The translations under genes were made by a program, and so were the position numbers. This document shows, one piece after another, positions 1-64,000 of a stretch of 64,000 nucleotides of DNA. Under the pieces are notes generated by a model. That model saw only the letters and a list, made by a program, of their open reading frames with translations, was not told where the DNA came from and made no database searches. The stretch's first letter is position 1. Each line of letters begins with the position of its first letter. Origin of the DNA: Leucosporidium creatinivorum (taxonomy: Eukaryota > Basidiomycota > Microbotryomycetes > Leucosporidiales > Leucosporidiaceae); NCBI GenBank assembly GCA_001600635.1, contig BCKL01000001.1:399550-463549 (forward strand), read 5' to 3'.

Positions 1-159
1 GCGCACTCGGACGAAGCTACGCTCTCTCAGCTCTCTTTCGCTCCTCAGCTCGACTGATGGTGAGCTGTTCTGCTACACCCGTCTCCGTAATCGAGCTAAA
101 CTTCTTCTACGACTCCGCAGCTCCTTACCCTCGCTGCTCCCTCCCCACACTCGACCGAC

Positions 160-1326
160 ATGACCTCCGCCGAGGTCCCCTCCTCCCTCGCCGCTCTACC
201 CTCCTCTCCTCATCTCCCCGTCGAGCTACTCGCCCAAATTGTCAACGAAGCTGCTGGAGACCGCGACTACCTCGACTACACTACTCTCCGCCACCTCTGC
301 CTCACCTCAAGGAGCATTCTCCCCTTCGCTCGCTCGGCGCTTTACCGCGACATCTTGATCGCCTTTGACGATGACGAGGACTCCTTTTCATCATCCTCGC
401 ACAACGATGACGACGTCATCTACAATCCTCTCGAGCTGGAAAGACATGCATACACCAACACGGGCGACTCCCTCGAAGCGACGTTGGCCCAGCACACCCA
501 CCTCGCCTCCCTGGCCAAGGGCCTCATGTTCATCCATAACGAGGAGGATGAATTGTCTCTGGAGCTCCCGCAACACTTCATCAAGGCCCTCTGGCGTAGC
601 TGCCCCGACATGTCCAGCTTTCGCTCCTCGTTCATAGCCGGGCAGCAGCAGATGGCCGTCATCGTCAAGGCGCTGGTCGAAGCGGAGGTCGACCTGGTGG
701 AACTCGAGGTCCACACTACGCCGGATCTTCCCCGCCTTCTGGCGCGACTGCCACATCTCCGGCAGCTTCATCTACACGTCGGCGGCGGCGGGACAGCCAC
801 TTCTCGGGAGCTCGTCTTCCCCTTCAGACTCAAGTCGCTACGCATCAATTACATCTTTACCCCGACACTCGATCCAGTCATCTTCGAGCCACTCCTAGCG
901 TCCTCAGTCGATTCCCTCGCCCAATTACACCTCTCCGACCTCCCGGCGGCCGTCCAATTCACGCCCCACGTCCATCGCTTCGAGGCTCTCACGCACTTCA
1001 GCTACCTCCCTGCACCCAAAGTAACCATCCCTCCCACGCTACTCTCAAAACTCGCCTCCTGCCCCAGCCTCCAGTCCCTCCACCTTCGCGCTACCACTGC
1101 CTTGAATCTCTCGGCCCTTCCTCCACAATTGCACGCTGTCCGCTTTAAAGTGGGCCACGATGGGGCACGGCTCATATCCGAATTTCTGGCGATTGATCAG
1201 GGGGAGCATAAGCTGCTGAGGAGAGTGGAGGTGGATCATGCGCATGCCAGGGAGTGGGATCACGGAGGCGCCGCGCATGGCTGGCGAGTGGCTCGCTACA
1301 GGAAGAAGGTCGTGTTCTTGAGATAG
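160..1326 (+). CDS. F-box/LRR-like protein, type 1
   Basis: Single uninterrupted reading frame of 388 codons. The start is the ATG opening MTSAEVPSSL, because the paralogues in this window begin the same way just after a C/T-rich leader. Residues about 18-70 read as an F-box-like helix bundle (LPVELLAQIV, then LCLTSR and ALYRDI); the rest is irregular leucine-rich repeats (LARLPHLRQLHLHV). The end has the family signature HGWRVARYRKKVVFLR. F-box proteins normally dock substrates on SCF ubiquitin ligases through Skp1; that role is inferred from family knowledge, and no substrate can be named. Paralogues lie at 6208, 8531, 9982, 23123 and 59936. No break is seen in this copy. Confidence 0.75.
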   Translation: MTSAEVPSSLAALPSSPHLPVELLAQIVNEAAGDRDYLDYTTLRHLCLTSRSILPFARSALYRDILIAFDDDEDSFSSSSHNDDDVIYNPLELERHAYTNTGDSLEATLAQHTHLASLAKGLMFIHNEEDELSLELPQHFIKALWRSCPDMSSFRSSFIAGQQQMAVIVKALVEAEVDLVELEVHTTPDLPRLLARLPHLRQLHLHVGGGGTATSRELVFPFRLKSLRINYIFTPTLDPVIFEPLLASSVDSLAQLHLSDLPAAVQFTPHVHRFEALTHFSYLPAPKVTIPPTLLSKLASCPSLQSLHLRATTALNLSALPPQLHAVRFKVGHDGARLISEFLAIDQGEHKLLRRVEVDHAHAREWDHGGAAHGWRVARYRKKVVFLR

Positions 1327-1848
1327 GCGGAACGAGAGAGATACATACTCTGGAACTCGCTGTGACTCTCTGCTGTCTGCTCTCACTTTGAGAGAAGCGA
1401 AGCAGTGAGGAGGAGCTCGGCGCTGAACGTCCGCTGAACGTCGAAGCGCTCGACTCGCCTCGGGCTTGGTCGGGTACACAATAGTGCTCAGTGAGAAAAC
1501 TACGTAGTAGGCGAGTAGCGGAGCACGGCTGCGACGTGCGAAATGAACGGGACGACAGCAGCGCTGCCTGGCCCGCGCCGAGAAACAGCTTTGGGAGCTC
1601 GGCGAGCGGTTTCTGGCTCGAGCAAGAGCAGCGATCCGCTACAGGGACTTCTCGGAGCCTTTCTCGATGTCTGTTTCTTACAGCATTACTCCGACCACCC
1701 GAGGAAAGTACGACTTCCGCTCGACGCTCGTCGCTGCTTGCCCTTCGTCGCATCGCATCGTCTGCAGGTCTCGACAGCCTCTTCCTCGCCGTTCCACTAC
1801 TACTCTGCTGTACCATCCTGCACCGCCTAATCACTCATCTCGAGCACC
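1327..1848. promoter_or_regulatory. Intergenic, promoter/leader of UBC6
   Basis: 522 bases between the first F-box gene and UBC6, both on the plus strand. It holds a GC-rich stretch and a C/T-rich leader just before the UBC6 ATG. No credible gene or RNA was seen; the open frames here overlap each other on both strands and have no family resemblance. Confidence 0.35.
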
Positions 1849-3445
1849 ATGGCGACTCCCGCCTCCTCGCGCACTCGCTCAGCTGGGGTTCGTCGACTGC
1901 TGCAGGAAGCGGCCGAGTTGGAGGCTGATGACTGTATGGACTATCAAGCGGCGCCTTTGGAGGTGAGTAGGATGTCTGCTACCCCGCTACAGCTCGATCT
2001 TGAGACGGGAGTCTCGAGCTCGGGACTGACCGTCGCTACTTACTGCGCGCCAACAGGACGACCTATTCCAGTGGCACTTCACCATTCGTGGTCCAGGAGC
2101 CGAGTTTGAAGGTGAGTGGCCATCTATCGCAGCTCCTTGTAGCTTAGCAGACGCCGAGCGCGGGGAGCTGTCTTGCGTCCGCCTCGACGTGTTGGGCTGA
2201 CTCTCTCTACCATCTCTACCACTCAGGAGGAGTCTATCATGGTCGTATGGTGGTGAGTGGTATCCTCTGAGCCTGCTCCGCCGAGCCGCAGCGAGCAGCT
2301 CTGTGGCGTCTGCGTGCTATCGCCGCTCGCTGGCCTCTCGGCGAGGTGAACCGGCGACGACAAGCTGACCTGTAGCCGCTTCAACAGCTACCTTCAGAGT
2401 ACCCTTTCAAGCCGCCAGAGATCTACATGGCCACTCCCAGCGGGCGGTTTGAGGTGAGCTCCCTTCGCCGACCGCTCGTGTGCGCTGAGCCGAGCTGACG
2501 CCTGATCCTCTCCGCGCTGCAACAGATCAACAAAAAGATCTGCCTTTCCATCTCCTCCTTCCATCCCGAGACTTGGCAGCCGAGCTGGGGCATCAGGACG
2601 GCGTTGCTCGCTTTGACGGCCTTCTTCACTACCGAGGTGCGTTCGCCGAGCTGTCGCTACTTGCTCCTCGGTCTTGCTGCTGACCATCGCTCTTTATCGC
2701 ACATCATTACAGGCCGGAGGAGCTGTAGGATCAATGGACGCACCTGTGATGGAGAGGAAGAGGCTGGCAAAGGCGTAAGTCCTTCTCGGCGTACTCTAGC
2801 ATCGGCGTCAGCTGACCCTCTTTGCACCCTCGTAGCTCTAACGCCTTCCTCTGCACCACTTGCGGCTTTGACGCCAAGACCTTCCCTCCAGTCTCGGATT
2901 CGACGACGGCGCCGGCGTCGACCGAGGAGGATGCCGAGCTCGTCACGCCCGCTGAGCCCGCACCAGAAGCCAGCACCATGGGCTCCTCTCCCGTCCCCGA
3001 ACCAGCGCCCACCGCACCCTCAGCCGTGGGCGTCCCCACTCTCGCCGTCTCCCTCCCCTCCACCCCTTCGGACATCATCCCCGGCGCCGGACGAGAAGCC
3101 ACCGCCATCTTCCCTCCCTCCCCTTCCCCTCGCGCCACCGGTCCACCTCCTCAACACTCTCATCATCAAGTACAAGCGCCGAGGGAGGCGCCTCCTTCGC
3201 CTGGAGTTGGCGTTAATGCGCAGGGAGGAGACGGCGCCGGCGTCGGCGGTGGAGGAGCGATGGTGCAGGTGCAGCACAGGCCTCCTGCACCCGTCGTTCT
3301 TCCGCAGGCGGGTGTAGAAGGTTCTCTGGCGCACGGCGGACCAGGAGGCGCTGTCATCGGAGGAGGGCCGCCGCTTTGGATCGACAGGGCGATTCTCGCG
3401 GTGCTGCTGGCTTTGCTGGCCGCTGTGGTGAGGAAACTGGCTTGA
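1849..3445 (+). CDS. UBC6: Ubc6/UBE2J-type ubiquitin-conjugating enzyme
   Basis: E2 enzyme of ER-associated degradation: it carries ubiquitin as a thioester and passes it, with an ER ligase, to misfolded proteins. Seven exons keep one frame: 1849-1962, 2057-2111, 2227-2252, 2388-2453, 2526-2636, 2713-2774, 2836-3445, giving about 347 residues. The UBC fold is clear (WHFTIRGP, GVYHGRMV, LPSEYPFKPPEIYM). The active-site cysteine is about residue 93 in KKICLSISSFHPETWQPSWG, the Ubc6/UBE2J form that lacks the usual HPN. A long Pro/Ser/Ala-rich linker follows. A single hydrophobic C-terminal anchor (about residues 325-347) predicts a tail-anchored ER protein with a cytosolic catalytic domain. The third exon is only 26 nt. 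Identification is firm. Confidence 0.93.
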
Positions 3446-3863
3446 GGTGGGAACTGTGATCGGTCGTGTAGGCGATGTGAGAGGGAGGCAGTCAGCGGAG
3501 GGGGAGGGCTGAGGCGCTGTGCTGGCGCCGAGGGGTCGAAATGGCTCCGTTGTGTTTATAGTGTGACTCGCTCAGTTCTTCCGTAGTATAGACTCCTTTC
3601 TCTTGTAGCTTGTGTGATATGGCCTAGTCGTTTCTCGCAGCAGACCTTCAACGCCGAAGCGAGCGCTCGGCGATTCGGTTCGAGAGAGCGCGCAATGGCT
3701 GCGCCTCGACAGCAGGAAGCTGCTCCACTCGTTCTGTCTGGGGCATGGAAGCTACACCAGACGTCGTAACCGAAGCGTTTCTTCGCAAGGCGAAGCACTT
3801 AGCGGCCTCGCGGCTTTCGCTTTCCCCTCAACTTGCTCGACTCGATCTCAACTTCTCGACACG
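3446..3863. other. Intergenic 418 bases
   Basis: 3' end of UBC6 and promoter of the next plus-strand gene. A C/T-rich stretch precedes the downstream ATG. No coding or RNA signal supported. Confidence 0.3.
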
Positions 3864-5734
3864 ATGGCAGCAGCTCTCGCACGACCAAAGCATGCTCTAC
3901 GACTAGCACCCTCGCCTCGCACTCTCAGTACAGCTCTTCGCGCGCCTTGCGTCGTTTCCCCTTCCTCCTTCCGTCGCTCGTTCTCCAGCAGCACCCTACG
4001 AACGGCCTCCAGCTCAGCACCAGCATCATCTCCGACTAGTCTCAATGCTACATCTGCAGCATCCAAGATCGAGACTGTACCCTTCCATCTCTCCGCCGCC
4101 GATGCGCTCTCCCGCCTTGACGAAGCCGGCGCCTCAGCATTCGGAGTTGGCTCCGTCTTCAATTTGCTGTGGAACAGGATTATGGGCAGGTGGGGACTGG
4201 GTGGAGAGGTCGCTATGAAGCAGGTTGCCATGCGCGCGCTGTTGCTGCCGATTTGGCGAGTGGATCTAGCGGTCAAGGGCAAGGGGCTGATTGGAGAGGC
4301 AGAGATGAACTTGAGTGGTGAGTCCCAGGGTTCAAGACTTCGATATACTGCTCGGCTGCTCTCTGGCGCCTTCAGTTCGCCAACTCGTCGGACTCGGTTG
4401 CTGAACTCCCTCCGCTCGCCCCCCTCCTTCGCAGTCTCCACCACCGACGCTTCACTCCCCGGCTTCCAACTCTCACCACTACACAACCTCACCGTCCGTT
4501 CGCCATGGGATTCGGAGCCGGAGCCCTACAAGGCCGACCAGCACTCGACCCAGCTTCGCGATCAAGGCCACGAGATCACGGTCTTGCCGTTCACTGTTGG
4601 TCCTCTCAGCCTGTTGAACAAGATTGCTGCACTACCACGGACCAACGCCGACAGGCATGGAGTCGGACTCGGTGAGTTTCGAGTCGCTACGGCTCGCTGT
4701 CGCCGCTCGAAGACGAACGCCGAGCTTAAGCTGACCACTGCTCCCTTCGCTCAGACGCCTCGGCCTACAAGAGCACCATGTTCGCAGCCTATCCTCTCTA
4801 CCTACCGATCTACCTCGGCGAGTATGAGCTAAATGACCAGCGAGCGACGGTCGTCGTCTTCGGCGGATCGCAGCAGAAGGTGTGTTGACTCTCTTCTTCA
4901 GCGCCGCGCGCTCTGTGCCGTACATCAGCTCACATTGCACCTCCTTTCCGCTCTCCTTCTGCTCGTCTACAGGCGTTCGCCATCTACCCCTCCTTCATCC
5001 CTTCTCCAACCTGGCTCCCTCCCGGCGACGCCATCGAGCTCTCCGTCGGCGGCTCTCCCGTCGAGTTCAACCCATCTCAGCCTTCTCCATCGCTTAAGGA
5101 CCTCAAGCCTCGCCTTGACATCCTCATGAGCGAGGTTCTCGAGGGTTCGGCAGAGGATCCCGAGTACAAGACAGGCAAGCTCATGGACAAGCTGCCTGAG
5201 AATTGGCTGGATAATGAGAGGGTCATGAGTTACTCGGAGCATGCTGAGTGAGTTTTTGTGCTCCTCCAGAGTCGTTGGTGGATGGTGACGCTAATGCTCT
5301 CCTCGCTCGCAGACCAAATCGCGAGTTCATGGAGGCCGAGCTCGCCAACACTACGGCCGACGCAATGCTCCGTCAAGTCGAGGTCTTGGTCAGTCTGGAG
5401 TGTACCTCATCGCCCTCTCGATCTGAGGCTGACGCTCTCTTGTTCGCCTTCCTCGCCTTGAATCCTTTCCCCTCCCTTCTCCGCTCCGTTCCCATTTCCT
5501 ACCCCGCTCCTATCACTCCTCATTGCCTCGCCGCGCCAAAAACAGGACGAGAACGTTCGAGGAGTCATCATGGGTCGTGGAGGACTCAAGGTCGCCAAGC
5601 GCGACGACCTACTCGCCGACGCCGAGAAGAAGGTGGCGCAGACGAAGAAGGCGTTGGAGCTCGCTCGGCCCGAGTGGCTCGAGCGGATAGAGGAAGAGCA
5701 GAAGAAGAGGGGTCAGAGGGGCTTGGTAAGGTAG
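3864..5734 (+). CDS. Conserved unknown, mitochondrial-type presequence
   Basis: Six exons join in frame (3864-4317, 4435-4671, 4755-4879, 4973-5247, 5313-5388, 5546-5734) to about 451 residues. The N-terminal about 65 residues are rich in Arg, Ser and Ala and nearly free of acid, as in a mitochondrial presequence; mitochondrial location is therefore inferred. Downstream come an aromatic/basic segment (VFNLLWNRIMGRWGLGG), a hydrophobic motif (AAYPLYLPIYLGEYEL), then a charged C-terminal helix rich in Lys and Glu. I do not recognise the family and assign no reaction. The last codons (GGC TTG GTA AGG TAG) contain a GTAAGG that could be a splice donor, so the 3' end is slightly uncertain. Confidence 0.7.
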
Positions 5735-6207
5735 AGCCTTGCTTAGGTGGTAGCATGCCCTTTCTTCCTCCGAGTAGCTCACGAGGGAGGTCGGGGAGCG
5801 CGAGCGGCTACCGAGCTGGCTCTAACTGTGAGGTGAGGTGACAGAAGGGCTTAGAGAGGTGTCAAAAGCTAGTCGGTCGCCTAAGGAACAGTAGCAGACT
5901 CCCGGGCAGCCCTCGCCGACCCTTGAGGCCCGCTCGGCGCTCCCTTTGCCTCCGCTTCGTCGCTCTTGGGATCTCATCTTGGGCCTCAAGAGAAGCTGTC
6001 GAGTAGCAGCTGCTTTATTAGGCGTCTGCTGCAGAGCTCCTCTGTTGACTCGCACCTTGCAAGGTCTAGCGAGAGGCGAATTGAGCGGTCTGCGACCCAA
6101 CGCCGAGCTCCCACTTACTCTTCAGCTCACCCCATTCTCTGGCCGACGGAGACGGTATGAAAGAGTGAAAACACATTACAGAGGCAAGAACAGCTAGAGT
6201 TCCCTCC
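5735..6207. other. Convergent intergenic region
   Basis: 473 bases between the converging ends of the mitochondrial-type gene and the next F-box gene. Some sequence near 6050-6080 (the tract around CTTGCAAGGTCTAGCGAG) recurs near 22980-23000, close to the B' F-box gene. No gene supported. Confidence 0.3.
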
Positions 6208-7341
6208 CTACCTAGCGAATACGAACTTCATCCTCTCCCGAAAGCACTCGACTGACCAGCCGTGCTCGGCGCCGAGCTCATCCCACTTATCAGCTACGTA
6301 CGCTCGCCCATCATCACATCTTCCATCGTCTAGCACTATCCGCCTTAAAGAGCGCCACTGCCTGTCCGAGAGAAGCAGCAGGACTGCTTTCTCGTCTATT
6401 GCTCCGCTCAAGCGGAAGACAGTCAATTGTGGCAAGGGCGCTATCCGAGCGATCTCCGACGAGGGCCATCTTGAGCCGTCGAGGCGGAGGGAACGAAGAC
6501 CTGCGCACTTCGGAAGAGCTTTGAGGAGCTCATCCGGAAGGACGAAGGAGCGGGAGGAGGGGGCGAGCTGGAGGTGAGAGAGGGCTGCGAGCTGATGCAG
6601 GTAGGGGGCAGCTTGTGAAGCGAGATTGAGGAAGAGATGGAGCGCCTGAAGAGTTTGGGCGGAGGAGCGGAAAAGCTCGTCGAGTAATGGAGTGGGAAGA
6701 AGGGTAGTGGGAGGGGGTCCATCGCTCAGCCGAAGCGATTCCAGCTTGAAGGGCAGGGGCACGACCTCCTCGTCCTCGAATGGGTCGTGAATGACGTGAA
6801 GGATGAGATGCCTGAGATGAGGGAGTCGCGCCAACAGAGGAACGGTGCCCGGGAGGAAGTCGATCTCCAGCTCGGTCAAGTTGGCGGGTGTCGACTGTAG
6901 CAGCGCAGGGATGACGTCCTCGGCCTCCTCAAATGTAGAGTATGCCGTACGAAAGCTGGTGAGGTGAGGACATAGTCGGAGGAATGATTCGACGAGATAT
7001 TGATGAAGGCCGTGGTTATCTTCGTCCGGCGGCGTTGACGTGAGGTTGACACGAGTCACTAGACGCGCGAGATGAGGGTAATGAGCCAAGGAGTATAGGA
7101 GCCATCGACCGTCGTGACTCTCGTAGGCCGAAATCGACTCCGCCTCGTAGGCATCGACCGAGATCTGACGATAGAGCTCCGGTCGAGCGAAGGCGAGGAT
7201 GCTCTTCGAGGTGAGGCAGAGCCAAGCGAGGCTATCATCGCGCATATTAGGGTCGCTGACGATTTGGGCGAGCAGCTCGATGGGGAGACGAGGTGAGGAG
7301 CGCGGAGCGGCGAGGGAGGGAGGGAGCTCGGCGGAGGCCAT
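6208..7341 (-). CDS. F-box/LRR-like protein, type 1
   Basis: Intronless frame of 377 residues. I start at MASAELPPSL (7341), matching the paralogue starts, although the frame stays open further upstream to 7659; that extension lies in the shared 5' leader and is probably untranslated. Residues about 20-65 form the F-box-like region (LPIELLAQIVSD, LCLTSK, PELYRQI), followed by leucine-rich repeats (LARLPHLRHLILHV) and the family end HGWSVECFRERMKFVFAR. No disruption seen. It is divergent to the F-box gene at 8531 across a 1.2-kb spacer. A role as an SCF substrate adaptor is inferred only. Confidence 0.75.
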   Translation of the reverse strand: MASAELPPSLAAPRSSPRLPIELLAQIVSDPNMRDDSLAWLCLTSKSILAFARPELYRQISVDAYEAESISAYESHDGRWLLYSLAHYPHLARLVTRVNLTSTPPDEDNHGLHQYLVESFLRLCPHLTSFRTAYSTFEEAEDVIPALLQSTPANLTELEIDFLPGTVPLLARLPHLRHLILHVIHDPFEDEEVVPLPFKLESLRLSDGPPPTTLLPTPLLDELFRSSAQTLQALHLFLNLASQAAPYLHQLAALSHLQLAPSSRSFVLPDELLKALPKCAGLRSLRLDGSRWPSSEIARIAPLPQLTVFRLSGAIDEKAVLLLLSDRQWRSLRRIVLDDGRCDDGRAYVADKWDELGAEHGWSVECFRERMKFVFAR

Positions 7342-8530
7342 GTTGGTCGAGAGAGGGTGGGAGCGGCGAGGAGGGTAGCTGTGGGTGAGAAAGAGAGGGT
7401 TAGCTGGACTTCTGAGGAGATTCAAGGGAGCTGCTGACCTTCGGGCGAATTGAGAAGCGCGAAGGAGAGCTGAGCGACTCCTACCAAAGCTGAGCTGAGT
7501 CCGACCGCGCGAGGTTCTCTGTGGGCAGTAAAGGGAGTAGGGATCAGCTGTAGCTCTTGGTTTGCTCCCTCTGTAGCTCGGCCTCGTTGGCGCAAGCCGC
7601 CGCCTCTCCCACTCTGCCCCGCATCCCGTTTCGCACAGCTGCAGACCTTCTAACCCCACGCCTCAACTCCCAGCAACGCCAGAGTAGACTTTAAGCCCAC
7701 CTGTAGCTTCCAAGCGCCTGTTTAAGCAAGCAGCACGTCCTGAGCTGGCTTCGAGTGTCCCGAGAGCGAGAGTGGGGAAAGCTGTCCTGTTGTAGCTGAG
7801 CGAATTGGTGGTGGCGGGGCGTCGGTTGTAGCAGAGTTAGGCTTCGATAGCTTCCTCTAGCGACGTCGAGAGAAGCGAAGGAGACGAGCAAGTTGAAGTA
7901 AGAAGCTGAGCCGATTCGCGATTCGAGCTGCTCGGCCTCGCCCAAGTCGAGGGTCTCCCTTCTACGCTGTTTATCGTCTCGGCTCGCTCTTTCGCCGCCA
8001 ACAGCTTCGTGTAGTGTACTTAGGAGTACATCCAGCTGCTCAAAAACCGAGCCTCACGCCTGCCCCCCCCAACAGACGCTCCAGCAAGTCGCGCCTGCAC
8101 CTCCGCCTACGTCCTCAGCTCGGCTCGCTCGGGCAGTCTCGCGGCGGTGCTCTGCTTAGACACCTTGCTCTGCTCAGGTGAGACTTCCCCTTCATCAGCA
8201 CCTGAGCGAGGGCGGGCTTCGGCTGGCCAAGGGAGCGCGACTGAGTAGACAGGAATGCTGCTGTTGCGATGCCGAAGAGTGACGGGGTCTAAGGATGATT
8301 GCTTCAACGTGCACACGACAGGCGTTCATGCTTCCCGGTGGCATCAGAGCAAACAAGCTGACCTCGGCGATGGCCCACGCAGAGCTCATCGCACGTCGAC
8401 AAGGAGCTGGCTGCTCCTTCGCTTCCAGACAGACCAGGAGGTAATGCTAGGATCAAGGCACCAGTCTGCACGAGCTCTCGGCTGACCTCCCTCGCCTCTT
8501 GCAGCTGCTCTTCGACCCTCCCCTGAGCCC
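7342..8530. promoter_or_regulatory. Divergent F-box spacer with shared 5' leader module
   Basis: 1.19 kb between two divergent F-box genes. From 7342 to about 7990 it is recognisably the same sequence as that upstream of the F-box genes at 11166, 24265 and (inverted) 59936: shared tracts include AGAGTAGACTTTAAGC, AGCTTCCAAGCG and CAGCACGTCCTGAGC. On the minus strand the conserved tract ends in a splice-donor-like GTGGGCTT after a CTACAG, suggesting a non-coding first exon. From about 8000 to 8530 similarity fades. A C8 run lies near 8065. Confidence 0.5.
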
Positions 8531-9664
8531 ATGCCTCGCCCACTGCCACTCGACCTTCTCCCACTCATCGTCACGGAGGCGGCCGGTCCGCCATCCAAGC
8601 TCGATTACACCACCCTCGTCGCCTTATGTCTCACCTCGAAGGATCTTCTCCCCCTCGCTCGAGCAGCCCTATATCGACGAGTCGTCGCCGAGTTTGGAAG
8701 CGACATGGACAGCGGCGGACAGCAGCCATACCTGTGGCTTAATGATGTCGGCCTCGCTATATGCAACCACTCTCATCTCGCCAGCCGGGTCATCGAGCTC
8801 GAGGTCGAATTGCAGGAGGTCGAGCGCAACGCCGAGCATCTCGTTCCCGACGGCGTCGCGAGACTACTCAAGAATTGTCGCAGTCTTCAAATGCTCAAGC
8901 TGGAAAGCACCCGCTTCAATCCCTATACCCTAGACGACTTTGCAGGCGCGCTGCTGGAGCTGGACCTCTTCACCAACCTCGTCGAGCTGAGGGTCGTCCA
9001 TACAGGACCAAACACTCTTCGACTGCTCTACCAGTGCAACAACCTACGGCGACTCGAGGTGCTCCTCGGCTCAATCGTCCCGGACCCGACTCCACTGAGC
9101 CAAACGCCGTTCACCTCGCTTCCCTTCTACCTCGAGCGCCTCGCCATCGAACGCGATCTCCCGCTGCCCATCTTCCATGTCATCACTTCCAACTCGGTGC
9201 TATCCCTCCGCATCCTCCACTTGGACTCGGAAGACCTCCTGCGCTTCGCCGAGCCCATCGCCGAACTCCCGTCTCTCGACGAACTCTGCATCAGTCACCA
9301 AAGGCTCCACGGGCAGTACCCCTCAACCTTCACACTGGAGCTCAGCTCCGCCCTTCACAACTTCAACTCTCTTCGTACGCTCACCATCCTCGCCCTCCGT
9401 CAAGCACCCGTCCCCCTCGACCTCATCTCCCGCCTTCCACTCAACGTCGTGGCCCTCTACCTGTCCCGGGTCTGCATGGAGGATATCCTTTCCCTTCTCG
9501 GATCTCATGCGTGTGGAAGGCTTTCGAAGCTGGCAGTAGGAGAGTTCCACCGGTTCGGCTCGGACTTGACGACTGAGGAGAAGCGGCGGCTGTTGGCGGA
9601 GGCGGCAGGGCAGGCGAGGGTTGAGCTGGTGCCGTTCTGGTGGGATAGATTTGACTTCTGGTAG
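8531..9664 (+). CDS. F-box/LRR-like protein, divergent type 1
   Basis: Intronless frame of 377 residues starting MPRPLPLDLLPLIVTEAA. The F-box-like start (LPLDLLPLIV, then LCLTSKDLLPLARAALYRRV) and leucine-rich repeats (LLYQCNNLRRLEVLLG) place it in the same family. It lacks the family C-terminal HGW...FxR signature and ends instead with a Trp/Phe-rich tail (FWWDRFDFW), so it is the most divergent intact member. Family knowledge suggests a substrate adaptor of a cullin-RING ligase; nothing identifies the target. Confidence 0.72.
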   Translation: MPRPLPLDLLPLIVTEAAGPPSKLDYTTLVALCLTSKDLLPLARAALYRRVVAEFGSDMDSGGQQPYLWLNDVGLAICNHSHLASRVIELEVELQEVERNAEHLVPDGVARLLKNCRSLQMLKLESTRFNPYTLDDFAGALLELDLFTNLVELRVVHTGPNTLRLLYQCNNLRRLEVLLGSIVPDPTPLSQTPFTSLPFYLERLAIERDLPLPIFHVITSNSVLSLRILHLDSEDLLRFAEPIAELPSLDELCISHQRLHGQYPSTFTLELSSALHNFNSLRTLTILALRQAPVPLDLISRLPLNVVALYLSRVCMEDILSLLGSHACGRLSKLAVGEFHRFGSDLTTEEKRRLLAEAAGQARVELVPFWWDRFDFW

Positions 9665-9981
9665 TCTGATCAGCAAGAAATACCGTCCATTTTGGTAACA
9701 ACTCCGAGCGCGAGAGAGAGAGATGCTTCGGCGAACGATCGCGATGTTGAGCTCGATTCGCAAGCGGCTTGACCCTTAGCTGAATAAAGAGGAATTCTAA
9801 TTCAGTAGACCACTGGAGATCGCTGCCCCGGCGGAGCTTGCCGACTCTCCGTCGTCGCCGAAATCGTGCTTGTAGAGGTCGCCGAACTCGCACCTCTCGC
9901 TCTCGCGTGTCTGCGTGCCTTCAATGACAAACAGGGAAAGCTAGTTACGGCAAAAAAGTATTTTTTTTACTCCTCCGCCTT
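9665..9981. other. Convergent intergenic region, A/T tracts
   Basis: 317 bases between the 8531 F-box gene and the converging F-box relic. It contains an A-rich then T-rich run at about 9950-9969 (AAAAAA then eight T), plausibly part of a transcript end region. No gene seen. Confidence 0.3.
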
Positions 9982-11166
9982 TCACCTCAAGAAGCGTACT
10001 TTCTTCCCAAAGCGCTCGACCGACCAGCCGAGCTCCTTGCCCAGCTCCTCCCAGTCGGACACCTCACTCTACCCTCGAGTCATGACCACCTGGCGCAGCT
10101 CCCTCCGCGCGTCGTCCGAGAGAAAAGGCTCGAGGGCTTCCGGCTCCAGGAGCATCCCGAAGCGACCGGCGTGCAGGTGAGCGGGTAGGCGCTCGAGATG
10201 AGGGGCGCCGAGGGACCAACCGTCCAAATGGAGGGTTTCGAGTTGGTTGAGCGATGAGATGGAGTGTATGATGATGTCTTTGCGGGTTGTGTTGTCGATC
10301 GCGTCATGGCTGTCGACCGTGAGAAAGGTGAGCGCCTTGAAATTGCCGAGATGGGGTCCGAGCTTCCACGCCGCCGAACCTTCCAGCTTGAGGCGCCTGA
10401 GCGAGAGGGCCAATGACTCCAGCTGTCTCGGGAGAGAGGGAACAGAAGGTGGACCCCATCCACCTAAGTGCAAAGAGGTGAGAGAGGAGGGGAAGACGAG
10501 CGCCTCTCCTTGGACGTTCCGCGGTTCGACGCGATGTAAGCGAAGATGGCGGAGGTTTTGGAGGGTGGTAATGAGGAGGGATGAACGACCGATGAATCTG
10601 ACCTCATATTAGAACAGAGGGTGTAGCAGGAGCAGGAGGGTTTCCTCTAAGGCATCAATTTCGAACACCGACGTGCCGAACGCGCGCAAACGTTGTATCG
10701 CTGAACACGCCGCGCAGACTGCTTGGATCCATAGTCGGGACAGCCATCGAATACTTGTCTCGCGGTTCAGGTAATGCAGGGTAATGCCATGCACCAGACA
10801 GGCGAGATGAGGAGAGATGGCGAGGAGTTCTTGGAGTTCGTCGCCATCCGTGGTGACTTGCCTTCGATCCCACGCGACACCACTCATTTCGTTTGTTTCG
10901 TACTCCAGCTCGTCAAGGGACTCGTCTCCGCTGAGGGTGTCCTCACTCGAGTCGGCGAAGGTGACGGAGATGTCGCGGTAGAGCGCCGAGCGAGCGAAGG
11001 GGAGCACACTCCTCGACGTGAGGCAGAGATGACGAAGGGTGGTGTAGTCGAGGTTGTCGCACTCTCCAGCAGCTTCGTCGATGATTTGGGCAAATAGCTC
11101 GACGGGGAGGCGAGGCGCGGAGGGAGGGGAAGCGGTGAGGCAGAAGGGGAGCTCGGCGGAGGTCAT
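9982..11166 (-). pseudogene. F-box/LRR-like gene with two in-frame stops
   Basis: A type-1 F-box frame of 395 codons on the minus strand from MTSAELPFCL (11166) to the normal family end (WEELGKELGWSVERFG, then KKVRFLR, stop at 9982-9984). It is interrupted by two in-frame stops: TAA at 10609-10611 (codon 186) and TAG at 10069-10071 (codon 366). Both flanks of each stop still align with paralogues in the same frame, so I see no net frame-changing indel. The F-box region (LPVELFAQII, LCLTSRSVLPFARSALYRDI) is intact, so a truncated 185-residue F-box-only protein could be made. Call: recent pseudogene; sequencing error or stop readthrough are less likely alternatives. Confidence 0.75.
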
Positions 11167-11796
11167 GTCGGTCGAGGGAGGAAAGGAGCGGCGAGGGTGG
11201 TAGCTGTGGGTGAGCAAAGGATGGTGAGCTAGATTCTGAAGAGGGTTGTAGCGAAACAGCTCACCTAGGGGCAAGTCGAGGTGCGCGAAGGAGAGTTGAG
11301 AGAGTTGAGCTGACCTTCGTGCCGGGCGAGCGAGGTCTTCTGCGAGCAGGAGCAAGTTCAAGCGTCAGTTTAAGGGCTGTCTACCGTTCTCTACAGCCCT
11401 GCCTCCTTCCCAGCCCTCCCCTCGCTATAGTCCGCCCGCTCGACCCTCAATGCGCGTGTTCTGCACCGCTGTAGCCCTTCCCACTGCTCCCCTTAACCAC
11501 CAGCAGCACCAAAGTAGACTACAAGCTCACCTTTAGCTTCCAAGCGATCTCTCACTGCAGCAGCACGTACTCAGCAAGCTTCCGATTCGTCCTGAGCGCG
11601 ATTCGAGAGCGAGAGGAGCTGGTCCTGCTGTAGCCGAGCGAGCTGGTAGGTGGCAAAGCGCGGGCTCAGATTGGCTGTAGCTGCAATCTGTAGTCGAAGC
11701 TGAGAGTCGAAAGCTGTGCAAGATGAAGCAGGAGGGAAAGCCACCTGCGACTCTCTCGCTCTCCCCACATCCTCGTCCAGCTCAGCTCATCTCGCC
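11167..11796. promoter_or_regulatory. Divergent spacer with shared F-box leader module
   Basis: 630 bases between the F-box relic and the ECH1-like gene. Most of it (to about 11700) matches the leader module at 24266-24800 in the same order: a repeated CCGCCCGCTCGACCCTC, then GCGTGTTCTGCAC, AGCAGCACGTACTCAGC and CCTGAGCGCGATTCGAGAG. On the minus strand a donor-like GTGAGCTT follows the conserved tract. The remaining about 100 bases serve as the ECH1 promoter. Confidence 0.5.
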
Positions 11797-13026
11797 ATGT
11801 CGTACCCCAACAAGCTCGTCTCGGCGAACTTCCCTTTTGATGGTGTTCTACTGCTCAACATCAACCGCCCCCCTCTCAACTGCCTCAACACGGCGCTCTG
11901 GCTCGAAATCGGCGCGGCCTGCACTGTCGCGAGCAGGGATCCGGAGGTGCGCTGCATCGTGTTGGCTAGTGAGGTGGAGAAGCTGTTTACTGCTGGACTG
12001 GACCTCAAGTGAGTGCTGCCTGGTGTCCTCTGCTGGTGAAGCCCGAGCTCACTCCCCTTCGCCCGTCAACAGCGAGTCGCTGCACCGCGAGGCTGTCGAC
12101 CCTGGAAGGACCGCACTCGTCCTACGCGATGTAAGGTACAGCTCGGCTCAGCTTCTCTGTGGCCCTGCTCTCCGGGATCAGTACAGCCCTTGCCCGTGCT
12201 TCCGCTCCTCGGCTTTCGTTCATAGCCGACGGATCGCTGTGTTGGTGCGGTCTGAAGCTGTACACGAGCTGCTCAGCAACATCACCCAGACCTTTAGCAG
12301 ATCCCGAGCTGACCACCCTTCACTTTACAGCACATCAAACTCCTTCAAGATGCCGTCTCGGCGATCCAGCTGACGGAGAAGCCAGTCATTGCTGCCGTAC
12401 ATGGCATGTGCTTGGGTGGAGGAATCGATATCATCGCTGCTGCCGATGTGAGGTACTGCTCGGATAACGCCATCTTCTCCATCAAGGTGCGTTCGAGGCT
12501 TGATTCCCATCGCCGAGCTGAGCCAGAGCTGATCCTCTCTCGCGACCACAGGAAGTCGACGTTGGACTCGCTGCGGACGTTGGATCCCTCCAGAGGCTAC
12601 CCAAGGAGACCTCGTCGGCTTCGCTGCTGTACGAGCTGGCGTTGACGGCGCGCAACTTTGGTCCCGAGGAGGCGTTGAGGCTCGGACTGGTTTCCAAGGT
12701 CGTGAAGGGCGGTCGCGCAGGCGTGAGGGAGGCTGCGCTGGAGACAGCTAAGATCATCGCCAGTACGTCGTCTTCTCATCGTACCTCAGCTTGACAGAGC
12801 TGACCCTCGGCGCTCGCTCCTCCTTCACCTCACAGGCAAATCCCCCATCGCCGTCCTCGGCACGAAGCACCTCCTCAACTACTCGCGCGAGCACACGGTC
12901 GAGGAAGGACTCGAGTACACGAGGGTGTGGAACATGGCCATGCTGCAGTCGGAGGATCTGGCGCGGTCGTTCCAGGCGTTCGCGACCAAGAAGCCGGCCA
13001 AGTACGACAAGCTGGCCAAGTTGTAG
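11797..13026 (+). CDS. Delta3,5-delta2,4-dienoyl-CoA isomerase, peroxisomal (ECH1-like)
   Basis: Crotonase-fold enzyme moving double bonds of odd-position unsaturated fatty acyl-CoA during beta-oxidation. Exons 11797-12008, 12073-12130, 12331-12486, 12552-12762 and 12836-13026 join to 275 residues. Diagnostic features are the oxyanion-hole motifs FTAGLDL and AAVHGMCLGGGIDIIAAADV, and the ECH1 signature EVDVGLAADVGSLQRLPK that carries the catalytic acids. The protein ends KLAKL; AKL is a peroxisomal targeting signal 1, so it acts in peroxisomes. I start at MSYPNK because it gives the usual family N-terminus, though an in-frame ATG lies upstream at 11716. A plain enoyl-CoA hydratase is the alternative. 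Confidence 0.9.
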
Positions 13027-13361
13027 GTTGTTAGCACGTTAGTGGTAGTACTGCATTTGTTTTCTTGCGTTACTAAGGGATGAGATCGAGGCACGCTCGT
13101 GAGCAAGCCGAGCGGTGAGGGGAGCCTACTCGGCGACGACAGATCGCTTCGATTGCTGGGCTACAGATCGTCGGACTCGCTGTAAGCTTGCCAAGGCCGC
13201 ACTCGATTACTCTGCCGACGATCTAAACCCGTCAGCTACACCCCTGCCGAACTCGGCTGCACATCGCTCGACTCTCTCGATTTCGGCAGCCGCCTCTCTT
13301 CCCCCTCCGACTCACTCGTCTGCCCTCCACACGCCTCGAAGCAGCTCACAAGCTTCACACC
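13027..13361. other. Intergenic 335 bases
   Basis: Between ECH1 and the next plus-strand gene. A pyrimidine-rich stretch precedes the ATG at 13362. Nothing else supported. Confidence 0.3.
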
Positions 13362-15014
13362 ATGTCAGCACCACCACCAGGCTTCCCTTCTCCACCAGGG
13401 GGCCCACCTCCCTATCCTCCCAGTACGTTTCGTCCGTCGCTCGCTGAGCTACAGCTCGCTCACCGCCTTCTCATCTCTCAAACAGACACCGTCCCCGCCT
13501 TCCTGCTCGCCATTCGCATGCCCGACTCGATTTACTTCTCTACAGTCGCTTCTTTCCTTCTAGTAGGCGTCATCGTCTCCCTCTCCATCACCTACATCTC
13601 GCGCTATGGCCTCGCGAGAGGGAAGCTCGAACAGGCGCACAAGCTCCTCGTTGCGGTGATGGTCGCTTGCTGCTTGGCCAAGCTCGGGTTGGACATCAAG
13701 AGGGTCTGGGATGCAGTGAGTTCATGCTACAGAGGAGGGAGAAGCGAGGGCAGAGCTGACGAGCAACAGGTCGCGAGAACGGGCGCCAACCCTTTCGACG
13801 GGGAGTTGACGGCGACTTTGGTCTTGATCTTCGTGCCTACGGTGCTAGCTCAGATGTGGCTGCTGTACCGTCTCTGGGCGGTGAGTTGACGCTCGATCCT
13901 TGCACAGCGGAGGATTCAAAGCTGACCTCGGCGACGGCTCGACTCGGCGCAGGTCTCGCGCCACAACGTCCCCGCTACAGTCCTCGGTCTCCTCGCCGTC
14001 ATCGCCTCCATCACATCCTACACCGGCTTCCTCGTCCGCCAGAGTGAGTCCTCATCTCTTGCTCCCTCAACCGTAGCTGACCCAGCTCTCGCAGCGACGA
14101 CCACCCTTGTTCCCTTCCTCGTCCAGCCCCTCCGCAAATGGTTCCTCGCCTACTCCATCACCAACGCGGTAGCAGACATCTACCTCTCCTCCGCCTTCAT
14201 CGCCTCGGTCTTCCTCCTGCGCAAGGGGACCATCAGTCGAAGGTCAGTCCTCTCTCGGCGGTTCGGCGCGGTTGGAAAGCTGACAGCCGACGACGACATT
14301 AGGCTCGCTCGCTCCTTCTCCCTCGTCATGGGGGTAGCGGTACAAGCTTTCGTCTTCACCGCCTTCTGCTCGATAGGCATGCTCGTCAGCGCCGCTATCG
14401 ACCAGAAAAGTCCCGTCAGTCCTTCCGCTCTCAGATCTCCGCGCTCCCCCTCCCTGACCTTTCTCCCCTTCTCTTCCAACAGATCTTCGTCGCCTTTGAA
14501 ACCCTGCTTCCCGAGCTCAACACCATCTCCGTGCTCTACACCCGTGCGCCCTGCCTTCCCTTCCTCCTCCTTTCGCGCACGCTGACCTCCGAGCCTCGCA
14601 GTCAACTCGCGCCGAACGACCTCTCTCGACGCCCAGCCCGTCTCCGTCCCCTCCGCCCCCGGATATGGAATCGAAGCCATCCCCGAAACGCCCACGACGA
14701 TGGTGCAGCCCCTTCCTCCTCTTTCTGCTCCTGCTCTTGAGAGTTCAACGACGCCGACGAGAATCAAAGTCTCGCCGACGAGATCGGAGAGGACATTGGT
14801 GCCTACTCCTGTGCGTCCTTCTTTCTCTGTTCTCGCGAGTAGTGGAGTGTGCTGATGTGATGCCGACGGGCAGCCGAGACCCAAGTTCAGCCTCGCCGAG
14901 GTGATTGTCGAGGAGAATCTGAGGCAGAGCGCGAGGGATTTGGTAGGCGTTGGTGGCGAGCAGAGGAAGGGAGAGGCGGGTGGAGAGGGAGGTAAGGAAG
15001 GAGAGGAGCTTTGA
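13362..15014 (+). CDS. DUF6534-like fungal seven-span membrane protein
   Basis: Nine exons keep one frame (13362-13422, 13486-13715, 13770-13880, 13953-14043, 14095-14242, 14303-14414, 14483-14543, 14602-14810, 14874-15014), about 387 residues. After a short Pro-rich N-terminus come about seven hydrophobic spans, e.g. STVASFLLVGVIVSLSITYI, LVLIFVPTVLAQMWLLYRLW, ATVLGLLAVIASITSYTGFL and FSLVMGVAVQAFVFTAFCSI. The segment ELNTISVLYTLNSRR before the tail matches the pattern of the large basidiomycete DUF6534 family (seven spans, then xLxxLNxR). The cytosolic tail is Pro/Thr-rich then acidic. Function of the family is unknown; receptor-like topology is only a resemblance. Confidence 0.75.
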
Positions 15015-15126
15015 GTAAAGAGGGCCTCGATGGACACAGTTTTGTTCTTCCTCTGCCCTCTGCTACTGAAGAATCGCCGAGAGCTTGAGAGCCGAGCGAG
15101 CGAGAGGGAGGAAATAGCGAGATATA

Positions 15127-16107
15127 TTACTCCTTCTGTTCCTTCTTCTTCTCCTCTTCCTTCTCCCCCTCACCAAGCTTCAGCTCCCCAATCTTCTGCG
15201 TCACCTCATCGCCCTCCCCCTTCTTCTCGCCCTCCTCCTTAACTCGGTTCGGAGGGTGAACCAGCTCCAGCTGCTCGTTATACCCCCACGCTTTGAGGTC
15301 TTTCCATGTTTCTGATTCCTCGGCGCCTGTGATTGGTAATTGTCGTCGTCGGGGAGTGAGGGAGGGAGGAAAAGGGGGGGGGGGTCAGCGCCGAGCACGA
15401 CGGGCAGGGAGAGGAAAGAACAGAGGCGCACCGGTTTGCAGCTCGTACAGCTGGGTGAAGCCCTGTTGTACCGTGCCCTCGAGTTAGCGAACTACCACCA
15501 ACAGAGCAGCACCAAGAGGGAGAGGGCTGACCTTGAAAGTCAGCGCCGGGACTCGGACGTCTCCGCCGAGACTTGGTTCGGCGACGGAGACGCAGTGGAA
15601 GTACTCGTAGATCTCTATTAATTCGTCAATCAATAGTCATCAGCTCGGCGCGAGAGGTGAGGAGCAGCGAAAGAGAGATCTAGAGAGCTCACCAACAAAC
15701 GTCTCGTCGTCCATCTCTGCAGCCCAGCCACCCCTCATCAGCTATGGACCTAGCAGTCAAAATGAAGACAGGAACGCACCTTTCCCATTCGTCTCCACTG
15801 CAAAGCGATTCAACCTCGCCCTCGTCAGACACTCTTCCCCCTCTTTCGCATCCTCCAGCTCCTCCGTCTCGGTCGCTCCCTTTGTTACAGGCGCGGGAGG
15901 GAGAGCGTTGAGAGAGGCGTAGTGGGAGAAGGTGGCGCGGAGGATGGCGTAGAGCTTTGTTTGACGCCGAGGGGAGGGGAGGTCAGCGAGCGAGAAGGGG
16001 AGGGGAGCAGGGGAGGAACGTACAGGGTCGGAGAGGGCGCCTTCGTCGTCTAGGAGAGCTGCTGGAGTTGTAGATGAGACGGTGGTGCTGCTTGGTGAGG
16101 GAGTCAT
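15127..16107 (-). CDS. Small EF-hand-like conserved fungal protein
   Basis: Minus-strand gene from ATG at 16107 to TAA at 15127-15129, six exons by my reading. The first exon (ending about 16024) is Ser/Thr/Pro-rich. Later exons give LYAILRATFSHYASLNALPP, then LTRARLNRFAVETNGK, EMDDETFVEIYEYF, LTFKGFTQLYELQTG and ETWKDLKAWGYNEQLEL, followed by a Lys/Glu-rich tail. The pattern (ARLNRF...TNG...DDETFVEIYEYF...FKGFTQLY) resembles degenerate EF-hand pairs in a small fungal family of unknown role; classic calcium-binding loops are not evident. Exon borders use GT-AG sites; one acceptor is CAAAG, which is weaker. No catalytic function is claimed. Confidence 0.65.
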
Positions 16108-16555
16108 GATGGCACGAGATGGAGCGAGAAGGCGGAGAAAGAGAAGCGGAGGTCTTTGCTCGAGGCGAGATGGAAGGCTACAAATTCAGGACAGCTGGAG
16201 AGCATCTTACTTCGTTCTTAATGCGGGCTGCAGAGCCAGCCCTGCTCTCCAGCTCTCCGCCTCGCCCAGCCAGTGCTCGGCGCTCGCTTTCCCCTCGCCG
16301 AATCGAGCGCTGCTTCAGTCTTTGTCGCTTCCATTGCTCGAATCATTAAGGGGCAATCGCACACGGCTCCTACAGGTATATATACAGATTGTCGAACTTG
16401 CTCCTTCCTTGCTCGTTGCTCCGCTCCTCCTCCAACACAACACGGCCATCTAGCGTGCGCCGAGCTCCCTCCTTGCTCCTCCAAACTTTCCTCCGCCTTC
16501 ACTTCTCTTCGACTCTCCTCCCCACCCTCCACTTCTCCCTCCCGTCGCTCGCACC
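16108..16555. other. Intergenic 448 bases
   Basis: Lies between the start of the EF-hand-like gene and the 3' end of PIS1, both on the minus strand, so it holds the EF-hand gene promoter and the PIS1 3' region. A TATATATA-like tract (GGTATATATACAG) lies near 16375-16387. No gene supported. Confidence 0.3.
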
Positions 16556-18019
16556 TCACTCCTTCTTCTTCTCATTCTGCTTGACCCACCGCTCCTCCTG
16601 ATCCGCCTCCACAAGCAACTTACTCGCTTTCCAAAACTGCACGCAATTGATCACCTGCTTGCCCGCCATCACGGGGAACGTAACGAGCGCCACAACCTGA
16701 GGCCAGGTGATGTTCTCCAATGCGTGGTACCACATGATGGGCAGGAGGTCGGTCGACCAGTGAGGCAGGAGGTGCAGGAGGGGTTTGAGGCCCAGAGGAG
16801 TGGAGTACGAGTGAGCGACGTAGAGGGCGACGAAGAAGAGCTCGTTGAAGGCGCAGAAGAGGAAGAGGGTGGTCTGTTTGGGTGGAGGGCGAGGGAGGGG
16901 ACGGAGGGATGGGAGGGCGCCGAGGTGAGGAAAAGAGCGAAGGGAGAGCGTGAGGTAGGGAGGGAGAGAAGAGGAGTGCGAGTAGGCATGATAGCGATGA
17001 GTAGAGAGTGGGCGGAGTGTGCGTGACAGGGGAGGGTGATGAAGGAGAGAGGGGAGGAGAATTGAGAAGGTCAGCGCCGAGCTCTGCTCCTTTGCCTCTG
17101 CGGCCTTCACGCAAGCACGGAAAACACACCGAGTTGTTGTAGTACGACCAAAGGATCCAACTCTGCTTCTTAGTGACACTCTTGTGCGAAGCCGAGCCCG
17201 AGATGAGGGAGCTGTTTCAATCAGAATCGGCTCTGCGTCAGCTCGTTGGTCCTCCTCGCTCCCCTCGCGAGGCAGAGAAGAAGGTGAGAGGAAGAGCACT
17301 CACGCATACATGTGGATGTAGTGCGAGGAGAAGTCGAGGGAGATGAGGAATTGGAACAAGAGGGCGAATTGAGGGTAGGCCGAAGCGAGGAAGCAGAGGA
17401 GGCAGGAGGTGGTGCAGCTGTTGGTGTGGTGTGAGGTCGTCCCGGGTGGGAGGTGGAGGGGTGGAGTGGTCGGGAGTAGTGGTGAACGAGGATAAGGAAG
17501 CGAAAGAAGCAACGTCAGTGGGGGGGCCGCCTAACAACCGACTCCCTGCCCCTCGACCAGCCCACAGCAACGACGCACCGATCCGTGACCATATCCAAAA
17601 TCGCTCCAAACTTGCTCGTCTGGCCCAATGCCCTGGCGGCCTGTCCATCGACGGCATCGAGGAGGCAAGAGATGCAGTAGGCGAAGGTGCAGAACTTGGG
17701 GTGCGTGGGCATGTAGGTCAATGAGGCGGCGGCGAGGATGACGCGGGCGTAGCCTGTTGCATGTAGTAGAGGAGGAGGTTAGTAAGCTGTACAGCAGAGG
17801 AGGGCTTGAGGAGGAGGAGGAGGAAGAGATAGCGAGCAGAGGCCGAGCTGAGTCGGTGTAGGACAGATGTAGTACAACAGAGTACAGAGAGAGGGAGAGA
17901 GTAAGCTCACCGACCAAGTTTGGTACAAAGAGGAAGATGTTCTCGTCAGTTTTAGGGCGAGGGGTGATGACGGCTGCATCCTTGTCGGAGGCAGCAGACT
18001 TGGACACGGAGGAGACCAT
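16556..18019 (-). CDS. PIS1: Phosphatidylinositol synthase
   Basis: CDP-diacylglycerol-inositol 3-phosphatidyltransferase: makes phosphatidylinositol from CDP-diacylglycerol and myo-inositol in the ER membrane. Five exons run from MVSSVSKSAA (18019) to the stop at 16556. The CDP-alcohol phosphotransferase motif is complete: in DAVDGQAARALG, then GAILDMVTDR, the spacing D-x2-D-G-x2-A-R-x8-G-x3-D-x3-D is exact. Hydrophobic spans surround it (VPNLVGYARVILAAASLTYM; LLFQFLISLDFSSHYIHMYA; LFLFCAFNELFFVALYVAHS). SGSASHKSV and the Lys-rich C-terminus agree with fungal Pis1. It is head-to-head with PFS2 across only 189 bases. Identification firm; some exon borders may be off by a few bases. Confidence 0.92.
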
Positions 18020-18208
18020 TCCGCTGTTGTAGCTCTGTAGGCTGGTAGCTAGGTGTGCTGTAGGACGGTAGGAACGAGAAGAGAAGAGCCCCGAGTCGAG
18101 TCGAGACGAGCTGAGCAGAACGAGGAGGGAGGAGGAGAGAGTCTAGAGAGAACCGCTCGCGACTCTTGGCTTTCGACCTACCTCGTCTGTTTGAAGCTGT
18201 AGCACATC
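18020..18208. promoter_or_regulatory. Bidirectional promoter PIS1/PFS2
   Basis: 189 bases separate the two divergent start codons. It must carry both promoters and leaders. It is GC-rich, without a clear TATA box; a GAGTCGAGTCGAGACGAG repeat lies near 18095. Confidence 0.5.
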
Positions 18209-21044
18209 ATGACGGCAGTCATTCCTCAAGCTGTACAGGACCTATTCCCACCATCACTAGATGCGGCCCTCTCCCGTCCTCAACCTTGGCGACCAGAGCA
18301 TATCGACGACCCCCCAGTCGCTCCTCCTCAGGATACGAGGGAAGCTGAACTCGCCGCTTTGGCCGCTCAGGAGAAGCTTGGCCACGATGGTAAAAGGCAG
18401 AGGGTTAGGCCGAGGAGGACTGTAGACCCTTTTGGCGGGCTAGAAAAGTGGAAGATTGTAAGTTGGTACCGGTACAGCTGAGGCAGCGAGAGGAGAGGGC
18501 GCTGGACGGGCAGGGGAAGGGGAAAGCCTAACGCCTCTGCACCCGCTACAGTTCCGCACGGTCCAGACATCTGTAGACGATCAACTCTTCATGCGCTCCA
18601 ACCCTTCCTACCTCGTCAACGTCAGTTCTATCCCGCTTCACTGCTCGCTCGCTCGCTGATTGCCGCTCAAGCTGACCCATCTCTTCCTACAGCTCCTCCC
18701 TCCACAAGCCTACACGAACCGCTCCGTCTCCTACTGCACCCGCTACGCCCACACCTCCACCAACAAGATCCGCTGTCCCGTCAACATCGTAAAGGTGCGT
18801 CGAGGCGCGCTGCCCTTCTCCCTTCTCCCTTTCGCAAGCTGATCTCTCGCTTCTCATCTCTCGCTCGCTCGCGGTCGCTGAGACAGTGGACACCCGATGC
18901 TCGTCGAGTACTTACTGGCTCCACTTCGGGCGAGTTCACCCTCTGGAACGGCCTGACCTTCAACTTCGAGACGATCCTCCAGGTCCGTCCTTCTCTCTCT
19001 CCCTACGCGCGTCTCGTACGCCTCCCAAACTCATCTGACCATCGTCCTACCCTTCAACAGGCGCACGACTCCGCCGTCCGAGCAATGGAATGGTCCTATT
19101 CAGGCCAATGGCTCATCTCGGCCGACAACGCGGGACTGATCAAGTACTTCCAACCCAACATGAACAACCTCCAGGTGTTTCAAGGCCATGGCGAATCTGT
19201 GCGAGATATCACGTGGGCGCCGAATGATGATCGCTTCGCCACGGGAAGCGATGATGGGACGATCAAGATTTGGAACTTTGAGATGATGAGGGAGGAGAAG
19301 ACGCTGACGGGTGAGTCGACTTGCGCTACCTACTTTTGCTCTACTGCATGCTGACACGAGTGACGGCGATGCACAGGCCACGGATGGGACGTCAAATGCG
19401 TGAAATGGCACCCGACCAAAGGCCTCCTCGTCTCGGGGTCCAAGGACAACCTCATCAAGTTCTGGGATCCAAGGACGAGCAAAGTGCTAACGACGCTGTA
19501 CGGTTGACGACTCTCTCTTCTCGCGTCGCGCCTCTTCTCGGCTCTCGAGCGCTCGCTGACCTTTCTCCCCCTCCCCTCCTTCTTCTCTCGGCTTTCACTC
19601 CCTCCTCCTCCCTCTCCCACCCCCATCGCCCTCGCCCTCGCCCCGACCCAACTTGACGCAACACAAACAGCCACGGCCACAAGAACACAGTCCAAGCGGC
19701 GCAATGGTCCCCCTCGGGCAACCTCGTCGCCACGGCCTCGCGCGACCAGCTGGTCAAGGTGTTTGACATTCGGATGATGAAGGAGTTGGTCACTTTAAGG
19801 GGGCATAAGAAGGAGGTTTGCTGTGCGTTTGTCCTCTCTCTCTCTCTTCTCCCCCGCGTTGCTCGTGATTGCTCCAAGCAGGAAACGCCGAGGCTGACCC
19901 CCTCCCCCTTCTCTTCTCACCGAACAGCACTAGCCTGGCACCCCACGCACGACGACCTCCTAGTCTCGGGCGGCTCCGAGGGGTCCATCATCCACTGGTC
20001 CATGCCCGACGCCACGCCCAAAGACACGCTCGAATTCGCGCACGATTCAAACGTTTGGTCCCTCGCTTTTCATCCGTTGGGACATATCCTTTGCTCGGCG
20101 AGTAATGATCATACGACGAGATTTTGGAGTAGGGGAAGGCCGGGTGAGTTTCTTTTACTTGCTTGACCTTGGGCTTGCAGAGAGGGAGGAGGGAGGAGAG
20201 AAGCTGACGATGTATGCGATTGAACAGGGCTCCGGCTGCTTAACGATCGCTTCCATGTGGGAAGGGATAAGGCCAAGGAGTTTGGCGAGGATGAGGAGGA
20301 ACGTGAGTGGCTTGCTTCTCTCTCGTTATGAGGCTGGGAAGGAGCTCGGCGATGATTCCCCCGCCGCCTCGCTACGAGGATGCGCCACTCGCTCGCTCGT
20401 GGACCGCGCTGAACTCGTCGCCTTTTCATTCTTCTCTCTGTCCCTTCCTCCATACGTTTCCCTTCCATCATTCCTTCCCTCTCTCGCCTCCCTCTTCACC
20501 CTCGTCTCGCCTCCCTCCTCTCCACCTCATCTTCCTTCTCCCTCTCCTTTTGCCCTCCTTTGTTCCCTTCGCTCCTCAACACCACTCACCACCAACGCTC
20601 AAACAGGCGACGACGACTCCTTCCTCCCCGGCTTCTCTTCCAACTCTCGCGGTCCCCCTCCTGGCTTCTCCTCCAACGGCGGCGGAGGGGGTTTCCGAGG
20701 AGGCCCTCCACCACCCATGTTCAACGGTAACGGCGGGTACAGCAGCGGCGGTGGCGGGGGGATGGGCGGAGGTGGGGGAGGGCCCAATATCCCCGGCTTT
20801 GGCGGCGGGAACGAGATGCCAGGGTTCGGCGGTCCTCCCCAGCAGCAAGGTGGTGGGGGGTACGGAGGCGGAGGAGGAGGGGGCGGTGGGATGCGAAGAG
20901 GTGGACCGCTGCCGAGCCAGCAGGATGCGTTGGAGAGGTTCGGGGGGCCGGGCGCTGGGGGCCGGGACTTTGGAGGAGGGCGAGGCGGGGGNNNNNNNNN
21001 NNNNNNNNNNNGGAGGTGGTGGGGGGCGAGGGAGGCCGTATTGA
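18209..21044 (+). CDS. PFS2: Polyadenylation factor subunit Pfs2/WDR33
   Basis: WD-repeat scaffold of the cleavage and polyadenylation factor, which in animals (WDR33) binds AAUAAA. Exons: 18209-18457, 18552-18620, 18693-18794, 18887-18982, 19061-19310, 19377-19497, 19671-19822, 19928-20143, 20228-20302, 20607-21044. The N-terminal family block is clear ([40 protein letters not shown]), then seven WD repeats ([10 protein letters not shown]-like units, e.g. [40 protein letters not shown]). The tail is Gly/Pro-rich ([13 protein letters not shown]) and ends in RGRPY. A 20-N gap at 20992-21011 interrupts this tail; the frame across it does not hold with exactly 20 bases, so the true gap length differs and the last residues are inferred. 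Confidence 0.92.
20992..21011. other. Assembly gap (20 N)
   Basis: Run of 20 N in the glycine-rich coding repeat of PFS2, flanked by G-rich sequence on both sides; most likely a sequencing or assembly failure at a GGN repeat. Its true length is unknown. Confidence 0.98.
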
Positions 21045-21342
21045 GCTGTTTGAGAGGTGGAAAGATTGTTGTATCATCTCTCAGCGTGGAAAGAGAGCGA
21101 TGGAGAGGACGGGCGAAGCGCCGAGCTTGATTCTCGACTCTCAAGCCGAGCTCTCGAGGACTTCCGCCCTCTCGCTGATAGGAAAGAGAGCAGCAAAGTC
21201 GTCTTTCCAGCAAGCTGTCGAGCTCCTCGTTACACACCGCTTCCTTCGAACTCCTCCCTTCGTCTCGGCGGTCAGCTTCGGCGGCCGGCGTAACGGAAAG
21301 GCTCGTCAGCTCTGCGAGCCAGAACCGGCGGATTCACTTGCG

Positions 21343-22608
21343 CTAATCCCTCCAGACAATCTTGATGGTGAAGCGAGAGCATCCCTTTTCCATTTGGATC
21401 TTGAAGCCATCGCCTTCGTCGTGACGAAACGCGGGCGGCATCGCGGGGAGAGTGAGCTGACGAAGAGCCGGCGGTGGGTGGGGCGATACCGATGAAGGGT
21501 CTGACCAAGCTGCTACAACACCCCAACACAGTAAGAGCGCGGCCTTCCAGTCCGCGAATGTCGAGCGGAAGACTTGCATTTCCTCGATGCTCGGCGCTGC
21601 TACCTTTAGGACGTCCGTGTCTAGGACGTTGCGGTACAGGATACATAGGGCTGTACACTGTTTTATTATGCTGTAGAGGAATTTGTCGGCGGTGGTGTTG
21701 TAGAACTGAAGAGTGAGGGAGCGGAGAGAAGGGCACGCGAGTCGCGCCACATGGCACCGGGCTCGGAGAGGCGGCCTTCGAATCGCAGCTAGCTCGGGGT
21801 CGGCGGTTGCGAAGTCCAACGAGGGACGCCTCGGGAGAAGCGTGAAGCGCGGCCGAAATGAGGGCGGTGGCGCCCCCGGCTGCATCTTGCTTGCCACCGA
21901 AGCCGAAGAACTCCAGCTGGAAGGGGAAAGCGAAGCATGTCGAGCTTAAGGGAGTGTACACGCAGTCGTAGAGATGCAATCGGGTGACGCCTGAGAAGAA
22001 TAGACTGGTCAGCGAGAAATCCGCTTAGGCTCGGCGCATAGGACTTGCTTGCGAGCGATGGCGACAAAAGGATGTCTACGGGAAGCGGTCCTGCAGGAGT
22101 TCCCACGCGGACTAAGCATACGGTTTGCGCACCCGTCGAGCTCTTGAGCACATTGGCAACGGCGCTAGCTGTCAACCGTCCCGACGTATCCTGGCTGGGC
22201 TCGATGAACAGCACGGTGGTAATTGGCGCTCGCTCGGCGCTGAGGAGATATGACCTGATCGCCTTGTCGCTTGCCAGATGAACATCTTTCCACATGATGA
22301 CTTGAGCTTCTTCATTCCACTCCCGGGAGACAAGAGCGGCGCGAGCGAGGTGCACGAAGCGATCCCTTCCTTCCTGAGGCCTGAGCGACGAGCGCCGCCG
22401 GAGCTGGCGCAGGGTATGCGAGTCGCAGGATGTGGCCGATGAGCTCTTGAGGTAGCTTATGCAGCCTCTTCCTCCTCTCATTCTTGAGCTTCCTCCTCGC
22501 CGCGCCAGACCGCTTGCTCTTGCTCTTGCTGCTGCTCGTCAAAGGCTGCTCCTCCTGCTTCCCCTCCTTGTTGTCGAGGCTGAGCTTGTCGAGTGGTAGA
22601 GCTTCCAT
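21343..22608 (-). pseudogene. A': type-2 F-box-like gene, frameshifted
   Basis: Minus-strand relative of the intact gene A at 61603. It opens with MEALPLDKLSLDNKEG (22608), a basic segment (KRSGAARRKLKNERRKRLHK) and an F-box-like LPQELIGHILRLAYP. The family continuation (RDRFVHLARAALVSREWNEE) is in another frame, so the frame changes near 22355-22375, in a GGAAGGAAGGGA tract. After an apparent GC-AG intron at about 22040 (donor GCAAGTCC, acceptor ending TTCTCAG near 21980) the frame runs on as HLYDCVYTPLSS, then changes again near 21780 to reach the conserved end. At least two frame changes relative to A, so probably a pseudogene; assembly error cannot be excluded. Confidence 0.6.
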
Positions 22609-23122
22609 CTCGTAGATTACTGGTAGGTGCTTTGGCTAGTGAAGACGAGTAGCTGGCGAGCAGCGAGAAATGAGGCGAGAGGGAGAAGAGCAAAAACAGG
22701 GTCGAAGCGCGAGCCGACTTGAGCAGGAGAGGAGAGGGTCGACCGGGGTCGGGTCGAGGTGAGGTGTGGGAGGGCTCAGTGAAGCTTGGGACGAGCACTC
22801 GACCAGTTAGGGAACAGCTGCATGTTCGCAGACAGCTGTCGCTGAGCCTTGAAGCCAGCTCGGCCCTCATCATTTCCGCTCTCTCGCTCTTGAGACCTTG
22901 CAGTGCACCTCGAGGAAGGCTATCGAGGAGCAGGCGCTCTTCGTATTAGTAGCGGAGAGCTCTTTCGGCGGCTCGTACCTTGCAAAATCTAGCGAGGCGA
23001 GTGAAGCGCTCTGCTATCTTCCGCCGAGCTCGTCCTGTCTCTTCCACTCTTCGCAAAACGACAAAGATAGCGGAGACATAGCAAGTTACAGCATTGCAAA
23101 GCAACTATTCGTATCGTCCCTT
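22609..23122. other. A'-B' spacer, duplicated at 61089-61602
   Basis: 514 bases between A' and B'. Short stretches match, inverted, the A-B spacer in the right-hand block, including the tract around CTGCATGTTCGCAGACAGCTG (here about 22810-22840) and GCAGTGCACCTCGAGGAAGG. It acts as the A' promoter and B' 3' region. Conserved open frames here are echoes of the duplication, not supported genes. Confidence 0.5.
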
Positions 23123-24265
23123 CTACCTCACAAAGATAACCTTCCGCCTGAAGCGATCCACCTGCCACCCGTGCTCGGCGCCGAGCGCCTCCCACCCCTC
23201 GTTCCCGCTGTCCTGCATGATCACCTGACGCAGCGCTCCTCGCGATCCGTCCGAGAACAGTGCCCCTGCATCCTTTCTCTGCGGTGCGACGTCAAATTGG
23301 ATCGCTGATACTTGAAGGGGAAGGCGGTCGGTGACAGTGGTGGGCACGACCATGATGGCGAGGCGGAGACATCGAAGGCTAGTGCACTTGGGCAGGTCGT
23401 CGGAGAGCTCTTTGGGATAGTCGACGTCGCGCTCATCGTAGTCGGTCCAAAGCGTCAGGTGGGAGAGGGAGGCGAATTGCGGCAAGCGCAAGGAACTGTT
23501 GGCGGCGGTGGACAAGGGCAGGTGGAGATGACCAAGCGACTTCTCGGAGCATCGGAGAAGCTCCTCGAGTAAATCCTCCGCGCCTGGAGTCCTTCTCGCG
23601 CCCAGCCGAAGCGACTTGAGCTGGAACGGGAAGTTCGGCGCTTCAAAGCTGAAGTTGTCGTCGTAGTTGCGGAGGTGAAGGTGTTGCAGAAGGGGAAGAT
23701 GAGAAACGAGAGTGTCTATGTTGCTCGTCGTGTTGATTTCGAGCTGCGTCAAGTTGAGGACCCCGCTCGACAATTCGGCAACGACCGTCTCCGCCTCCTT
23801 AACATAAGCCTCGGGTAGGTGGAATGTGATGACGTTTGGGCAGATGCGAAGAAAGCATCCGATGAGATGAGGAGGGAGTTCAAGTGCCGATAATTTGGTG
23901 TCGTACCAGAGACTGAAGCCGGTGACCAGTTGGGAGAGGTGAGGAGCTCGCGCCAAGGTTTCCTCCAGCGCATCACTGTCGCTAGAGATCAGGAAACGTT
24001 CTTCTTCAAGAGGGTCGTCTCCCCTGAATACCGGCCGAGGCTTCGGATGGTAGTCGTTGACAGTGACGGTGATGTCGCGGTAGAGCGCCCGCCGAGCGAA
24101 GGGGAGGATGCTCCTCGAAGTGAGGCAGAGGTGACGGAGGGTAGTGTAGTCGAGGTCGTCGTGATCTCTGGCAGCTTCATCAATGATTTGGGCGAGTAGC
24201 TCGACAGGGAGGGGAGGCGAGGAGGGAGGAGCGGTGAGGGAGGAGGGGAGCTCGGTGGAGGGCAT
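23123..24265 (-). CDS. B': F-box/LRR-like protein, type 1
   Basis: Intronless frame of 380 residues from MPSTELPSSL. The F-box-like part (LPVELLAQIIDEAA, TLRHLCLTSRSILPFARRAL, YRDITVTV) is followed by leucine-rich repeats (LVSHLPLLQHLHLRNY; PNFPFQLKSLRLGA) and the family end HGWQVDRFRRKVIFVR. No break is visible, unlike its duplicate B at 59936. It is divergent to C' across the shared leader module. As for the family, the role as an SCF adaptor is inferred. Confidence 0.77.
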   Translation of the reverse strand: MPSTELPSSLTAPPSSPPLPVELLAQIIDEAARDHDDLDYTTLRHLCLTSRSILPFARRALYRDITVTVNDYHPKPRPVFRGDDPLEEERFLISSDSDALEETLARAPHLSQLVTGFSLWYDTKLSALELPPHLIGCFLRICPNVITFHLPEAYVKEAETVVAELSSGVLNLTQLEINTTSNIDTLVSHLPLLQHLHLRNYDDNFSFEAPNFPFQLKSLRLGARRTPGAEDLLEELLRCSEKSLGHLHLPLSTAANSSLRLPQFASLSHLTLWTDYDERDVDYPKELSDDLPKCTSLRCLRLAIMVVPTTVTDRLPLQVSAIQFDVAPQRKDAGALFSDGSRGALRQVIMQDSGNEGWEALGAEHGWQVDRFRRKVIFVR

Positions 24266-25040
24266 GTCGGTCGAGGGTGCGAGGGAGCGGTGTTGATGGG
24301 AGCTGCGGAGTAACGCGAGAGTATGAGCTACCTTGCGAAAAAGCTTGCAGCGAGCTGCTCACCTTCAGTCGAGTCGAGATGCGCGAAGGGAGAGCCGAGC
24401 TGAGGTGAGCTTCGTCCGAGCGAGCGAGATGTTCTACGAGCAGCGGGGAGCAGTGAGGTCAGCTAAAGCTCTCTCCACCTTCCTCTATAGCCCTCCCTCT
24501 CTCCCAGGCCACCTCTCCTCCCCGTCCGCCCGCTCGACCCTCGACGCGCGTGTTCTGCACTGCTGAGCTCCTCTTCTTGCTCCCCTCGGCCAGCAGCAGC
24601 ACTTGAGTAGACTCGAGACTCACCAGCAGCTTCCGAACGATCTCCCACTAGAGCAGCACGTTCTCAGCGAGCTTCCGTCCCGTCCTGAGCGCGATTCGAG
24701 AGAGCTGGTCGTGGTGTAGCTGAGCGAGTCGGCGGTGGTGGGGCGTGAGCTGTAGGTAGAGCTCGGCCGTAGTAGCTTCCTGTAGCCTCGGTCGAGAGCA
24801 GCGAACGAACGAGCAAGTTGAAGTAGGAAGCTGAGCCGTTTCGAGCTGCTCGGGCTCGTCCAAGGCCAAGGTCTCCCTTCTCGTTATTCATCGTCTCAGC
24901 TCGCTTTCTCACCTCCGACAGCTTCGAACAGAATCGCACTACCAGCTCGTACTGCTCTCCTGCTCTAAAACAGCCCGCAGTCGCTTAAGCGGCCACACGC
25001 TCCAGGCTGGCAGCGCTCTCGGAGCGAGCTCTCGCGCACT
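24266..25040. promoter_or_regulatory. B'/C' divergent promoter with shared leader module
   Basis: 775 bases between divergent starts. Homologous along most of its length to the B/C spacer 59145-59935, and over about 550 bases to 11167-11700 and 7342-7990. In the minus direction (toward B') it carries a conserved tract ending in CTGCTG and then donor GTGAGTCTCGAG, consistent with a spliced 5' leader exon; the nearby sequence ALRTGRKLAENVLL can be read through it but is followed by a stop here. The C' side holds the C' leader. Confidence 0.55.
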
Positions 25041-25866
25041 ATGGCGTCGCTAGACATCGAGCTACAGCTGCTTACTCCTCGCTTGACTGCTCTGATCCTC
25101 GACTGGTTAGACAAGGATCACTTTGTCTGGTATCGAGAGCTGGAGGAGATCTACAGCCATTTCTCGGAGGCGGACTGGGTCACCAACCACAGCCTCATCA
25201 CCGCCCTTGACGGCGACCTCAGGGTCTTATCAAGTTACCTGCTTTGGGCGCCCCTCTTACCGCGGAGTCTCTGGTCGCAGGAGTTGATCAAGAGGGTTGA
25301 GCTGCGCCGGAGGCTCTGGGTTGCCTACGACCAGGCGGTCGACGGCAATATGTGTGAGTCTCCAAGGAAATGTGCTATCGCACTTTGTACAAGCTGATGG
25401 AGCTTGTCTCAACAGGTCTCAGGATGCTTCGAAACCAGTACATCAAGCGGCGAACCGCCGAAGCCAACGCTGAGGCAACAGCAGAGGCGAAGCTGCACGG
25501 CTGTACGCCCAAGATAGACCACGACGTGAAGCGGATGATGAAGCGGCTACATCTACTACCCGTCAAGCTCGAGCTTACCCTGCCAGAACGAGCACACTTC
25601 GCTGGTAAGCTCGACTCGAACTCGTTCGCTCGGAGCTCGAGAGCTGACCCCCTCTCGTCATTGCAGCCCTCGGCATCAGCTTCTCGAGGTACAGCAGCTT
25701 GACCACTTCATCCGACGATGACGAAGACTCGGGCTCTGGCGACTCTAGCTCGGAGGACACCAGCTCGGGCGACTCGGACGACTCAGCTTCCTCAGCCGAC
25801 GAAGAAGACGACAACGAGCCTCTACCTCCCTACTCGCCTAGACTAGTAGAGCCTGCATCCCAGTGA
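25041..25866 (+). CDS. C': small acidic-tail protein of unknown family
   Basis: Three exons (25041-25353, 25416-25604, 25667-25866) give 233 residues. I do not recognise the family. The N-terminal 100 residues look alpha-helical (LTPRLTALILDWLDKDHFVW, YRELEEIYSHFSEADWV). The middle is basic (QYIKRRTAEAN, DHDVKRMMKRLHLLPVKLEL). The last 60 residues are almost all Ser, Asp, Glu and Gly and end with EPLPPYSPRL. The LPPY there fits the (L/P)PxY motif bound by WW domains of Nedd4/Rsp5 ligases; this is an inference from motif knowledge. The duplicate C at 58320 is intact with the same exon plan and the same LPPY. Confidence 0.72.
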
Positions 25867-26122
25867 GGTGGAGCCGGTGAGCTCGTTGGCAGGGCACGAA
25901 GGAAAGCAGCACAGGGGAGGAGCAGGACTTAGCGAGCGCGTTGACTGCGTGGTAGTAGATCGTCTACGGTGGCAAGCATTGATTATAGGCGCCTGAAGAC
26001 CCTTCTCTGCGAAGAGAGATAGGTCTGGACTCGCACAGACGATCGCCGAGTCGAGCGAACCTCGCCCGCGCCTCTCCCTCCCTCCCTCCTCGTCTTGCTC
26101 GCTCGCCTCGCTGCTCGCCTCA

Positions 26123-28927
26123 ATGCACTCGCGAAAGCTAACTACGCTCAGGTCGCTTCCTTACCATGTTCTCACGCTCGACTACCCCATCACGAGGGCA
26201 AGCTCTGCTCCCCTGCAGCTAGGTCAGCGCCGAGAGCTGACCTTCGGCTCTACTCGGCTAGGGCTACCCGTGGCATTGGTTCGGGCCGTTGATGATTCTC
26301 GCGAGTATTCCCGTGATTGCTGCATTAACCGTCCTGAATGGTGAGTAACCTTCAGCTACGAGTGAGGCAGCTGAGCTGAGATTTCTCAACCTCAGTCTTC
26401 ACCGTCGGCACCGAGACTGTCGCTTACGAGAGCTCCGACTACCACACCGGCTCGTCCTGGCTGTGAGTGGTCGCCTATAGTACTCGAAGCCTGGTCGCGC
26501 TGAGACGAGTACTACAGCTTCGACCTTGCTGGACAGTCGGCGCCGACCGTCTGCGATCTGGGCTCCACGCCGTACGGTACCGAAGGTGCCGTACTGCTCC
26601 GGTTGAAGCTCGTTTGTACCCGCCTAGAGGTAGTGGTGCGGTACAGGTACAAGGGGGTCTAAAATGTACCACTGCACCACTGTACCGCGGGATCGAGAGA
26701 GCTCGGCGAAGGTCGCTCGGCGGAGGCTCAAATGTCATATACTGGCGAGCTAGCTTGCTTCACCGGCCAGCTTTGAGGCCCAGATAGCCTAGTGGTCTAT
26801 TCTGTAGACTTCGAGTATTTTGTTGGACGTTTTCGAGAGTGTTTTTGCCTGGCCAAAAGCTTTTTGCCTCGTTCGCCGGCTCGTGAATCGAAGCGCTGAG
26901 CATCTTTAATTCACTACAAGACTCGGTTAACAAAAGAAATGCATTGCAGTGCAGTAGCGAACAGCATTTTCTTCGCGGTCAACCTTTGAATACACCTTTT
27001 TCACGCCTCCCAGGCAGCGCCGAGCTCGGACCTCGCCCTCTCCGCCCATTTTCTCGGGGTACAGGTGCACTCTGTACCCGTACCGACCTGTACCGGGTAC
27101 ATGCGTCTTTTAACCGGTACGGTACGGGTACAGAGGGTCGGAAAGTGTATGTTCCGTACCGTGTGGAGCCCAGCTGCGATCCCGCTCGGTTCAGGATCGG
27201 TACGTCGCTTCCTAACCCCAAGAGGCGCAGCTGATCCGTCCGAGGTACAGGAGACAGCCTTCGTACCAACTTCGGGGTCTTCGACTATACCCTCATCGCC
27301 ATTAACGGAGCCAACGCTTCGAAGACCTCCGTTTGGGAGCTCCCGACTCGGCGAACCGCCGATAATCCTTCTTGTGAGTCGATTGCAATCGTGCTCGACC
27401 GGCATGCTGATCGCTCGCCTCTCAACTGAAGATAGCTTCGAATACAAGGGAACCGATCTCTCGAAGAGTTGCTACTCGATCCGAAAGACAGACAACATCG
27501 AGCGGCGCTATGTCTCCCTCGTCGCCGATCTTGATACGTATACAGTGCAAGGGGAGGTGAGCATTCGGCGGTGTACCAAATGATAGTTTCTACGGAGATC
27601 TTACATTCCAAAACTGCAGATCAGGTTCTCTTGTCTCCTCGACGACGGAGGGATTGCTCGGCTTCAGCTCTCGCGCTTGAGCCGTCCCGGGCTCCCCCAG
27701 GAACGACTACAGCAGCAGGCGCTCGGGTCGACGAAGGAGACGCTACAACACCTTTACTCGAGGCCTAGTGGACGGTTTGGCGAACGATCTTCTCGACAGC
27801 ATGCAGCTAGCGTTGGAGGGAGCGAACGGGACCTTCCTGTCGCAGGTCGCTTTCACCCGCGCCGAGATGCTCTGCCCTGACTGGAGGTCCGACTTCTTCC
27901 CCACCCACGACTGCCCGCTCAACCTCAAACGAGCGGAGCTCAACGACAGCTCGAGCTTGGCAACTCTCGTCGACCGAGATCAAGTTCGCTTTCTCGACCT
28001 TCTGTCGATAGAAGACGCATCTGCAGAACTTCGTACAAGTGTATCGAACTACATCGCGGCGCTCTACCTCGGCAACTTACTCGACCTAGGCTTATGGTCG
28101 ACCAATCCTCTTCTTTCCCCCGACCTCTTCAACGGCACTTTCCTCTCCAACGGTGCGTTCCGCGCTGTCGAGGAAGTACTCGAGACTGACAACGATCTTT
28201 GCGACCCTTAGATGCTCTGACCACTGCGCTCGCTCAACGCCCTCTTCCGGAGCCGGTTCGCTTCAACGACTCAACGTTTCGGCCCGCCCTCTACCTCTAC
28301 AACACCACAGAGTCGGTTGTTGACTGGCTCAGGAGCCCGCCAACATCTTTCGTCAACGACACCCTCAATCCTGAATCGCACCCAGTCTGGGGTAAGCGGC
28401 TACAGCTCGCTGCTAGCTCGGCGCTGATCTCTTCTTCCCTTGCCCTCTTCCCTCAAGCAGCCACAAGCTACATCTGCCGTCGAACGCGCCTGAAGAAGCC
28501 TCTCGGACTCATCGTCGGTGAGTAGCAGTTCTCTCTCCCGTCCCGTCAAGTCAGTCGACAGCGCTGAGCTCGGCGATGTCTTCTCGCTTACACAGCCGTG
28601 CTCGTCGCCGATGCCTCCCTCTTCGGCCTCATTTGGGGCGTCGTCATGTACCTCCCCACCAACATCGCTCAGCGCCGAGGTGAGCTGTCGCGGATCTCCC
28701 GCAGGGCCGCAAGCTGACCCTTCTCGGCGCAGACAACACCTGCTCGGCTTGCGGCTCGAAGGCTGCTGGAGCGACTGCGCCTGCTGCTTCTTCGCCTTGG
28801 GGTGAGAAGTCCCATTCGGCTCCCTCATCGTTCGCGCCGCGGACTGACGCTGCCTCTCCCTCTGCACAGCTCCTTCCTCGCCTCGACAGCCGGCACATCA
28901 GCCTCGGCGAAGCTCGACGATACTGAC
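26123..28927 (+). pseudogene. D': multi-span membrane protein, split by DNA element
   Basis: Paralogue of D (56047). It starts MHSRKLTTLRSLPYHVLT; a GC-AG intron (donor AGG|GCAAGC near 26205, acceptor CGGCTAG near 26270) leads to one span, GYPWHWFGPLMILASIPVIA, then an outside region (FTVGTETVAYESSDYHTGSS). The next exon (from 26518) is invaded at 26559 by a 615-bp element; beyond it the exon resumes at CDPARFRIG. Later exons give DSLRTNFGVFDYTLIAINGA, FEYKGTDLSKSC, NYIAALYLGNLLDLG and a last span, LVADASLFGLIWGVVMYLPT, with a CSACG tail. Near 27690 the frame also changes by two bases relative to D. Probably inactive. Family function unknown. Confidence 0.6.
26559..27173. mobile_element. 615-bp non-autonomous inverted-repeat DNA element (hAT-like size of target duplication)
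   Basis: Ends are TGGGCTCCAC at the left and GTGGAGCCCA(G) at the right: terminal inverted repeats of 10-11 bp. An exact 8-bp direct repeat CTGCGATC flanks it (26551-26558 and 27174-27181). Both subterminal regions are packed with GGTAC/GTACC units in both orientations, like transposase-binding repeats, while the centre (about 26800-27000) is A/T-richer than its surroundings. No transposase frame is present. An 8-bp duplication fits hAT; if C is counted in the repeat the duplication is 7 bp, so the superfamily is not certain. Removing one repeat and the element restores the host exon, a clean footprint of insertion. Confidence 0.82.
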
Positions 28928-29218
28928 AGCCGGTGATCTGATAGCAGGCCTCATAGCTACTGGGCTACTGGAACATAGCGTTATAGACTCGTCAAGCGCA
29001 GCGCGAGGCTCAGCACGCGATCCTGCTCGAGTACGAAGGCGTACGCCTTTGCAAGCCAGCATCGGCGCCGAGCTCCTTCTCCTCGTCTCTCTCGCTCACA
29101 ATCTCTCGATGTCGGGCAAAGAAGATGGCACGACAAGTAAAACCTCATAGTACACTGCTATCCTACGCTATCCTGCATCGTCTCTTCCACTTGAACCCTC
29201 AACAAGCGCCCACCGAGC
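28928..29218. other. Intergenic 291 bases
   Basis: Between the D' end and the CDC27 3' end (convergent). No gene seen; marks the outer edge of the left duplicated block. Confidence 0.3.
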
Positions 29219-32200
29219 CTACTGCTCTCCTCCCTCCTCCTCATCGACCTCCATCCCCGCCTCCACCTCCCTCTCGATCTGCTCGCGAATGAGGCTGCGC
29301 CGAATCAACCCGTCAGCATCGCTCTTGACTCCGAGCTCCTCATCTCAAGCTCGAGAAAACTCACCTAGCCGCCCTCGGTTCCAAATCCTGGGCCAAGCCA
29401 AAGTGCTTGAGCATGTCCTTCTCCTTGCCCGTGCCCGGGTGGGTGACGGTCATTTGCTTGTAGAGCTTGCCGAGGAGGAAGTGGACGTTGAACTCGTTGG
29501 GCGCGCGGTCTTTGAGGTGGAGGAGGTCGGATTCGGCGAGCTGTGGGAGTGGAGGGGCGGGCGAGATGGGCGATAAGGGGGACGACGGGAAGGCGGCGAG
29601 GGGAGAGAAGATGGTCAGCAAGGGAGGCGGAGCGAGAGAGAGGGTAGAAAAGAGGACCAAACGCACCTCGTACTGCCTTAACGCGATCAGGATCCTGACC
29701 CGCTTGAACCTCACGGCAGGGCTCTGAGGCGCAAGGACGCAGGCCTTCTCGTACAGCTCGAGCGCTTCTTTGCGACGGCCAAGCTTCTCGAGGACCTGTT
29801 GAATGTAGAGGAGGGAGGTCAGCTTGCTGGTCGGGTCGGGCTCGGCGGTTCGGCGCTCGGAGGGGAGGTCGAGTAGAGGCCAGGGGAGGAGAGACGAAGG
29901 ATGTGAGAATCAGAAGGAGATGAGAGGAGGACGTACAGAGCCGACGCAGCACACCAGCGTCGCGTTGGTAGGGTTGATCTCTGCGGCCTTGCGGAAGTGA
30001 TACTCGGCGAGGCGGTACTTGCCCGTCTGCATGTAGACGTTGCCGAGGCCGAACCTGTGCCATCGCATCACATCGTCTTGTCAGTCTTCCACTCTCGGCT
30101 CGACAGAAAAAGAACAGAAGAGACGCACCAAGCATTATAATGCCTCCCATCCCTCCTCACCGCCTCCCTAAAGAAGCCCAACGCCCTCTCCCATTCCTCC
30201 AGCACAACGCACTCATGCCCACTCAGCGTATACGCATACACGCATCCCTCCTCCAACTGCGCCGCCCTCTTGAAGCACTTGAGAGCAGCAGCGTGGTCTT
30301 CGAGATGGGAGAAGACGTTGCCGGAGGCGATCCAGGAGGAGGAAGAACGAGGCGAGATGAGCATGAGGTCTTGCGCTAGGTAGGAGAGTGCGGTGGAGCG
30401 ACGGAGGTGCCAGAGGAGGGTTGAGTAGGTTGACATGGAGTGGAGGAGGTGCGGCGAGAGGGAGCGCGCCGTGAGGAAGGCTTTCTCGGCCTGTGGGTGT
30501 TGGAAGTCTGTATCAGCGTTCTGTGCTCCCATCTGCCCCTTCACCGCCGAGAGACGAGACCCCAAAAACGCACCCTCTCATACTCCAACCTCTCCATCCA
30601 CCCCTCCGCAACCCCAACCATCGCCCTCCAAGTCCTCAACTGCTCCTGCGGCAACAGCAAATAGCTCTCCACACTCTTCTCCCCCTCAAACCTCGCGGCC
30701 CAACACACGCCCTGCGCGAAACAGCGCAACAGATGGACGATATAATCCTCCGCTTCGGCGAGGAGGGAGGCGTCTGCTGCGGTGAGAGTCGGGGCGGAGG
30801 AGGAAGGAGGAAAGGAGAGTGGCTGGTGGGGAGGAAGAGCGCCGGGCGAGGAGGGAGCGGGGGAGGAGGAGTGGGAGGTGGGGGAGAGGATGTCAGACCC
30901 TCCTGCGTCGGAGAGCACCGAGGGTCCAGCACCGGCTTTCGAGCGCTTCTTGTCCCTCTGTTGCTGCTGCTGTTCTTTCGTACTCCGCGTCGCTACCCCT
31001 ACCCCTGCCCCTCCGCCCGCAGTACTCGAGCTAGCAGCGGACTGCTGACTTCTCGACAAGCTCATCCCGCTGCTCCCTCCAGCAACCATACTATCCCTCG
31101 ATCCGCCAGCGTCTCGGGAAAGCCGCGAGCTCCTCCTCGTAGGTGGAGGAGCCACTGAATTGTCCCTCCTCCCCTTCGCAGCCACTCCCTCACTCGGGAC
31201 GCCCTTGACTACTCTCCTTCCGTTCGGCAGCGGCTGCTCGTCGGTCGATGGGCCGACGGTGATATAAGAGGAGGTGGTGGTGGCGCCGCCGCCGCGAGTG
31301 CGTTTAACGCCTGGTGCTGGGGCTGAAGGAGCCGCGGAGGGAGGGGTGAAGAGTGAGGACGAAGCTGAGGAGGTGGAAGTGGCGGGAAGGGGGACGCCGA
31401 AGGAAAGAGGTGCGGGTGGGTAGAAGGAGGTCTCAAAAGAGGAGGAGCTGTGTTGAGCGAATGAGGGGAGAGGTCAGCTCGGCGCAAGGGAGAGGCAAGA
31501 GAGAAAGCCGAGCGAAACGCACCTATCGTCGATACTCATCTCCGAGACATCCGGTCCTCGCCCTACTGCTCTCCTCCAGATACTCCCACCAGCAGCTCCC
31601 CCTCCTCCTCCTCCTCCTCCTCCAACGCCGAACAACCCTCCACCCCCCGGTCCGAACCTCTCCTTCCCCTTGGCTACTCCTCCCATCATCATCGCCGGAC
31701 TAGCCGTATCACTCGGGGTGAAGAATCCTCCTCCTTTGACTGCTGCTCCTCCAGAAAAGGAGAAGCTGGAATTGACCGCCGAAGTCTGGCTCGGGCCCAG
31801 TGGAGGAGGGTGCGGCTGCGCTCGATTTGGTAAGGGGGAGATAGGCGCAGCAGCGGTGGGGGTGTTGGAAGTAGCGGTAGTAGTGGCCGAAGAGTTGAGG
31901 GAGGAAGAGGTGGGCAGTCGAGGCCGAGGAGGGTAAAGGGCGTCGGGATCGGGAGGCGCTCCTTCGGCGCAGAGGCCGATCAAGGCCTCCCAGCACCAGG
32001 GGTTGGATTGGAGGACTTTGGAGTAGGATGGAATCGCCCGCTCGTGCTCGCCTGCTTTGTGGGCCAAGCGGGCTAGTTCGAGTTGGAGCGCCGGGTCGTT
32101 GTTGTCGTTCGTTGATGAGGCCGAGGTGGAAGCAAAGAGGGTGGAGCCGAGAGTGGTGGTAAGAGGGGGAATATCGAGTGGTTCTTGTGGTGCGAGAGGA

Positions 32201-32649
32201 GTTGCCGGTTGTAGGAAAGTAGCGAGGACTTGGCGCCCTTCCTTGTCCCTGCCGAGCAGCGAGCATTGCTGAGCGTACAGTCTCGCACAGCGGATGGAAG
32301 CTTGGTTGGCAGGGCGGGAGATGCGAGTTGTAGTCGAGTAGCGAGAGAGTGGGTCGGGTAGAGGGTAAAAGTGGATGGGTTGGCGCAAGAGGTGAATCGC
32401 TTGATGAGGGTCAGAGGTGGCTACTAACAGAGTGGCGAGGAGGTACAAGGATAGTTCTGTAGTAGAGTCCAAGGCGAATAGCCTCTCTGCCCAGAACAAG
32501 GCTGTTGTAGGGGATGAACTGGCCGAGAGGGAGGACAAGGTGAGATGGCGCAGGAGAGACGAGCGGTAAGGGTTGGATGATGTTGAGGTGGTGGTCTGTT
32601 GTGTTACAGCTGTAGTAGTAGCTGCTCCTCCTCCTCTACGAGTGGCCAT
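29219..32649 (-). CDS. CDC27: Anaphase-promoting complex subunit 3 (Cdc27/APC3)
   Basis: TPR scaffold of the APC/C ubiquitin ligase that binds co-activators through their Ile-Arg tails. Starts MATRRGGG (32649); the frame is open to an earlier ATG at 32805, but the spacing to the divergent asparagine synthetase favours 32649. The N-terminal TPRs (LFWAERLFALDSTTELSLYL; LYAQQCSLLGRDKEGRQVLA) are followed by a long low-complexity Ser/Pro/Gly linker as in other Cdc27. The C-terminal TPR block is typical (STLLWHLRRSTALSYLAQDL; AEYHFRKAAEINPTNATLVC; LLGKLYKQMTVTHPGTGKEK). It ends LIREQIEREVEAGMEVD and then acid. Several exons; the stop is at 29219-29221. Confidence 0.9.
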
Positions 32650-32832
32650 CTCTTCTGTAGTCGAGTCGGGTGCAGGAACGAGCGATTGGCGGGAGAACAA
32701 GAGAGCTGTTGGCTCAGAGCCTCGACCCTCCCTCCCTTCGACGAGCCGGGCGCCGCCAAGTCCAACTCGGCACAGAGTCAACTCGACTTCTTGCCCTTCT
32801 GCCACCTCTTTTGCTCGCTTCTACCTCACATC
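32650..32832. promoter_or_regulatory. Bidirectional promoter CDC27/asparagine synthetase
   Basis: 183 bases between divergent start codons, assuming the CDC27 start at 32649. Contains GAGTCGGG and GTCGAGTCGG elements; no TATA box evident. The plus-strand leader is C/T-rich just before the split ATG. Confidence 0.45.
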
Positions 32833-35445
32833 ATGTACGTTCTTGTACACTTAGAGCTACTCGGCTACATTCAGAGCTCACTCCTACCTTCTCTACCACC
32901 TTGCAACCACCTCAATCGCCCGACAGGTGCGGAATCTTTGCTGCTCACGCCTATGGCAAGCAGGACCTCCCTGCCTTCCGCGCTCGCGCCGTCGTATGTA
33001 CCAGTCTAATCTGCTACATGATCACCACTCACACGCTGCTCCTACAGGCCCTCTCGAAGCGCCTTCGTCACCGCGGCCCCGACTGGTCGGGAACCAAGAT
33101 GACTGACGATTCCATCCTCGTCCACGAGCGTCTCGCTATCGTCGGTGTTGGTGCGTAGGCATTCCCTTATCCACCTACATCCTATCCCGAACGTTTCACT
33201 CTCTCCCGAGCTTGTACTGACCTCCAATCTCCCATCTCCAACCTTTTTGACTCGTTGCGGCTTCGTTCGGCTCCATCGTTATCCTCGGTCCACCTCCCTA
33301 TGCTACATTAATACAGACACGGGAGCTCAGCCCATGACCAACGATGACGAGAGCCTCATCCTCGCCGTCAACGGAGAGATCTACAACCACCGCGCCCTTC
33401 GCAAGGCGCTCAAGAACCCCGCGCACTTCAAGACCCACTCGGATTGCGAGGTCATCATGCACCTGGTTGGTCGTCACGCACATTCCATAGCTAGTCCGAC
33501 TTGCTAACGCTCCTCCCTCCCGTCACAGTACAAGGAGCACGACACGCAGCTCTGCGGCCTCCTCGACGGAATGTTCTCCTTCGTCCTCCTCGACACCTCG
33601 GTCACCCCTTCGCGCATGATCGCCGCTCGCGACCCCATCGGCATCACGACCCTCTACCAAGGGTGGAACTCGTCCCGCCCCGGCTGCGTCTACTTTGCCT
33701 CGGAGCTCAAGGCTCTGCACGATGAATGCGACCAGGTCATCTCCTTCCCCCCGGGCCACTTCTACGACTCCAAGACGGGCAAGACGGAGCGGTACTTCAA
33801 GCCTACATGGTGGGAGGGGGATGTCGACCCTTCGGCGTGCCCTACCGCCCCGGCGGACCTTACGCTCATTCGCGAGACCCTGGAGAAGGCAGTCAAGAAG
33901 CGCCTGATGTCCGAGGTGCCCTATGGAGTCCTCCTTTCCGGTGGACTGGACTCGTCCCTCATTGCTGCCATCGCGGCGAGGGAGACGGATAAGGTCGCGC
34001 TCGCCCAGTCGAGGGCTACAAGCAGGAGTCGTGCCGGCTCGGCGTCGTCGGGAACGGCCGGAGGACTCGTAGGAATGGCCGCCGAGGACGATAAGGACGA
34101 GGTGTCGACCCTTACCGCCTGGCCCCGTCTTCACTCGTTCTCTATCGGACTGGAGAACTCGCCCGACCTTCTCGCTGCCCGTGTGGCCGCCGATTACCTC
34201 GGCACCGCTCACCATGAGTACACCTTCACCGTGGAGGAGGGTCTTGATGCCGTGGAGGATGTCATCTACCACCTCGAGACGTACGATGTCACCACCGTAC
34301 GCGCTTCCACCCCCATGTACTTGCTGTCGAGGAAGATCAAGGCTATGGGCGTCAAGATGGTCCTTTCGGGAGAGGGATCCGATGAGATCTTCGGTGGTGA
34401 GTGCTTGGTCTTTCGCTCTTTCCTTCGACCGAGCCGAGCTAACCTCGACCGAACGCGACGAATGAACCAGGCTACCTCTACTTCCACGCCGCCCCTTCGC
34501 CTCTCGACTTCCACCAGGAGCTCATCAAGCGAGTCAAGAACCTCCACACGGCCGACTGCCTCCGCGCCAACAAGTGCGTTCTCATCCCCTCCCTTCTCCC
34601 CCTTCCCTCGCTAATCTTCTCCCTGCCCTCCCCCCTTCCCCCTCCCCCCTCCTTCCCATCTCGACCCGTCCACTCTCGCTCGCTTCGCTCACCCCAGATC
34701 AACCATGGCCTGGGGTCTCGAAGCGCGTGTGCCCTTCCTCGACAAGGAGTTCCTCGAAGTCTCGCTCTCGACCCGCCCCGAGGACAAGACCTTCAGCAAG
34801 GGATCCCTGGAGCAGAAGGACAAGGACGGCAGGCCTATTATGGAGAAGTACATCTTGAGGAAGGCGTTTGATATTGCGCCTGAGGGAGAGAGGGTGAGTT
34901 CGCGCGCTTCGAGCCTTCATCTTGCTCGAGCAACTGCTGACCCACTCGCTCGCTTTGCTTGCTCATCCCCAACAGCCCTACCTCCCCGACTCGATCCTCT
35001 GGCGTCAAAAGGAGCAATTCTCCGACGGTGTCGGCTATTCGTGGATCGACGGGCTCAAGGCCCACGCCGAGGCTACCGTCAGCGACGAGCAGCTCAGCAA
35101 GGCGGCAGAGAGGTGGAGCATCGATACCCCCGAGACTAAGGAGGCCTACTTCATTAGGCAGTGCTTTGAGGGCCACTTCCCTAGTGAGGCGGCGGCCAAG
35201 ACGGCGGTTAGGTGGATCCCGAGGGCGGTGAGTCGCTCGTTCTTTCCGTGTTCTCTCGCTCGACAGAGGAGGACGCTGACTCTTCCTTCGCCTCTTTTTC
35301 TCTTCTCTTCTCCTCTCTCCGCCCCTGTCCCCCGCCCATGCCTCACCCGCTCCCTCACTCCCTCCCTCACTCGCCTCCATAGGACTGGGGCTGCGCCGCC
35401 GACCCGAGTGGCCGCGCCGTTGCCATCCACGAGTCGGCTTACTAA
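32833..35445 (+). CDS. ASN1: Asparagine synthetase (glutamine-hydrolysing)
   Basis: Converts aspartate, glutamine and ATP to asparagine in the cytosol. The start codon is split by an intron: AT at 32833-32834, then donor GTACGT, and G at 32927 beginning G-TGC-GGA, so Cys2, the amidotransferase nucleophile, follows Met directly. Further exons: 32927-32993, 33048-33150, 33317-33465, 33529-34396, 34471-34573, 34698-34893, 34976-35227, 35383-35445; total 600 residues. Glutaminase motifs include [21 protein letters not shown] and NGEIYNH. The synthetase PP-loop is [15 protein letters not shown]. Further marks are [17 protein letters not shown] and [17 protein letters not shown] low-complexity insert ([15 protein letters not shown]) follows the PP-loop, as known in fungal enzymes. 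Confidence 0.95.
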
Positions 35446-35663
35446 GCTACTCGGTCCGCTGGATCCGTGACGGGGTGGATTGTAGCGTAGTGTAGGGAAG
35501 AGGAGGAGAGAGGAGCAGCACAAAAATATCACCTCTAGAAGACGACGGGAGCGCCGCGCAGGCTTTGTTTTGTAGCCGAGATTAGTTGCACAACACCCGT
35601 TTTCCATGTTCCTTTACTCGTCTACTAGTCTATTTACTGTAGAGGGCAAGCGAGAGAGAGAAT
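35446..35663. other. Convergent intergenic region
   Basis: 218 bases between converging 3' ends of the asparagine synthetase and the alpha/beta hydrolase. Nothing else supported. Confidence 0.3.
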
Positions 35664-36999
35664 CTACATCTTATGCTTCTGCTTCGGCGAGCCCGAGCCG
35701 AAGCTCAACCCCGGCCCTCCCCCCGCTGGTGGCAAGTCAAAAGTCGCCAACCACTTGCGGATACTGTTCACTGGCTCGTCGAAGGGTTTGAGGTAGTTGT
35801 GTGTCGCTCCTGTGCCAGCGAAGGGGGTCAGCGAGGGCTCGGCGGCGAAGGAGGAGGGCAGGGAAAGGGGGAGGAAAGGACGGACCTTCTACGATGCTCA
35901 GCGAGTGTGTACCAGGCGAGCGACGGGAGAGGATCGTGTGGAATGTGTGGGCGTCTTTCACGGGGACGATCTGGTCGATTGAAGGTCAGGTTAGCCAGCG
36001 CCGAGACGGGAAGAGGTAGCCAGACGAACCTCATCGGCTGTTCCATGTACGGTAAGGACGTGTACATCTTGTGGGAAAGAATGCTGGAGATAATCGTTGT
36101 TCCATTCTGCGAAGGAGCGGAGCTGTTGCCGCTCGAAACCTCATCAGCTCAGTTCGGCGCTCTCCCCTAGTCCTCGCATCAGGGCGACTCACCCCCTCGC
36201 AAGTGATCCTATTCACCAGATCCTGTCCCGCGACCCTAACTTTCCAATCCACCTCCACGCCCTCCTGGTACCCATCCTCCTTCGTCCAAAGAGCAGCATA
36301 CCGCTTGTCGCCGAGGATGCGGGTCATATCGTACCGGCCTGAGAGGTTGATGAAGAGGGGAATATGAGGGTGAGGGAACATGGAGAGGTAGTAGGCGGAG
36401 ATCATGGAGCCTGTGGATGAGGGATGGATGAGTGAGGGCGGAGAAGGCGAAGGGGAGAGGCAACGGACCTCGGGAGTGAGCAATTACTGGAAATAGAGCC
36501 AGGGTTAGCTTGCGAGGAGAGGCGGAGGAGATAAGAGACGTACTGAGATGGATCTTGTAGCCCCACTGTTCCTGCAGGTAGGCTACCACGACCTGCAAAT
36601 CCACAATATCGTCGTCGAGGTTCATCATGCCCCATTTCCCCTCACTCTCGCCGCCTTGTCCTGTTCGGTTCGAGCACATCATCAGCTACCTTCGAGCAAG
36701 TAGATGGAGCGACTGAGCTCACCCCTCAGGTCATACCGAAACGAATCCCATCCTCTATCCTCCACCAGCCGATTCGCCAACTTCTTGTGATACACCTGAT
36801 CCTTGTGCGCCAGGACACCATGGATGATCTGTCGCATACTCCTGTCAGCTATCTGTGCTCATGCAGCTTGATAGGATGAACGACTGACCAGCACGACCGG
36901 TTTCCCTCGCGTCTCCTCCTCTGGTCGAGCGCGTTGAAGGATGCCGACGATGGGAGTGGTGAAGCCGGCTTGAGAGATGTGTAGCTTCGTTTGTGACAT
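35664..36999 (-). CDS. Alpha/beta hydrolase (serine aminopeptidase-like fold)
   Basis: Minus strand from MSQTKLHISQAGFTTPIVGI (36999) to TAG at 35664-35666, several exons. Fold landmarks in order: VVLIIHGVLAHKDQ (oxyanion strand), WDSFRYDLRGQGGESEGKW, nucleophile elbow IIAHSRGSMISAYYLSMF with Ser, then LINLSGRYDMTRIL, acid region HVLTVHGTADEIVPVKDA and catalytic His in VEGATHNYLKPFDEP. This Ser-Asp-His order and the RGQG/GESEGKW motif match a fungal esterase/lipase-like family that includes yeast YDL057W. The substrate is unknown; a short-chain ester or lipid is a guess from the fold. No signal peptide, so cytosolic. Confidence 0.82.
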
Positions 37000-37745
37000 G
37001 CTGATCGGCGAGCGCTGCTGGTGGTGAAGACACGAATTGAGACGAGCGAAAGGCAGGAAGGAGAGCAGCGAACAGGCCGGCTCGGCAGGTCAGAAGCCCG
37101 TTTGTAAGGAGGTTCGTAAAGTGCTCGGGAAGGAGTGCAGCAGGAAGCAAAGTTGTTCTTATGCAGCCCAGAGGCGACCGGACCTCGCTTTAGGGTCTCT
37201 GCATCCGAACGCCGAGACGGGCGAAAGGGGGCTCGGCGATGTCGGTGTTAGTCTGCAGTGGGCTCGGGCTAGGCTGAGGTTGATGAGTCAAATGCGAGCT
37301 AGGAAGGTGCAATTCAGTATTAAAGGCTCGAATTACAGGTTTGACTCGATGGCGAAGTGTCGGGGAGAGCTCGCGCGACTACTCGCCTCTCTCCCTTCGC
37401 CACCGCTCTCTTGAATCTCTCAGCTACCAACAAATAACCCGATACAAGAGTGCTCCCCTTTCTAGTGACAATGATCCACAATTGGTGAGTTCACTACATG
37501 CGTACAGCACTGCTCTCGTAACACACCAGTGTTGTTCGTCTCTCAGAGCCCTCGCAGCTGACCTTCAAGAGTCGCACCTCTCTCCCTTCTCTCGCTCTGT
37601 AACAGACTGCAGGACGATTAACTGCTAGTGCTTACCTCCCTCCCCTCTCTCACCACCGAGTGAGTACCCTCTTACAAGCTCTCAAAACAGTCGGAGGACC
37701 CCGAAGGCGACCAGTGCTGACCACAACTGCTATGCTACAGCATCG
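37000..37745. promoter_or_regulatory. Divergent spacer 746 bases
   Basis: Between the divergent hydrolase and the next plus-strand gene. Several plus-strand open frames start here (37037, 37341) but show no family trait and no codon bias distinct from the rest. An intron-like pair lies near 37480-37740 (GTGAGTTC, then GTGAGTACC with a later CTACAG at 37739), so the downstream gene may have spliced 5' leader exons. Confidence 0.35.
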
Positions 37746-39254
37746 ATGCACCTCCGTTCCCTCTCTTCTTCCCCCACACGTCCCGCCGCCACTGCACCAC
37801 CACCTCCCGACTCGCCTACAGACGGTTTGCACGCTCGTCCTGATCCCTCCGTCAGACCTTCGAAACACCCCACATCGACCGAGTCACCTCGCACCCCGCC
37901 TTCCACGCCCATATCGACCTACACACCAACACAAGAACCATCCAGCATGTGGGCTCTCACCGCCTCGAAACTCGAGCGCGCCGCGCAAGCCCAACTCACC
38001 GGCTCGAGGGGCTCCTCAGGCCTCCGAGAGCTCGTCCTCCTCTCCAACGTCTGGGGCGCTGCGCGACCTTTGTGGGATCAGCAGGAGCGGGAGAGGGTCG
38101 AAGTGGAGAGGCGGAGGAAAGAGGATGAGGAGAGGTGGTTGGATGGCGTGCTGGAGGAGATGTTGGAAGAGGAGGAGGGGGATGAGGATTTCGTGAGCTT
38201 GAGGTTGGTCGAGAGGGAGAGGGACGAGGTGGGCGATTCGGGATTCTTGGAAGAGGATGGTGGGGCAGAGTGGCGGGGAAAGAGAGAGAGCTTGGGCGCT
38301 ATCGACGAGGCGGACGAAGGGTCCGAGTCCCTCGGCTTCGGCGTCGACTCGACGGGGACGGATCACCCACTTCCACCTTCACCTCCCCTACCACCACGTT
38401 CTCCTCCCATCGACCTTCCCTCGCCGAACCGCTCATCGCATCAACGACACCTTCCCTTCTCCCTCGACGTTTCATCCTCGCCGCCTCTCCACCTTCCCGC
38501 CCTCACTCCCGACTCTACACCTCCCAACCCCTCCTTCGCCACTCTCATGAGCACCAGCGCCGATTCAGCCGATAGTGACGATCTCGAGGAGAGCTATCAG
38601 TGGGTGCAGGATCGAGCGACGGCGCAGCGGCTCGGGCTGCTCGCTCTTGATCTTTCGCCGCCGAGTCAGAAGAAGCGGGCGGGTGACCCACCCCCTCACC
38701 ACCACTCGATAGATACGCTCGCCTATCCTCACGGCGTACATCACCCTTCATCATTCTTCTCCTCCGCTGAGGTCGACTCCGCCATCCCCTTCCCCTTCGG
38801 CCCCGACCGGCCCCCACCATCACCCATCTCCCTCGCCCTCACTCTCAGCACCGCTTCACAAACTCAAGCACAATCACAGTGGACGCCACGCCCTCCCCGG
38901 TCGCTCTCACTCCCTTCCCTGCGAGCCAAGGCCGCTTCCTTTGTCGATGGCGCCGAGAGGGAGCTGGGGCGGTTGCCGAGGTTCGAGGGAGGGATTGGGA
39001 AGAGCTTCTACGATTGTGTTGAGTACGCTTTGTCTCTCTGCTTCTTTCACTCGTCTCCTGCCGGCTCTACTGACCTCCCTCCTGCGCGCAGTTTCGGTCG
39101 ACCCCCCTCGCCTTCCTCCTCCTCTTCCTCATCGCCCGACCGCGCAGCCGACGAGGACTCACCCTCTCAGCTCGCCCTCGTCCTCGCCCGTCCTCGGCCT
39201 ATCCTACCGCCTTACGTCGACTTCGACTTCACCGAACCTCGCGGTCGGCGGTAA
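37746..39254 (+). CDS. Unknown low-complexity protein with coiled-coil-like segment
   Basis: Two exons (37746-39022, 39092-39254), 479 residues. No domain recognised. N-terminal 70 residues are Pro/Ser/Thr-rich. A charged helical stretch follows (ERERVEVERRRKEDEERWLD, GVLEEMLEEEEGDEDFVSLR), likely coiled coil, preceded by SGLRELVLLSNVWGAARPLW, the most ordered-looking part. The rest is Pro/Ser-rich disorder with ESYQWVQDRATAQRLGLLAL near the middle. The start at MHLRSL follows an apparent splice acceptor CTACAG at 37739. It has the look of a scaffold or regulatory protein, but no function is assigned. Confidence 0.6.
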   Translation: MHLRSLSSSPTRPAATAPPPPDSPTDGLHARPDPSVRPSKHPTSTESPRTPPSTPISTYTPTQEPSSMWALTASKLERAAQAQLTGSRGSSGLRELVLLSNVWGAARPLWDQQERERVEVERRRKEDEERWLDGVLEEMLEEEEGDEDFVSLRLVERERDEVGDSGFLEEDGGAEWRGKRESLGAIDEADEGSESLGFGVDSTGTDHPLPPSPPLPPRSPPIDLPSPNRSSHQRHLPFSLDVSSSPPLHLPALTPDSTPPNPSFATLMSTSADSADSDDLEESYQWVQDRATAQRLGLLALDLSPPSQKKRAGDPPPHHHSIDTLAYPHGVHHPSSFFSSAEVDSAIPFPFGPDRPPPSPISLALTLSTASQTQAQSQWTPRPPRSLSLPSLRAKAASFVDGAERELGRLPRFEGGIGKSFYDCVEYALSLCFFHSSPAGSTDLPPARSFGRPPSPSSSSSSSPDRAADEDSPSQLALVLARPRPILPPYVDFDFTEPRGRR

Positions 39255-39783
39255 CCCCCCCTTGCCACAGCACAACAAGTACCTTAACACCACATCACTC
39301 CGCATAGCTCTTATCTTCCTCGCCTCGGTTCGATCTTTCACTTGTACCGAGCTCTCCCTTGATTGTCGTTACTATCCCACTTTCGCCGCTCTCTCCTTCG
39401 ATGTACTCCTGACTCCATACGTGCCCTCTTGTCGTAGTCTCTCTTGCTATCTCATTTTCCACCTCTTAGCATCTCACTCGCCGGCTGAGAGACAGAGCGA
39501 GAGGGCGAGCAAGGGGAAAGCGAGGCTTAATTGAGCGAACGCCGAGCAGGTCGACTCGAGGGTTGGCGAGCGAGCGGAGAGCACCAGAGCGAGTTGTCTA
39601 CGAGACACGCTGGATTACTTGTCAACAGGCGCGCCGATAGAGGTCTCGCCAGCTCTCGCTCTCGCTCTCGTCAGACGAGGCTCGGCAATGCCTAAAAGCC
39701 TTACGGCGAGTCTATTCCCTCAGCTCTACCTCAGCCGGCAGTTCTATGCACAAGATCTTTTGTTTCTCTTCGCTCGGCTCAGC
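39255..39783. other. Convergent intergenic region
   Basis: 529 bases between the unknown gene and the GDPD 3' end. Open frames on the plus strand are short and unremarkable. No element seen. Confidence 0.3.
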
Positions 39784-41302
39784 TCAGTGCTTGGTCAGCA
39801 CCAAATGCTTCTCCAAGCACTTGTCGATGCGCTTGACCTGCTTCGCGTTGGGAAGGGGAGGGACTGAGTACCCTTCCGAGGTGAGCCACTTGTGGACTGA
39901 AAGCGGGAAGTCGGTGATGACTCCGCTGACGCCGCCTGTACAACATGAGTAGCGAGGTGCAGAGAGAAGGTCAGCGCTCGCTCCGAAGCTCGGCCGGCTC
40001 GGCGAAGGCGAGACGAGCGACTTACAGTCCTTGACGAGATATTCGATGAGGTTGAGGCGGTTGGGCGTCCAAGGTTCGACCTTCATTCCCAGCTTCTTAG
40101 CCTCATCGACCATCGCCTTGGTAGTGAAGGGGATGAACCCCGGCATGTTTACATCGGTGACGTTTGAAGCGTAAGACGTAGCGACGGGGGAGAGGATATC
40201 TGCGCCGATCGAGGCTGCTGCTCGGGCTACACGCTCTTGAGGGGTAGAGCCGGGGAAGGTGTCGATGTCGATACTGTTGGAGAGCGGAGCTGATCAGCGC
40301 CGAGCAAAGACAAGCCGAAAATGAGAGAGGACGGACCCAGCGAGCCAGTTGGACGGTCCAGTACCGTGGACGGTGAGGTTGCCGGTAGTAGCTCCCTCGG
40401 GGTATTTCCACAGAGTCGTGTCATCACACTATTGCATCGGGAGATCTCAATTAGCCATCGCCGAGCTCTCTCCCTCGGAACATCAAGTTCAACTCACCAA
40501 AGCTGAAGTCCTCAACTCGGGCATAACCTTCTTGCTCTCAATTATAGCCCTCCAGTCGAATGACTGATGGGTGATGCGGTCGATGAAGCCAGCTCCACGC
40601 GGCTCGAGAATGGCCTTGAAAGCGGCGACGAAGTCCTCGGGCGAGCGAGTCTCGTTGTGGTGGTCGCCGTTGATCTTGGACTCAATGTTGAAGAGGACTG
40701 TTTATTGTGGCTACTCGTCAGCGGTGGTGAGGGGAGAGGAAGAGATGTAGCTCACTAGGCTCATCCGTCGCGCAATCGACGAAATCAAAGAGCTGCTCCA
40801 ACGTTGAGAGAGTGGTTTTGGGCCTCGTCATCGCCAGGGGGAATCCATCCAGCCTCAGAGAACCGCAATCCAGCGTCTGAATCTGCTCGACCGTCAAATT
40901 GGCCAAGTTCTTGCCGACATAAGGGAATTGCGAATCGCCGGGCGTGACGGGCGTAGTGTCGATGCACTTGGTAGGGTCGACCTTCTCGTCGTGCCAGACT
41001 AGTAGCTTGTTGGAAGCGGTGAGAGAAACGTCCAACTCGATGGTGGTAACGCCCGACTTGAGAGCTTCGGCGAAGGCGGGGAGGGTGGCCTCCACCGATT
41101 GTCCGCGAGCGCCACGATGTCCTTCCAGGTTGAAGTACTCGGAGTATTCCCATCGCTTTTGAAGAGAGGTCAGCTTCGTCTGAAGGCGCGGGTGCTGATG
41201 GCTCACCTTCTGCAGTTCCGACGAGGCTTCGGCGACGGGAGCAGCGAGCACCAAGTTGGAGGCGACGAGCAGTGGCCCCACAGCGGCGAGGGGGAAGTAC
41301 AT
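39784..41302 (-). CDS. Secreted glycerophosphodiester phosphodiesterase
   Basis: GDPD-family TIM barrel that hydrolyses glycerophosphodiesters to glycerol-3-phosphate and an alcohol. Starts at MYFPLAAVGPLLVASNLVLA (41302), a clear signal peptide; the frame is open upstream but the signal peptide fixes the start. Catalytic block EGHRGARGQSVEATLPAFAE contains the two key features (HRG and the downstream E), followed by TIELDVSLTASNKLLVWHDE with the metal-binding ELD and the catalytic WHD. Later: LFNIESKI, VEPWTPN and GVITDFPLSVHKWL, the usual barrel end. Several introns. Likely cell-wall or extracellular, perhaps for phosphate scavenging (inference). Confidence 0.9.
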
Positions 41303-41891
41303 CTTTTTGGATCTGAGTGGGTGCGGTGAGAGAGAGGGTGGAAGCGGCTGAGCTTCGAAGAGCGCCTTTCGACCGAGGTGCACGTTCGGCGCTCTCGGTC
41401 TTGGCAAGAGCGAGGAGGTGGGGCGCCATGCGATTGGGGAACGTGTTTACTGCATTGAATTGAGTGAGAAACGAGCAGAGGAAGAAGGGGCGGCGAGGGT
41501 TCGGGCGCAGAAGGCAGCGACGGCCGAAGCGAGAAAGGTTCGGCGCCGAGGCAGGCCGGAGCGAATGAGAAACAGCTTCGCGAACCAACGTGATTGTGTT
41601 TCTTGTTGGAAATGAAAAATGGAGGAGCGAAGGACAGAACGGTGAAGAGGAGGGAGAGCCAGGAGCTGGAGACTTGAACCTCGGAGCTGTCCGTGGGCTA
41701 GCTCAGAAAGGGAGGCGTGTAGTGACAGTGAGCGCGATGCGCCTGTACCCTTGGTGTCTGCTACATAGCACCGTTTCGATGTGCTCGAGAGCTGGAGCCT
41801 GTGCCAATTTGGCGTCGCATGGGGCCGTACCGAGTTCGGCGATATGTCGTCTCCGGAGCATACGGATGTTGCGGGAAGCAAAAGAAACGTC
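41303..41891. other. Intergenic 589 bases
   Basis: Promoter of the secreted phosphodiesterase and downstream flank of tRNA-Leu. Open frames on both strands are overlapping and featureless. The tract near 41665-41715 loosely resembles tRNA arms but could not be folded. Confidence 0.3.
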
Positions 41892-41984
41892 TGGGAAGAC
41901 TGGGGATCGAACCCAGGACCTCTTTCGAGAACAGAGTGCATAAAATACTTAAGTCTGTCGCCTTAACCCCTCGGCCATCTACCC
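41892..41984 (-). tRNA. tRNA-Leu(UAA) with 11-base intron
   Basis: On the minus strand a class II tRNA can be folded. Acceptor GGGTAGA pairs with TCTTCCC (one T-T mismatch), discriminator A. The D arm is GGCCGAGGGGTTAAGGC. Anticodon stem ACAGA/TCTGT encloses loop CTTAAG plus an insert. The T arm is CTGGG-TTCGATC-CCCAG (box B), and the variable arm CTC-GAAA-GAG is long as required for Leu. The anticodon TAA follows the invariant T33, and the 18-base loop implies an 11-base intron after position 37, the canonical place. Mature length would be 82 bases before CCA. Confidence 0.88.
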
Positions 41985-43040
41985 ATTGTAAAGTCAAGTC
42001 GCCCTTGCCATTTTCGGCGACCCCTCTCTGACAGCGGTGAGGCGACGAGCAGCTAGGCGCTTCAGCTCAGTCTGTTGGGTCAGCTTGCATCTTGACTTTG
42101 GGTATGAACTGTGATCAAACTTTCAGTGCTCTTGAGATGTCTGGCCAAGAACCGGTTGCCCTTCGCCGAGCCTTGAGCTGCGAGCGGCTCCGACGGCACT
42201 GATGAGGGCCGAGGAGGGGGAAGGCTCAGATGTAGTATGCTCTCAATCTGCTAACCTACAATTGACAACCGCCTATCCACTCGGCCAACTGTCCGAAAAA
42301 TGGCCAAGCAGTTTAGGCCGTTTCGGCGACCCGGTTCTGTCAGCGTTCTGGCGTGAAAGAACTAGGCAGCTCACCTCTTCCTGCAAGCTCAAATAAGGTT
42401 TCAACTCTCAGAGCTCCTGCCTGTACAGCTCTCAGTGCTCTCGAGGTATCTCGCTTGAGGAGAACCGGGCTGCCTTGGCCGAGGCTAGAGTGGCGAAGGC
42501 TGAAGTGTTGCCGGTGAGGCTTCACAAGCTCGGCTGCAAGCTCAAGAACAGCACCTCCTCAACCCTCTACCATAAGCGAGAGCGGAGGCGTCCAGTAAGA
42601 ACGAAGGCAGACCGCTGAGAAGATCTGATCAACGCCGAGCCGTCATCTCTCGGTGCCCTCGATCGTTCTGCACTGTTGTCACAGCAAGTTGCCAACTCTG
42701 CTCTTTTCTATCATTTCTGATTCATCTCTAGGAGGCAAACTTGAACCAAAGCCGTCGGTTTGCAGTCGGTCTACACGATTCGGTACGCTGGGTCGGGGGA
42801 GTGGGCAAGGTGGAGAGCTTGGGGGTGACGCCTTTGCTCTGGAGAGAGGTTATACGGTCACTAAGTCGCGCTAAGGAATGTTGGAGTCAACGGCTCAGAC
42901 TCAGATAAGGACTTACCCGAGGGGAAGATGTTGTGCTGAGCGGATGATATCATTCTCGCTCCTTGCCTGTTCAAGACACAATGTCAGCTGGGCTCAGCTC
43001 GAAGGAGACAGATACCTGGACTCACCAGTATCTGCTCGCC
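41985..43040. repeat. Spacer with diverged tandem copy of the tRNA flank
   Basis: 1.06 kb without a supported protein gene. Two related units are visible. Unit 1 begins TTTTCGGCGACCC (42011) about 27 bases beyond the tRNA-Leu 5' end and ends near AAGAACCGGTTGCCCT (42165). Unit 2 begins TTTCGGCGACCC (42321) and ends near AGAACCGGGCTGCCTTGG (42480). Shared landmarks are TCTG(A/T)CAGCG and TTTCAGTGCTCTTGAGATGTC versus CTCAGTGCTCTCGAGGTATC. A tRNA-like fragment lies just before unit 2 at the same distance. Confidence 0.55.
42242..42294 (-). pseudogene. tRNA-like 5' fragment
   Basis: On the minus strand, GGACAGTTGGCCGAGTGG and then ATAGGCGGTTGTC resemble the acceptor and D arm of tRNA-Leu (compare GGGTAGATGGCCGAGGGG). 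No T arm (GGTTCGA type) follows within 80 bases, so it is likely the surviving 5' part of a duplicated tRNA gene. Confidence 0.4.
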
Positions 43041-46000
43041 TTAGCCCTTCTTGACCTGCCCCTCCTCCTGTCCCGCTCCGGAGGCCTTCTCCTTCTTGAC
43101 CAGCTCAATGGCTTCAAGCTGAGAGAGGTCGCTCTCAATCTTCTTGCGAACGTCGTGGAAGTCTTCATCTCCGAACAGTCCTCCTGCGACCCACTCGAGG
43201 GCGTCCGAACCGTGGTTGACGCGGATCTTGGACTCGTCGACGACGATTTGGCCTGTGAGAAGCGAACCGTCAGCTTATCGAGTTCCAGCAGCAAGCATTA
43301 AGATGTGTACGATTGGGGAGAAGTCCATGCGAGTTGACCGAGTAGACAACGGGACCAAACAGCCTCATCAGCTGCCTGCCCATGGTTCGGTGGTCGAAGA
43401 CGGGGGTGGTGAGGATGGCCTGCGGGTGGTGCTTGAGCTCCTCGGCGTGCTTGGCAAGGAAGGCGAGCATGCTGTTTTGAATCCGGCCTGTGGGAGAACG
43501 CGAGAACGTGAGTAGAAGAGTCTCAAAGGTGCGCGAAGGGAGCGAGCGCACCAGATCCGACGATATCTCCCTTGAGCTCGGTGTACCATCGATACCAGAG
43601 CGAACGACGGCCGAGAGAGGCGTATTGTGGTACTGAGAAGCTCTGTTGGACACGAAAGCAGAGGAGTCAAGACTCAAGAATCGAAGCTCGCCGGAAGCAA
43701 CTCACCTCGACGGCGAGCCTAAGCTCCGTCAACTGCTGTTGTTGGGCTGCTGGCGGTCCAGTGAGGGTCCAACCCGTCACTCCAATTGTGAGGAGCGACT
43801 TGACGGTGCCGCGACACTTGCAGGCGCCCGTGATGACTCGAGAGAGGGAGGCGTTCGCACCGGCTTCCTTTGCTTCGGCGGCAGAGTGGTGCTGGACCTG
43901 TACGATCATGTTGGGCTTTGTGCTATAGGTGCTCCTTGATTGAGTGCTTGATATCGAAGCAGAGGGAGAGGAGAGGAACGTACGCAAAGCAGTTCAAACA
44001 GACCGAAGTGACCTTGTCGCCGACCGAGGGCAGGATCTTGCGAGCGTCGTTGATAGCTGTGGTCTGCTTCTCGCTCAAGCGGAGGATCTCCATCTCAGGT
44101 TCGATAGGAGGAGGAGCGCGATGAGCTGCTGCGGGTAGAGATGCTGTGTAGTTGGCGAGGAGCTCGGCCGAGTTCTTGGGCGGTGGAACGACGAGATGAG
44201 GAGGAGCTCGGACCGGATTGGCCTCGGCGCGGTTTGCTCGGGCCATGTAGAGCCTCTTGTCCTCAAGCTGAGCCTCTGGGGTGTCGACCGCATCCTTGGT
44301 GGCTTCGGCGCTGTTCTGGAGGACTCTCCCATCTGCCTTGACGGCCTCATGACGGCCGAAGACGATGTTGATGATGTTGCGTCCGTCGTCGCAATCCATA
44401 GGAATTGTACTGAAGCGCGCCGACTCGGTGGATAGCTCTTTGCTCTTCTGGGGGTTGATGTACGCCCGAAGTCCGAGACCGTAGACCGAGAGGTTGGCCG
44501 AACCATCGAGGATGCCGAGCGCTCGTTTGGACTTGTGGCTTGATATGAGCATCTTGGTATGGTAGAGGCTCAGGCCAGGCGACGTGACGATCTCGTGGGT
44601 GATGATGGCCTCGTCCTCTCGAACGGAGGGGTCGGTGGCTCGACGACGGCGGAGACGTTCCTGCGCGCACAAGACACCATGAGCACTCTTATTCCGCTAG
44701 GTAGTATCCTACAGACGACTTCGAAAAACAGCAAAGCTCACTCTTTGGATCTGGTCTGCGATACCGAGCTCGGGAGCCGCGACGGCAGACTCGGCTTGGG
44801 TGATGAGCACGTGGATCCCGCTCCTGGGACTAAGGTAGCAGCTCGTCAGCTCCCTGTAGGATGGTGGAGCGCCGAGCTAATGACTCACCGACTCCAGAAA
44901 GCATCCAAGAGCTCCGACTCGAGGATCTCGCGCACGAACGGCATCGAGAAGAGGTAGGCATCAATGATGACGCGGTGGGACATGAGGATCTGCCGGACGA
45001 CAAGAGAAGCAAAAGTGCCGCCCTCAGGGAAGCTCTGCAGCGAGATAGGTCAGCGCGGCAAGGAGAAGTGAGAGTGAAGTGCGACGCTTACCGGATCCTG
45101 CTCGACCCGACTCTCTCGCTCCGCTGCTCGATCCGCCTCCGAATCATGCTCTCCAGTGACGGTACGGATCCTGATGTTGGGAGCGCCGGAAGAGTCGACA
45201 TGCAGCGTGGATGAGGGCGTCCAGCCGAGCTTGAACGATCCATCCTCGTTGATTCCGATGATGGGAACGTCAGAGCTCCTCGGTCTGTCGTTCATCCCTT
45301 CGAAGAGCCACGCTTGATAGCCGTGCTTCTCGATGTACTCGTTGCGGCCGTTTTGAGCGTTTGGGTCGGGGCGGAAGGCGGGCTCGGCTGGCGGCTTCGG
45401 CTCATCATTGCGAGACCGCTTGGCTATGGGGTCGGCGGTGGCGATCTTGCGTGCTGTAGAGCGAAATAAGGGTCAGCCACCACCCTTTGCGATCCTCTAA
45501 ACGAAACGAGGGGTCTCGGCTCACCCTGCGCATCTCCCTCCTTGACGACGGCGCCCGACTTGTCGACTTGAACGAAGCGGCCAGGGAGAGGGTGGTCGTG
45601 GAGAGGCAAAGGGATCGAAGGGATTGGAGCATGCGAGGGGTCGAGAAGCTTCCACGCCGCCTTGTATGCTGCCTTGACCGCATCCGTCGCCTTCTCGGCG
45701 GATTCGTCTTCTCCGCTCTTCGGCTTCTTCGACCAGCTCAAGCGAACGCCGCTCCCTCCCTTGTCGTTCCCTCCCCCCTTGGCGCCGATAAACTGTTCGT
45801 GAAGCACTCGGTGTCCACTCTGTACAAGCTCGTATCGCTTCGAGCGGATGGCGTTACTCTCGGTCGAAGTTTTGGCGGCGATGCTCGTGTCGGCGCGAGT
45901 GAGGAAGACGGGAGCGGCGGCGTCGTAAGCAAGAGCCGAGCCGAGTAGAGTGTTCCAGGTGACATTCTCGTCGTAACTGTAGAGCGACGTGCAGAGCTAA

Positions 46001-46591
46001 GGGAGGATGGGGTCAGCCCTCGAACGAGAAGCGCCGAGCAGTGCAGAACTCACGGCGTCGAAGGCATCAGATGCGTATCTGACCAGCGTCGAGTCTCCAG
46101 CGAAGTAGTAGTACCTGCCTCAGAGCACCAGCATCAGCTTGTAGCCCACGAACCCTGCTCTGAGAGTCTCGCTCTCCGACGGCGACGACTCACTGGTTCC
46201 CCTTGCCTCCGAGCGGCACGCCTCGTCCTAGAGCAACGCTACACGCTTGGCTAAGCGCCTCCGCAACGAAACTGATCCAGTCGTTCTTGCCCGAATGCCA
46301 TGTCTCTGTGTCGAAGAGAAGCCGCGCGCAAGCGGTTGAGCTGCTGTTGGTGCGGAGGGAGCGAATGGTGGGCGACAGAGCTTGTGGAAGGTTGCTGTAG
46401 GCGCGTAAAAAGTCAGTAGACGAGTTATTGATGTATCTACAAGGTCGAGCGCACCTGATGATCCTCACTGCAAAGTCGAACTGAGTCTCGCTGTCGAGGG
46501 GCACGAGGAGCAAGCGCTTCTGTGGGTCGAGTAAGGGCGTGGGTGTAGCTGAAGATCCAGAAGGGGGTGTAGAAGGGTCCTGCTCTGACAT
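43041..46591 (-). CDS. PLD-like domain protein, full-length copy
   Basis: Multi-exon minus-strand gene from MSEQDPSTPPSGSSATPTPL (46591) to TAA at 43041-43043. The N-terminal half is unfamiliar (LLVPLDSETQFDFAVRIIRC; WHSGKNDWISFVAEALSQ; NVTWNTLLGSALAYDAAAPV; PLPLHDHPLPGRFVQVDKSG). The middle carries a phospholipase-D-like module: RVIIDAYLFSMPFVREILES, GIHVLITQAE and then HTKMLISSHKSKRALGILDG followed by SANLSVYG, which fits HxK...GSxN of the HKD superfamily. A second HKD was not located. Family knowledge allows lipid or nucleic-acid phosphodiester chemistry; which applies is unknown. It ends in a Lys/Glu-rich helix. Exon borders in the C-terminal third are approximate. Confidence 0.68.
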
Positions 46592-47113
46592 CCCGCGAGA
46601 TTGGTGAGACGAGACGCAAGCGAGACGAATTGGCGGAGGTCAAGCTCAAGAAACGGGGCTCGTTCGCTAGCTGACTCCTCAGTCCTGACCCCTGAGAGTG
46701 AAGCTCAGCTACAGGCGAAGCAGAGCCACTCTCAAGAGCCACAGCATACACGTACAGCATCTCAGCAAGAGCGAGTGAACCCTCTCCGGATGTTTAACAA
46801 TCCCCGAAGTGAGCGCCGAAGCTCGGCGTTAGCTTGTTGCCCGATCAGAACGCTCTGGGGACGAGGAAGCGACGTTGACACGCGTATATACTACGAGAGA
46901 TATAGAGTGTGGCAATTAAGAGGCTATATCATCCAGGTGAGGTGGGGAGACCGCCGACGAGTCGCGATCCGACGCTGAGATCGAGGACCGTATCAGGCAA
47001 CGCCCAGTTGCTTGGCCGACAGTCTTGCTTGTCTGAGGGAGAGAAAGAACGGTCAGCTCCATCCGCGAGCGATAGGTACCGACTGGTACGCCAAAGGAAG
47101 ACGTACTCAGCTA
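46592..47113. other. Spacer between tandem PLD-like copies
   Basis: 522 bases: promoter of the full-length PLD-like gene and 3' region of the truncated copy. A TATATACTAC tract near 46880-46900 is the only A/T-rich spot. No gene seen. Confidence 0.3.
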
Positions 47114-48309
47114 TCAGCACCACTCGGCGTCCAAGCGCGGTCGCTTGGCTTTGGGTTCGGTGGCGGTAGATTTGCGAGCTGTACGACGAGGAAGAGGGTC
47201 AGTTCTCACACCGCAATGTTCACACAACCCGAGACCCTCATACCCACCCTGCGCATCTCCCTCTTTGACGACAGCGCCCGATTTGTCGACTTGAACGAAG
47301 CGCCCAGGGAGAGGGTGGTCGTGGAGAGGCAAAGGGATCGAAGGGGTTGGAGCATGCGAGGGGTCGAGAAGCTTCCAAGCCGCCTTGTACGCCGCCTTAG
47401 CCGCATCGCCCGCCTTCTCGGCGGAGGCATCCTTACCACTCTTGGGCTTCTTCGACCAGCTCAAGCGAAGGCCAGTCCCTCCCTTCCCAGCTCCTCCACC
47501 CTTAGCGCCCAAGAACTCCTCGTGCAAGACTCGATTGCCGACCTGCACGAACTCGGCGCGCTTGTTGCGAAGGATTTTGACCTCGACCGGCTTTTCGGCG
47601 ATGCCAGTGTCGGCGCGAGCGAGGAAGATGGGAGCGGCAGAGCTGTAGGCGAGGGCGGATCCAAGCAAGGTGTTCCAGGTGATGTTCTCGTCGTAGCCGT
47701 AGAGCGAGGTGCAGAGCTGAGGACGGGTGAGATTAGCCCTCGAAGGGGAAGCGCCGAGCAAGAGAGAACTCACGGCGTTGAAGGCGTCAGAAGCGTAGCG
47801 AGCGAGCGTAGCCTCTCCCGCGAAGTAGTAGTACCTGTTTGAGAGCCATTAGTTTCAGCTTAGAGCCCATCAGCGCTGCTCCGAGGCCCTTTTTTCTCAA
47901 TCACAGCGACTCACTGGTTGCTCCTGCCTCCGAGCGGCGCATCTCGCCCGAGAGCTACGCTACAGCCTTGGCTGACCGCCTCTGCTACAAAGCTTATCCA
48001 ATCGTTCTTGCCCGAGTGCCACGCTCCCGTGTCGAAGAGGGCTCGCTCGCAAGCCGTCGAGCTGCTGGTGGTGCGGAGCGAGCGAACGGTGGGCGCCAGA
48101 GCTTGCGGGAGGTTGCTGTGGGATGTTAAAAAGTCATTAGACAGTGTAGAGATGTACTTCGAAGCTTCAGCGCACCTGATTACCCTCGCGGCAAAGTCGA
48201 ACTGGGTCTCGCTGTCGAGGGGCTCGAGGAGGAGGCGCTTCTGAGGGTCGAGGAGGGGCGCAGGCGTGGTGGAGCAGGTGGAGCCGTAGCTGGAACGTCT
48301 CTGCTCTGC
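47114..48309 (-). CDS. Truncated tandem paralogue of the PLD-like gene
   Basis: Starts MAEQRRSSYGSTCSTTPAPL (48309) and closely follows the N-terminal half of the gene at 43041-46591 exon for exon: LLEPLDSETQFDFAARVIRC, WHSGKNDWISFVAEAVSQG, NITWNTLLGSALAYSSAAPI, WKLLDPSHAPTPSIPLPLHD and RFVQVDKSGAVVKEGDAQ. After the last shared intron it has only ARKSTATEPKAKRPRLDAEW-C and a stop, so the PLD-like module is absent. The reading frames are open and the splice sites kept, so it may encode a stand-alone N-terminal domain rather than being dead. KAKRPRLD could serve as a nuclear localisation signal (inference). Confidence 0.65.
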
Positions 48310-48858
48310 CATCGTTCGAGATTGACGAGAAGAGGTGAAGCGAAGCGAGTGGTGGGAGACCAAGCAGGGCGGGCGCTGCTCGTCAGGTGAGGGGTCGTGA
48401 CTCCTGAAGGTGTAGCTGGTCGACTAAAGTCGGCTCTCGTCTCAATCGACTACAGATAAAGCCCTCGGGAAGGGAGTGAGGGCAGGAAGAGCGCTCTGTT
48501 GTCCTCGAGCAGACGCCGAAGCCAGCGCCGAGCTCGCTATCCCTGCTTCTTCGCCGGCTGCGAGGCAGACACTCTCGTCGAGCTAAGGTACATCTCAGAC
48601 GTAGCTCAAATTCATAAGCATGGCTTCGCAGAGTCTAGTCGAGCGAATGCTGGTACGGAGCTCGTTCGGCGAAGAGGACAAGGCGACGAGCGAAGCCGAC
48701 GACGACGAGAGAGAAGGCTCAAAGACGGGCTCGCAAGGCAGCCTACTCTCCATCGCAGGAAGCTCTGATTCAGACTCAATTGCTCGGCTGCCAGTGTACA
48801 GCTCCCATCCCGCCTTCCCCTGCCTCGTCATTATCGCCGAACCGCTCCGCTGAGTTCG
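48310..48858. other. Intergenic 549 bases
   Basis: Promoter of the truncated PLD-like copy (minus strand), then a region containing a possible small plus-strand gene (48620-48853, listed separately). No repeat or RNA gene recognised. Confidence 0.3.
48620..48853 (+). CDS. Possible small acidic/Ser-rich protein
   Basis: Frame of 77 residues starting MASQSLVERMLVRSSFGEED, with a Ser/Asp/Glu/Gly-rich middle and a short hydrophobic end (FPCLVIIAEPLR). The composition looks coding and no stronger frame overlaps on the other strand, but there is no recognised family, and promoter or splice evidence is lacking. It ends six bases before the end of the minus-strand F-box gene. It may be chance. Confidence 0.25.
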   Translation: MASQSLVERMLVRSSFGEEDKATSEADDDEREGSKTGSQGSLLSIAGSSDSDSIARLPVYSSHPAFPCLVIIAEPLR

Positions 48859-50176
48859 CTACCGCCTGCCCCTCCAGCGTGCGCAACTAGTCAGCATAGA
48901 GCATGACTTGCTGCTCATTAAGCCTGCCTGCACAAGTAAAGGCAAATCTGTCAGCTGAGGGTGGAGGCGCGAGGAAGAAGCAGACCTGCCGGTTCTAGTC
49001 TCAAGCTCGACTCCTCGGCGCCGGCACTCGGCCTCTAATCCCTCAGGAAGCGATGATGGCACCGCCGACTCAAACTGTAGCACGAGCTGCTCCAGTTTGG
49101 AAAGCGCCGGTAGCTCAAGTTTGAGCCACTCGACAATCGAGGGAGCGAACTGCTCGTTCACATAGACCTTGAGGCCTGAGAGGTGACAAGGGAGCATGGC
49201 GAGAAGGTGGGGTTCCAGTAGAGATGTAGCAAAGTAGCTCAGGCATTGGCATTGGCGGAGAAGAGGTTCGAGGGCGAGGACTCGCGAGGGAGATGCCGAG
49301 TAAGCGCCAATATGGATATTGAGCTTCTCCAGCTTGTTGGGCGTGTCGGGGAAGGCAATGGGAATGGACTGTATCGGTAGAGGGGTGTTTCCTATGAAGA
49401 TCGTGGCCGATCTCGCCGTTGCAGCGAGGAGATGGGCGACGAAAGCGAGCGGCTTCATTTCGCCTCCCCAGGCGTCGATGCGGAGGTGGTCGAGCGTGAA
49501 CGGGAATACCAGAGAGCTGATCGAGCCACACCCTGCCGCGTCCAGCTTGAAGCTGAGCGGCTCGTAAAGGTGGAGGGTTTCGAGGTCTGGAGCGGCGAGC
49601 AGCAGATCAGCGAAGTACTTGCTCGGCGGTCGGCGGGACTCTCCGCTTAAACCTGAAGCGGCTTTCCAGGAGCACGAAAGGGTCCAGCAGATTGATCTTG
49701 TCCAAGATAAGATGGCGTAGGACGCAGACTCCAAGTACGTCGCCGGCCAACTTTCCATCGAGGCGATCCGCTCCGCAACCCTCGAGCATGAGGATGGGGG
49801 TCGGCACCATCTTCCCTCTGCTGAAGAGCAGAAAGCTCTTGAGGCCTCGATCAGAAGTCAGGCTGGCCCTCTTAGTGAGGTGTAGACGCGAGCGGACGTT
49901 CCAACGCCAGCAGACGAGGGAGGTGTTGCAGAGGAAAGAGCGGCAGGCTTGCGCCTCGCGAGCCGTGACCGATGCGAGGAAGTCAGAGTCGTACCCGAGG
50001 TCGATGATGTAGTCCATGATCTCCTCCGGCAGCCTCGGCGGCTTCTCCGGGTCGATTTCGAGTCCCGCGAATTGAGCGTCGAGTAACGCCTGCCTCTCCT
50101 TCTTGAGCTTCCTCCTCGCTGCACCGGAGCGCTTGCCGTGGGCTGTAGGCTGTTGTTGAGCTGGCTGTGCTTCCAT
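48859..50176 (-). CDS. Type-2 F-box-like gene, apparent frame change
   Basis: Third type-2 member, separate from the duplicated blocks. It opens MEAQPAQQQPTAHGKRSGAA (50176) with the basic segment RRKLKKERQALLDAQF and an F-box-like LPEEIMDYIIDLGY. In the family an intron follows this half; here CTTCAG|GTTTAAGC and CGCTCCAG|ACCTCG look like its donor and acceptor, but joining them leaves the second half (DLETLHLYEPLSFKLDAAG, then LLRQCQCLSYFATSLLEPHL) one base out of frame. Either a small indel has broken it or another splice site is used. The conserved end (CRRRGVELETRTG) is followed by a possible last intron at about 48995-48935. Confidence 0.55.
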
Positions 50177-50713
50177 TGCGAGAGGTGTTGGAGCTGAGAG
50201 CGACGAGTGATGAGAAGCGAGCGAGTGGGAGGAGGACAACAGACGGAGGGGGGCTTGAGCGAGAGGGCCGAGTGAGATGAGAGGGGCGTCGGATGTAGTC
50301 TGTTGCCTTGGAGCGTGCAAATCTGTAGATACGTACTTCAAGCGACGCTCATCGTCGAGGTGAGCCCTGTGCTAGCCCTCGCTGTCGTGGCAAGCTCGCG
50401 CCGAGCTTCGCAGACCTCATCGCCGAGCCTTTCTGCCTCGCTTCGTCTCGCGCGCAAAAAGTCTGAACGATTATTCTGTGTGCATTTGTCAAAACGAGAG
50501 AAGAAGAGGAAAAGAGCGGGGAAGAAGGAGGGAAGGGGAATGGGGAAAGTAATCGACTGAAAAGGGGAGGGAAGAGAGCCAAAGAAAAGAAGAGCCTGCG
50601 AGGCGAAAAAAGAAGGGTGGAGAGACCTAATAACGAACCGACACCACTACGCGCACCACACCTACCGCCGCCGCCCGCGACGCACGGCGCTACTCGTCTT
50701 CGAGCGCGAGCAT

Positions 50714-53700
50714 CTAGCTCCGACTCGGTCCGCCTCTCGGTGGTCCACCCGTGAGGGGAGCGTCGTCGAGTCTGTTGCACAATTATCAGAACCATCAGCG
50801 TTCGCTCCTGTCCCGAAGAGAAGAGAAGCGACGGCAACTCACGACTTATGGCTCGCCAGCTCCTTGAGGATGGTCGCATCAAGGGGGATGACCGACTTCC
50901 GCCGCACGTGAGGTTGACTGCCGCCGCCCTGTTGGCCTGGTACGGGGACTTGACGACGCGCCGTTTCGGGGAAGGCTTCGGGCTGTCGATCCGCGAGAGG
51001 TTCAGCGAGCGCTCGTTGAGCACAGAAGGAGAACGAAAGGAAACGCACCAACTCCGAATGCCCATCATCACTCTCCATCCCCACTCCCGCCATTCCCACT
51101 CCCTGCTCCTCATCCCCCATCTCACTGCTGCCCTCCCTCCACCTCTCCTGTCCCTGTCCACCACCATACCCTCCACCAACCCCACTCTCCTCATCCATCT
51201 CCTCGCCGCCAAACCCAAACCCTCCCCCACCAAGGTCCTCATGATCCTGCTGCTCCTGCAGAGGGTTGTACGTGCCTTGGGGGACTAGATCTTTTTCGTC
51301 GGACGAGAGGAGCGAGGCGGGGAGGGACGAGAGCGAGGGGGAGGAGGAGTGGTTGTGAAGGGCCGTGGTGCGGAGGTTGGACCAGCGCGAGATGCGAGTC
51401 GCTTGCTTGGCTTTCTCGCTGTTGGTGGCGAAGGACGGGGAGCGAAGGAAGGTCGGTCGAATGGGCGAGGCGAGCGAGGAGTGCGATGTCGCAGGTACAA
51501 GATGGTGGGAGAAGGCAGAGAGAAGCTAGAGTCAGCGATCAATCCTCCCTGCTCCTCATCCTCCGCAAGCTCCTTCCCCGCTCTCCAACTCCAGCAGTAG
51601 CAGAGAAGCTCGAACTCACCCCTGACGACTCCGCTTGTACTCGGCCGAGCACTGCTCAAACACCTCCCCATTGATCTCCATCAGCAGCTTGAGGGCGTTG
51701 TAGGCGAGGTTGTGGATTTGTCTGTTCGTCAGAAAGCGCGGCGACGTCAGTTCTCGGTTCTCGCTCGAAGGCACTGCGGCGGGTAGGCGAGGAGGCGAGG
51801 GGAGAGAGAGAGAGAGAGAGAAAGGGAGAAGGATGTAGGGGAAGGAGAAAAGAGACGCACCGGTTCCAGTGTCCGTTCGAGTTTGTGTAGAGCGAGGAGA
51901 AGACGAGGGGTAGGACGGTCTGGATGTTCTCGCCGATGAGGTTGACGATGTACTCGTTGTTCCAGTAGTAGAGAGCTCGTTCGGCGACCTGTTCAGTGTT
52001 GGCGGCGCGTGTGGAAGAGGGAGGGGGGCCGAGCGAAGGGAAGCGAGGAGAGTCAGCGCTGCGCTGAGCCGAGGCGAGGAGGAGGGGGAAGCAGACGACA
52101 AGAAACTCACCTGGAAGTGCTGACTACTGACACACCTACTCAACTGCGTAAACAGCCTGACCATGACCTTCTGGAACTCGGCCGGTTCGATGACATCCAA
52201 GATCTCCTCCACCTCGTTGAGGAACATGACCTCCTTGGGACTATTGACCTTGGGCCAATACTTGAGGAGTCCATCCACGACGTCCTGCGTCAGACTGGCG
52301 TCCTTCTCCAAGAACTGCACGACGCAGTAAGCGAGTTGCGGGTGGTAGAGCGCGAGGCCCTTGACCTTGTGCAGCGGAATCAACACCCTCGTCAGAAACG
52401 TCTTATGCTCCTCCTTCAACGGCAGAGCGAAGCCATTGATGATGCTCCCGAGGATCTCGAGCAGCTCGGCAATGCCGTTGTGGCGCTCCGACTCGTAGAC
52501 GAATTGGAAGAAGACGTTGTTGATGGACCGGCGGATGAAGGCGCGCAGGTTGAGGAATTTGCCGTAGATGCGGTGCAGGGTCGTTTTGAGGAAGTCGCGC
52601 TCGCGGGGATCCTCCGAGTCGAAGAGTTCGAGGAGCTGTTGGAGGTTGAGCGCCGAGAAGTCAGCTTTCGCTCGCTCAACGTCGACCGGCACGAAGGGAG
52701 ACGACGACGACTCACCTGAAGGACAAACTGCTGATCAATGTACCGCTTGGCGATGTTGGTGTTGAAGTCGGGGCTCTCGACAAAGCGGAGGAAGAACTCG
52801 TAGACGATTTGGAGGTGGGGCCAAGCCAGCTCGAGCACGGGCTCGTCCTCCTCGGGGTCGTAGGCGTCGCCAGTGGGGTTGACGGGAGGAGGGATCGAGC
52901 GGAAGAGGTTGGAGGCGAACTGTGGTGATCGTGAAGAGTGGGGAGGAGGGGAGGGAGAGGGTCAGCTTGCGACTCGACGAGGCGAGACAGGGCGAGTAGG
53001 GGTGTAAGAGCAGAAACGCACCATAGCTACGACCTCGGGGTAAACGCTCTCGGTGATGACTCCTCGCTGGGTGGTGATCCACTCGAGCATCTCGGCCAAC
53101 GTCGCCGCCTTGATCTGCTTGCCACCAATATCGGTCGAGACGTCGTTGAAGTCGAACACGACGGCGCATTGGTGCAGCTTCTGGAGGAACAGATCGTGAC
53201 GCTCGGGCGCGGGGACCTCTGTTGGTGGTGGTGAAGTGGAGGGAGGACGCAACTCGAGGTCAGCTCCAGCTCATCGACGACGAGAGGGCGAGAGGACGAG
53301 CAAACGCACCCATGAAGCCGGGTAACCGCTCCAACTCGACTTTCTCCGTCACATGAAACCTCGAGCTCCTCTGCTTCCTCGGCGTCTTGGCCATGGGAAT
53401 CGTATCCTTTGGCGTCGCCGTTCCCGCCGCCGTTCCCACGGCCGCCGCCCTCAACTTGCCTCCCACGGGGGGTTGCCCCGCCTTGGGAGGAGTTCCCTGC
53501 TGCTGCTGTTGCTGCGAAGGAGGGGAGCCTGAACCTTGGGCGCCGGGACCCGAGGGGAAGGGGACGGGCGAGGAGCCTTGCTGGCGCGAGGGAGTGACGG
53601 GGTGGTGAGGCGAGGACGAGGGGTGGGGGAGAGGATCTTGGGGCATAACGGCCTGTAGTATATTCGAGCATTAGTGACTAATCTCTCATAGCGCGCTGTA

Positions 53701-54190
53701 GGGCTCCCTCTCGCTTCCAAACGCGCGAAAGGGTCCGACAACACGCGCTGAGCGCTCTAGAAGGCCGTGTGTAGTCCAACTCACGTTGTCCCCACTAACG
53801 ACGATAGCAGGAGCCTGTTGCGCTCCCTTGGTTTGCTGACCGGTCGAGACGAAGCCCGAGCCTGGCCTTGCTCCTCCCTGAGCAGGAGCGCTACCAGGGG
53901 AGGTGTTGGACGAGTTGGGCGGGAGGGGGATGGCCGATTGATTTGTAGGTTGCTTTGTAGGCTGAGCGGGCTGGGCTGTAGTGTTTGGCTTGCCGTTGGA
54001 GTTGTTGGAAGGGTTGGAAGGGTTGCTAGACGACGACGAGGACGAGGAAGGCTCTTTTGTCGTCCGGTTGAGCTGTTGGCGAGCAACCAAGGGCGCGGGG
54101 AGAGAGAGATGGAGACGCGAGAGGTCAGCTGCTGTAGTAGAGGGTAGGCTGTAATTGAGTACATACGAGACTCTTCCTGATACTCTTCAT
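50714..54190 (-). CDS. RTS1: Protein phosphatase 2A regulatory subunit B56 (Rts1)
   Basis: B'/B56 HEAT-repeat subunit that directs PP2A to substrates in cell-cycle and stress control. The first exon is short ([11 protein letters not shown] at 54190), then an Asn/Ser/Gln-rich disordered N-terminus (through [18 protein letters not shown] and [12 protein letters not shown]). The conserved core starts near [20 protein letters not shown] and runs through [119 protein letters not shown] and [20 protein letters not shown], all diagnostic of B56. The C-terminal tail is Gly/Glu-rich and ends at 50714-50716 after [20 protein letters not shown]. An intron holds a (GA) microsatellite near 51803-51822. 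Confidence 0.93.
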
Positions 54191-54488
54191 CTCTCTCAGA
54201 GAAAGCGAGAGGGCGAAGTAGGAGAGAGGCGAGGAGAGGCGCTGGTCGAGTGACGAGGCTGAGAGAGAGAGAGGGAGAGAAGAGGCTGTGTGCTCTGGTC
54301 GGCTACAGGTCCAAGCGAGTGAGAGTGAGAGCGAGAGGTAGAAGAGAAGGGAGCGAGATGTGTAGGACGGTAGAGAGCCTTGGGAGGGGGAGCGGCGGGA
54401 GCGAGAGAGGCCAGGCTGGCCAGGCGTGTCGCTTCTCAGGGTCGCCCTCTTACTCTTCACTGCTTGTAGAGCTAATCAGGTACACAAC
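54191..54488. promoter_or_regulatory. Bidirectional promoter RTS1/SEC66
   Basis: 298 bases between divergent starts; contains repeated GAGAGAGAGA and GAGTGAGAGTGAGAGCGAGAG purine tracts on the plus strand. No other feature. Confidence 0.4.
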
Positions 54489-55650
54489 ATGGTCAGCGTA
54501 CTCGTCCCATTGAGCTGTACGTATCTTCCACTCTCTACCGTCCTACAGCTCCTCGCTTACACGCTCTGCCACGCATCCCTCAGACGTAGTCTTCCTCTTC
54601 GGCTCTCTCGCCATCTTCTCTCGCTACTACAGAGCAAATCAATCAAGTATGTACCTCATCACACTCCCCTCCTCCTGCCGCCCTACACGCTCCCACTTTC
54701 CATCAAGCGCAACGCGTCCCCTCCCTTCTATGCTCCCCCCCGCTGTCTCTCTCGCTCATCACTTATCCTGCTACAACCAGAAAAGCAAGCCGCCCCTCCA
54801 TGGTTCCCCAAGCACAAATCCCGCGACATCTACATCTCGCTCCTCTCGCTCGACCCCGCTCCCCCCCGTCCCATCCTCATCGCCGCGCTCCTCCGCCGAG
54901 CCATGGACGACGTCAAGCTCATCTGGTCCGTCCGGGATTCCAAACAAGCCTTGACGACGCTCTTGGCCAAAGGGCAAATCGGCGATGATTTGTGGGAGAG
55001 GTTCCAGCAGGCGGAGAAGGAACTAGAGGCCGAGATTGTAGAGGTGGTGGGGGAGGCCAATACGTTTCAGGAGGGGTATGGGCAGCAGGTATTTGGGATT
55101 GCGAGTGAGATGGTTAGTCACGAGCGGTGGAAGGAGGTGTATGAGAAGATTGGCGAGAAGAGGAAGGTGGAAGGTCCGTCGTCTTTGCTATCTCTCGGTT
55201 CTCGGCTCTCCCAGCTTCTCTGCTCACTCTCTTTTTAACACCACAACAGAATCACGCCTCACCTCCCCTCTCCCCTCCCTCGCCCTCTCGCCCAACCAAC
55301 ACCTCACTCCCTCCTCCCTAACCCTCTCCCCATCCAACCCCCTCCCTCCCACTCCCTCCCCCTCTCTCACCCTCGCCCCCGCCCCCCTCCCCAGCACCCA
55401 CACCTCCTCCACTCCTCCCCCTCCTTCCACTCCCTCCAAAAAGAGCCTGCCTCCCGCCATCCCTCCTACCACCCCCGCTGCCGATGAGGACGACGACGAG
55501 GAGCAGCAGCCCGAAGCGTCCACCTCGGCCCATCCTCTTCCCCCTTCTACGCCCGCTAGTCCGGCACCCTCGAGTGTTGGTGGAACACCGGGAGGGAGCG
55601 CCAAGAAGATCAATAAGAAGAAGAAGAAGCCGGTGAAAGGTGGGAAGTAG
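54489..55650 (+). CDS. SEC66: Sec66/Sec71-like subunit of the Sec63 translocation complex
   Basis: Component of the Sec62/Sec63 complex for post-translational import into the ER. Exons 54489-54516, 54584-54646, 54781-55173 and 55250-55650 join to 294 residues. A short lumenal N-terminus leads to one membrane span (VVFLFGSLAIFSRYYR) and the cytosolic domain with the family block SRDIYISLLSLDPAPPRPIL, AALLRRAMDDVKLIWSVRDS, KQALTTLLAKGQIGDDLWER, FQQAEKELEAEIVEVVGEAN and FQEGYGQQVFGIASEMVSHE, matching Sec66. The C-terminal 130 residues are a Pro/Ser/Thr-rich extension ending in a Lys run, not needed for the core fold. The upstream gene RTS1 is divergent. Confidence 0.9.
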
Positions 55651-56046
55651 AGCGGCCGAACGAGTCGGCGAGAGGAGGAGGACTCGGGGCGCCTGAATAC
55701 TGTAGCCTAGAACGAGGCAGATGGCAAGCTAATGAGGCTGAGAACTGCACTCGAACGATCTGACCGACTGGCCGACGGCAAGCGAGTGAGCTCTCGCGCG
55801 CCAGCCTGCTCCGTCTTCGCCGCTCTCGACCGAGCCCTGACCTCGCGCTGCGTTCGACGAAGCTACGAGGCTATATATTAGTAGCTATCAAGTCTGCTAG
55901 CACGTCCTCGGCTGCAGGTACAGCTCGCCGACAAGAAACTGGCTCGGTTCGAAGCATGCCGGCTGTCGAGGCGAGAAGCTGGGGAGAAGAAGGGGTGCGT
56001 CAGTCATCGACGCCAGCTACAGAGCAGACGCTTGAGGCACCTCATC
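55651..56046. other. Convergent intergenic region, edge of right block
   Basis: 396 bases between the SEC66 3' end and the D 3' end. The last about 100 bases beside D (GCCGGCTGTCGAGGCGAGAAGC) match sequence at the end of D' near 28870-28895, marking the outer limit of the duplication. No gene. Confidence 0.4.
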
Positions 56047-58051
56047 TTATGCCGAAGAAGCAGCAGGTGCAGTCCCTCCATTGGCACCAGCGCCGGCGGT
56101 CGACCCGCAAGCCGAGCAGGTGTTGTCTGCGCCGAAGCGGATCAGCTCGCCGTCAAATCAACTGAGACGAGAAAAGCTTCACCTCGTTGCTGAGCGATGT
56201 TGGTGGGAAGGTACATGACGACGCTCCAGATGAGGCCGAAGAGAGAGGCGTCGGCGACGAGAACGGCTGTAAAGCGCGAAGACAATCACCGAGAGGCTTT
56301 TTGAGGCGCGTTCGACGGCAGGTGTAGCTGACGGCTGCGACGGTGGAGATTAGCGAAGAGTCGGCTCTGTACATGTCTCTCCCGAAGCGCAGAACGAGGT
56401 TACTGCCCGCCGTAGAGCTCACCCCAAGTGGAGTTACCGAGGCGCTGGTCGCTGATGTATTCTTCTCGCGATCTGAGAGTGTCTGCCCAGGAGCTTCTTT
56501 GCCAGTAGATGTCTTGCGCGGGGGCGGTGGGCGTCACGCCGAGCCGCCCCAGTCCAGGGTAGGGCGCTTGCTGTAGCGAGGCCGACAGAGCGTCTGATGG
56601 CGCCGATGCAGAAGAAGCGTCAGCCAAGCTCTTCGACGGCACGAGGATATAGAGACGACTGACTGTTGGCGAGAATTGTGCGATTGAAGGTCTCGGCCGA
56701 GAGAAGAGGATTCCTCTCCCAAGCTCCCAGGTCGAGGAGACTCGCCAAGTAGAGGACTGAGACGTAGTTCCAGAGGCTGATCCCCGTCCCAGCTGGAAGA
56801 GCTTTGACCTCCGATATCTCGAACCAGAAGCGTCGACTCCCCGTGATGCGCCGAAACTGGACTTCCTGCAAAAAGCCAGGGTGTACACCCTCCGGTGGAT
56901 AGCCTTCTGAATAGGAAGACGGGGATCCCATTGTTCCCACTGCTTCCACTCACGCCAGATAGTCATCGCTGTCGGGCGAGAAGGCGAGTCGCAGGCTTTG
57001 GAGGAGGTCGAGGGCTAAGGAATCGACGAGCCTCCTCGCCCGAAGGTCGCAGTAGGGGGCAGCACCTGGAATGTCGCTGCTGTAGCTTCCGATCTCGCTG
57101 TGGAAAGGCCGAGTTGAGTGTGAGAGAGAAAGACGAGCGACACCTCCTTCGGCGAGGTTGCAGAAGAACTGAACCTGCACACAGTTGCGCCATCGTCATT
57201 GACAAGAACGGTGAGAGCTTTTGAAAGTGTATTCACCTCTCCCTGCACCGTGAAGGTGTCGATGTCGGCGGCGAGGACAACGTTTCAGGAAAATGTCTCC
57301 CGACCGAACTCGTCCGTGACGTGACAGCTGTTCGACAAGTCGGTGCCGCTGTACTGGAAGCCGTCTGCAAGGTTGATTCAATACGAAGACTCTCCTGAGC
57401 TAGACTTGGACGGACTCACAGGAAGGATTGCGGAAAGAGCCTGAAGTCGGCGGCTCGGCGCTCGCGGCTCTTCCTCCCCCAGTGCCATTGACCGTTGAGT
57501 GTAGTCGAAGGAGGCGAAGTGAGGGCGAAAAGTTTCTCCTGCGCGTGTGCCCGTCAGCTCAGCTCACGAGGCTCTCTCAAGCCAGCGAAGCAGCCCACCG
57601 ATCCTTAGCCGAGCGGGGTCGCAGACGGTAGGCGCCTGCTGCCCAGCGAGATCCCACCTGTAGAGCTCTTTGTGAGCTCAACATAAAGGAAGAGGCATTC
57701 ATAGATATCTCACAGCCAAGTCGAGCCATTGTGATACTCGGAGCTCTCGTAGGTAATAGTCTCAGTGCCGACGGTGAACACTGCGCGCCGAAAAGGTCAA
57801 CTCACGTTTCGCTCGAAGCTGAAGGTTACTCACCATTCAGCACTGTCAATGCAGCAATCACAGGAATACTCGCGAGTATCATCAACGGCCCGAACCAGCG
57901 CCAAGGGTAGCCCTAGCCGAGTCGAGTCGAAGGTCAGCTCTCGGCGACCACTGAGCTGCAGGGGGGCAGAGCTTGCCCTCGTGATGGGGTAGTCGAGCGT
58001 GAGAAAATGGTAAGGAAGCGACCTGAGCGTAGCTAGCTTTTGCGAATGCAT
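56047..58051 (-). pseudogene. D: multi-span membrane protein, damaged
   Basis: Minus strand from MHSQKLATLRSLPYHFLTLD (58051) to TAA at 56047-56049 after CSACGSTAGAGANGGTAPAA. As in D', a GC-AG intron precedes the first span GYPWRWFGPLMILASIPVIA. Outside region: FTVGTETITYESSEYHNGS, APTVCDPARLRIGETFRPHF. Later exons: FQYSGTDLSNSCHVTDE, RARRLVDSLALDLLQSLRLA, NYVSVLYLASLLDLGAWER and a last span with SLFGLIWSVVMYLPTNIAQQ. Compared with D', the frame shifts just after FASFDYT (near 57500), and an in-frame TGA occurs at 57285-57287 in the exon starting FQYSGTDL. No insertion element is present. Probably inactive; sequencing error is possible for either. Confidence 0.6.
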
Positions 58052-58319
58052 CGAGACGAGCAGCGAGGCGAGCGAGCAAGACGAGGAGGGAGGGAGAGAG
58101 TCGAGGGCGGAGGCCTGAGGTTTGCTCGGCTCGGCGGTCGTTCGTGCAAGTTCAAAGAGACCTCTCACTGCGGACAAAGGGTACCCAGCTGCACACAATC
58201 AATGCTTGCCACCGTAGAAGGATCGACTACCACGCAGTCATTTCACTCGCTAATTTCTGCTCCTCCCCTGTGCTGCTCCCTTTCTTTCGTGACCGGCGAC
58301 CGAGCTCACCAGCTCCACC

Positions 58320-59144
58320 TCACTCGGATGCAGGCCCTACTAATCTTGGCGAGTAGGGAGGTAGAGGCTCGTCGTCGTCGTCTCCCTCGGTCGAGGAAGC
58401 TGAATCGTCTGAGTCGCCCGAGCTGGTGTCCTCCGAGCCAGAGTCGCCAGAGCTCGAGTCTTCGTCATCGTCGGATGAAGTGGTCAAGCTGCTGTACCTC
58501 GAGAAGCTGATGCCGAGGGCTGCGATGACGAGAGGGGGTCAGCTCTCGAGCGCCGAGAACGAGTTCGAGTCGAGCTTACCAGCGAAGTGTGCTCGTTCTG
58601 GCAGGGTAAGCTCGAGCTTGACGGGTAGTAGATACAGCCGCTTCATCATCCGCTTCACGTCGTGGTCGATCTTGGGCGTACAGCCGTGCAGCTTCGCCTC
58701 GGCGTGGGCTTCGGCGGTGGCTTCGGCGGTTCGCCGCTTGATGTACTGGTTTCGAAGCATCCTGAGACCTGTTGAGATAAGCTCCATCAGCTCGTGCAAA
58801 GCGCGATAGCACGCCTCCTTCGAGACTCACACATATTGCCGTCGACCGCCTGGTCGTAGGCAACCCGGAGCCTCCGCTGCAGCTCAACCCTCTTCGTCAA
58901 CTCCTGCGACCACAGACTCCGCGGTAAGAGGGGCGTCCATAGCAGGTAACTTGATAAGACCCTAAGGTCGTAGTCAAGGTCGGTGATGAGGCTGTGGTTG
59001 GTGACCCAATCCGCCTCCGAGAAGTGGCAGTAGATCTCCTCGAGCTCGCGATACCATAGAAAGTGATCCTTCTCCAGCCAGCCCAGGATCAGAGTAGTCA
59101 AGCGAGGAGTGAGCAGCTGTAGCTCCATATCTAGCGAAGCCATA
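58320..59144 (-). CDS. C: small acidic-tail protein of unknown family
   Basis: Duplicate of C' (25041) with the same three-exon structure, from MASLDMELQLLTPRLTTLIL (59144) to TGA at 58320-58322. By my manual alignment the first exon differs from C' at about 12 of 104 residues and the second at only 3 of 63. The Asp/Glu/Ser tail varies in length but keeps EPLPPYSPRLV. Both copies being open, with mostly substitutions, contrasts with decay in all other cassette pairs and argues that the protein is under selection. Function unknown; the LPPY motif could recruit a WW-domain ligase (inference). Confidence 0.72.
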
Positions 59145-59935
59145 GTGAGCGGGAGCTCGTTCCGAGAGCACTGGGAGTTGGGAGCTTGTGGGCGCTGAAG
59201 CGAGTGTGGGCCGATGTAGAGCAAAAGAGCAGTACGAGCTGGTAGTGCGGTCCTGTTCGAAGCTATCGGAGGTGAGAAAGCGAGCTGAGACGATGAATAG
59301 CGTAGAAGGGAGACCTTGGACTTGAACGAGCCCGAGCATGCCGAGCAGCTCGAGACGGCTCAGCGTCCTACTTCCAACTTGCTCTTTTCTTCGCTTCTCT
59401 CGACTTCGACTACAGGAAGCTGATATAGCCCAGCTTGTATACAGCCCAGACCCCACCACCACCAACTCGCTCAGCTACAGCAGGGCCAGCTCTCCTCGCT
59501 CGACTCGCGCTCAGGACGGGACGGAAGCTTGCTGAGGACGTGCTGCTCGACTGGGAGATCGCTAGGAGGCTACAGGTGAGTTTGGAGTCTACTCTCGTGC
59601 TGCTCCTGGTCTAATGGAGCGAGAGAAGGGCGACAGCGGTGCAGAACACGCGCCTTGAGGGTCGAGCGGGCGGATTGGAAGGGGGAGGCGGGCCGGGACG
59701 GAGGGAGGGCTACAGGTACAAAGTCGGAGGGCTTCAGCTGACCTCACTCTCTCCTGCTTGGTAGAAGGCACTGCTCTCTCGGACAAAGCTCAGCTCGACT
59801 TGCTCGGCTCTCCTCCGCGCTCCTCGACTCGACTGAAGGTGGGCAGACCGCTGCAAGCCTTTTCAGAATCTAGCTAATTTTCGTTTAGAGCTGCACAGCC
59901 CTCACCCTCGCCGCTCCCTCCCACCCTCGACCGAC
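59145..59935. promoter_or_regulatory. C/B divergent promoter with shared leader module
   Basis: 791 bases, inverted relative of 24266-25040. On the plus strand a conserved tract (TCGCTCAGCTACAGCAGGGC near 59468, then GGAAGCTTGCTGAGGACGTG) ends at CTACAG and a good splice donor GTGAGTTTGG (59577), consistent with a first exon for B. Through this tract one frame reads LALRTGRKLAEDVLLDWEIA without a stop, the only copy of the module where it stays open. Acceptor-like TTTTCAG lies near 59870, before the B ATG. Confidence 0.5.
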
Positions 59936-61088
59936 ATGACCTCGGCCAAGCTCCCCTCCTCCCTCGCTTCGCTGTTCTCCTCGCCACGCCTCCCTGTCGA
60001 GCTACTGGCCCAAGTCGTCGACGAAGCTGCTGGAGAGTGCGACAACCTCGACTACACCACCCTCCGTCGCCTCTGCCTCGCCTCAAGGAGCATCCTACCC
60101 TTCGCTCGCTCGGCGCTCTACCGTGACATCTCCATCACCTTTCGACGACAAGGATTACGGCACTGCCAACGCAGCCGCATCTGCTCTCGAAACCACTGCG
60201 GGGGAAGCTTTGTGGCTCGTGAATCATGGAGAGCGCCTCGAAGCAATGCTCGGACGAGCTCCGCATCTTGCGCAGCTGGTGGCGTGCCTCACCCTCAATC
60301 TCCTTAACCGAGGCGCATCTGCTATCCATTTCCCTCGCAGAACAATTCAACACTTGTTCCGCTGCTGCCCCAAACTCACTGCAGTGCGCGTGCCCGACAC
60401 CTACCCTGAGGAAGCAGAGGCCGTTCTCGCCGAGTTGCTCGAGATCCAACCCAACCTGGTTGAGCTTCAACTCGACTTCGCACCGAACCTCACCCCTCTA
60501 CTCCTCTGCCTGCCTCATCTTCGGCACCTTTACGTTGGCCTTTCCTCCACCCTCGGTCCAATGGACAAGCACGCCACGCTCCCCTTCAGGCTAGCATCTC
60601 TCCATCTCACGACACCCGGCAGCGACGAATCTATGGACACAGTGAGGAAGATCATCCAGTGCTCCAGAACTACGCATCATCATCTCGTCGCGGACGTCTG
60701 GCTGCTCGCCCAACTTTGGCCCCTCCTGCCGGAGCTCCTTATCCTTACCAGCCTCGAAATGGACCTTTGGGGCATACTGGACAACCGCGCTATGTTCGCC
60801 CTATTCGATCAGACACTGCCAACGTGCGCAAGTCTTAGATCACTTCACGTCGTCGGCTCGACGTTGCCCTCTTCGGACATCGCTCCCCTCCCGCCTCAAC
60901 TATCGGCTCTCTACCTTGAGCACGCGGTAGAGACGGGAGTCCTTCGCTCAATACTTTCCGACGATTCGCGGGGAGCGCTCCGGCGCGTAGCGATGGGCAT
61001 GAGTGCAGACGATGACTGGGAGGAGCTCGGCGAAGAGCATGGCTGGTCGGTTGAGCGCTACGGGAAGAAGGTCGTGCTCGTGAGATAG
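59936..61088 (+). pseudogene. B: F-box/LRR-like gene, single frameshift
   Basis: Duplicate of B'. It starts MTSAKLPSSLASLFSSPRLP with an intact F-box region (LPVELLAQVVDEAA, RSILPFARSALYRDISITF). Immediately after, at about 60137-60143 (ACCTTTCGACGAC), the frame must move by one base for the rest of the protein (DDKDYGTANAAASALETTAG onwards) to be read; from there the frame is open to the normal end HGWSVERYGKKVVLVR. One extra C in TTTCGAC explains it. No intron fits. Either a recent pseudogene or a sequence error; the first frame alone would give a 123-residue F-box-only product. Confidence 0.7.
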
Positions 61089-61602
61089 GAGTGAAGAGAT
61101 GGATGCTTGCTTTTCTTCGCTGTAACATGCTTTGACTCGCTGTCTGCTGTCGCGTTGAGCGAAGCGAAAGAGGGACGGCGAGCTCGGCGATGCACTGTGA
61201 AGCGCTCGATTCGCCAACCAAGATCTTGCAGCATGCAAGCCGATCTCGAGAAGCTCTACAGTAGCATTTCAAGAGCGGCTGCTGGCTGATAGCCTTCCTC
61301 GAGGTGCACTGCAAGGTCTCAAGAGCGAGAGAGCGGAAATGATGAGGGCCGAGCTGGCTTCAAGGCTCAGCGACAGCTGTCTGCGAGCATGCAGCTGCCT
61401 CCCAACTGGTCGAGTAATTGTTCAAGCTTCTCCAAGCCCTGCTGCACTTCACCTCGACCCGACCTCGCTCGACCCTCTCCTCTCCTGTTCAAGCCAGCTC
61501 GCGCTTCGACCCTGTTTTTGCTCTTCTCCCTCTCGCCTCATTTCTCGCTGCTCGCCAGCTACTCGTCTCTACTAGTCAAAGCACTTACCAGTAATCTACG
61601 AG
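61089..61602. other. B-A spacer, duplicated at 22609-23122
   Basis: 514 bases, inverted relative of the A'-B' spacer, with near-identical tracts at 61300-61420 (GCACTGCAAGGTCTCAAGAG; CAGCTGTCTGCGAGCATGCAG). A leader of A. Open frames here recur in the other copy only because of the duplication. Confidence 0.5.
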
Positions 61603-62836
61603 ATGGAAGCTCAACCGCTCGACCAGCTCAGCCTCGACGACAAAAAGGGAGCGCCGGAGGGGCACCCCTCGACGAGCAGCAGCAAAAGCAAGAGCAAGCG
61701 GTCGGGCGCGGCGAGGAGGAAGCTGAAGAAGGAGAGGAGGGAGAGGCTACCCAAGCTACCTCAAGAGCTCATTGGCCACATCCTCCGAGCCGCCTACCCC
61801 ATCCCAGCCTTTGACACCGCCAGCAAAAATCAGACCAGCGCCGCTTCAGAGACCGCTCGCTATAGCTTCCTTTGCCGAGCGGCGTTGGTCAACAAGACCT
61901 GGAGCGAGGAGGCGCAGCGACTGCTCTGGGGGCATGTCAAGCTGTCCAGCCCGGCGCACGCTAGGTCGTTCTTGCTCAGCGCCGAGAAGGCGCGGCATAC
62001 CAGCTTCCTCTGGTTTGAGCCCACGGAGGTCGAAAGCTGTCCAGGCGCGCTAGCCTTGAGGGTACTTCAGGCGCTCCGAGGTATCCGAGAGCTGCACCTC
62101 ATTCGCCTCGGCACGCGCAATGCACCGCTACCCGACATTTGCCTCTGCTCCTCGTCCTTCTCCGGTAAGTCGCCTACACAAAAGTCAAGTGCGAGCTCGA
62201 GTAAGCCACTCGCTAATTCCGTCTGCGTCTTGCGCAGGGCTCAAGCTACTCGAATACCGTGGCAACTTCTGCAAAAGGAGCGGCCGACCTGGAAACCTCA
62301 ACCTGTCCTTTCGCCTCGACATCTTTCGCTACCTCGACGTCGCTTGGCTACCAAGATATGGAGTTGACAGGCTTGTGCCGGCGCTTCTCAAGTCGCGGCC
62401 TCGTACCCTCACGCTGGGGTTTATCGACCCGAGTGGATCGGCGTCGTCGTCCATGCCAGATCTTCCGCTTCTCCCGGCGGCTCGAACGCTAGAGTACCGC
62501 ACTACTCACTGGGAACCCGACAGCTGTTTTCACAAGGTGCTGGCTAGCTGCACAAAGCTGGCGATTCTCGGCTGCAACTGGATCGACCGCCGAGCTCTCC
62601 TCGCCATATCCCCAACTTTGCTCGACCTCACCGTGCGCGGGAAGGAATTCCCTGAAGCTGTGTATCGCGACTTGATGGAGTGGATGGACGAGAAGGACGA
62701 AGACGGAAGCTCTCCATCGCCGTGGCTCGAGGCGGTCAGCCTGCCCCTCCCCTCGGCCCGGCTCAGGTGGATCAAGCGTGCCATTGAAGCTCTGTGTCTC
62801 CGTCGAGACATCGAGCTTGCGTGGAATGAAGAGTGA
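61603..62836 (+). CDS. A: F-box-like protein, type 2
   Basis: Two exons (61603-62164, 62238-62836), 386 residues, open throughout. N-terminus MEAQPLDQLSLDDKKGAPEG, then a strongly basic run KRSGAARRKLKKERRERLPK that could be a nuclear localisation signal, and an F-box-like LPQELIGHILRAAYP with YSFLCRAALVNKTWSEEAQR. The rest consists of leucine-rich repeat-like strands (LKLLEYRGNFC; LPLLPAARTLEYRTTHWE; VLASCTKLAILGCNWIDRRA). It ends CLRRDIELAWNEE. Relatives: A' at 21343 (broken) and the copy at 48859. SCF adaptor role inferred from the family. Confidence 0.75.
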
Positions 62837-62911
62837 GTCTGATGTGGCCTCCCCAAAGACGCAGCCGGCGGTGAAGCTGAAGTCTCTCGCCTCGCAGAGA
62901 TTAAGCCGAGG

Positions 62912-63797
62912 TCAGAGTATGGCGGGGTCGGCGATGAGACTGCGTGGGCGTTCAGTAGCGCACTCTTCATCGTAACTGAAATGTTTGAGGCTTCTTCGGG
63001 GAGCCAGAGAGGTCGAGCACGAGAGAGCGGCAGCTTCAAACGAGCAGCTCGTTGGGCGCTCATGCGGTTCTCGCTCTTTCCGCCATCAGCTCTTGCCCCA
63101 CGCTCAGGCTGTGAACGATTTGAGACCAGCTCCGATCGTGCAGTACAATACGAGCGTAAGTCTACCGCTCTCGAGCCCTTCCTGTTCGGACTTCTTCCCG
63201 CCGAGATGATCTGCAAGCGACCGAGAGAGATCAGCTCTCTTCGCAAAGTTGTAAAGCTTGGACCTGACGCCTTAGAGCCTACCGTACGTCCTCTCCCCGA
63301 CCTTCCACCTCTACAGCAGACGCCGCCAGCCGATCCAGCTCCTCCTTCACTTTCGCTCGCAGCCCGTCGAGCTGGTAGAACTCGGCATCCTTCTCCAGAT
63401 TCCTTGTCGCGTTGAACCGATCCGTTTGGAAGCCTCGCTCGGTCAAGGGGAAGATGTCGTAGCCTGAGAGGTGGTTGAGGATGATGTCGAAGAGTTTCGG
63501 ATCTCGGTCGACGTGCAGAGGGTACCAGAAGCCTTTCTGTCGAGCGTTCTCTGTCCAGATGTTGGGTCGGTCGGCTTCCAGCTGAGCTGGTGAGAGGTAG
63601 AAGGATACACCTCGGACGATGACCTTGCGCGTGGGTTCGTTGAAGGCGAGGGCTTGCGCCGAGCTTCGGAGAAGTGCTGTTTGATGGCAAGAGGGTGAGC
63701 TCTAGTATAGTTGTAGAGATGAACAGTACTCACAGGTAGCTCGCATCACGCTCGTGAGTTGGCAGACGGACAACAAGAAGCGGTTTTCGTCTGCCAT
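62912..63797 (-). CDS. BTB/POZ (KCTD-type) domain protein, 3' end uncertain
   Basis: Minus-strand gene opening MADENRFLLSVCQLTSVMRA (ATG at 63797), with an intron at about 63735-63682. The second exon reads FNEPTRKVIVRGVSFYLSPA, WYPLHVDRDPKLFDIILNHL, SGYDIFPLTERGFQTDRFNA and KDAEFYQLDGLRAKVKEELD. The pattern of a residue block ending in DRDPKLFDxILNHL and then LxxDAEFYQLDGL is that of BTB/T1 domains of the KCTD type, which oligomerise and often bridge to Cul3 ligases. A donor GTCGGG near 63300 leads to a further exon with HLGGKKSEQEGLESG; beyond that my exon calls are weak, and 62912 is only a possible stop. Confidence 0.6.
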
Positions 63798-64000
63798 GAA
63801 ATCTCGGCCTCGCCGTCGGACCTCGGCGTTTTTTGTCCGGGAGAAGAAAGGAAGGAGAGATGTTGTGCGGTACAGATGGAACCGCTGATTGGCTCTGTTA
63901 CGAGCTCAGAGTTGGCGGCGGTCAGGTCGATGGCCAGACTTCGGCGATGGGATAGGAGGGGTTTTGAGAGGCCATATCTCTGCAGAGGAACAATGAGACG
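63798..64000. other. Window edge, probable promoter of the BTB gene
   Basis: 203 bases upstream of the BTB gene start. The gene could have further upstream exons beyond the window. Nothing else seen. Confidence 0.3.

What the first reader, a model, noticed from the sequence alone, without database searches (positions are those of the whole stretch)
21343..62836. Inverted duplication of a four-gene cassette (A-B-C-D) about 27 kb apart
Two type F-box genes, an acidic small protein and a membrane protein occur twice, in exact mirror order, with matching spacers (514/514 and 775/791 bases). The arms flank conserved single-copy genes. Such a cassette, copied as a unit, may be an adaptive or selfish locus; a large inverted repeat also permits inversion of the 27-kb centre.
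Basis: partly seen in the sequence, partly recalled or inferred. Interest (0 to 1): 0.8.

Follow-up and report, generated by a model that had tools for sequence, protein, structure and literature searches.

The report
Fungal F-box genes swapping recognition parts
The mirror-image gene set is real, but it is one pair within a larger clustered gene family whose control regions and front ends are shared among copies while the part likely to recognise target proteins is very different, and some copies have swapped that part.

Summary
The inverted arms exist: order B-A-C-D mirrored, spacers 514/514 and 775/792. They are not a simple copied unit. The window lies in a 27.7-Mb genome, most likely fungal. 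Contig C1:301-630 kb carries 14 close copies of F-box-like gene A and 7 A->B pairs with 514-548 bp spacers. In 13 of 14, a constant module (about 600 bp upstream DNA plus F-box) precedes an LRR body near random at silent sites: 4-fold identity 0.72 in the F-box, 0.37-0.44 in the LRR, 0.31 random. The largest fall in identity lies at codon 55-79 in 63 of 66 pairs. Two pairs reverse this: 373k/482k share the LRR (dS 0.07 against 0.36 in the F-box); 329k/410k share a 160-nt 98% tract between 68-71% flanks. AU tests reject one history. The arms are mosaics of different ages. Best reading: an SCF receptor array diversified by ectopic gene conversion and module exchange; targets unknown. F-box evidence for these copies is weak by profile. 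Inversion of the centre: untested.

The parts
23123..24265 (-). gene A, left arm: intronless F-box-like + LRR protein, 380 aa, intact
   Evidence: open frame; this copy has no Pfam hit; in the family F-box-like in 3 of 7 members, LRR_14 in 1 of 7
59936..61088 (+). gene A, right arm: same family, frame break near 60139 (or sequencing error)
21343..22608 (-). gene B, left arm: constant N-terminus, F-box-like start, LRR-like body; frame change about codon 80; exon ends not determined
   Evidence: F-box-like E 0.018, LRR_At5g56370 E 0.0033, both below cut-off
61603..62836 (+). gene B, right arm: F-box-like, LRR-like body in two overlapping frames (intron or frame change)
   Evidence: PF12937 E 0.00099, LRR_At5g56370 E 0.031, below cut-off
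25041..25863 (+). gene C, left arm: small protein with acidic Ser/Asp tail; intron GTGAGT..CAACAG at about 25354-25415 (inferred)
   Evidence: dS 0.13-0.25, dN 0.03-0.06 against the right copy
58323..59143 (-). gene C, right arm
27535..28522 (+). gene D, left arm: N-glycosylation sequons, probably secreted or membrane protein (inferred by eye); exon ends not determined
56290..57232 (-). gene D, right arm, divergent body; exon ends not determined
24050..24850 (-). constant module P, left: about 600 bp upstream DNA + F-box codons of A
   Evidence: matched over 700-905 bp in 12 of the 13 other close A copies; in 486k over 136 nt only; trees; upstream part without codon phase
59345..60149 (+). constant module P, right
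22379..23200 (-). constant module S, left: end of A, spacer, B promoter and first B codons
61009..61799 (+). constant module S, right; nearest to the 482k copy (86%)
23250..24050 (-). variable LRR module of A, left
60150..60957 (+). variable LRR module of A, right
25916..26467 (+). C-D spacer block shared by the arms; a fragment also lies at C1:369.8 kb
28569..28895 (+). conserved block at and beyond the end of D, partner 55957-56293
160..1326 (+). further A copy (C1:399.7 kb), intact
6220..7341 (-). further A copy (C1:405.8 kb), intact
9985..11166 (-). further A copy (C1:409.5 kb), 2 stops; shares a 160-nt LRR tract with the 329k copy
49733..50179 (-). distant B-like F-box gene between the arms

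Best explanation
The arms are two members of a clustered, multi-copy F-box/LRR array on one contig of a (most likely fungal) genome. Each gene joins a constant module (upstream DNA plus F-box or N-terminal codons) to a variable LRR module. Ectopic recombination, mainly gene conversion between copies tens to over a hundred kb apart, keeps constant modules alike and sometimes moves LRR segments or whole LRR bodies between copies; many copies decay. The proteins most likely act as SCF substrate receptors: the F-box holds Skp1 and the LRR picks the target, so exchange gives new target specificities under a common promoter and ligase interface. Shown: modular conservation, conflict between module histories, bounded near-identical tracts, a large gene family. 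Inferred: the F-box and LRR folds, SCF action, selection for target diversity (for instance against parasites, mobile elements or non-self cytoplasm), and the roles of C and D.
For: P block: matched over 700-905 bp in 12 of 13 other close copies; in the tree of 15 copies 67-87% identity; upstream part without codon phase. Silent sites: 4-fold identity 0.72 in the F-box, 0.37-0.44 in the LRR, random 0.31; L/R dS 0.37 against 1.3, Fisher p 2e-5. Reverse case 373k/482k: dS 0.36 in the F-box, 0.066 in the LRR (Fisher p 1.4e-5); LRR 91-99%, upstream 61-89%, 65-74% at nt 1325-1475, then 85-88% further down. 329k/410k: 160 nt at 98.1% between 67.9% and 70.5%, longest exact run 113 nt, 0 of 2000 permutations. 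AU: P block rejects 373k+482k (p 6e-4) and 329k+410k (p 2e-7), which the LRR joins at 100/100; the LRR rejects 301k+329k (p 3e-9), sisters at 100/99 in P. The largest drop lies at codon 55-79 in 63 of 66 pairs; it is at least 0.25 in 63 of 66, not the same 63. B: in 21 of 21 pairs the first two 75-nt steps of the gene are 72-96%, and steps ending at nt 450-1425 are 28-65%. LRR columns: 32 of 225 are at least 80% identical, 21 of them leucine. A nearby tandem duplication, the one control, shows the ordinary reverse: body 64-95%, flanks 36-61%. F-box by kinship: 9 of the 65 A places and 9 of the 82 B places overlap an F-box-like match over cut-off (read by eye). F-box-like matches over cut-off in the genome: 128 (150 of 330 candidates scored).
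Against: None of those 128 matches lies in C1:290-640 kb: the A and B copies themselves fall below Pfam's F-box cut-off (left-arm A no hit; 3 of 7 members, best E 0.0036), and PDB profile hits to TIR1 and SKP2 are weak (E 0.38 and 0.62). No structure could be predicted. dN/dS in the one recent LRR pair is 0.61, above the F-box (0.22) but below 1, so positive selection is not shown. Only two LRR-sharing pairs were seen among 66 (12 copies), so LRR exchange may be rare. The clades for the AU tests were chosen after seeing the sequences. In the run test six further pairs also had 0 of 2000, with runs of only 18-32 nt near the more conserved C-terminus. 7 of 14 close A copies are broken, which also fits drift. 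LRR alignments at about 30% amino-acid identity are uncertain. The 486k copy lacks the upstream block.
Confidence: 0.66

Rival explanations
1. A single A-B-C-D block was duplicated in inverted orientation; since then F-box, promoters, spacers and C were held by purifying selection while LRR, B and D bodies evolved fast under diversifying selection, without exchange.
For: Mirror order and spacers; C under purifying selection (dN/dS 0.21-0.46); B promoter identity 0.81-0.86 between -140 and -20 and 0.92 across the start codon, more than the rest of the spacer (0.59-0.79).
Against: Silent sites inside one gene differ several-fold between F-box and LRR, in both directions depending on the pair; tree conflicts; the same modules in further copies; the right spacer block is nearest to the 482k copy.
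Confidence: 0.12
2. Neutral birth-and-death (genomic drift): F-box copies multiply, convert each other and decay without benefit; the LRR diversity is old and barely constrained.
For: 7 of 14 close copies broken; remnants at 298k, 332k, 408k, 485k, 520k; F-box-like places clustered on several contigs.
Against: 7 of 14 copies keep matches of 374-388 codons without a stop although silent sites are near random; second codon positions and leucines remain constrained.
Confidence: 0.17
3. Part of a mating-type or incompatibility region, kept diverse by balancing selection with suppressed recombination.
For: Large inverted repeats and diverse recognition-like genes can occur in such regions (recalled).
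Against: STE3 is on C25 and the only Homeobox_KN hit on C24, not on C1; contigs are not chromosomes, so linkage is not fully excluded.
Confidence: 0.04
4. The inverted arms are an assembly artefact (haplotypes or a misjoin).
For: A 20-N gap lies 332 bp from the left arm's given start; C35 and C40 seem to share an end.
Against: Arms differ by 15-25% even in aligned blocks and strongly in bodies, and their outer flanks do not align.
Confidence: 0.03

Closest known systems
Nematode F-box families (Caenorhabditis)
   Same: Large, fast-turnover F-box families; conserved N-terminal F-box and faster C-terminal target part. PMC8665587 reports dN/dS peaks over 1.5 at the C-terminus in 73 of 95 C. elegans paralog pairs, while all whole-gene ratios but one are below 1, and proposes a pathogen arms race (passages seen). 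Clustering: PMC5041008 (passages seen).
   Different: Here upstream non-coding DNA is part of the constant module and LRR segments move between copies; 'gene conversion' occurs 0 times in the held text of PMC8665587. Positive selection is not shown here.
Plant S-locus F-box (SLF) genes
   Same: F-box arrays shaped by duplication and genetic exchange (Kubo et al. 2015, seen only as a reference title in PMC12033343).
   Different: No S-RNase partner was sought here; plant SLFs use F-box-associated domains, not LRRs (recalled).
FBXL proteins (SKP2, TIR1)
   Same: F-box followed by LRR (recalled); weak profile hits to TIR1 and SKP2.
   Different: E-values 0.38 and 0.62, not significant; the family is very divergent.
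Fungal NLR allorecognition genes (Podospora het-d/het-e)
   Same: Recognition genes in fungi with high internal conservation (title and abstract start of PMC12222747); constant effector plus variable recognition part (recalled).
   Different: No NACHT or WD40 match in the A members scanned; LRR bodies rather than repeat units vary.

Membership tests
SCF F-box/LRR substrate receptor | F-box domain | tested here: inconclusive
   PF12937 in 3 of 7 intact A members, best E 0.0036; B right arm E 0.00099, 19.3 bits against cut-off 24.3; none of 128 over-cut-off matches is in the cluster, but 9 of 65 A places and 9 of 82 B places elsewhere overlap one
SCF F-box/LRR substrate receptor | LRR domain after the F-box | tested here: inconclusive
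   LRR_14 in 1 of 7 (E 2.7e-5); 21 of 32 conserved columns are leucine; weak PDB LRR hits
SCF F-box/LRR substrate receptor | Skp1 binding and target ubiquitination | not testable with these tools
   needs biochemistry
Gene-conversion mosaic family | module trees in conflict | tested here: met
   AU p 6e-4 and 2e-7, 3e-9; clades chosen after seeing the data
Gene-conversion mosaic family | bounded near-identical tracts inside divergent copies | tested here: met
   329k/410k 160 nt at 98.1%; 373k/482k about 1 kb
Simple inverted segmental duplication | one age along the arms | tested here: not met
   dS 0.13-0.25 (C), 0.37 (A F-box), about 1.3 (A LRR)
Simple inverted segmental duplication | arms are each other's nearest relatives in all parts | tested here: inconclusive
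   spacer block p-AU 0.048 against, P block 0.144, LRR 0.16; gene C arms are nearest to each other
Mating-type locus | pheromone receptor or homeodomain gene alongside | tested here: not met
   STE3 on C25, Homeobox_KN on C24
Plant-type S-locus | RNase partner gene | not tested
   no search made

The most novel reading that the evidence does not exclude
A fungus runs a constant/variable receptor system: F-box scaffolds with shared promoters receive LRR target-recognition modules by directed or selected gene conversion from a reservoir of intact and broken copies, giving a germline-diversified intracellular recognition repertoire that marks non-self proteins (parasites, mobile elements, other cytoplasms) for degradation.
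Probability: 0.25. Interest if true: 0.8.

Novelty: new variant of a known kind. Interest (0 to 1): 0.52.

Why it matters
Fungal recognition repertoires are mostly discussed through NLR genes (recalled). An F-box array in which recognition modules are swapped on fixed ligase scaffolds would be a second, degradation-based route, and its LRR modules give concrete baits for finding what such arrays recognise. It also gives a clean case for measuring ectopic conversion, because constant and variable modules alternate within one gene.

Tried and rejected
Unit duplication without exchange: rejected for gene A by silent-site and tree conflicts. Mating-type locus: no support. Hidden coding in the upstream block: no codon phase and at least 3 stops in each of six frames of the four copies checked. 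Inversion of the centre: untested, since the tool states that the genome has no relatives here; the five longest exact arm matches are 99, 77, 72, 69 and 60 bp. Positive selection: only one recent LRR pair could be measured, dN/dS 0.61. Generality: C1 copies at 9k, 31k, 80k, 145k and 152k share blocks of 165-659 bp (70-81%), mostly upstream of the genes, but the 80k/145k pair aligns over 1.6 kb, and 188k matches only one copy, over 74 bp. On C40/C35 two of three C40 B-like genes share a short 84-85% 5' block with C35, while other pairs align through the gene. So the pattern is clearest in the A/B cluster. The first LRR tree used a wrong frame for the right-arm copy; one search replaces it. One search stopped with an error after printing the phase table; one search completed the rest. 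Paper searches for fungal F-box expansion, conversion or shuffling; no such paper seen in the listings (one search listed 20 of 264), in this library only.

Rows dropped: 332k from the P tree (short); 554k (several breaks), 486k and all remnants from codon and LRR analyses; 12 copies remain, 66 pairs. The two LRR-sharing pairs were left out of the 4-fold counts. Control for paralog behaviour: one tandem pair only.
Full report
Observation. The two arms exist. Self-comparison of the window gives collinear inverted blocks of 849, 2462 and 346 aligned bases at 80, 85 and 75% identity. Aligning the arms end to end, in steps of 100 columns, shows strong alternation: B body 39-57%, A/B spacer with B start 83-96%, A end and adjoining spacer 62-65%, A LRR 43-55%, A F-box and upstream DNA 69-88%, gene C and its flanks 76-98%, D body 39-68%, D end 66-87%.

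Context. The window is C1:399550-463549 of a 27.7-Mb genome in 63 contigs. It has a STE3-type receptor and what looks like a short intron in gene C; I infer a fungus, probably a basidiomycete; no call names the organism. A protein search with gene A gives 65 places at E<=0.001; 14 genes on C1 between 301 and 628 kb are close (E<=2e-32 for at least one piece). Gene B gives 82 places at E<=0.01, of which seven with E<1e-24 all lie on C1 directly downstream of an A copy. The seven spacers are 514, 514, 548, 515, 514, 521 and 528 bp, so the equal spacers of the arms are a family trait. C has the two arm copies and three distant relatives, one of them (35%) head-to-head with the A copy at 482k. D has the arm copies and two distant ones, the weaker at E 0.006.

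Constant and variable modules. Both arms, used as blastn queries, match two blocks in the other copies: an upstream-plus-F-box block (700-905 bp in 12 of the 13 other close copies; 486k only 136 nt of it) and, in A->B pairs, an A end/spacer/B start block; the LRR body is not matched. In the tree of 15 copies, two of them remnants, the first block is 67-87% identical and nearly star-like. Its upstream part has no codon phase, the F-box part has. At 4-fold sites with the same first two bases, identity is 0.72 in the F-box, 0.37-0.44 in the LRR and 0.56 at the C-terminus, with the two LRR-sharing pairs left out; random third-position identity is 0.31. Selection on protein cannot by itself make silent sites of one part of a gene several times more divergent than those of the next; the parts have different histories. 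A tandem duplication at 45.5-48.4 kb serves as the one local control and behaves the usual way, body 64-95%, flanks 36-61%.

Exchange. Two pairs reverse the pattern. 373k and 482k, 109 kb apart, are 91-99% identical through the LRR but 61-89% upstream and 65-74% at nt 1325-1475, rising again to 85-88% beyond; silent divergence is 0.36 in the F-box and 0.066 in the LRR (Fisher p 1.4e-5). 329k and 410k share 160 nt at 98.1% inside LRRs otherwise 68-71% alike; the longest exact run, 113 nt, was reached in 0 of 2000 permutations. Six other pairs also gave 0 of 2000, but with runs of 18-32 nt near the more conserved C-terminus. The trees disagree accordingly: the LRR joins both pairs at 100/100, the upstream/F-box block rejects them (p-AU 6e-4 and 2e-7), and 301k+329k, sisters there (100/99), are rejected by the LRR (p-AU 3e-9). 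These clades were chosen after seeing the sequences. A tract bounded on both sides between copies tens to over a hundred kb apart is the usual mark of gene conversion. In 63 of 66 pairs the largest fall in identity lies at codon 55-79, about the end of the F-box; the exceptions are the two LRR-sharing pairs and 626k/406k. I infer that conversion spreads the constant module up to the point where the LRRs are too different to pair.

The arms. By module the arms have different ages: C dS 0.13-0.25 with dN 0.03-0.06, A F-box 0.37, A LRR about 1.3. The right spacer block groups with 482k (95/92), and L+R is weakly rejected (p 0.048). For the promoter/F-box block and the LRR, L+R is undecided (p 0.144; 0.16). 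An old unit duplication overwritten later is compatible with this; an untouched unit is not.

Function. The F-box assignment is weak by profile: 3 of 7 intact A members, best E 0.0036; left-arm A itself no hit; B right E 0.00099, below cut-off. The genome has 128 F-box-like matches over cut-off (150 of 330 candidates scored, six-frame search); none lies in C1:290-640 kb, but 9 of the 65 A places and 9 of the 82 B places on other stretches overlap one (read by eye), which supports an F-box origin through kin. LRR support is one LRR_14 match of seven, weak LRR_At5g56370 matches in B, leucine-rich conserved columns (21 of 32) and weak PDB hits that include TIR1 and SKP2. 7 of 14 close copies keep full frames, so the variable bodies are maintained as protein. 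For scale: a Rhodotorula paper has a table row for F-box-like reading 20, 34.6 and 13.1, which I take as species value, genus mean and spread (PMC10662464, passages seen); a Microbotryum paper lists 3-43 PF00646 proteins across ten genomes (PMC4469406, passages seen). Methods differ, so the excess here is approximate. The mechanism I favour is an SCF receptor array with exchangeable target-recognition modules; target class and any benefit are inferred.

Novelty. Conserved F-box with a faster target domain is known from nematodes (PMC8665587, passages seen), and exchange among F-box genes from plant S-loci (title seen as a reference in PMC12033343). Constant modules that include about 600 bp of upstream DNA, alternating with exchanged LRR modules in a fungal array, I did not find in the listings of eight paper searches. 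I rate it a new variant of a known kind.

Noticed in passing
window 45522-46645 and 47245-48365: Ordinary tandem duplication (78%) with open frames on the minus strand; its core is at 64-95% and its flanks are diverged; used as a control. The one plus-strand frame tested, 47012-47839, has no Pfam match.
   Followed up: partly
C35:223003-229013 and C40:40-6044 (G000): B-like hits with identical or nearly identical scores at a constant offset: the contigs seem to share an end of up to about 19 kb, an unmerged overlap or a recent duplication.
   Followed up: no
C1:8-9k, 30-32k, 80k, 145k, 373-375k, 406-408k, 485-486k: A-like genes often stand head-to-head about 0.9-1.2 kb apart, suggesting shared two-way promoters; in the arms gene C takes the partner place.
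   Followed up: partly
window 20992-21011: 20-base N gap, 332 bp from the given start of the left arm.
   Followed up: no
window 41891-41985 (-): tRNA-Leu (taa) between the arms.
   Followed up: no
C1:480154-481113: At the 482k copy the constant spacer block ends at about the B start codon, and no B body was found in the 960 bases held beyond it.
   Followed up: partly
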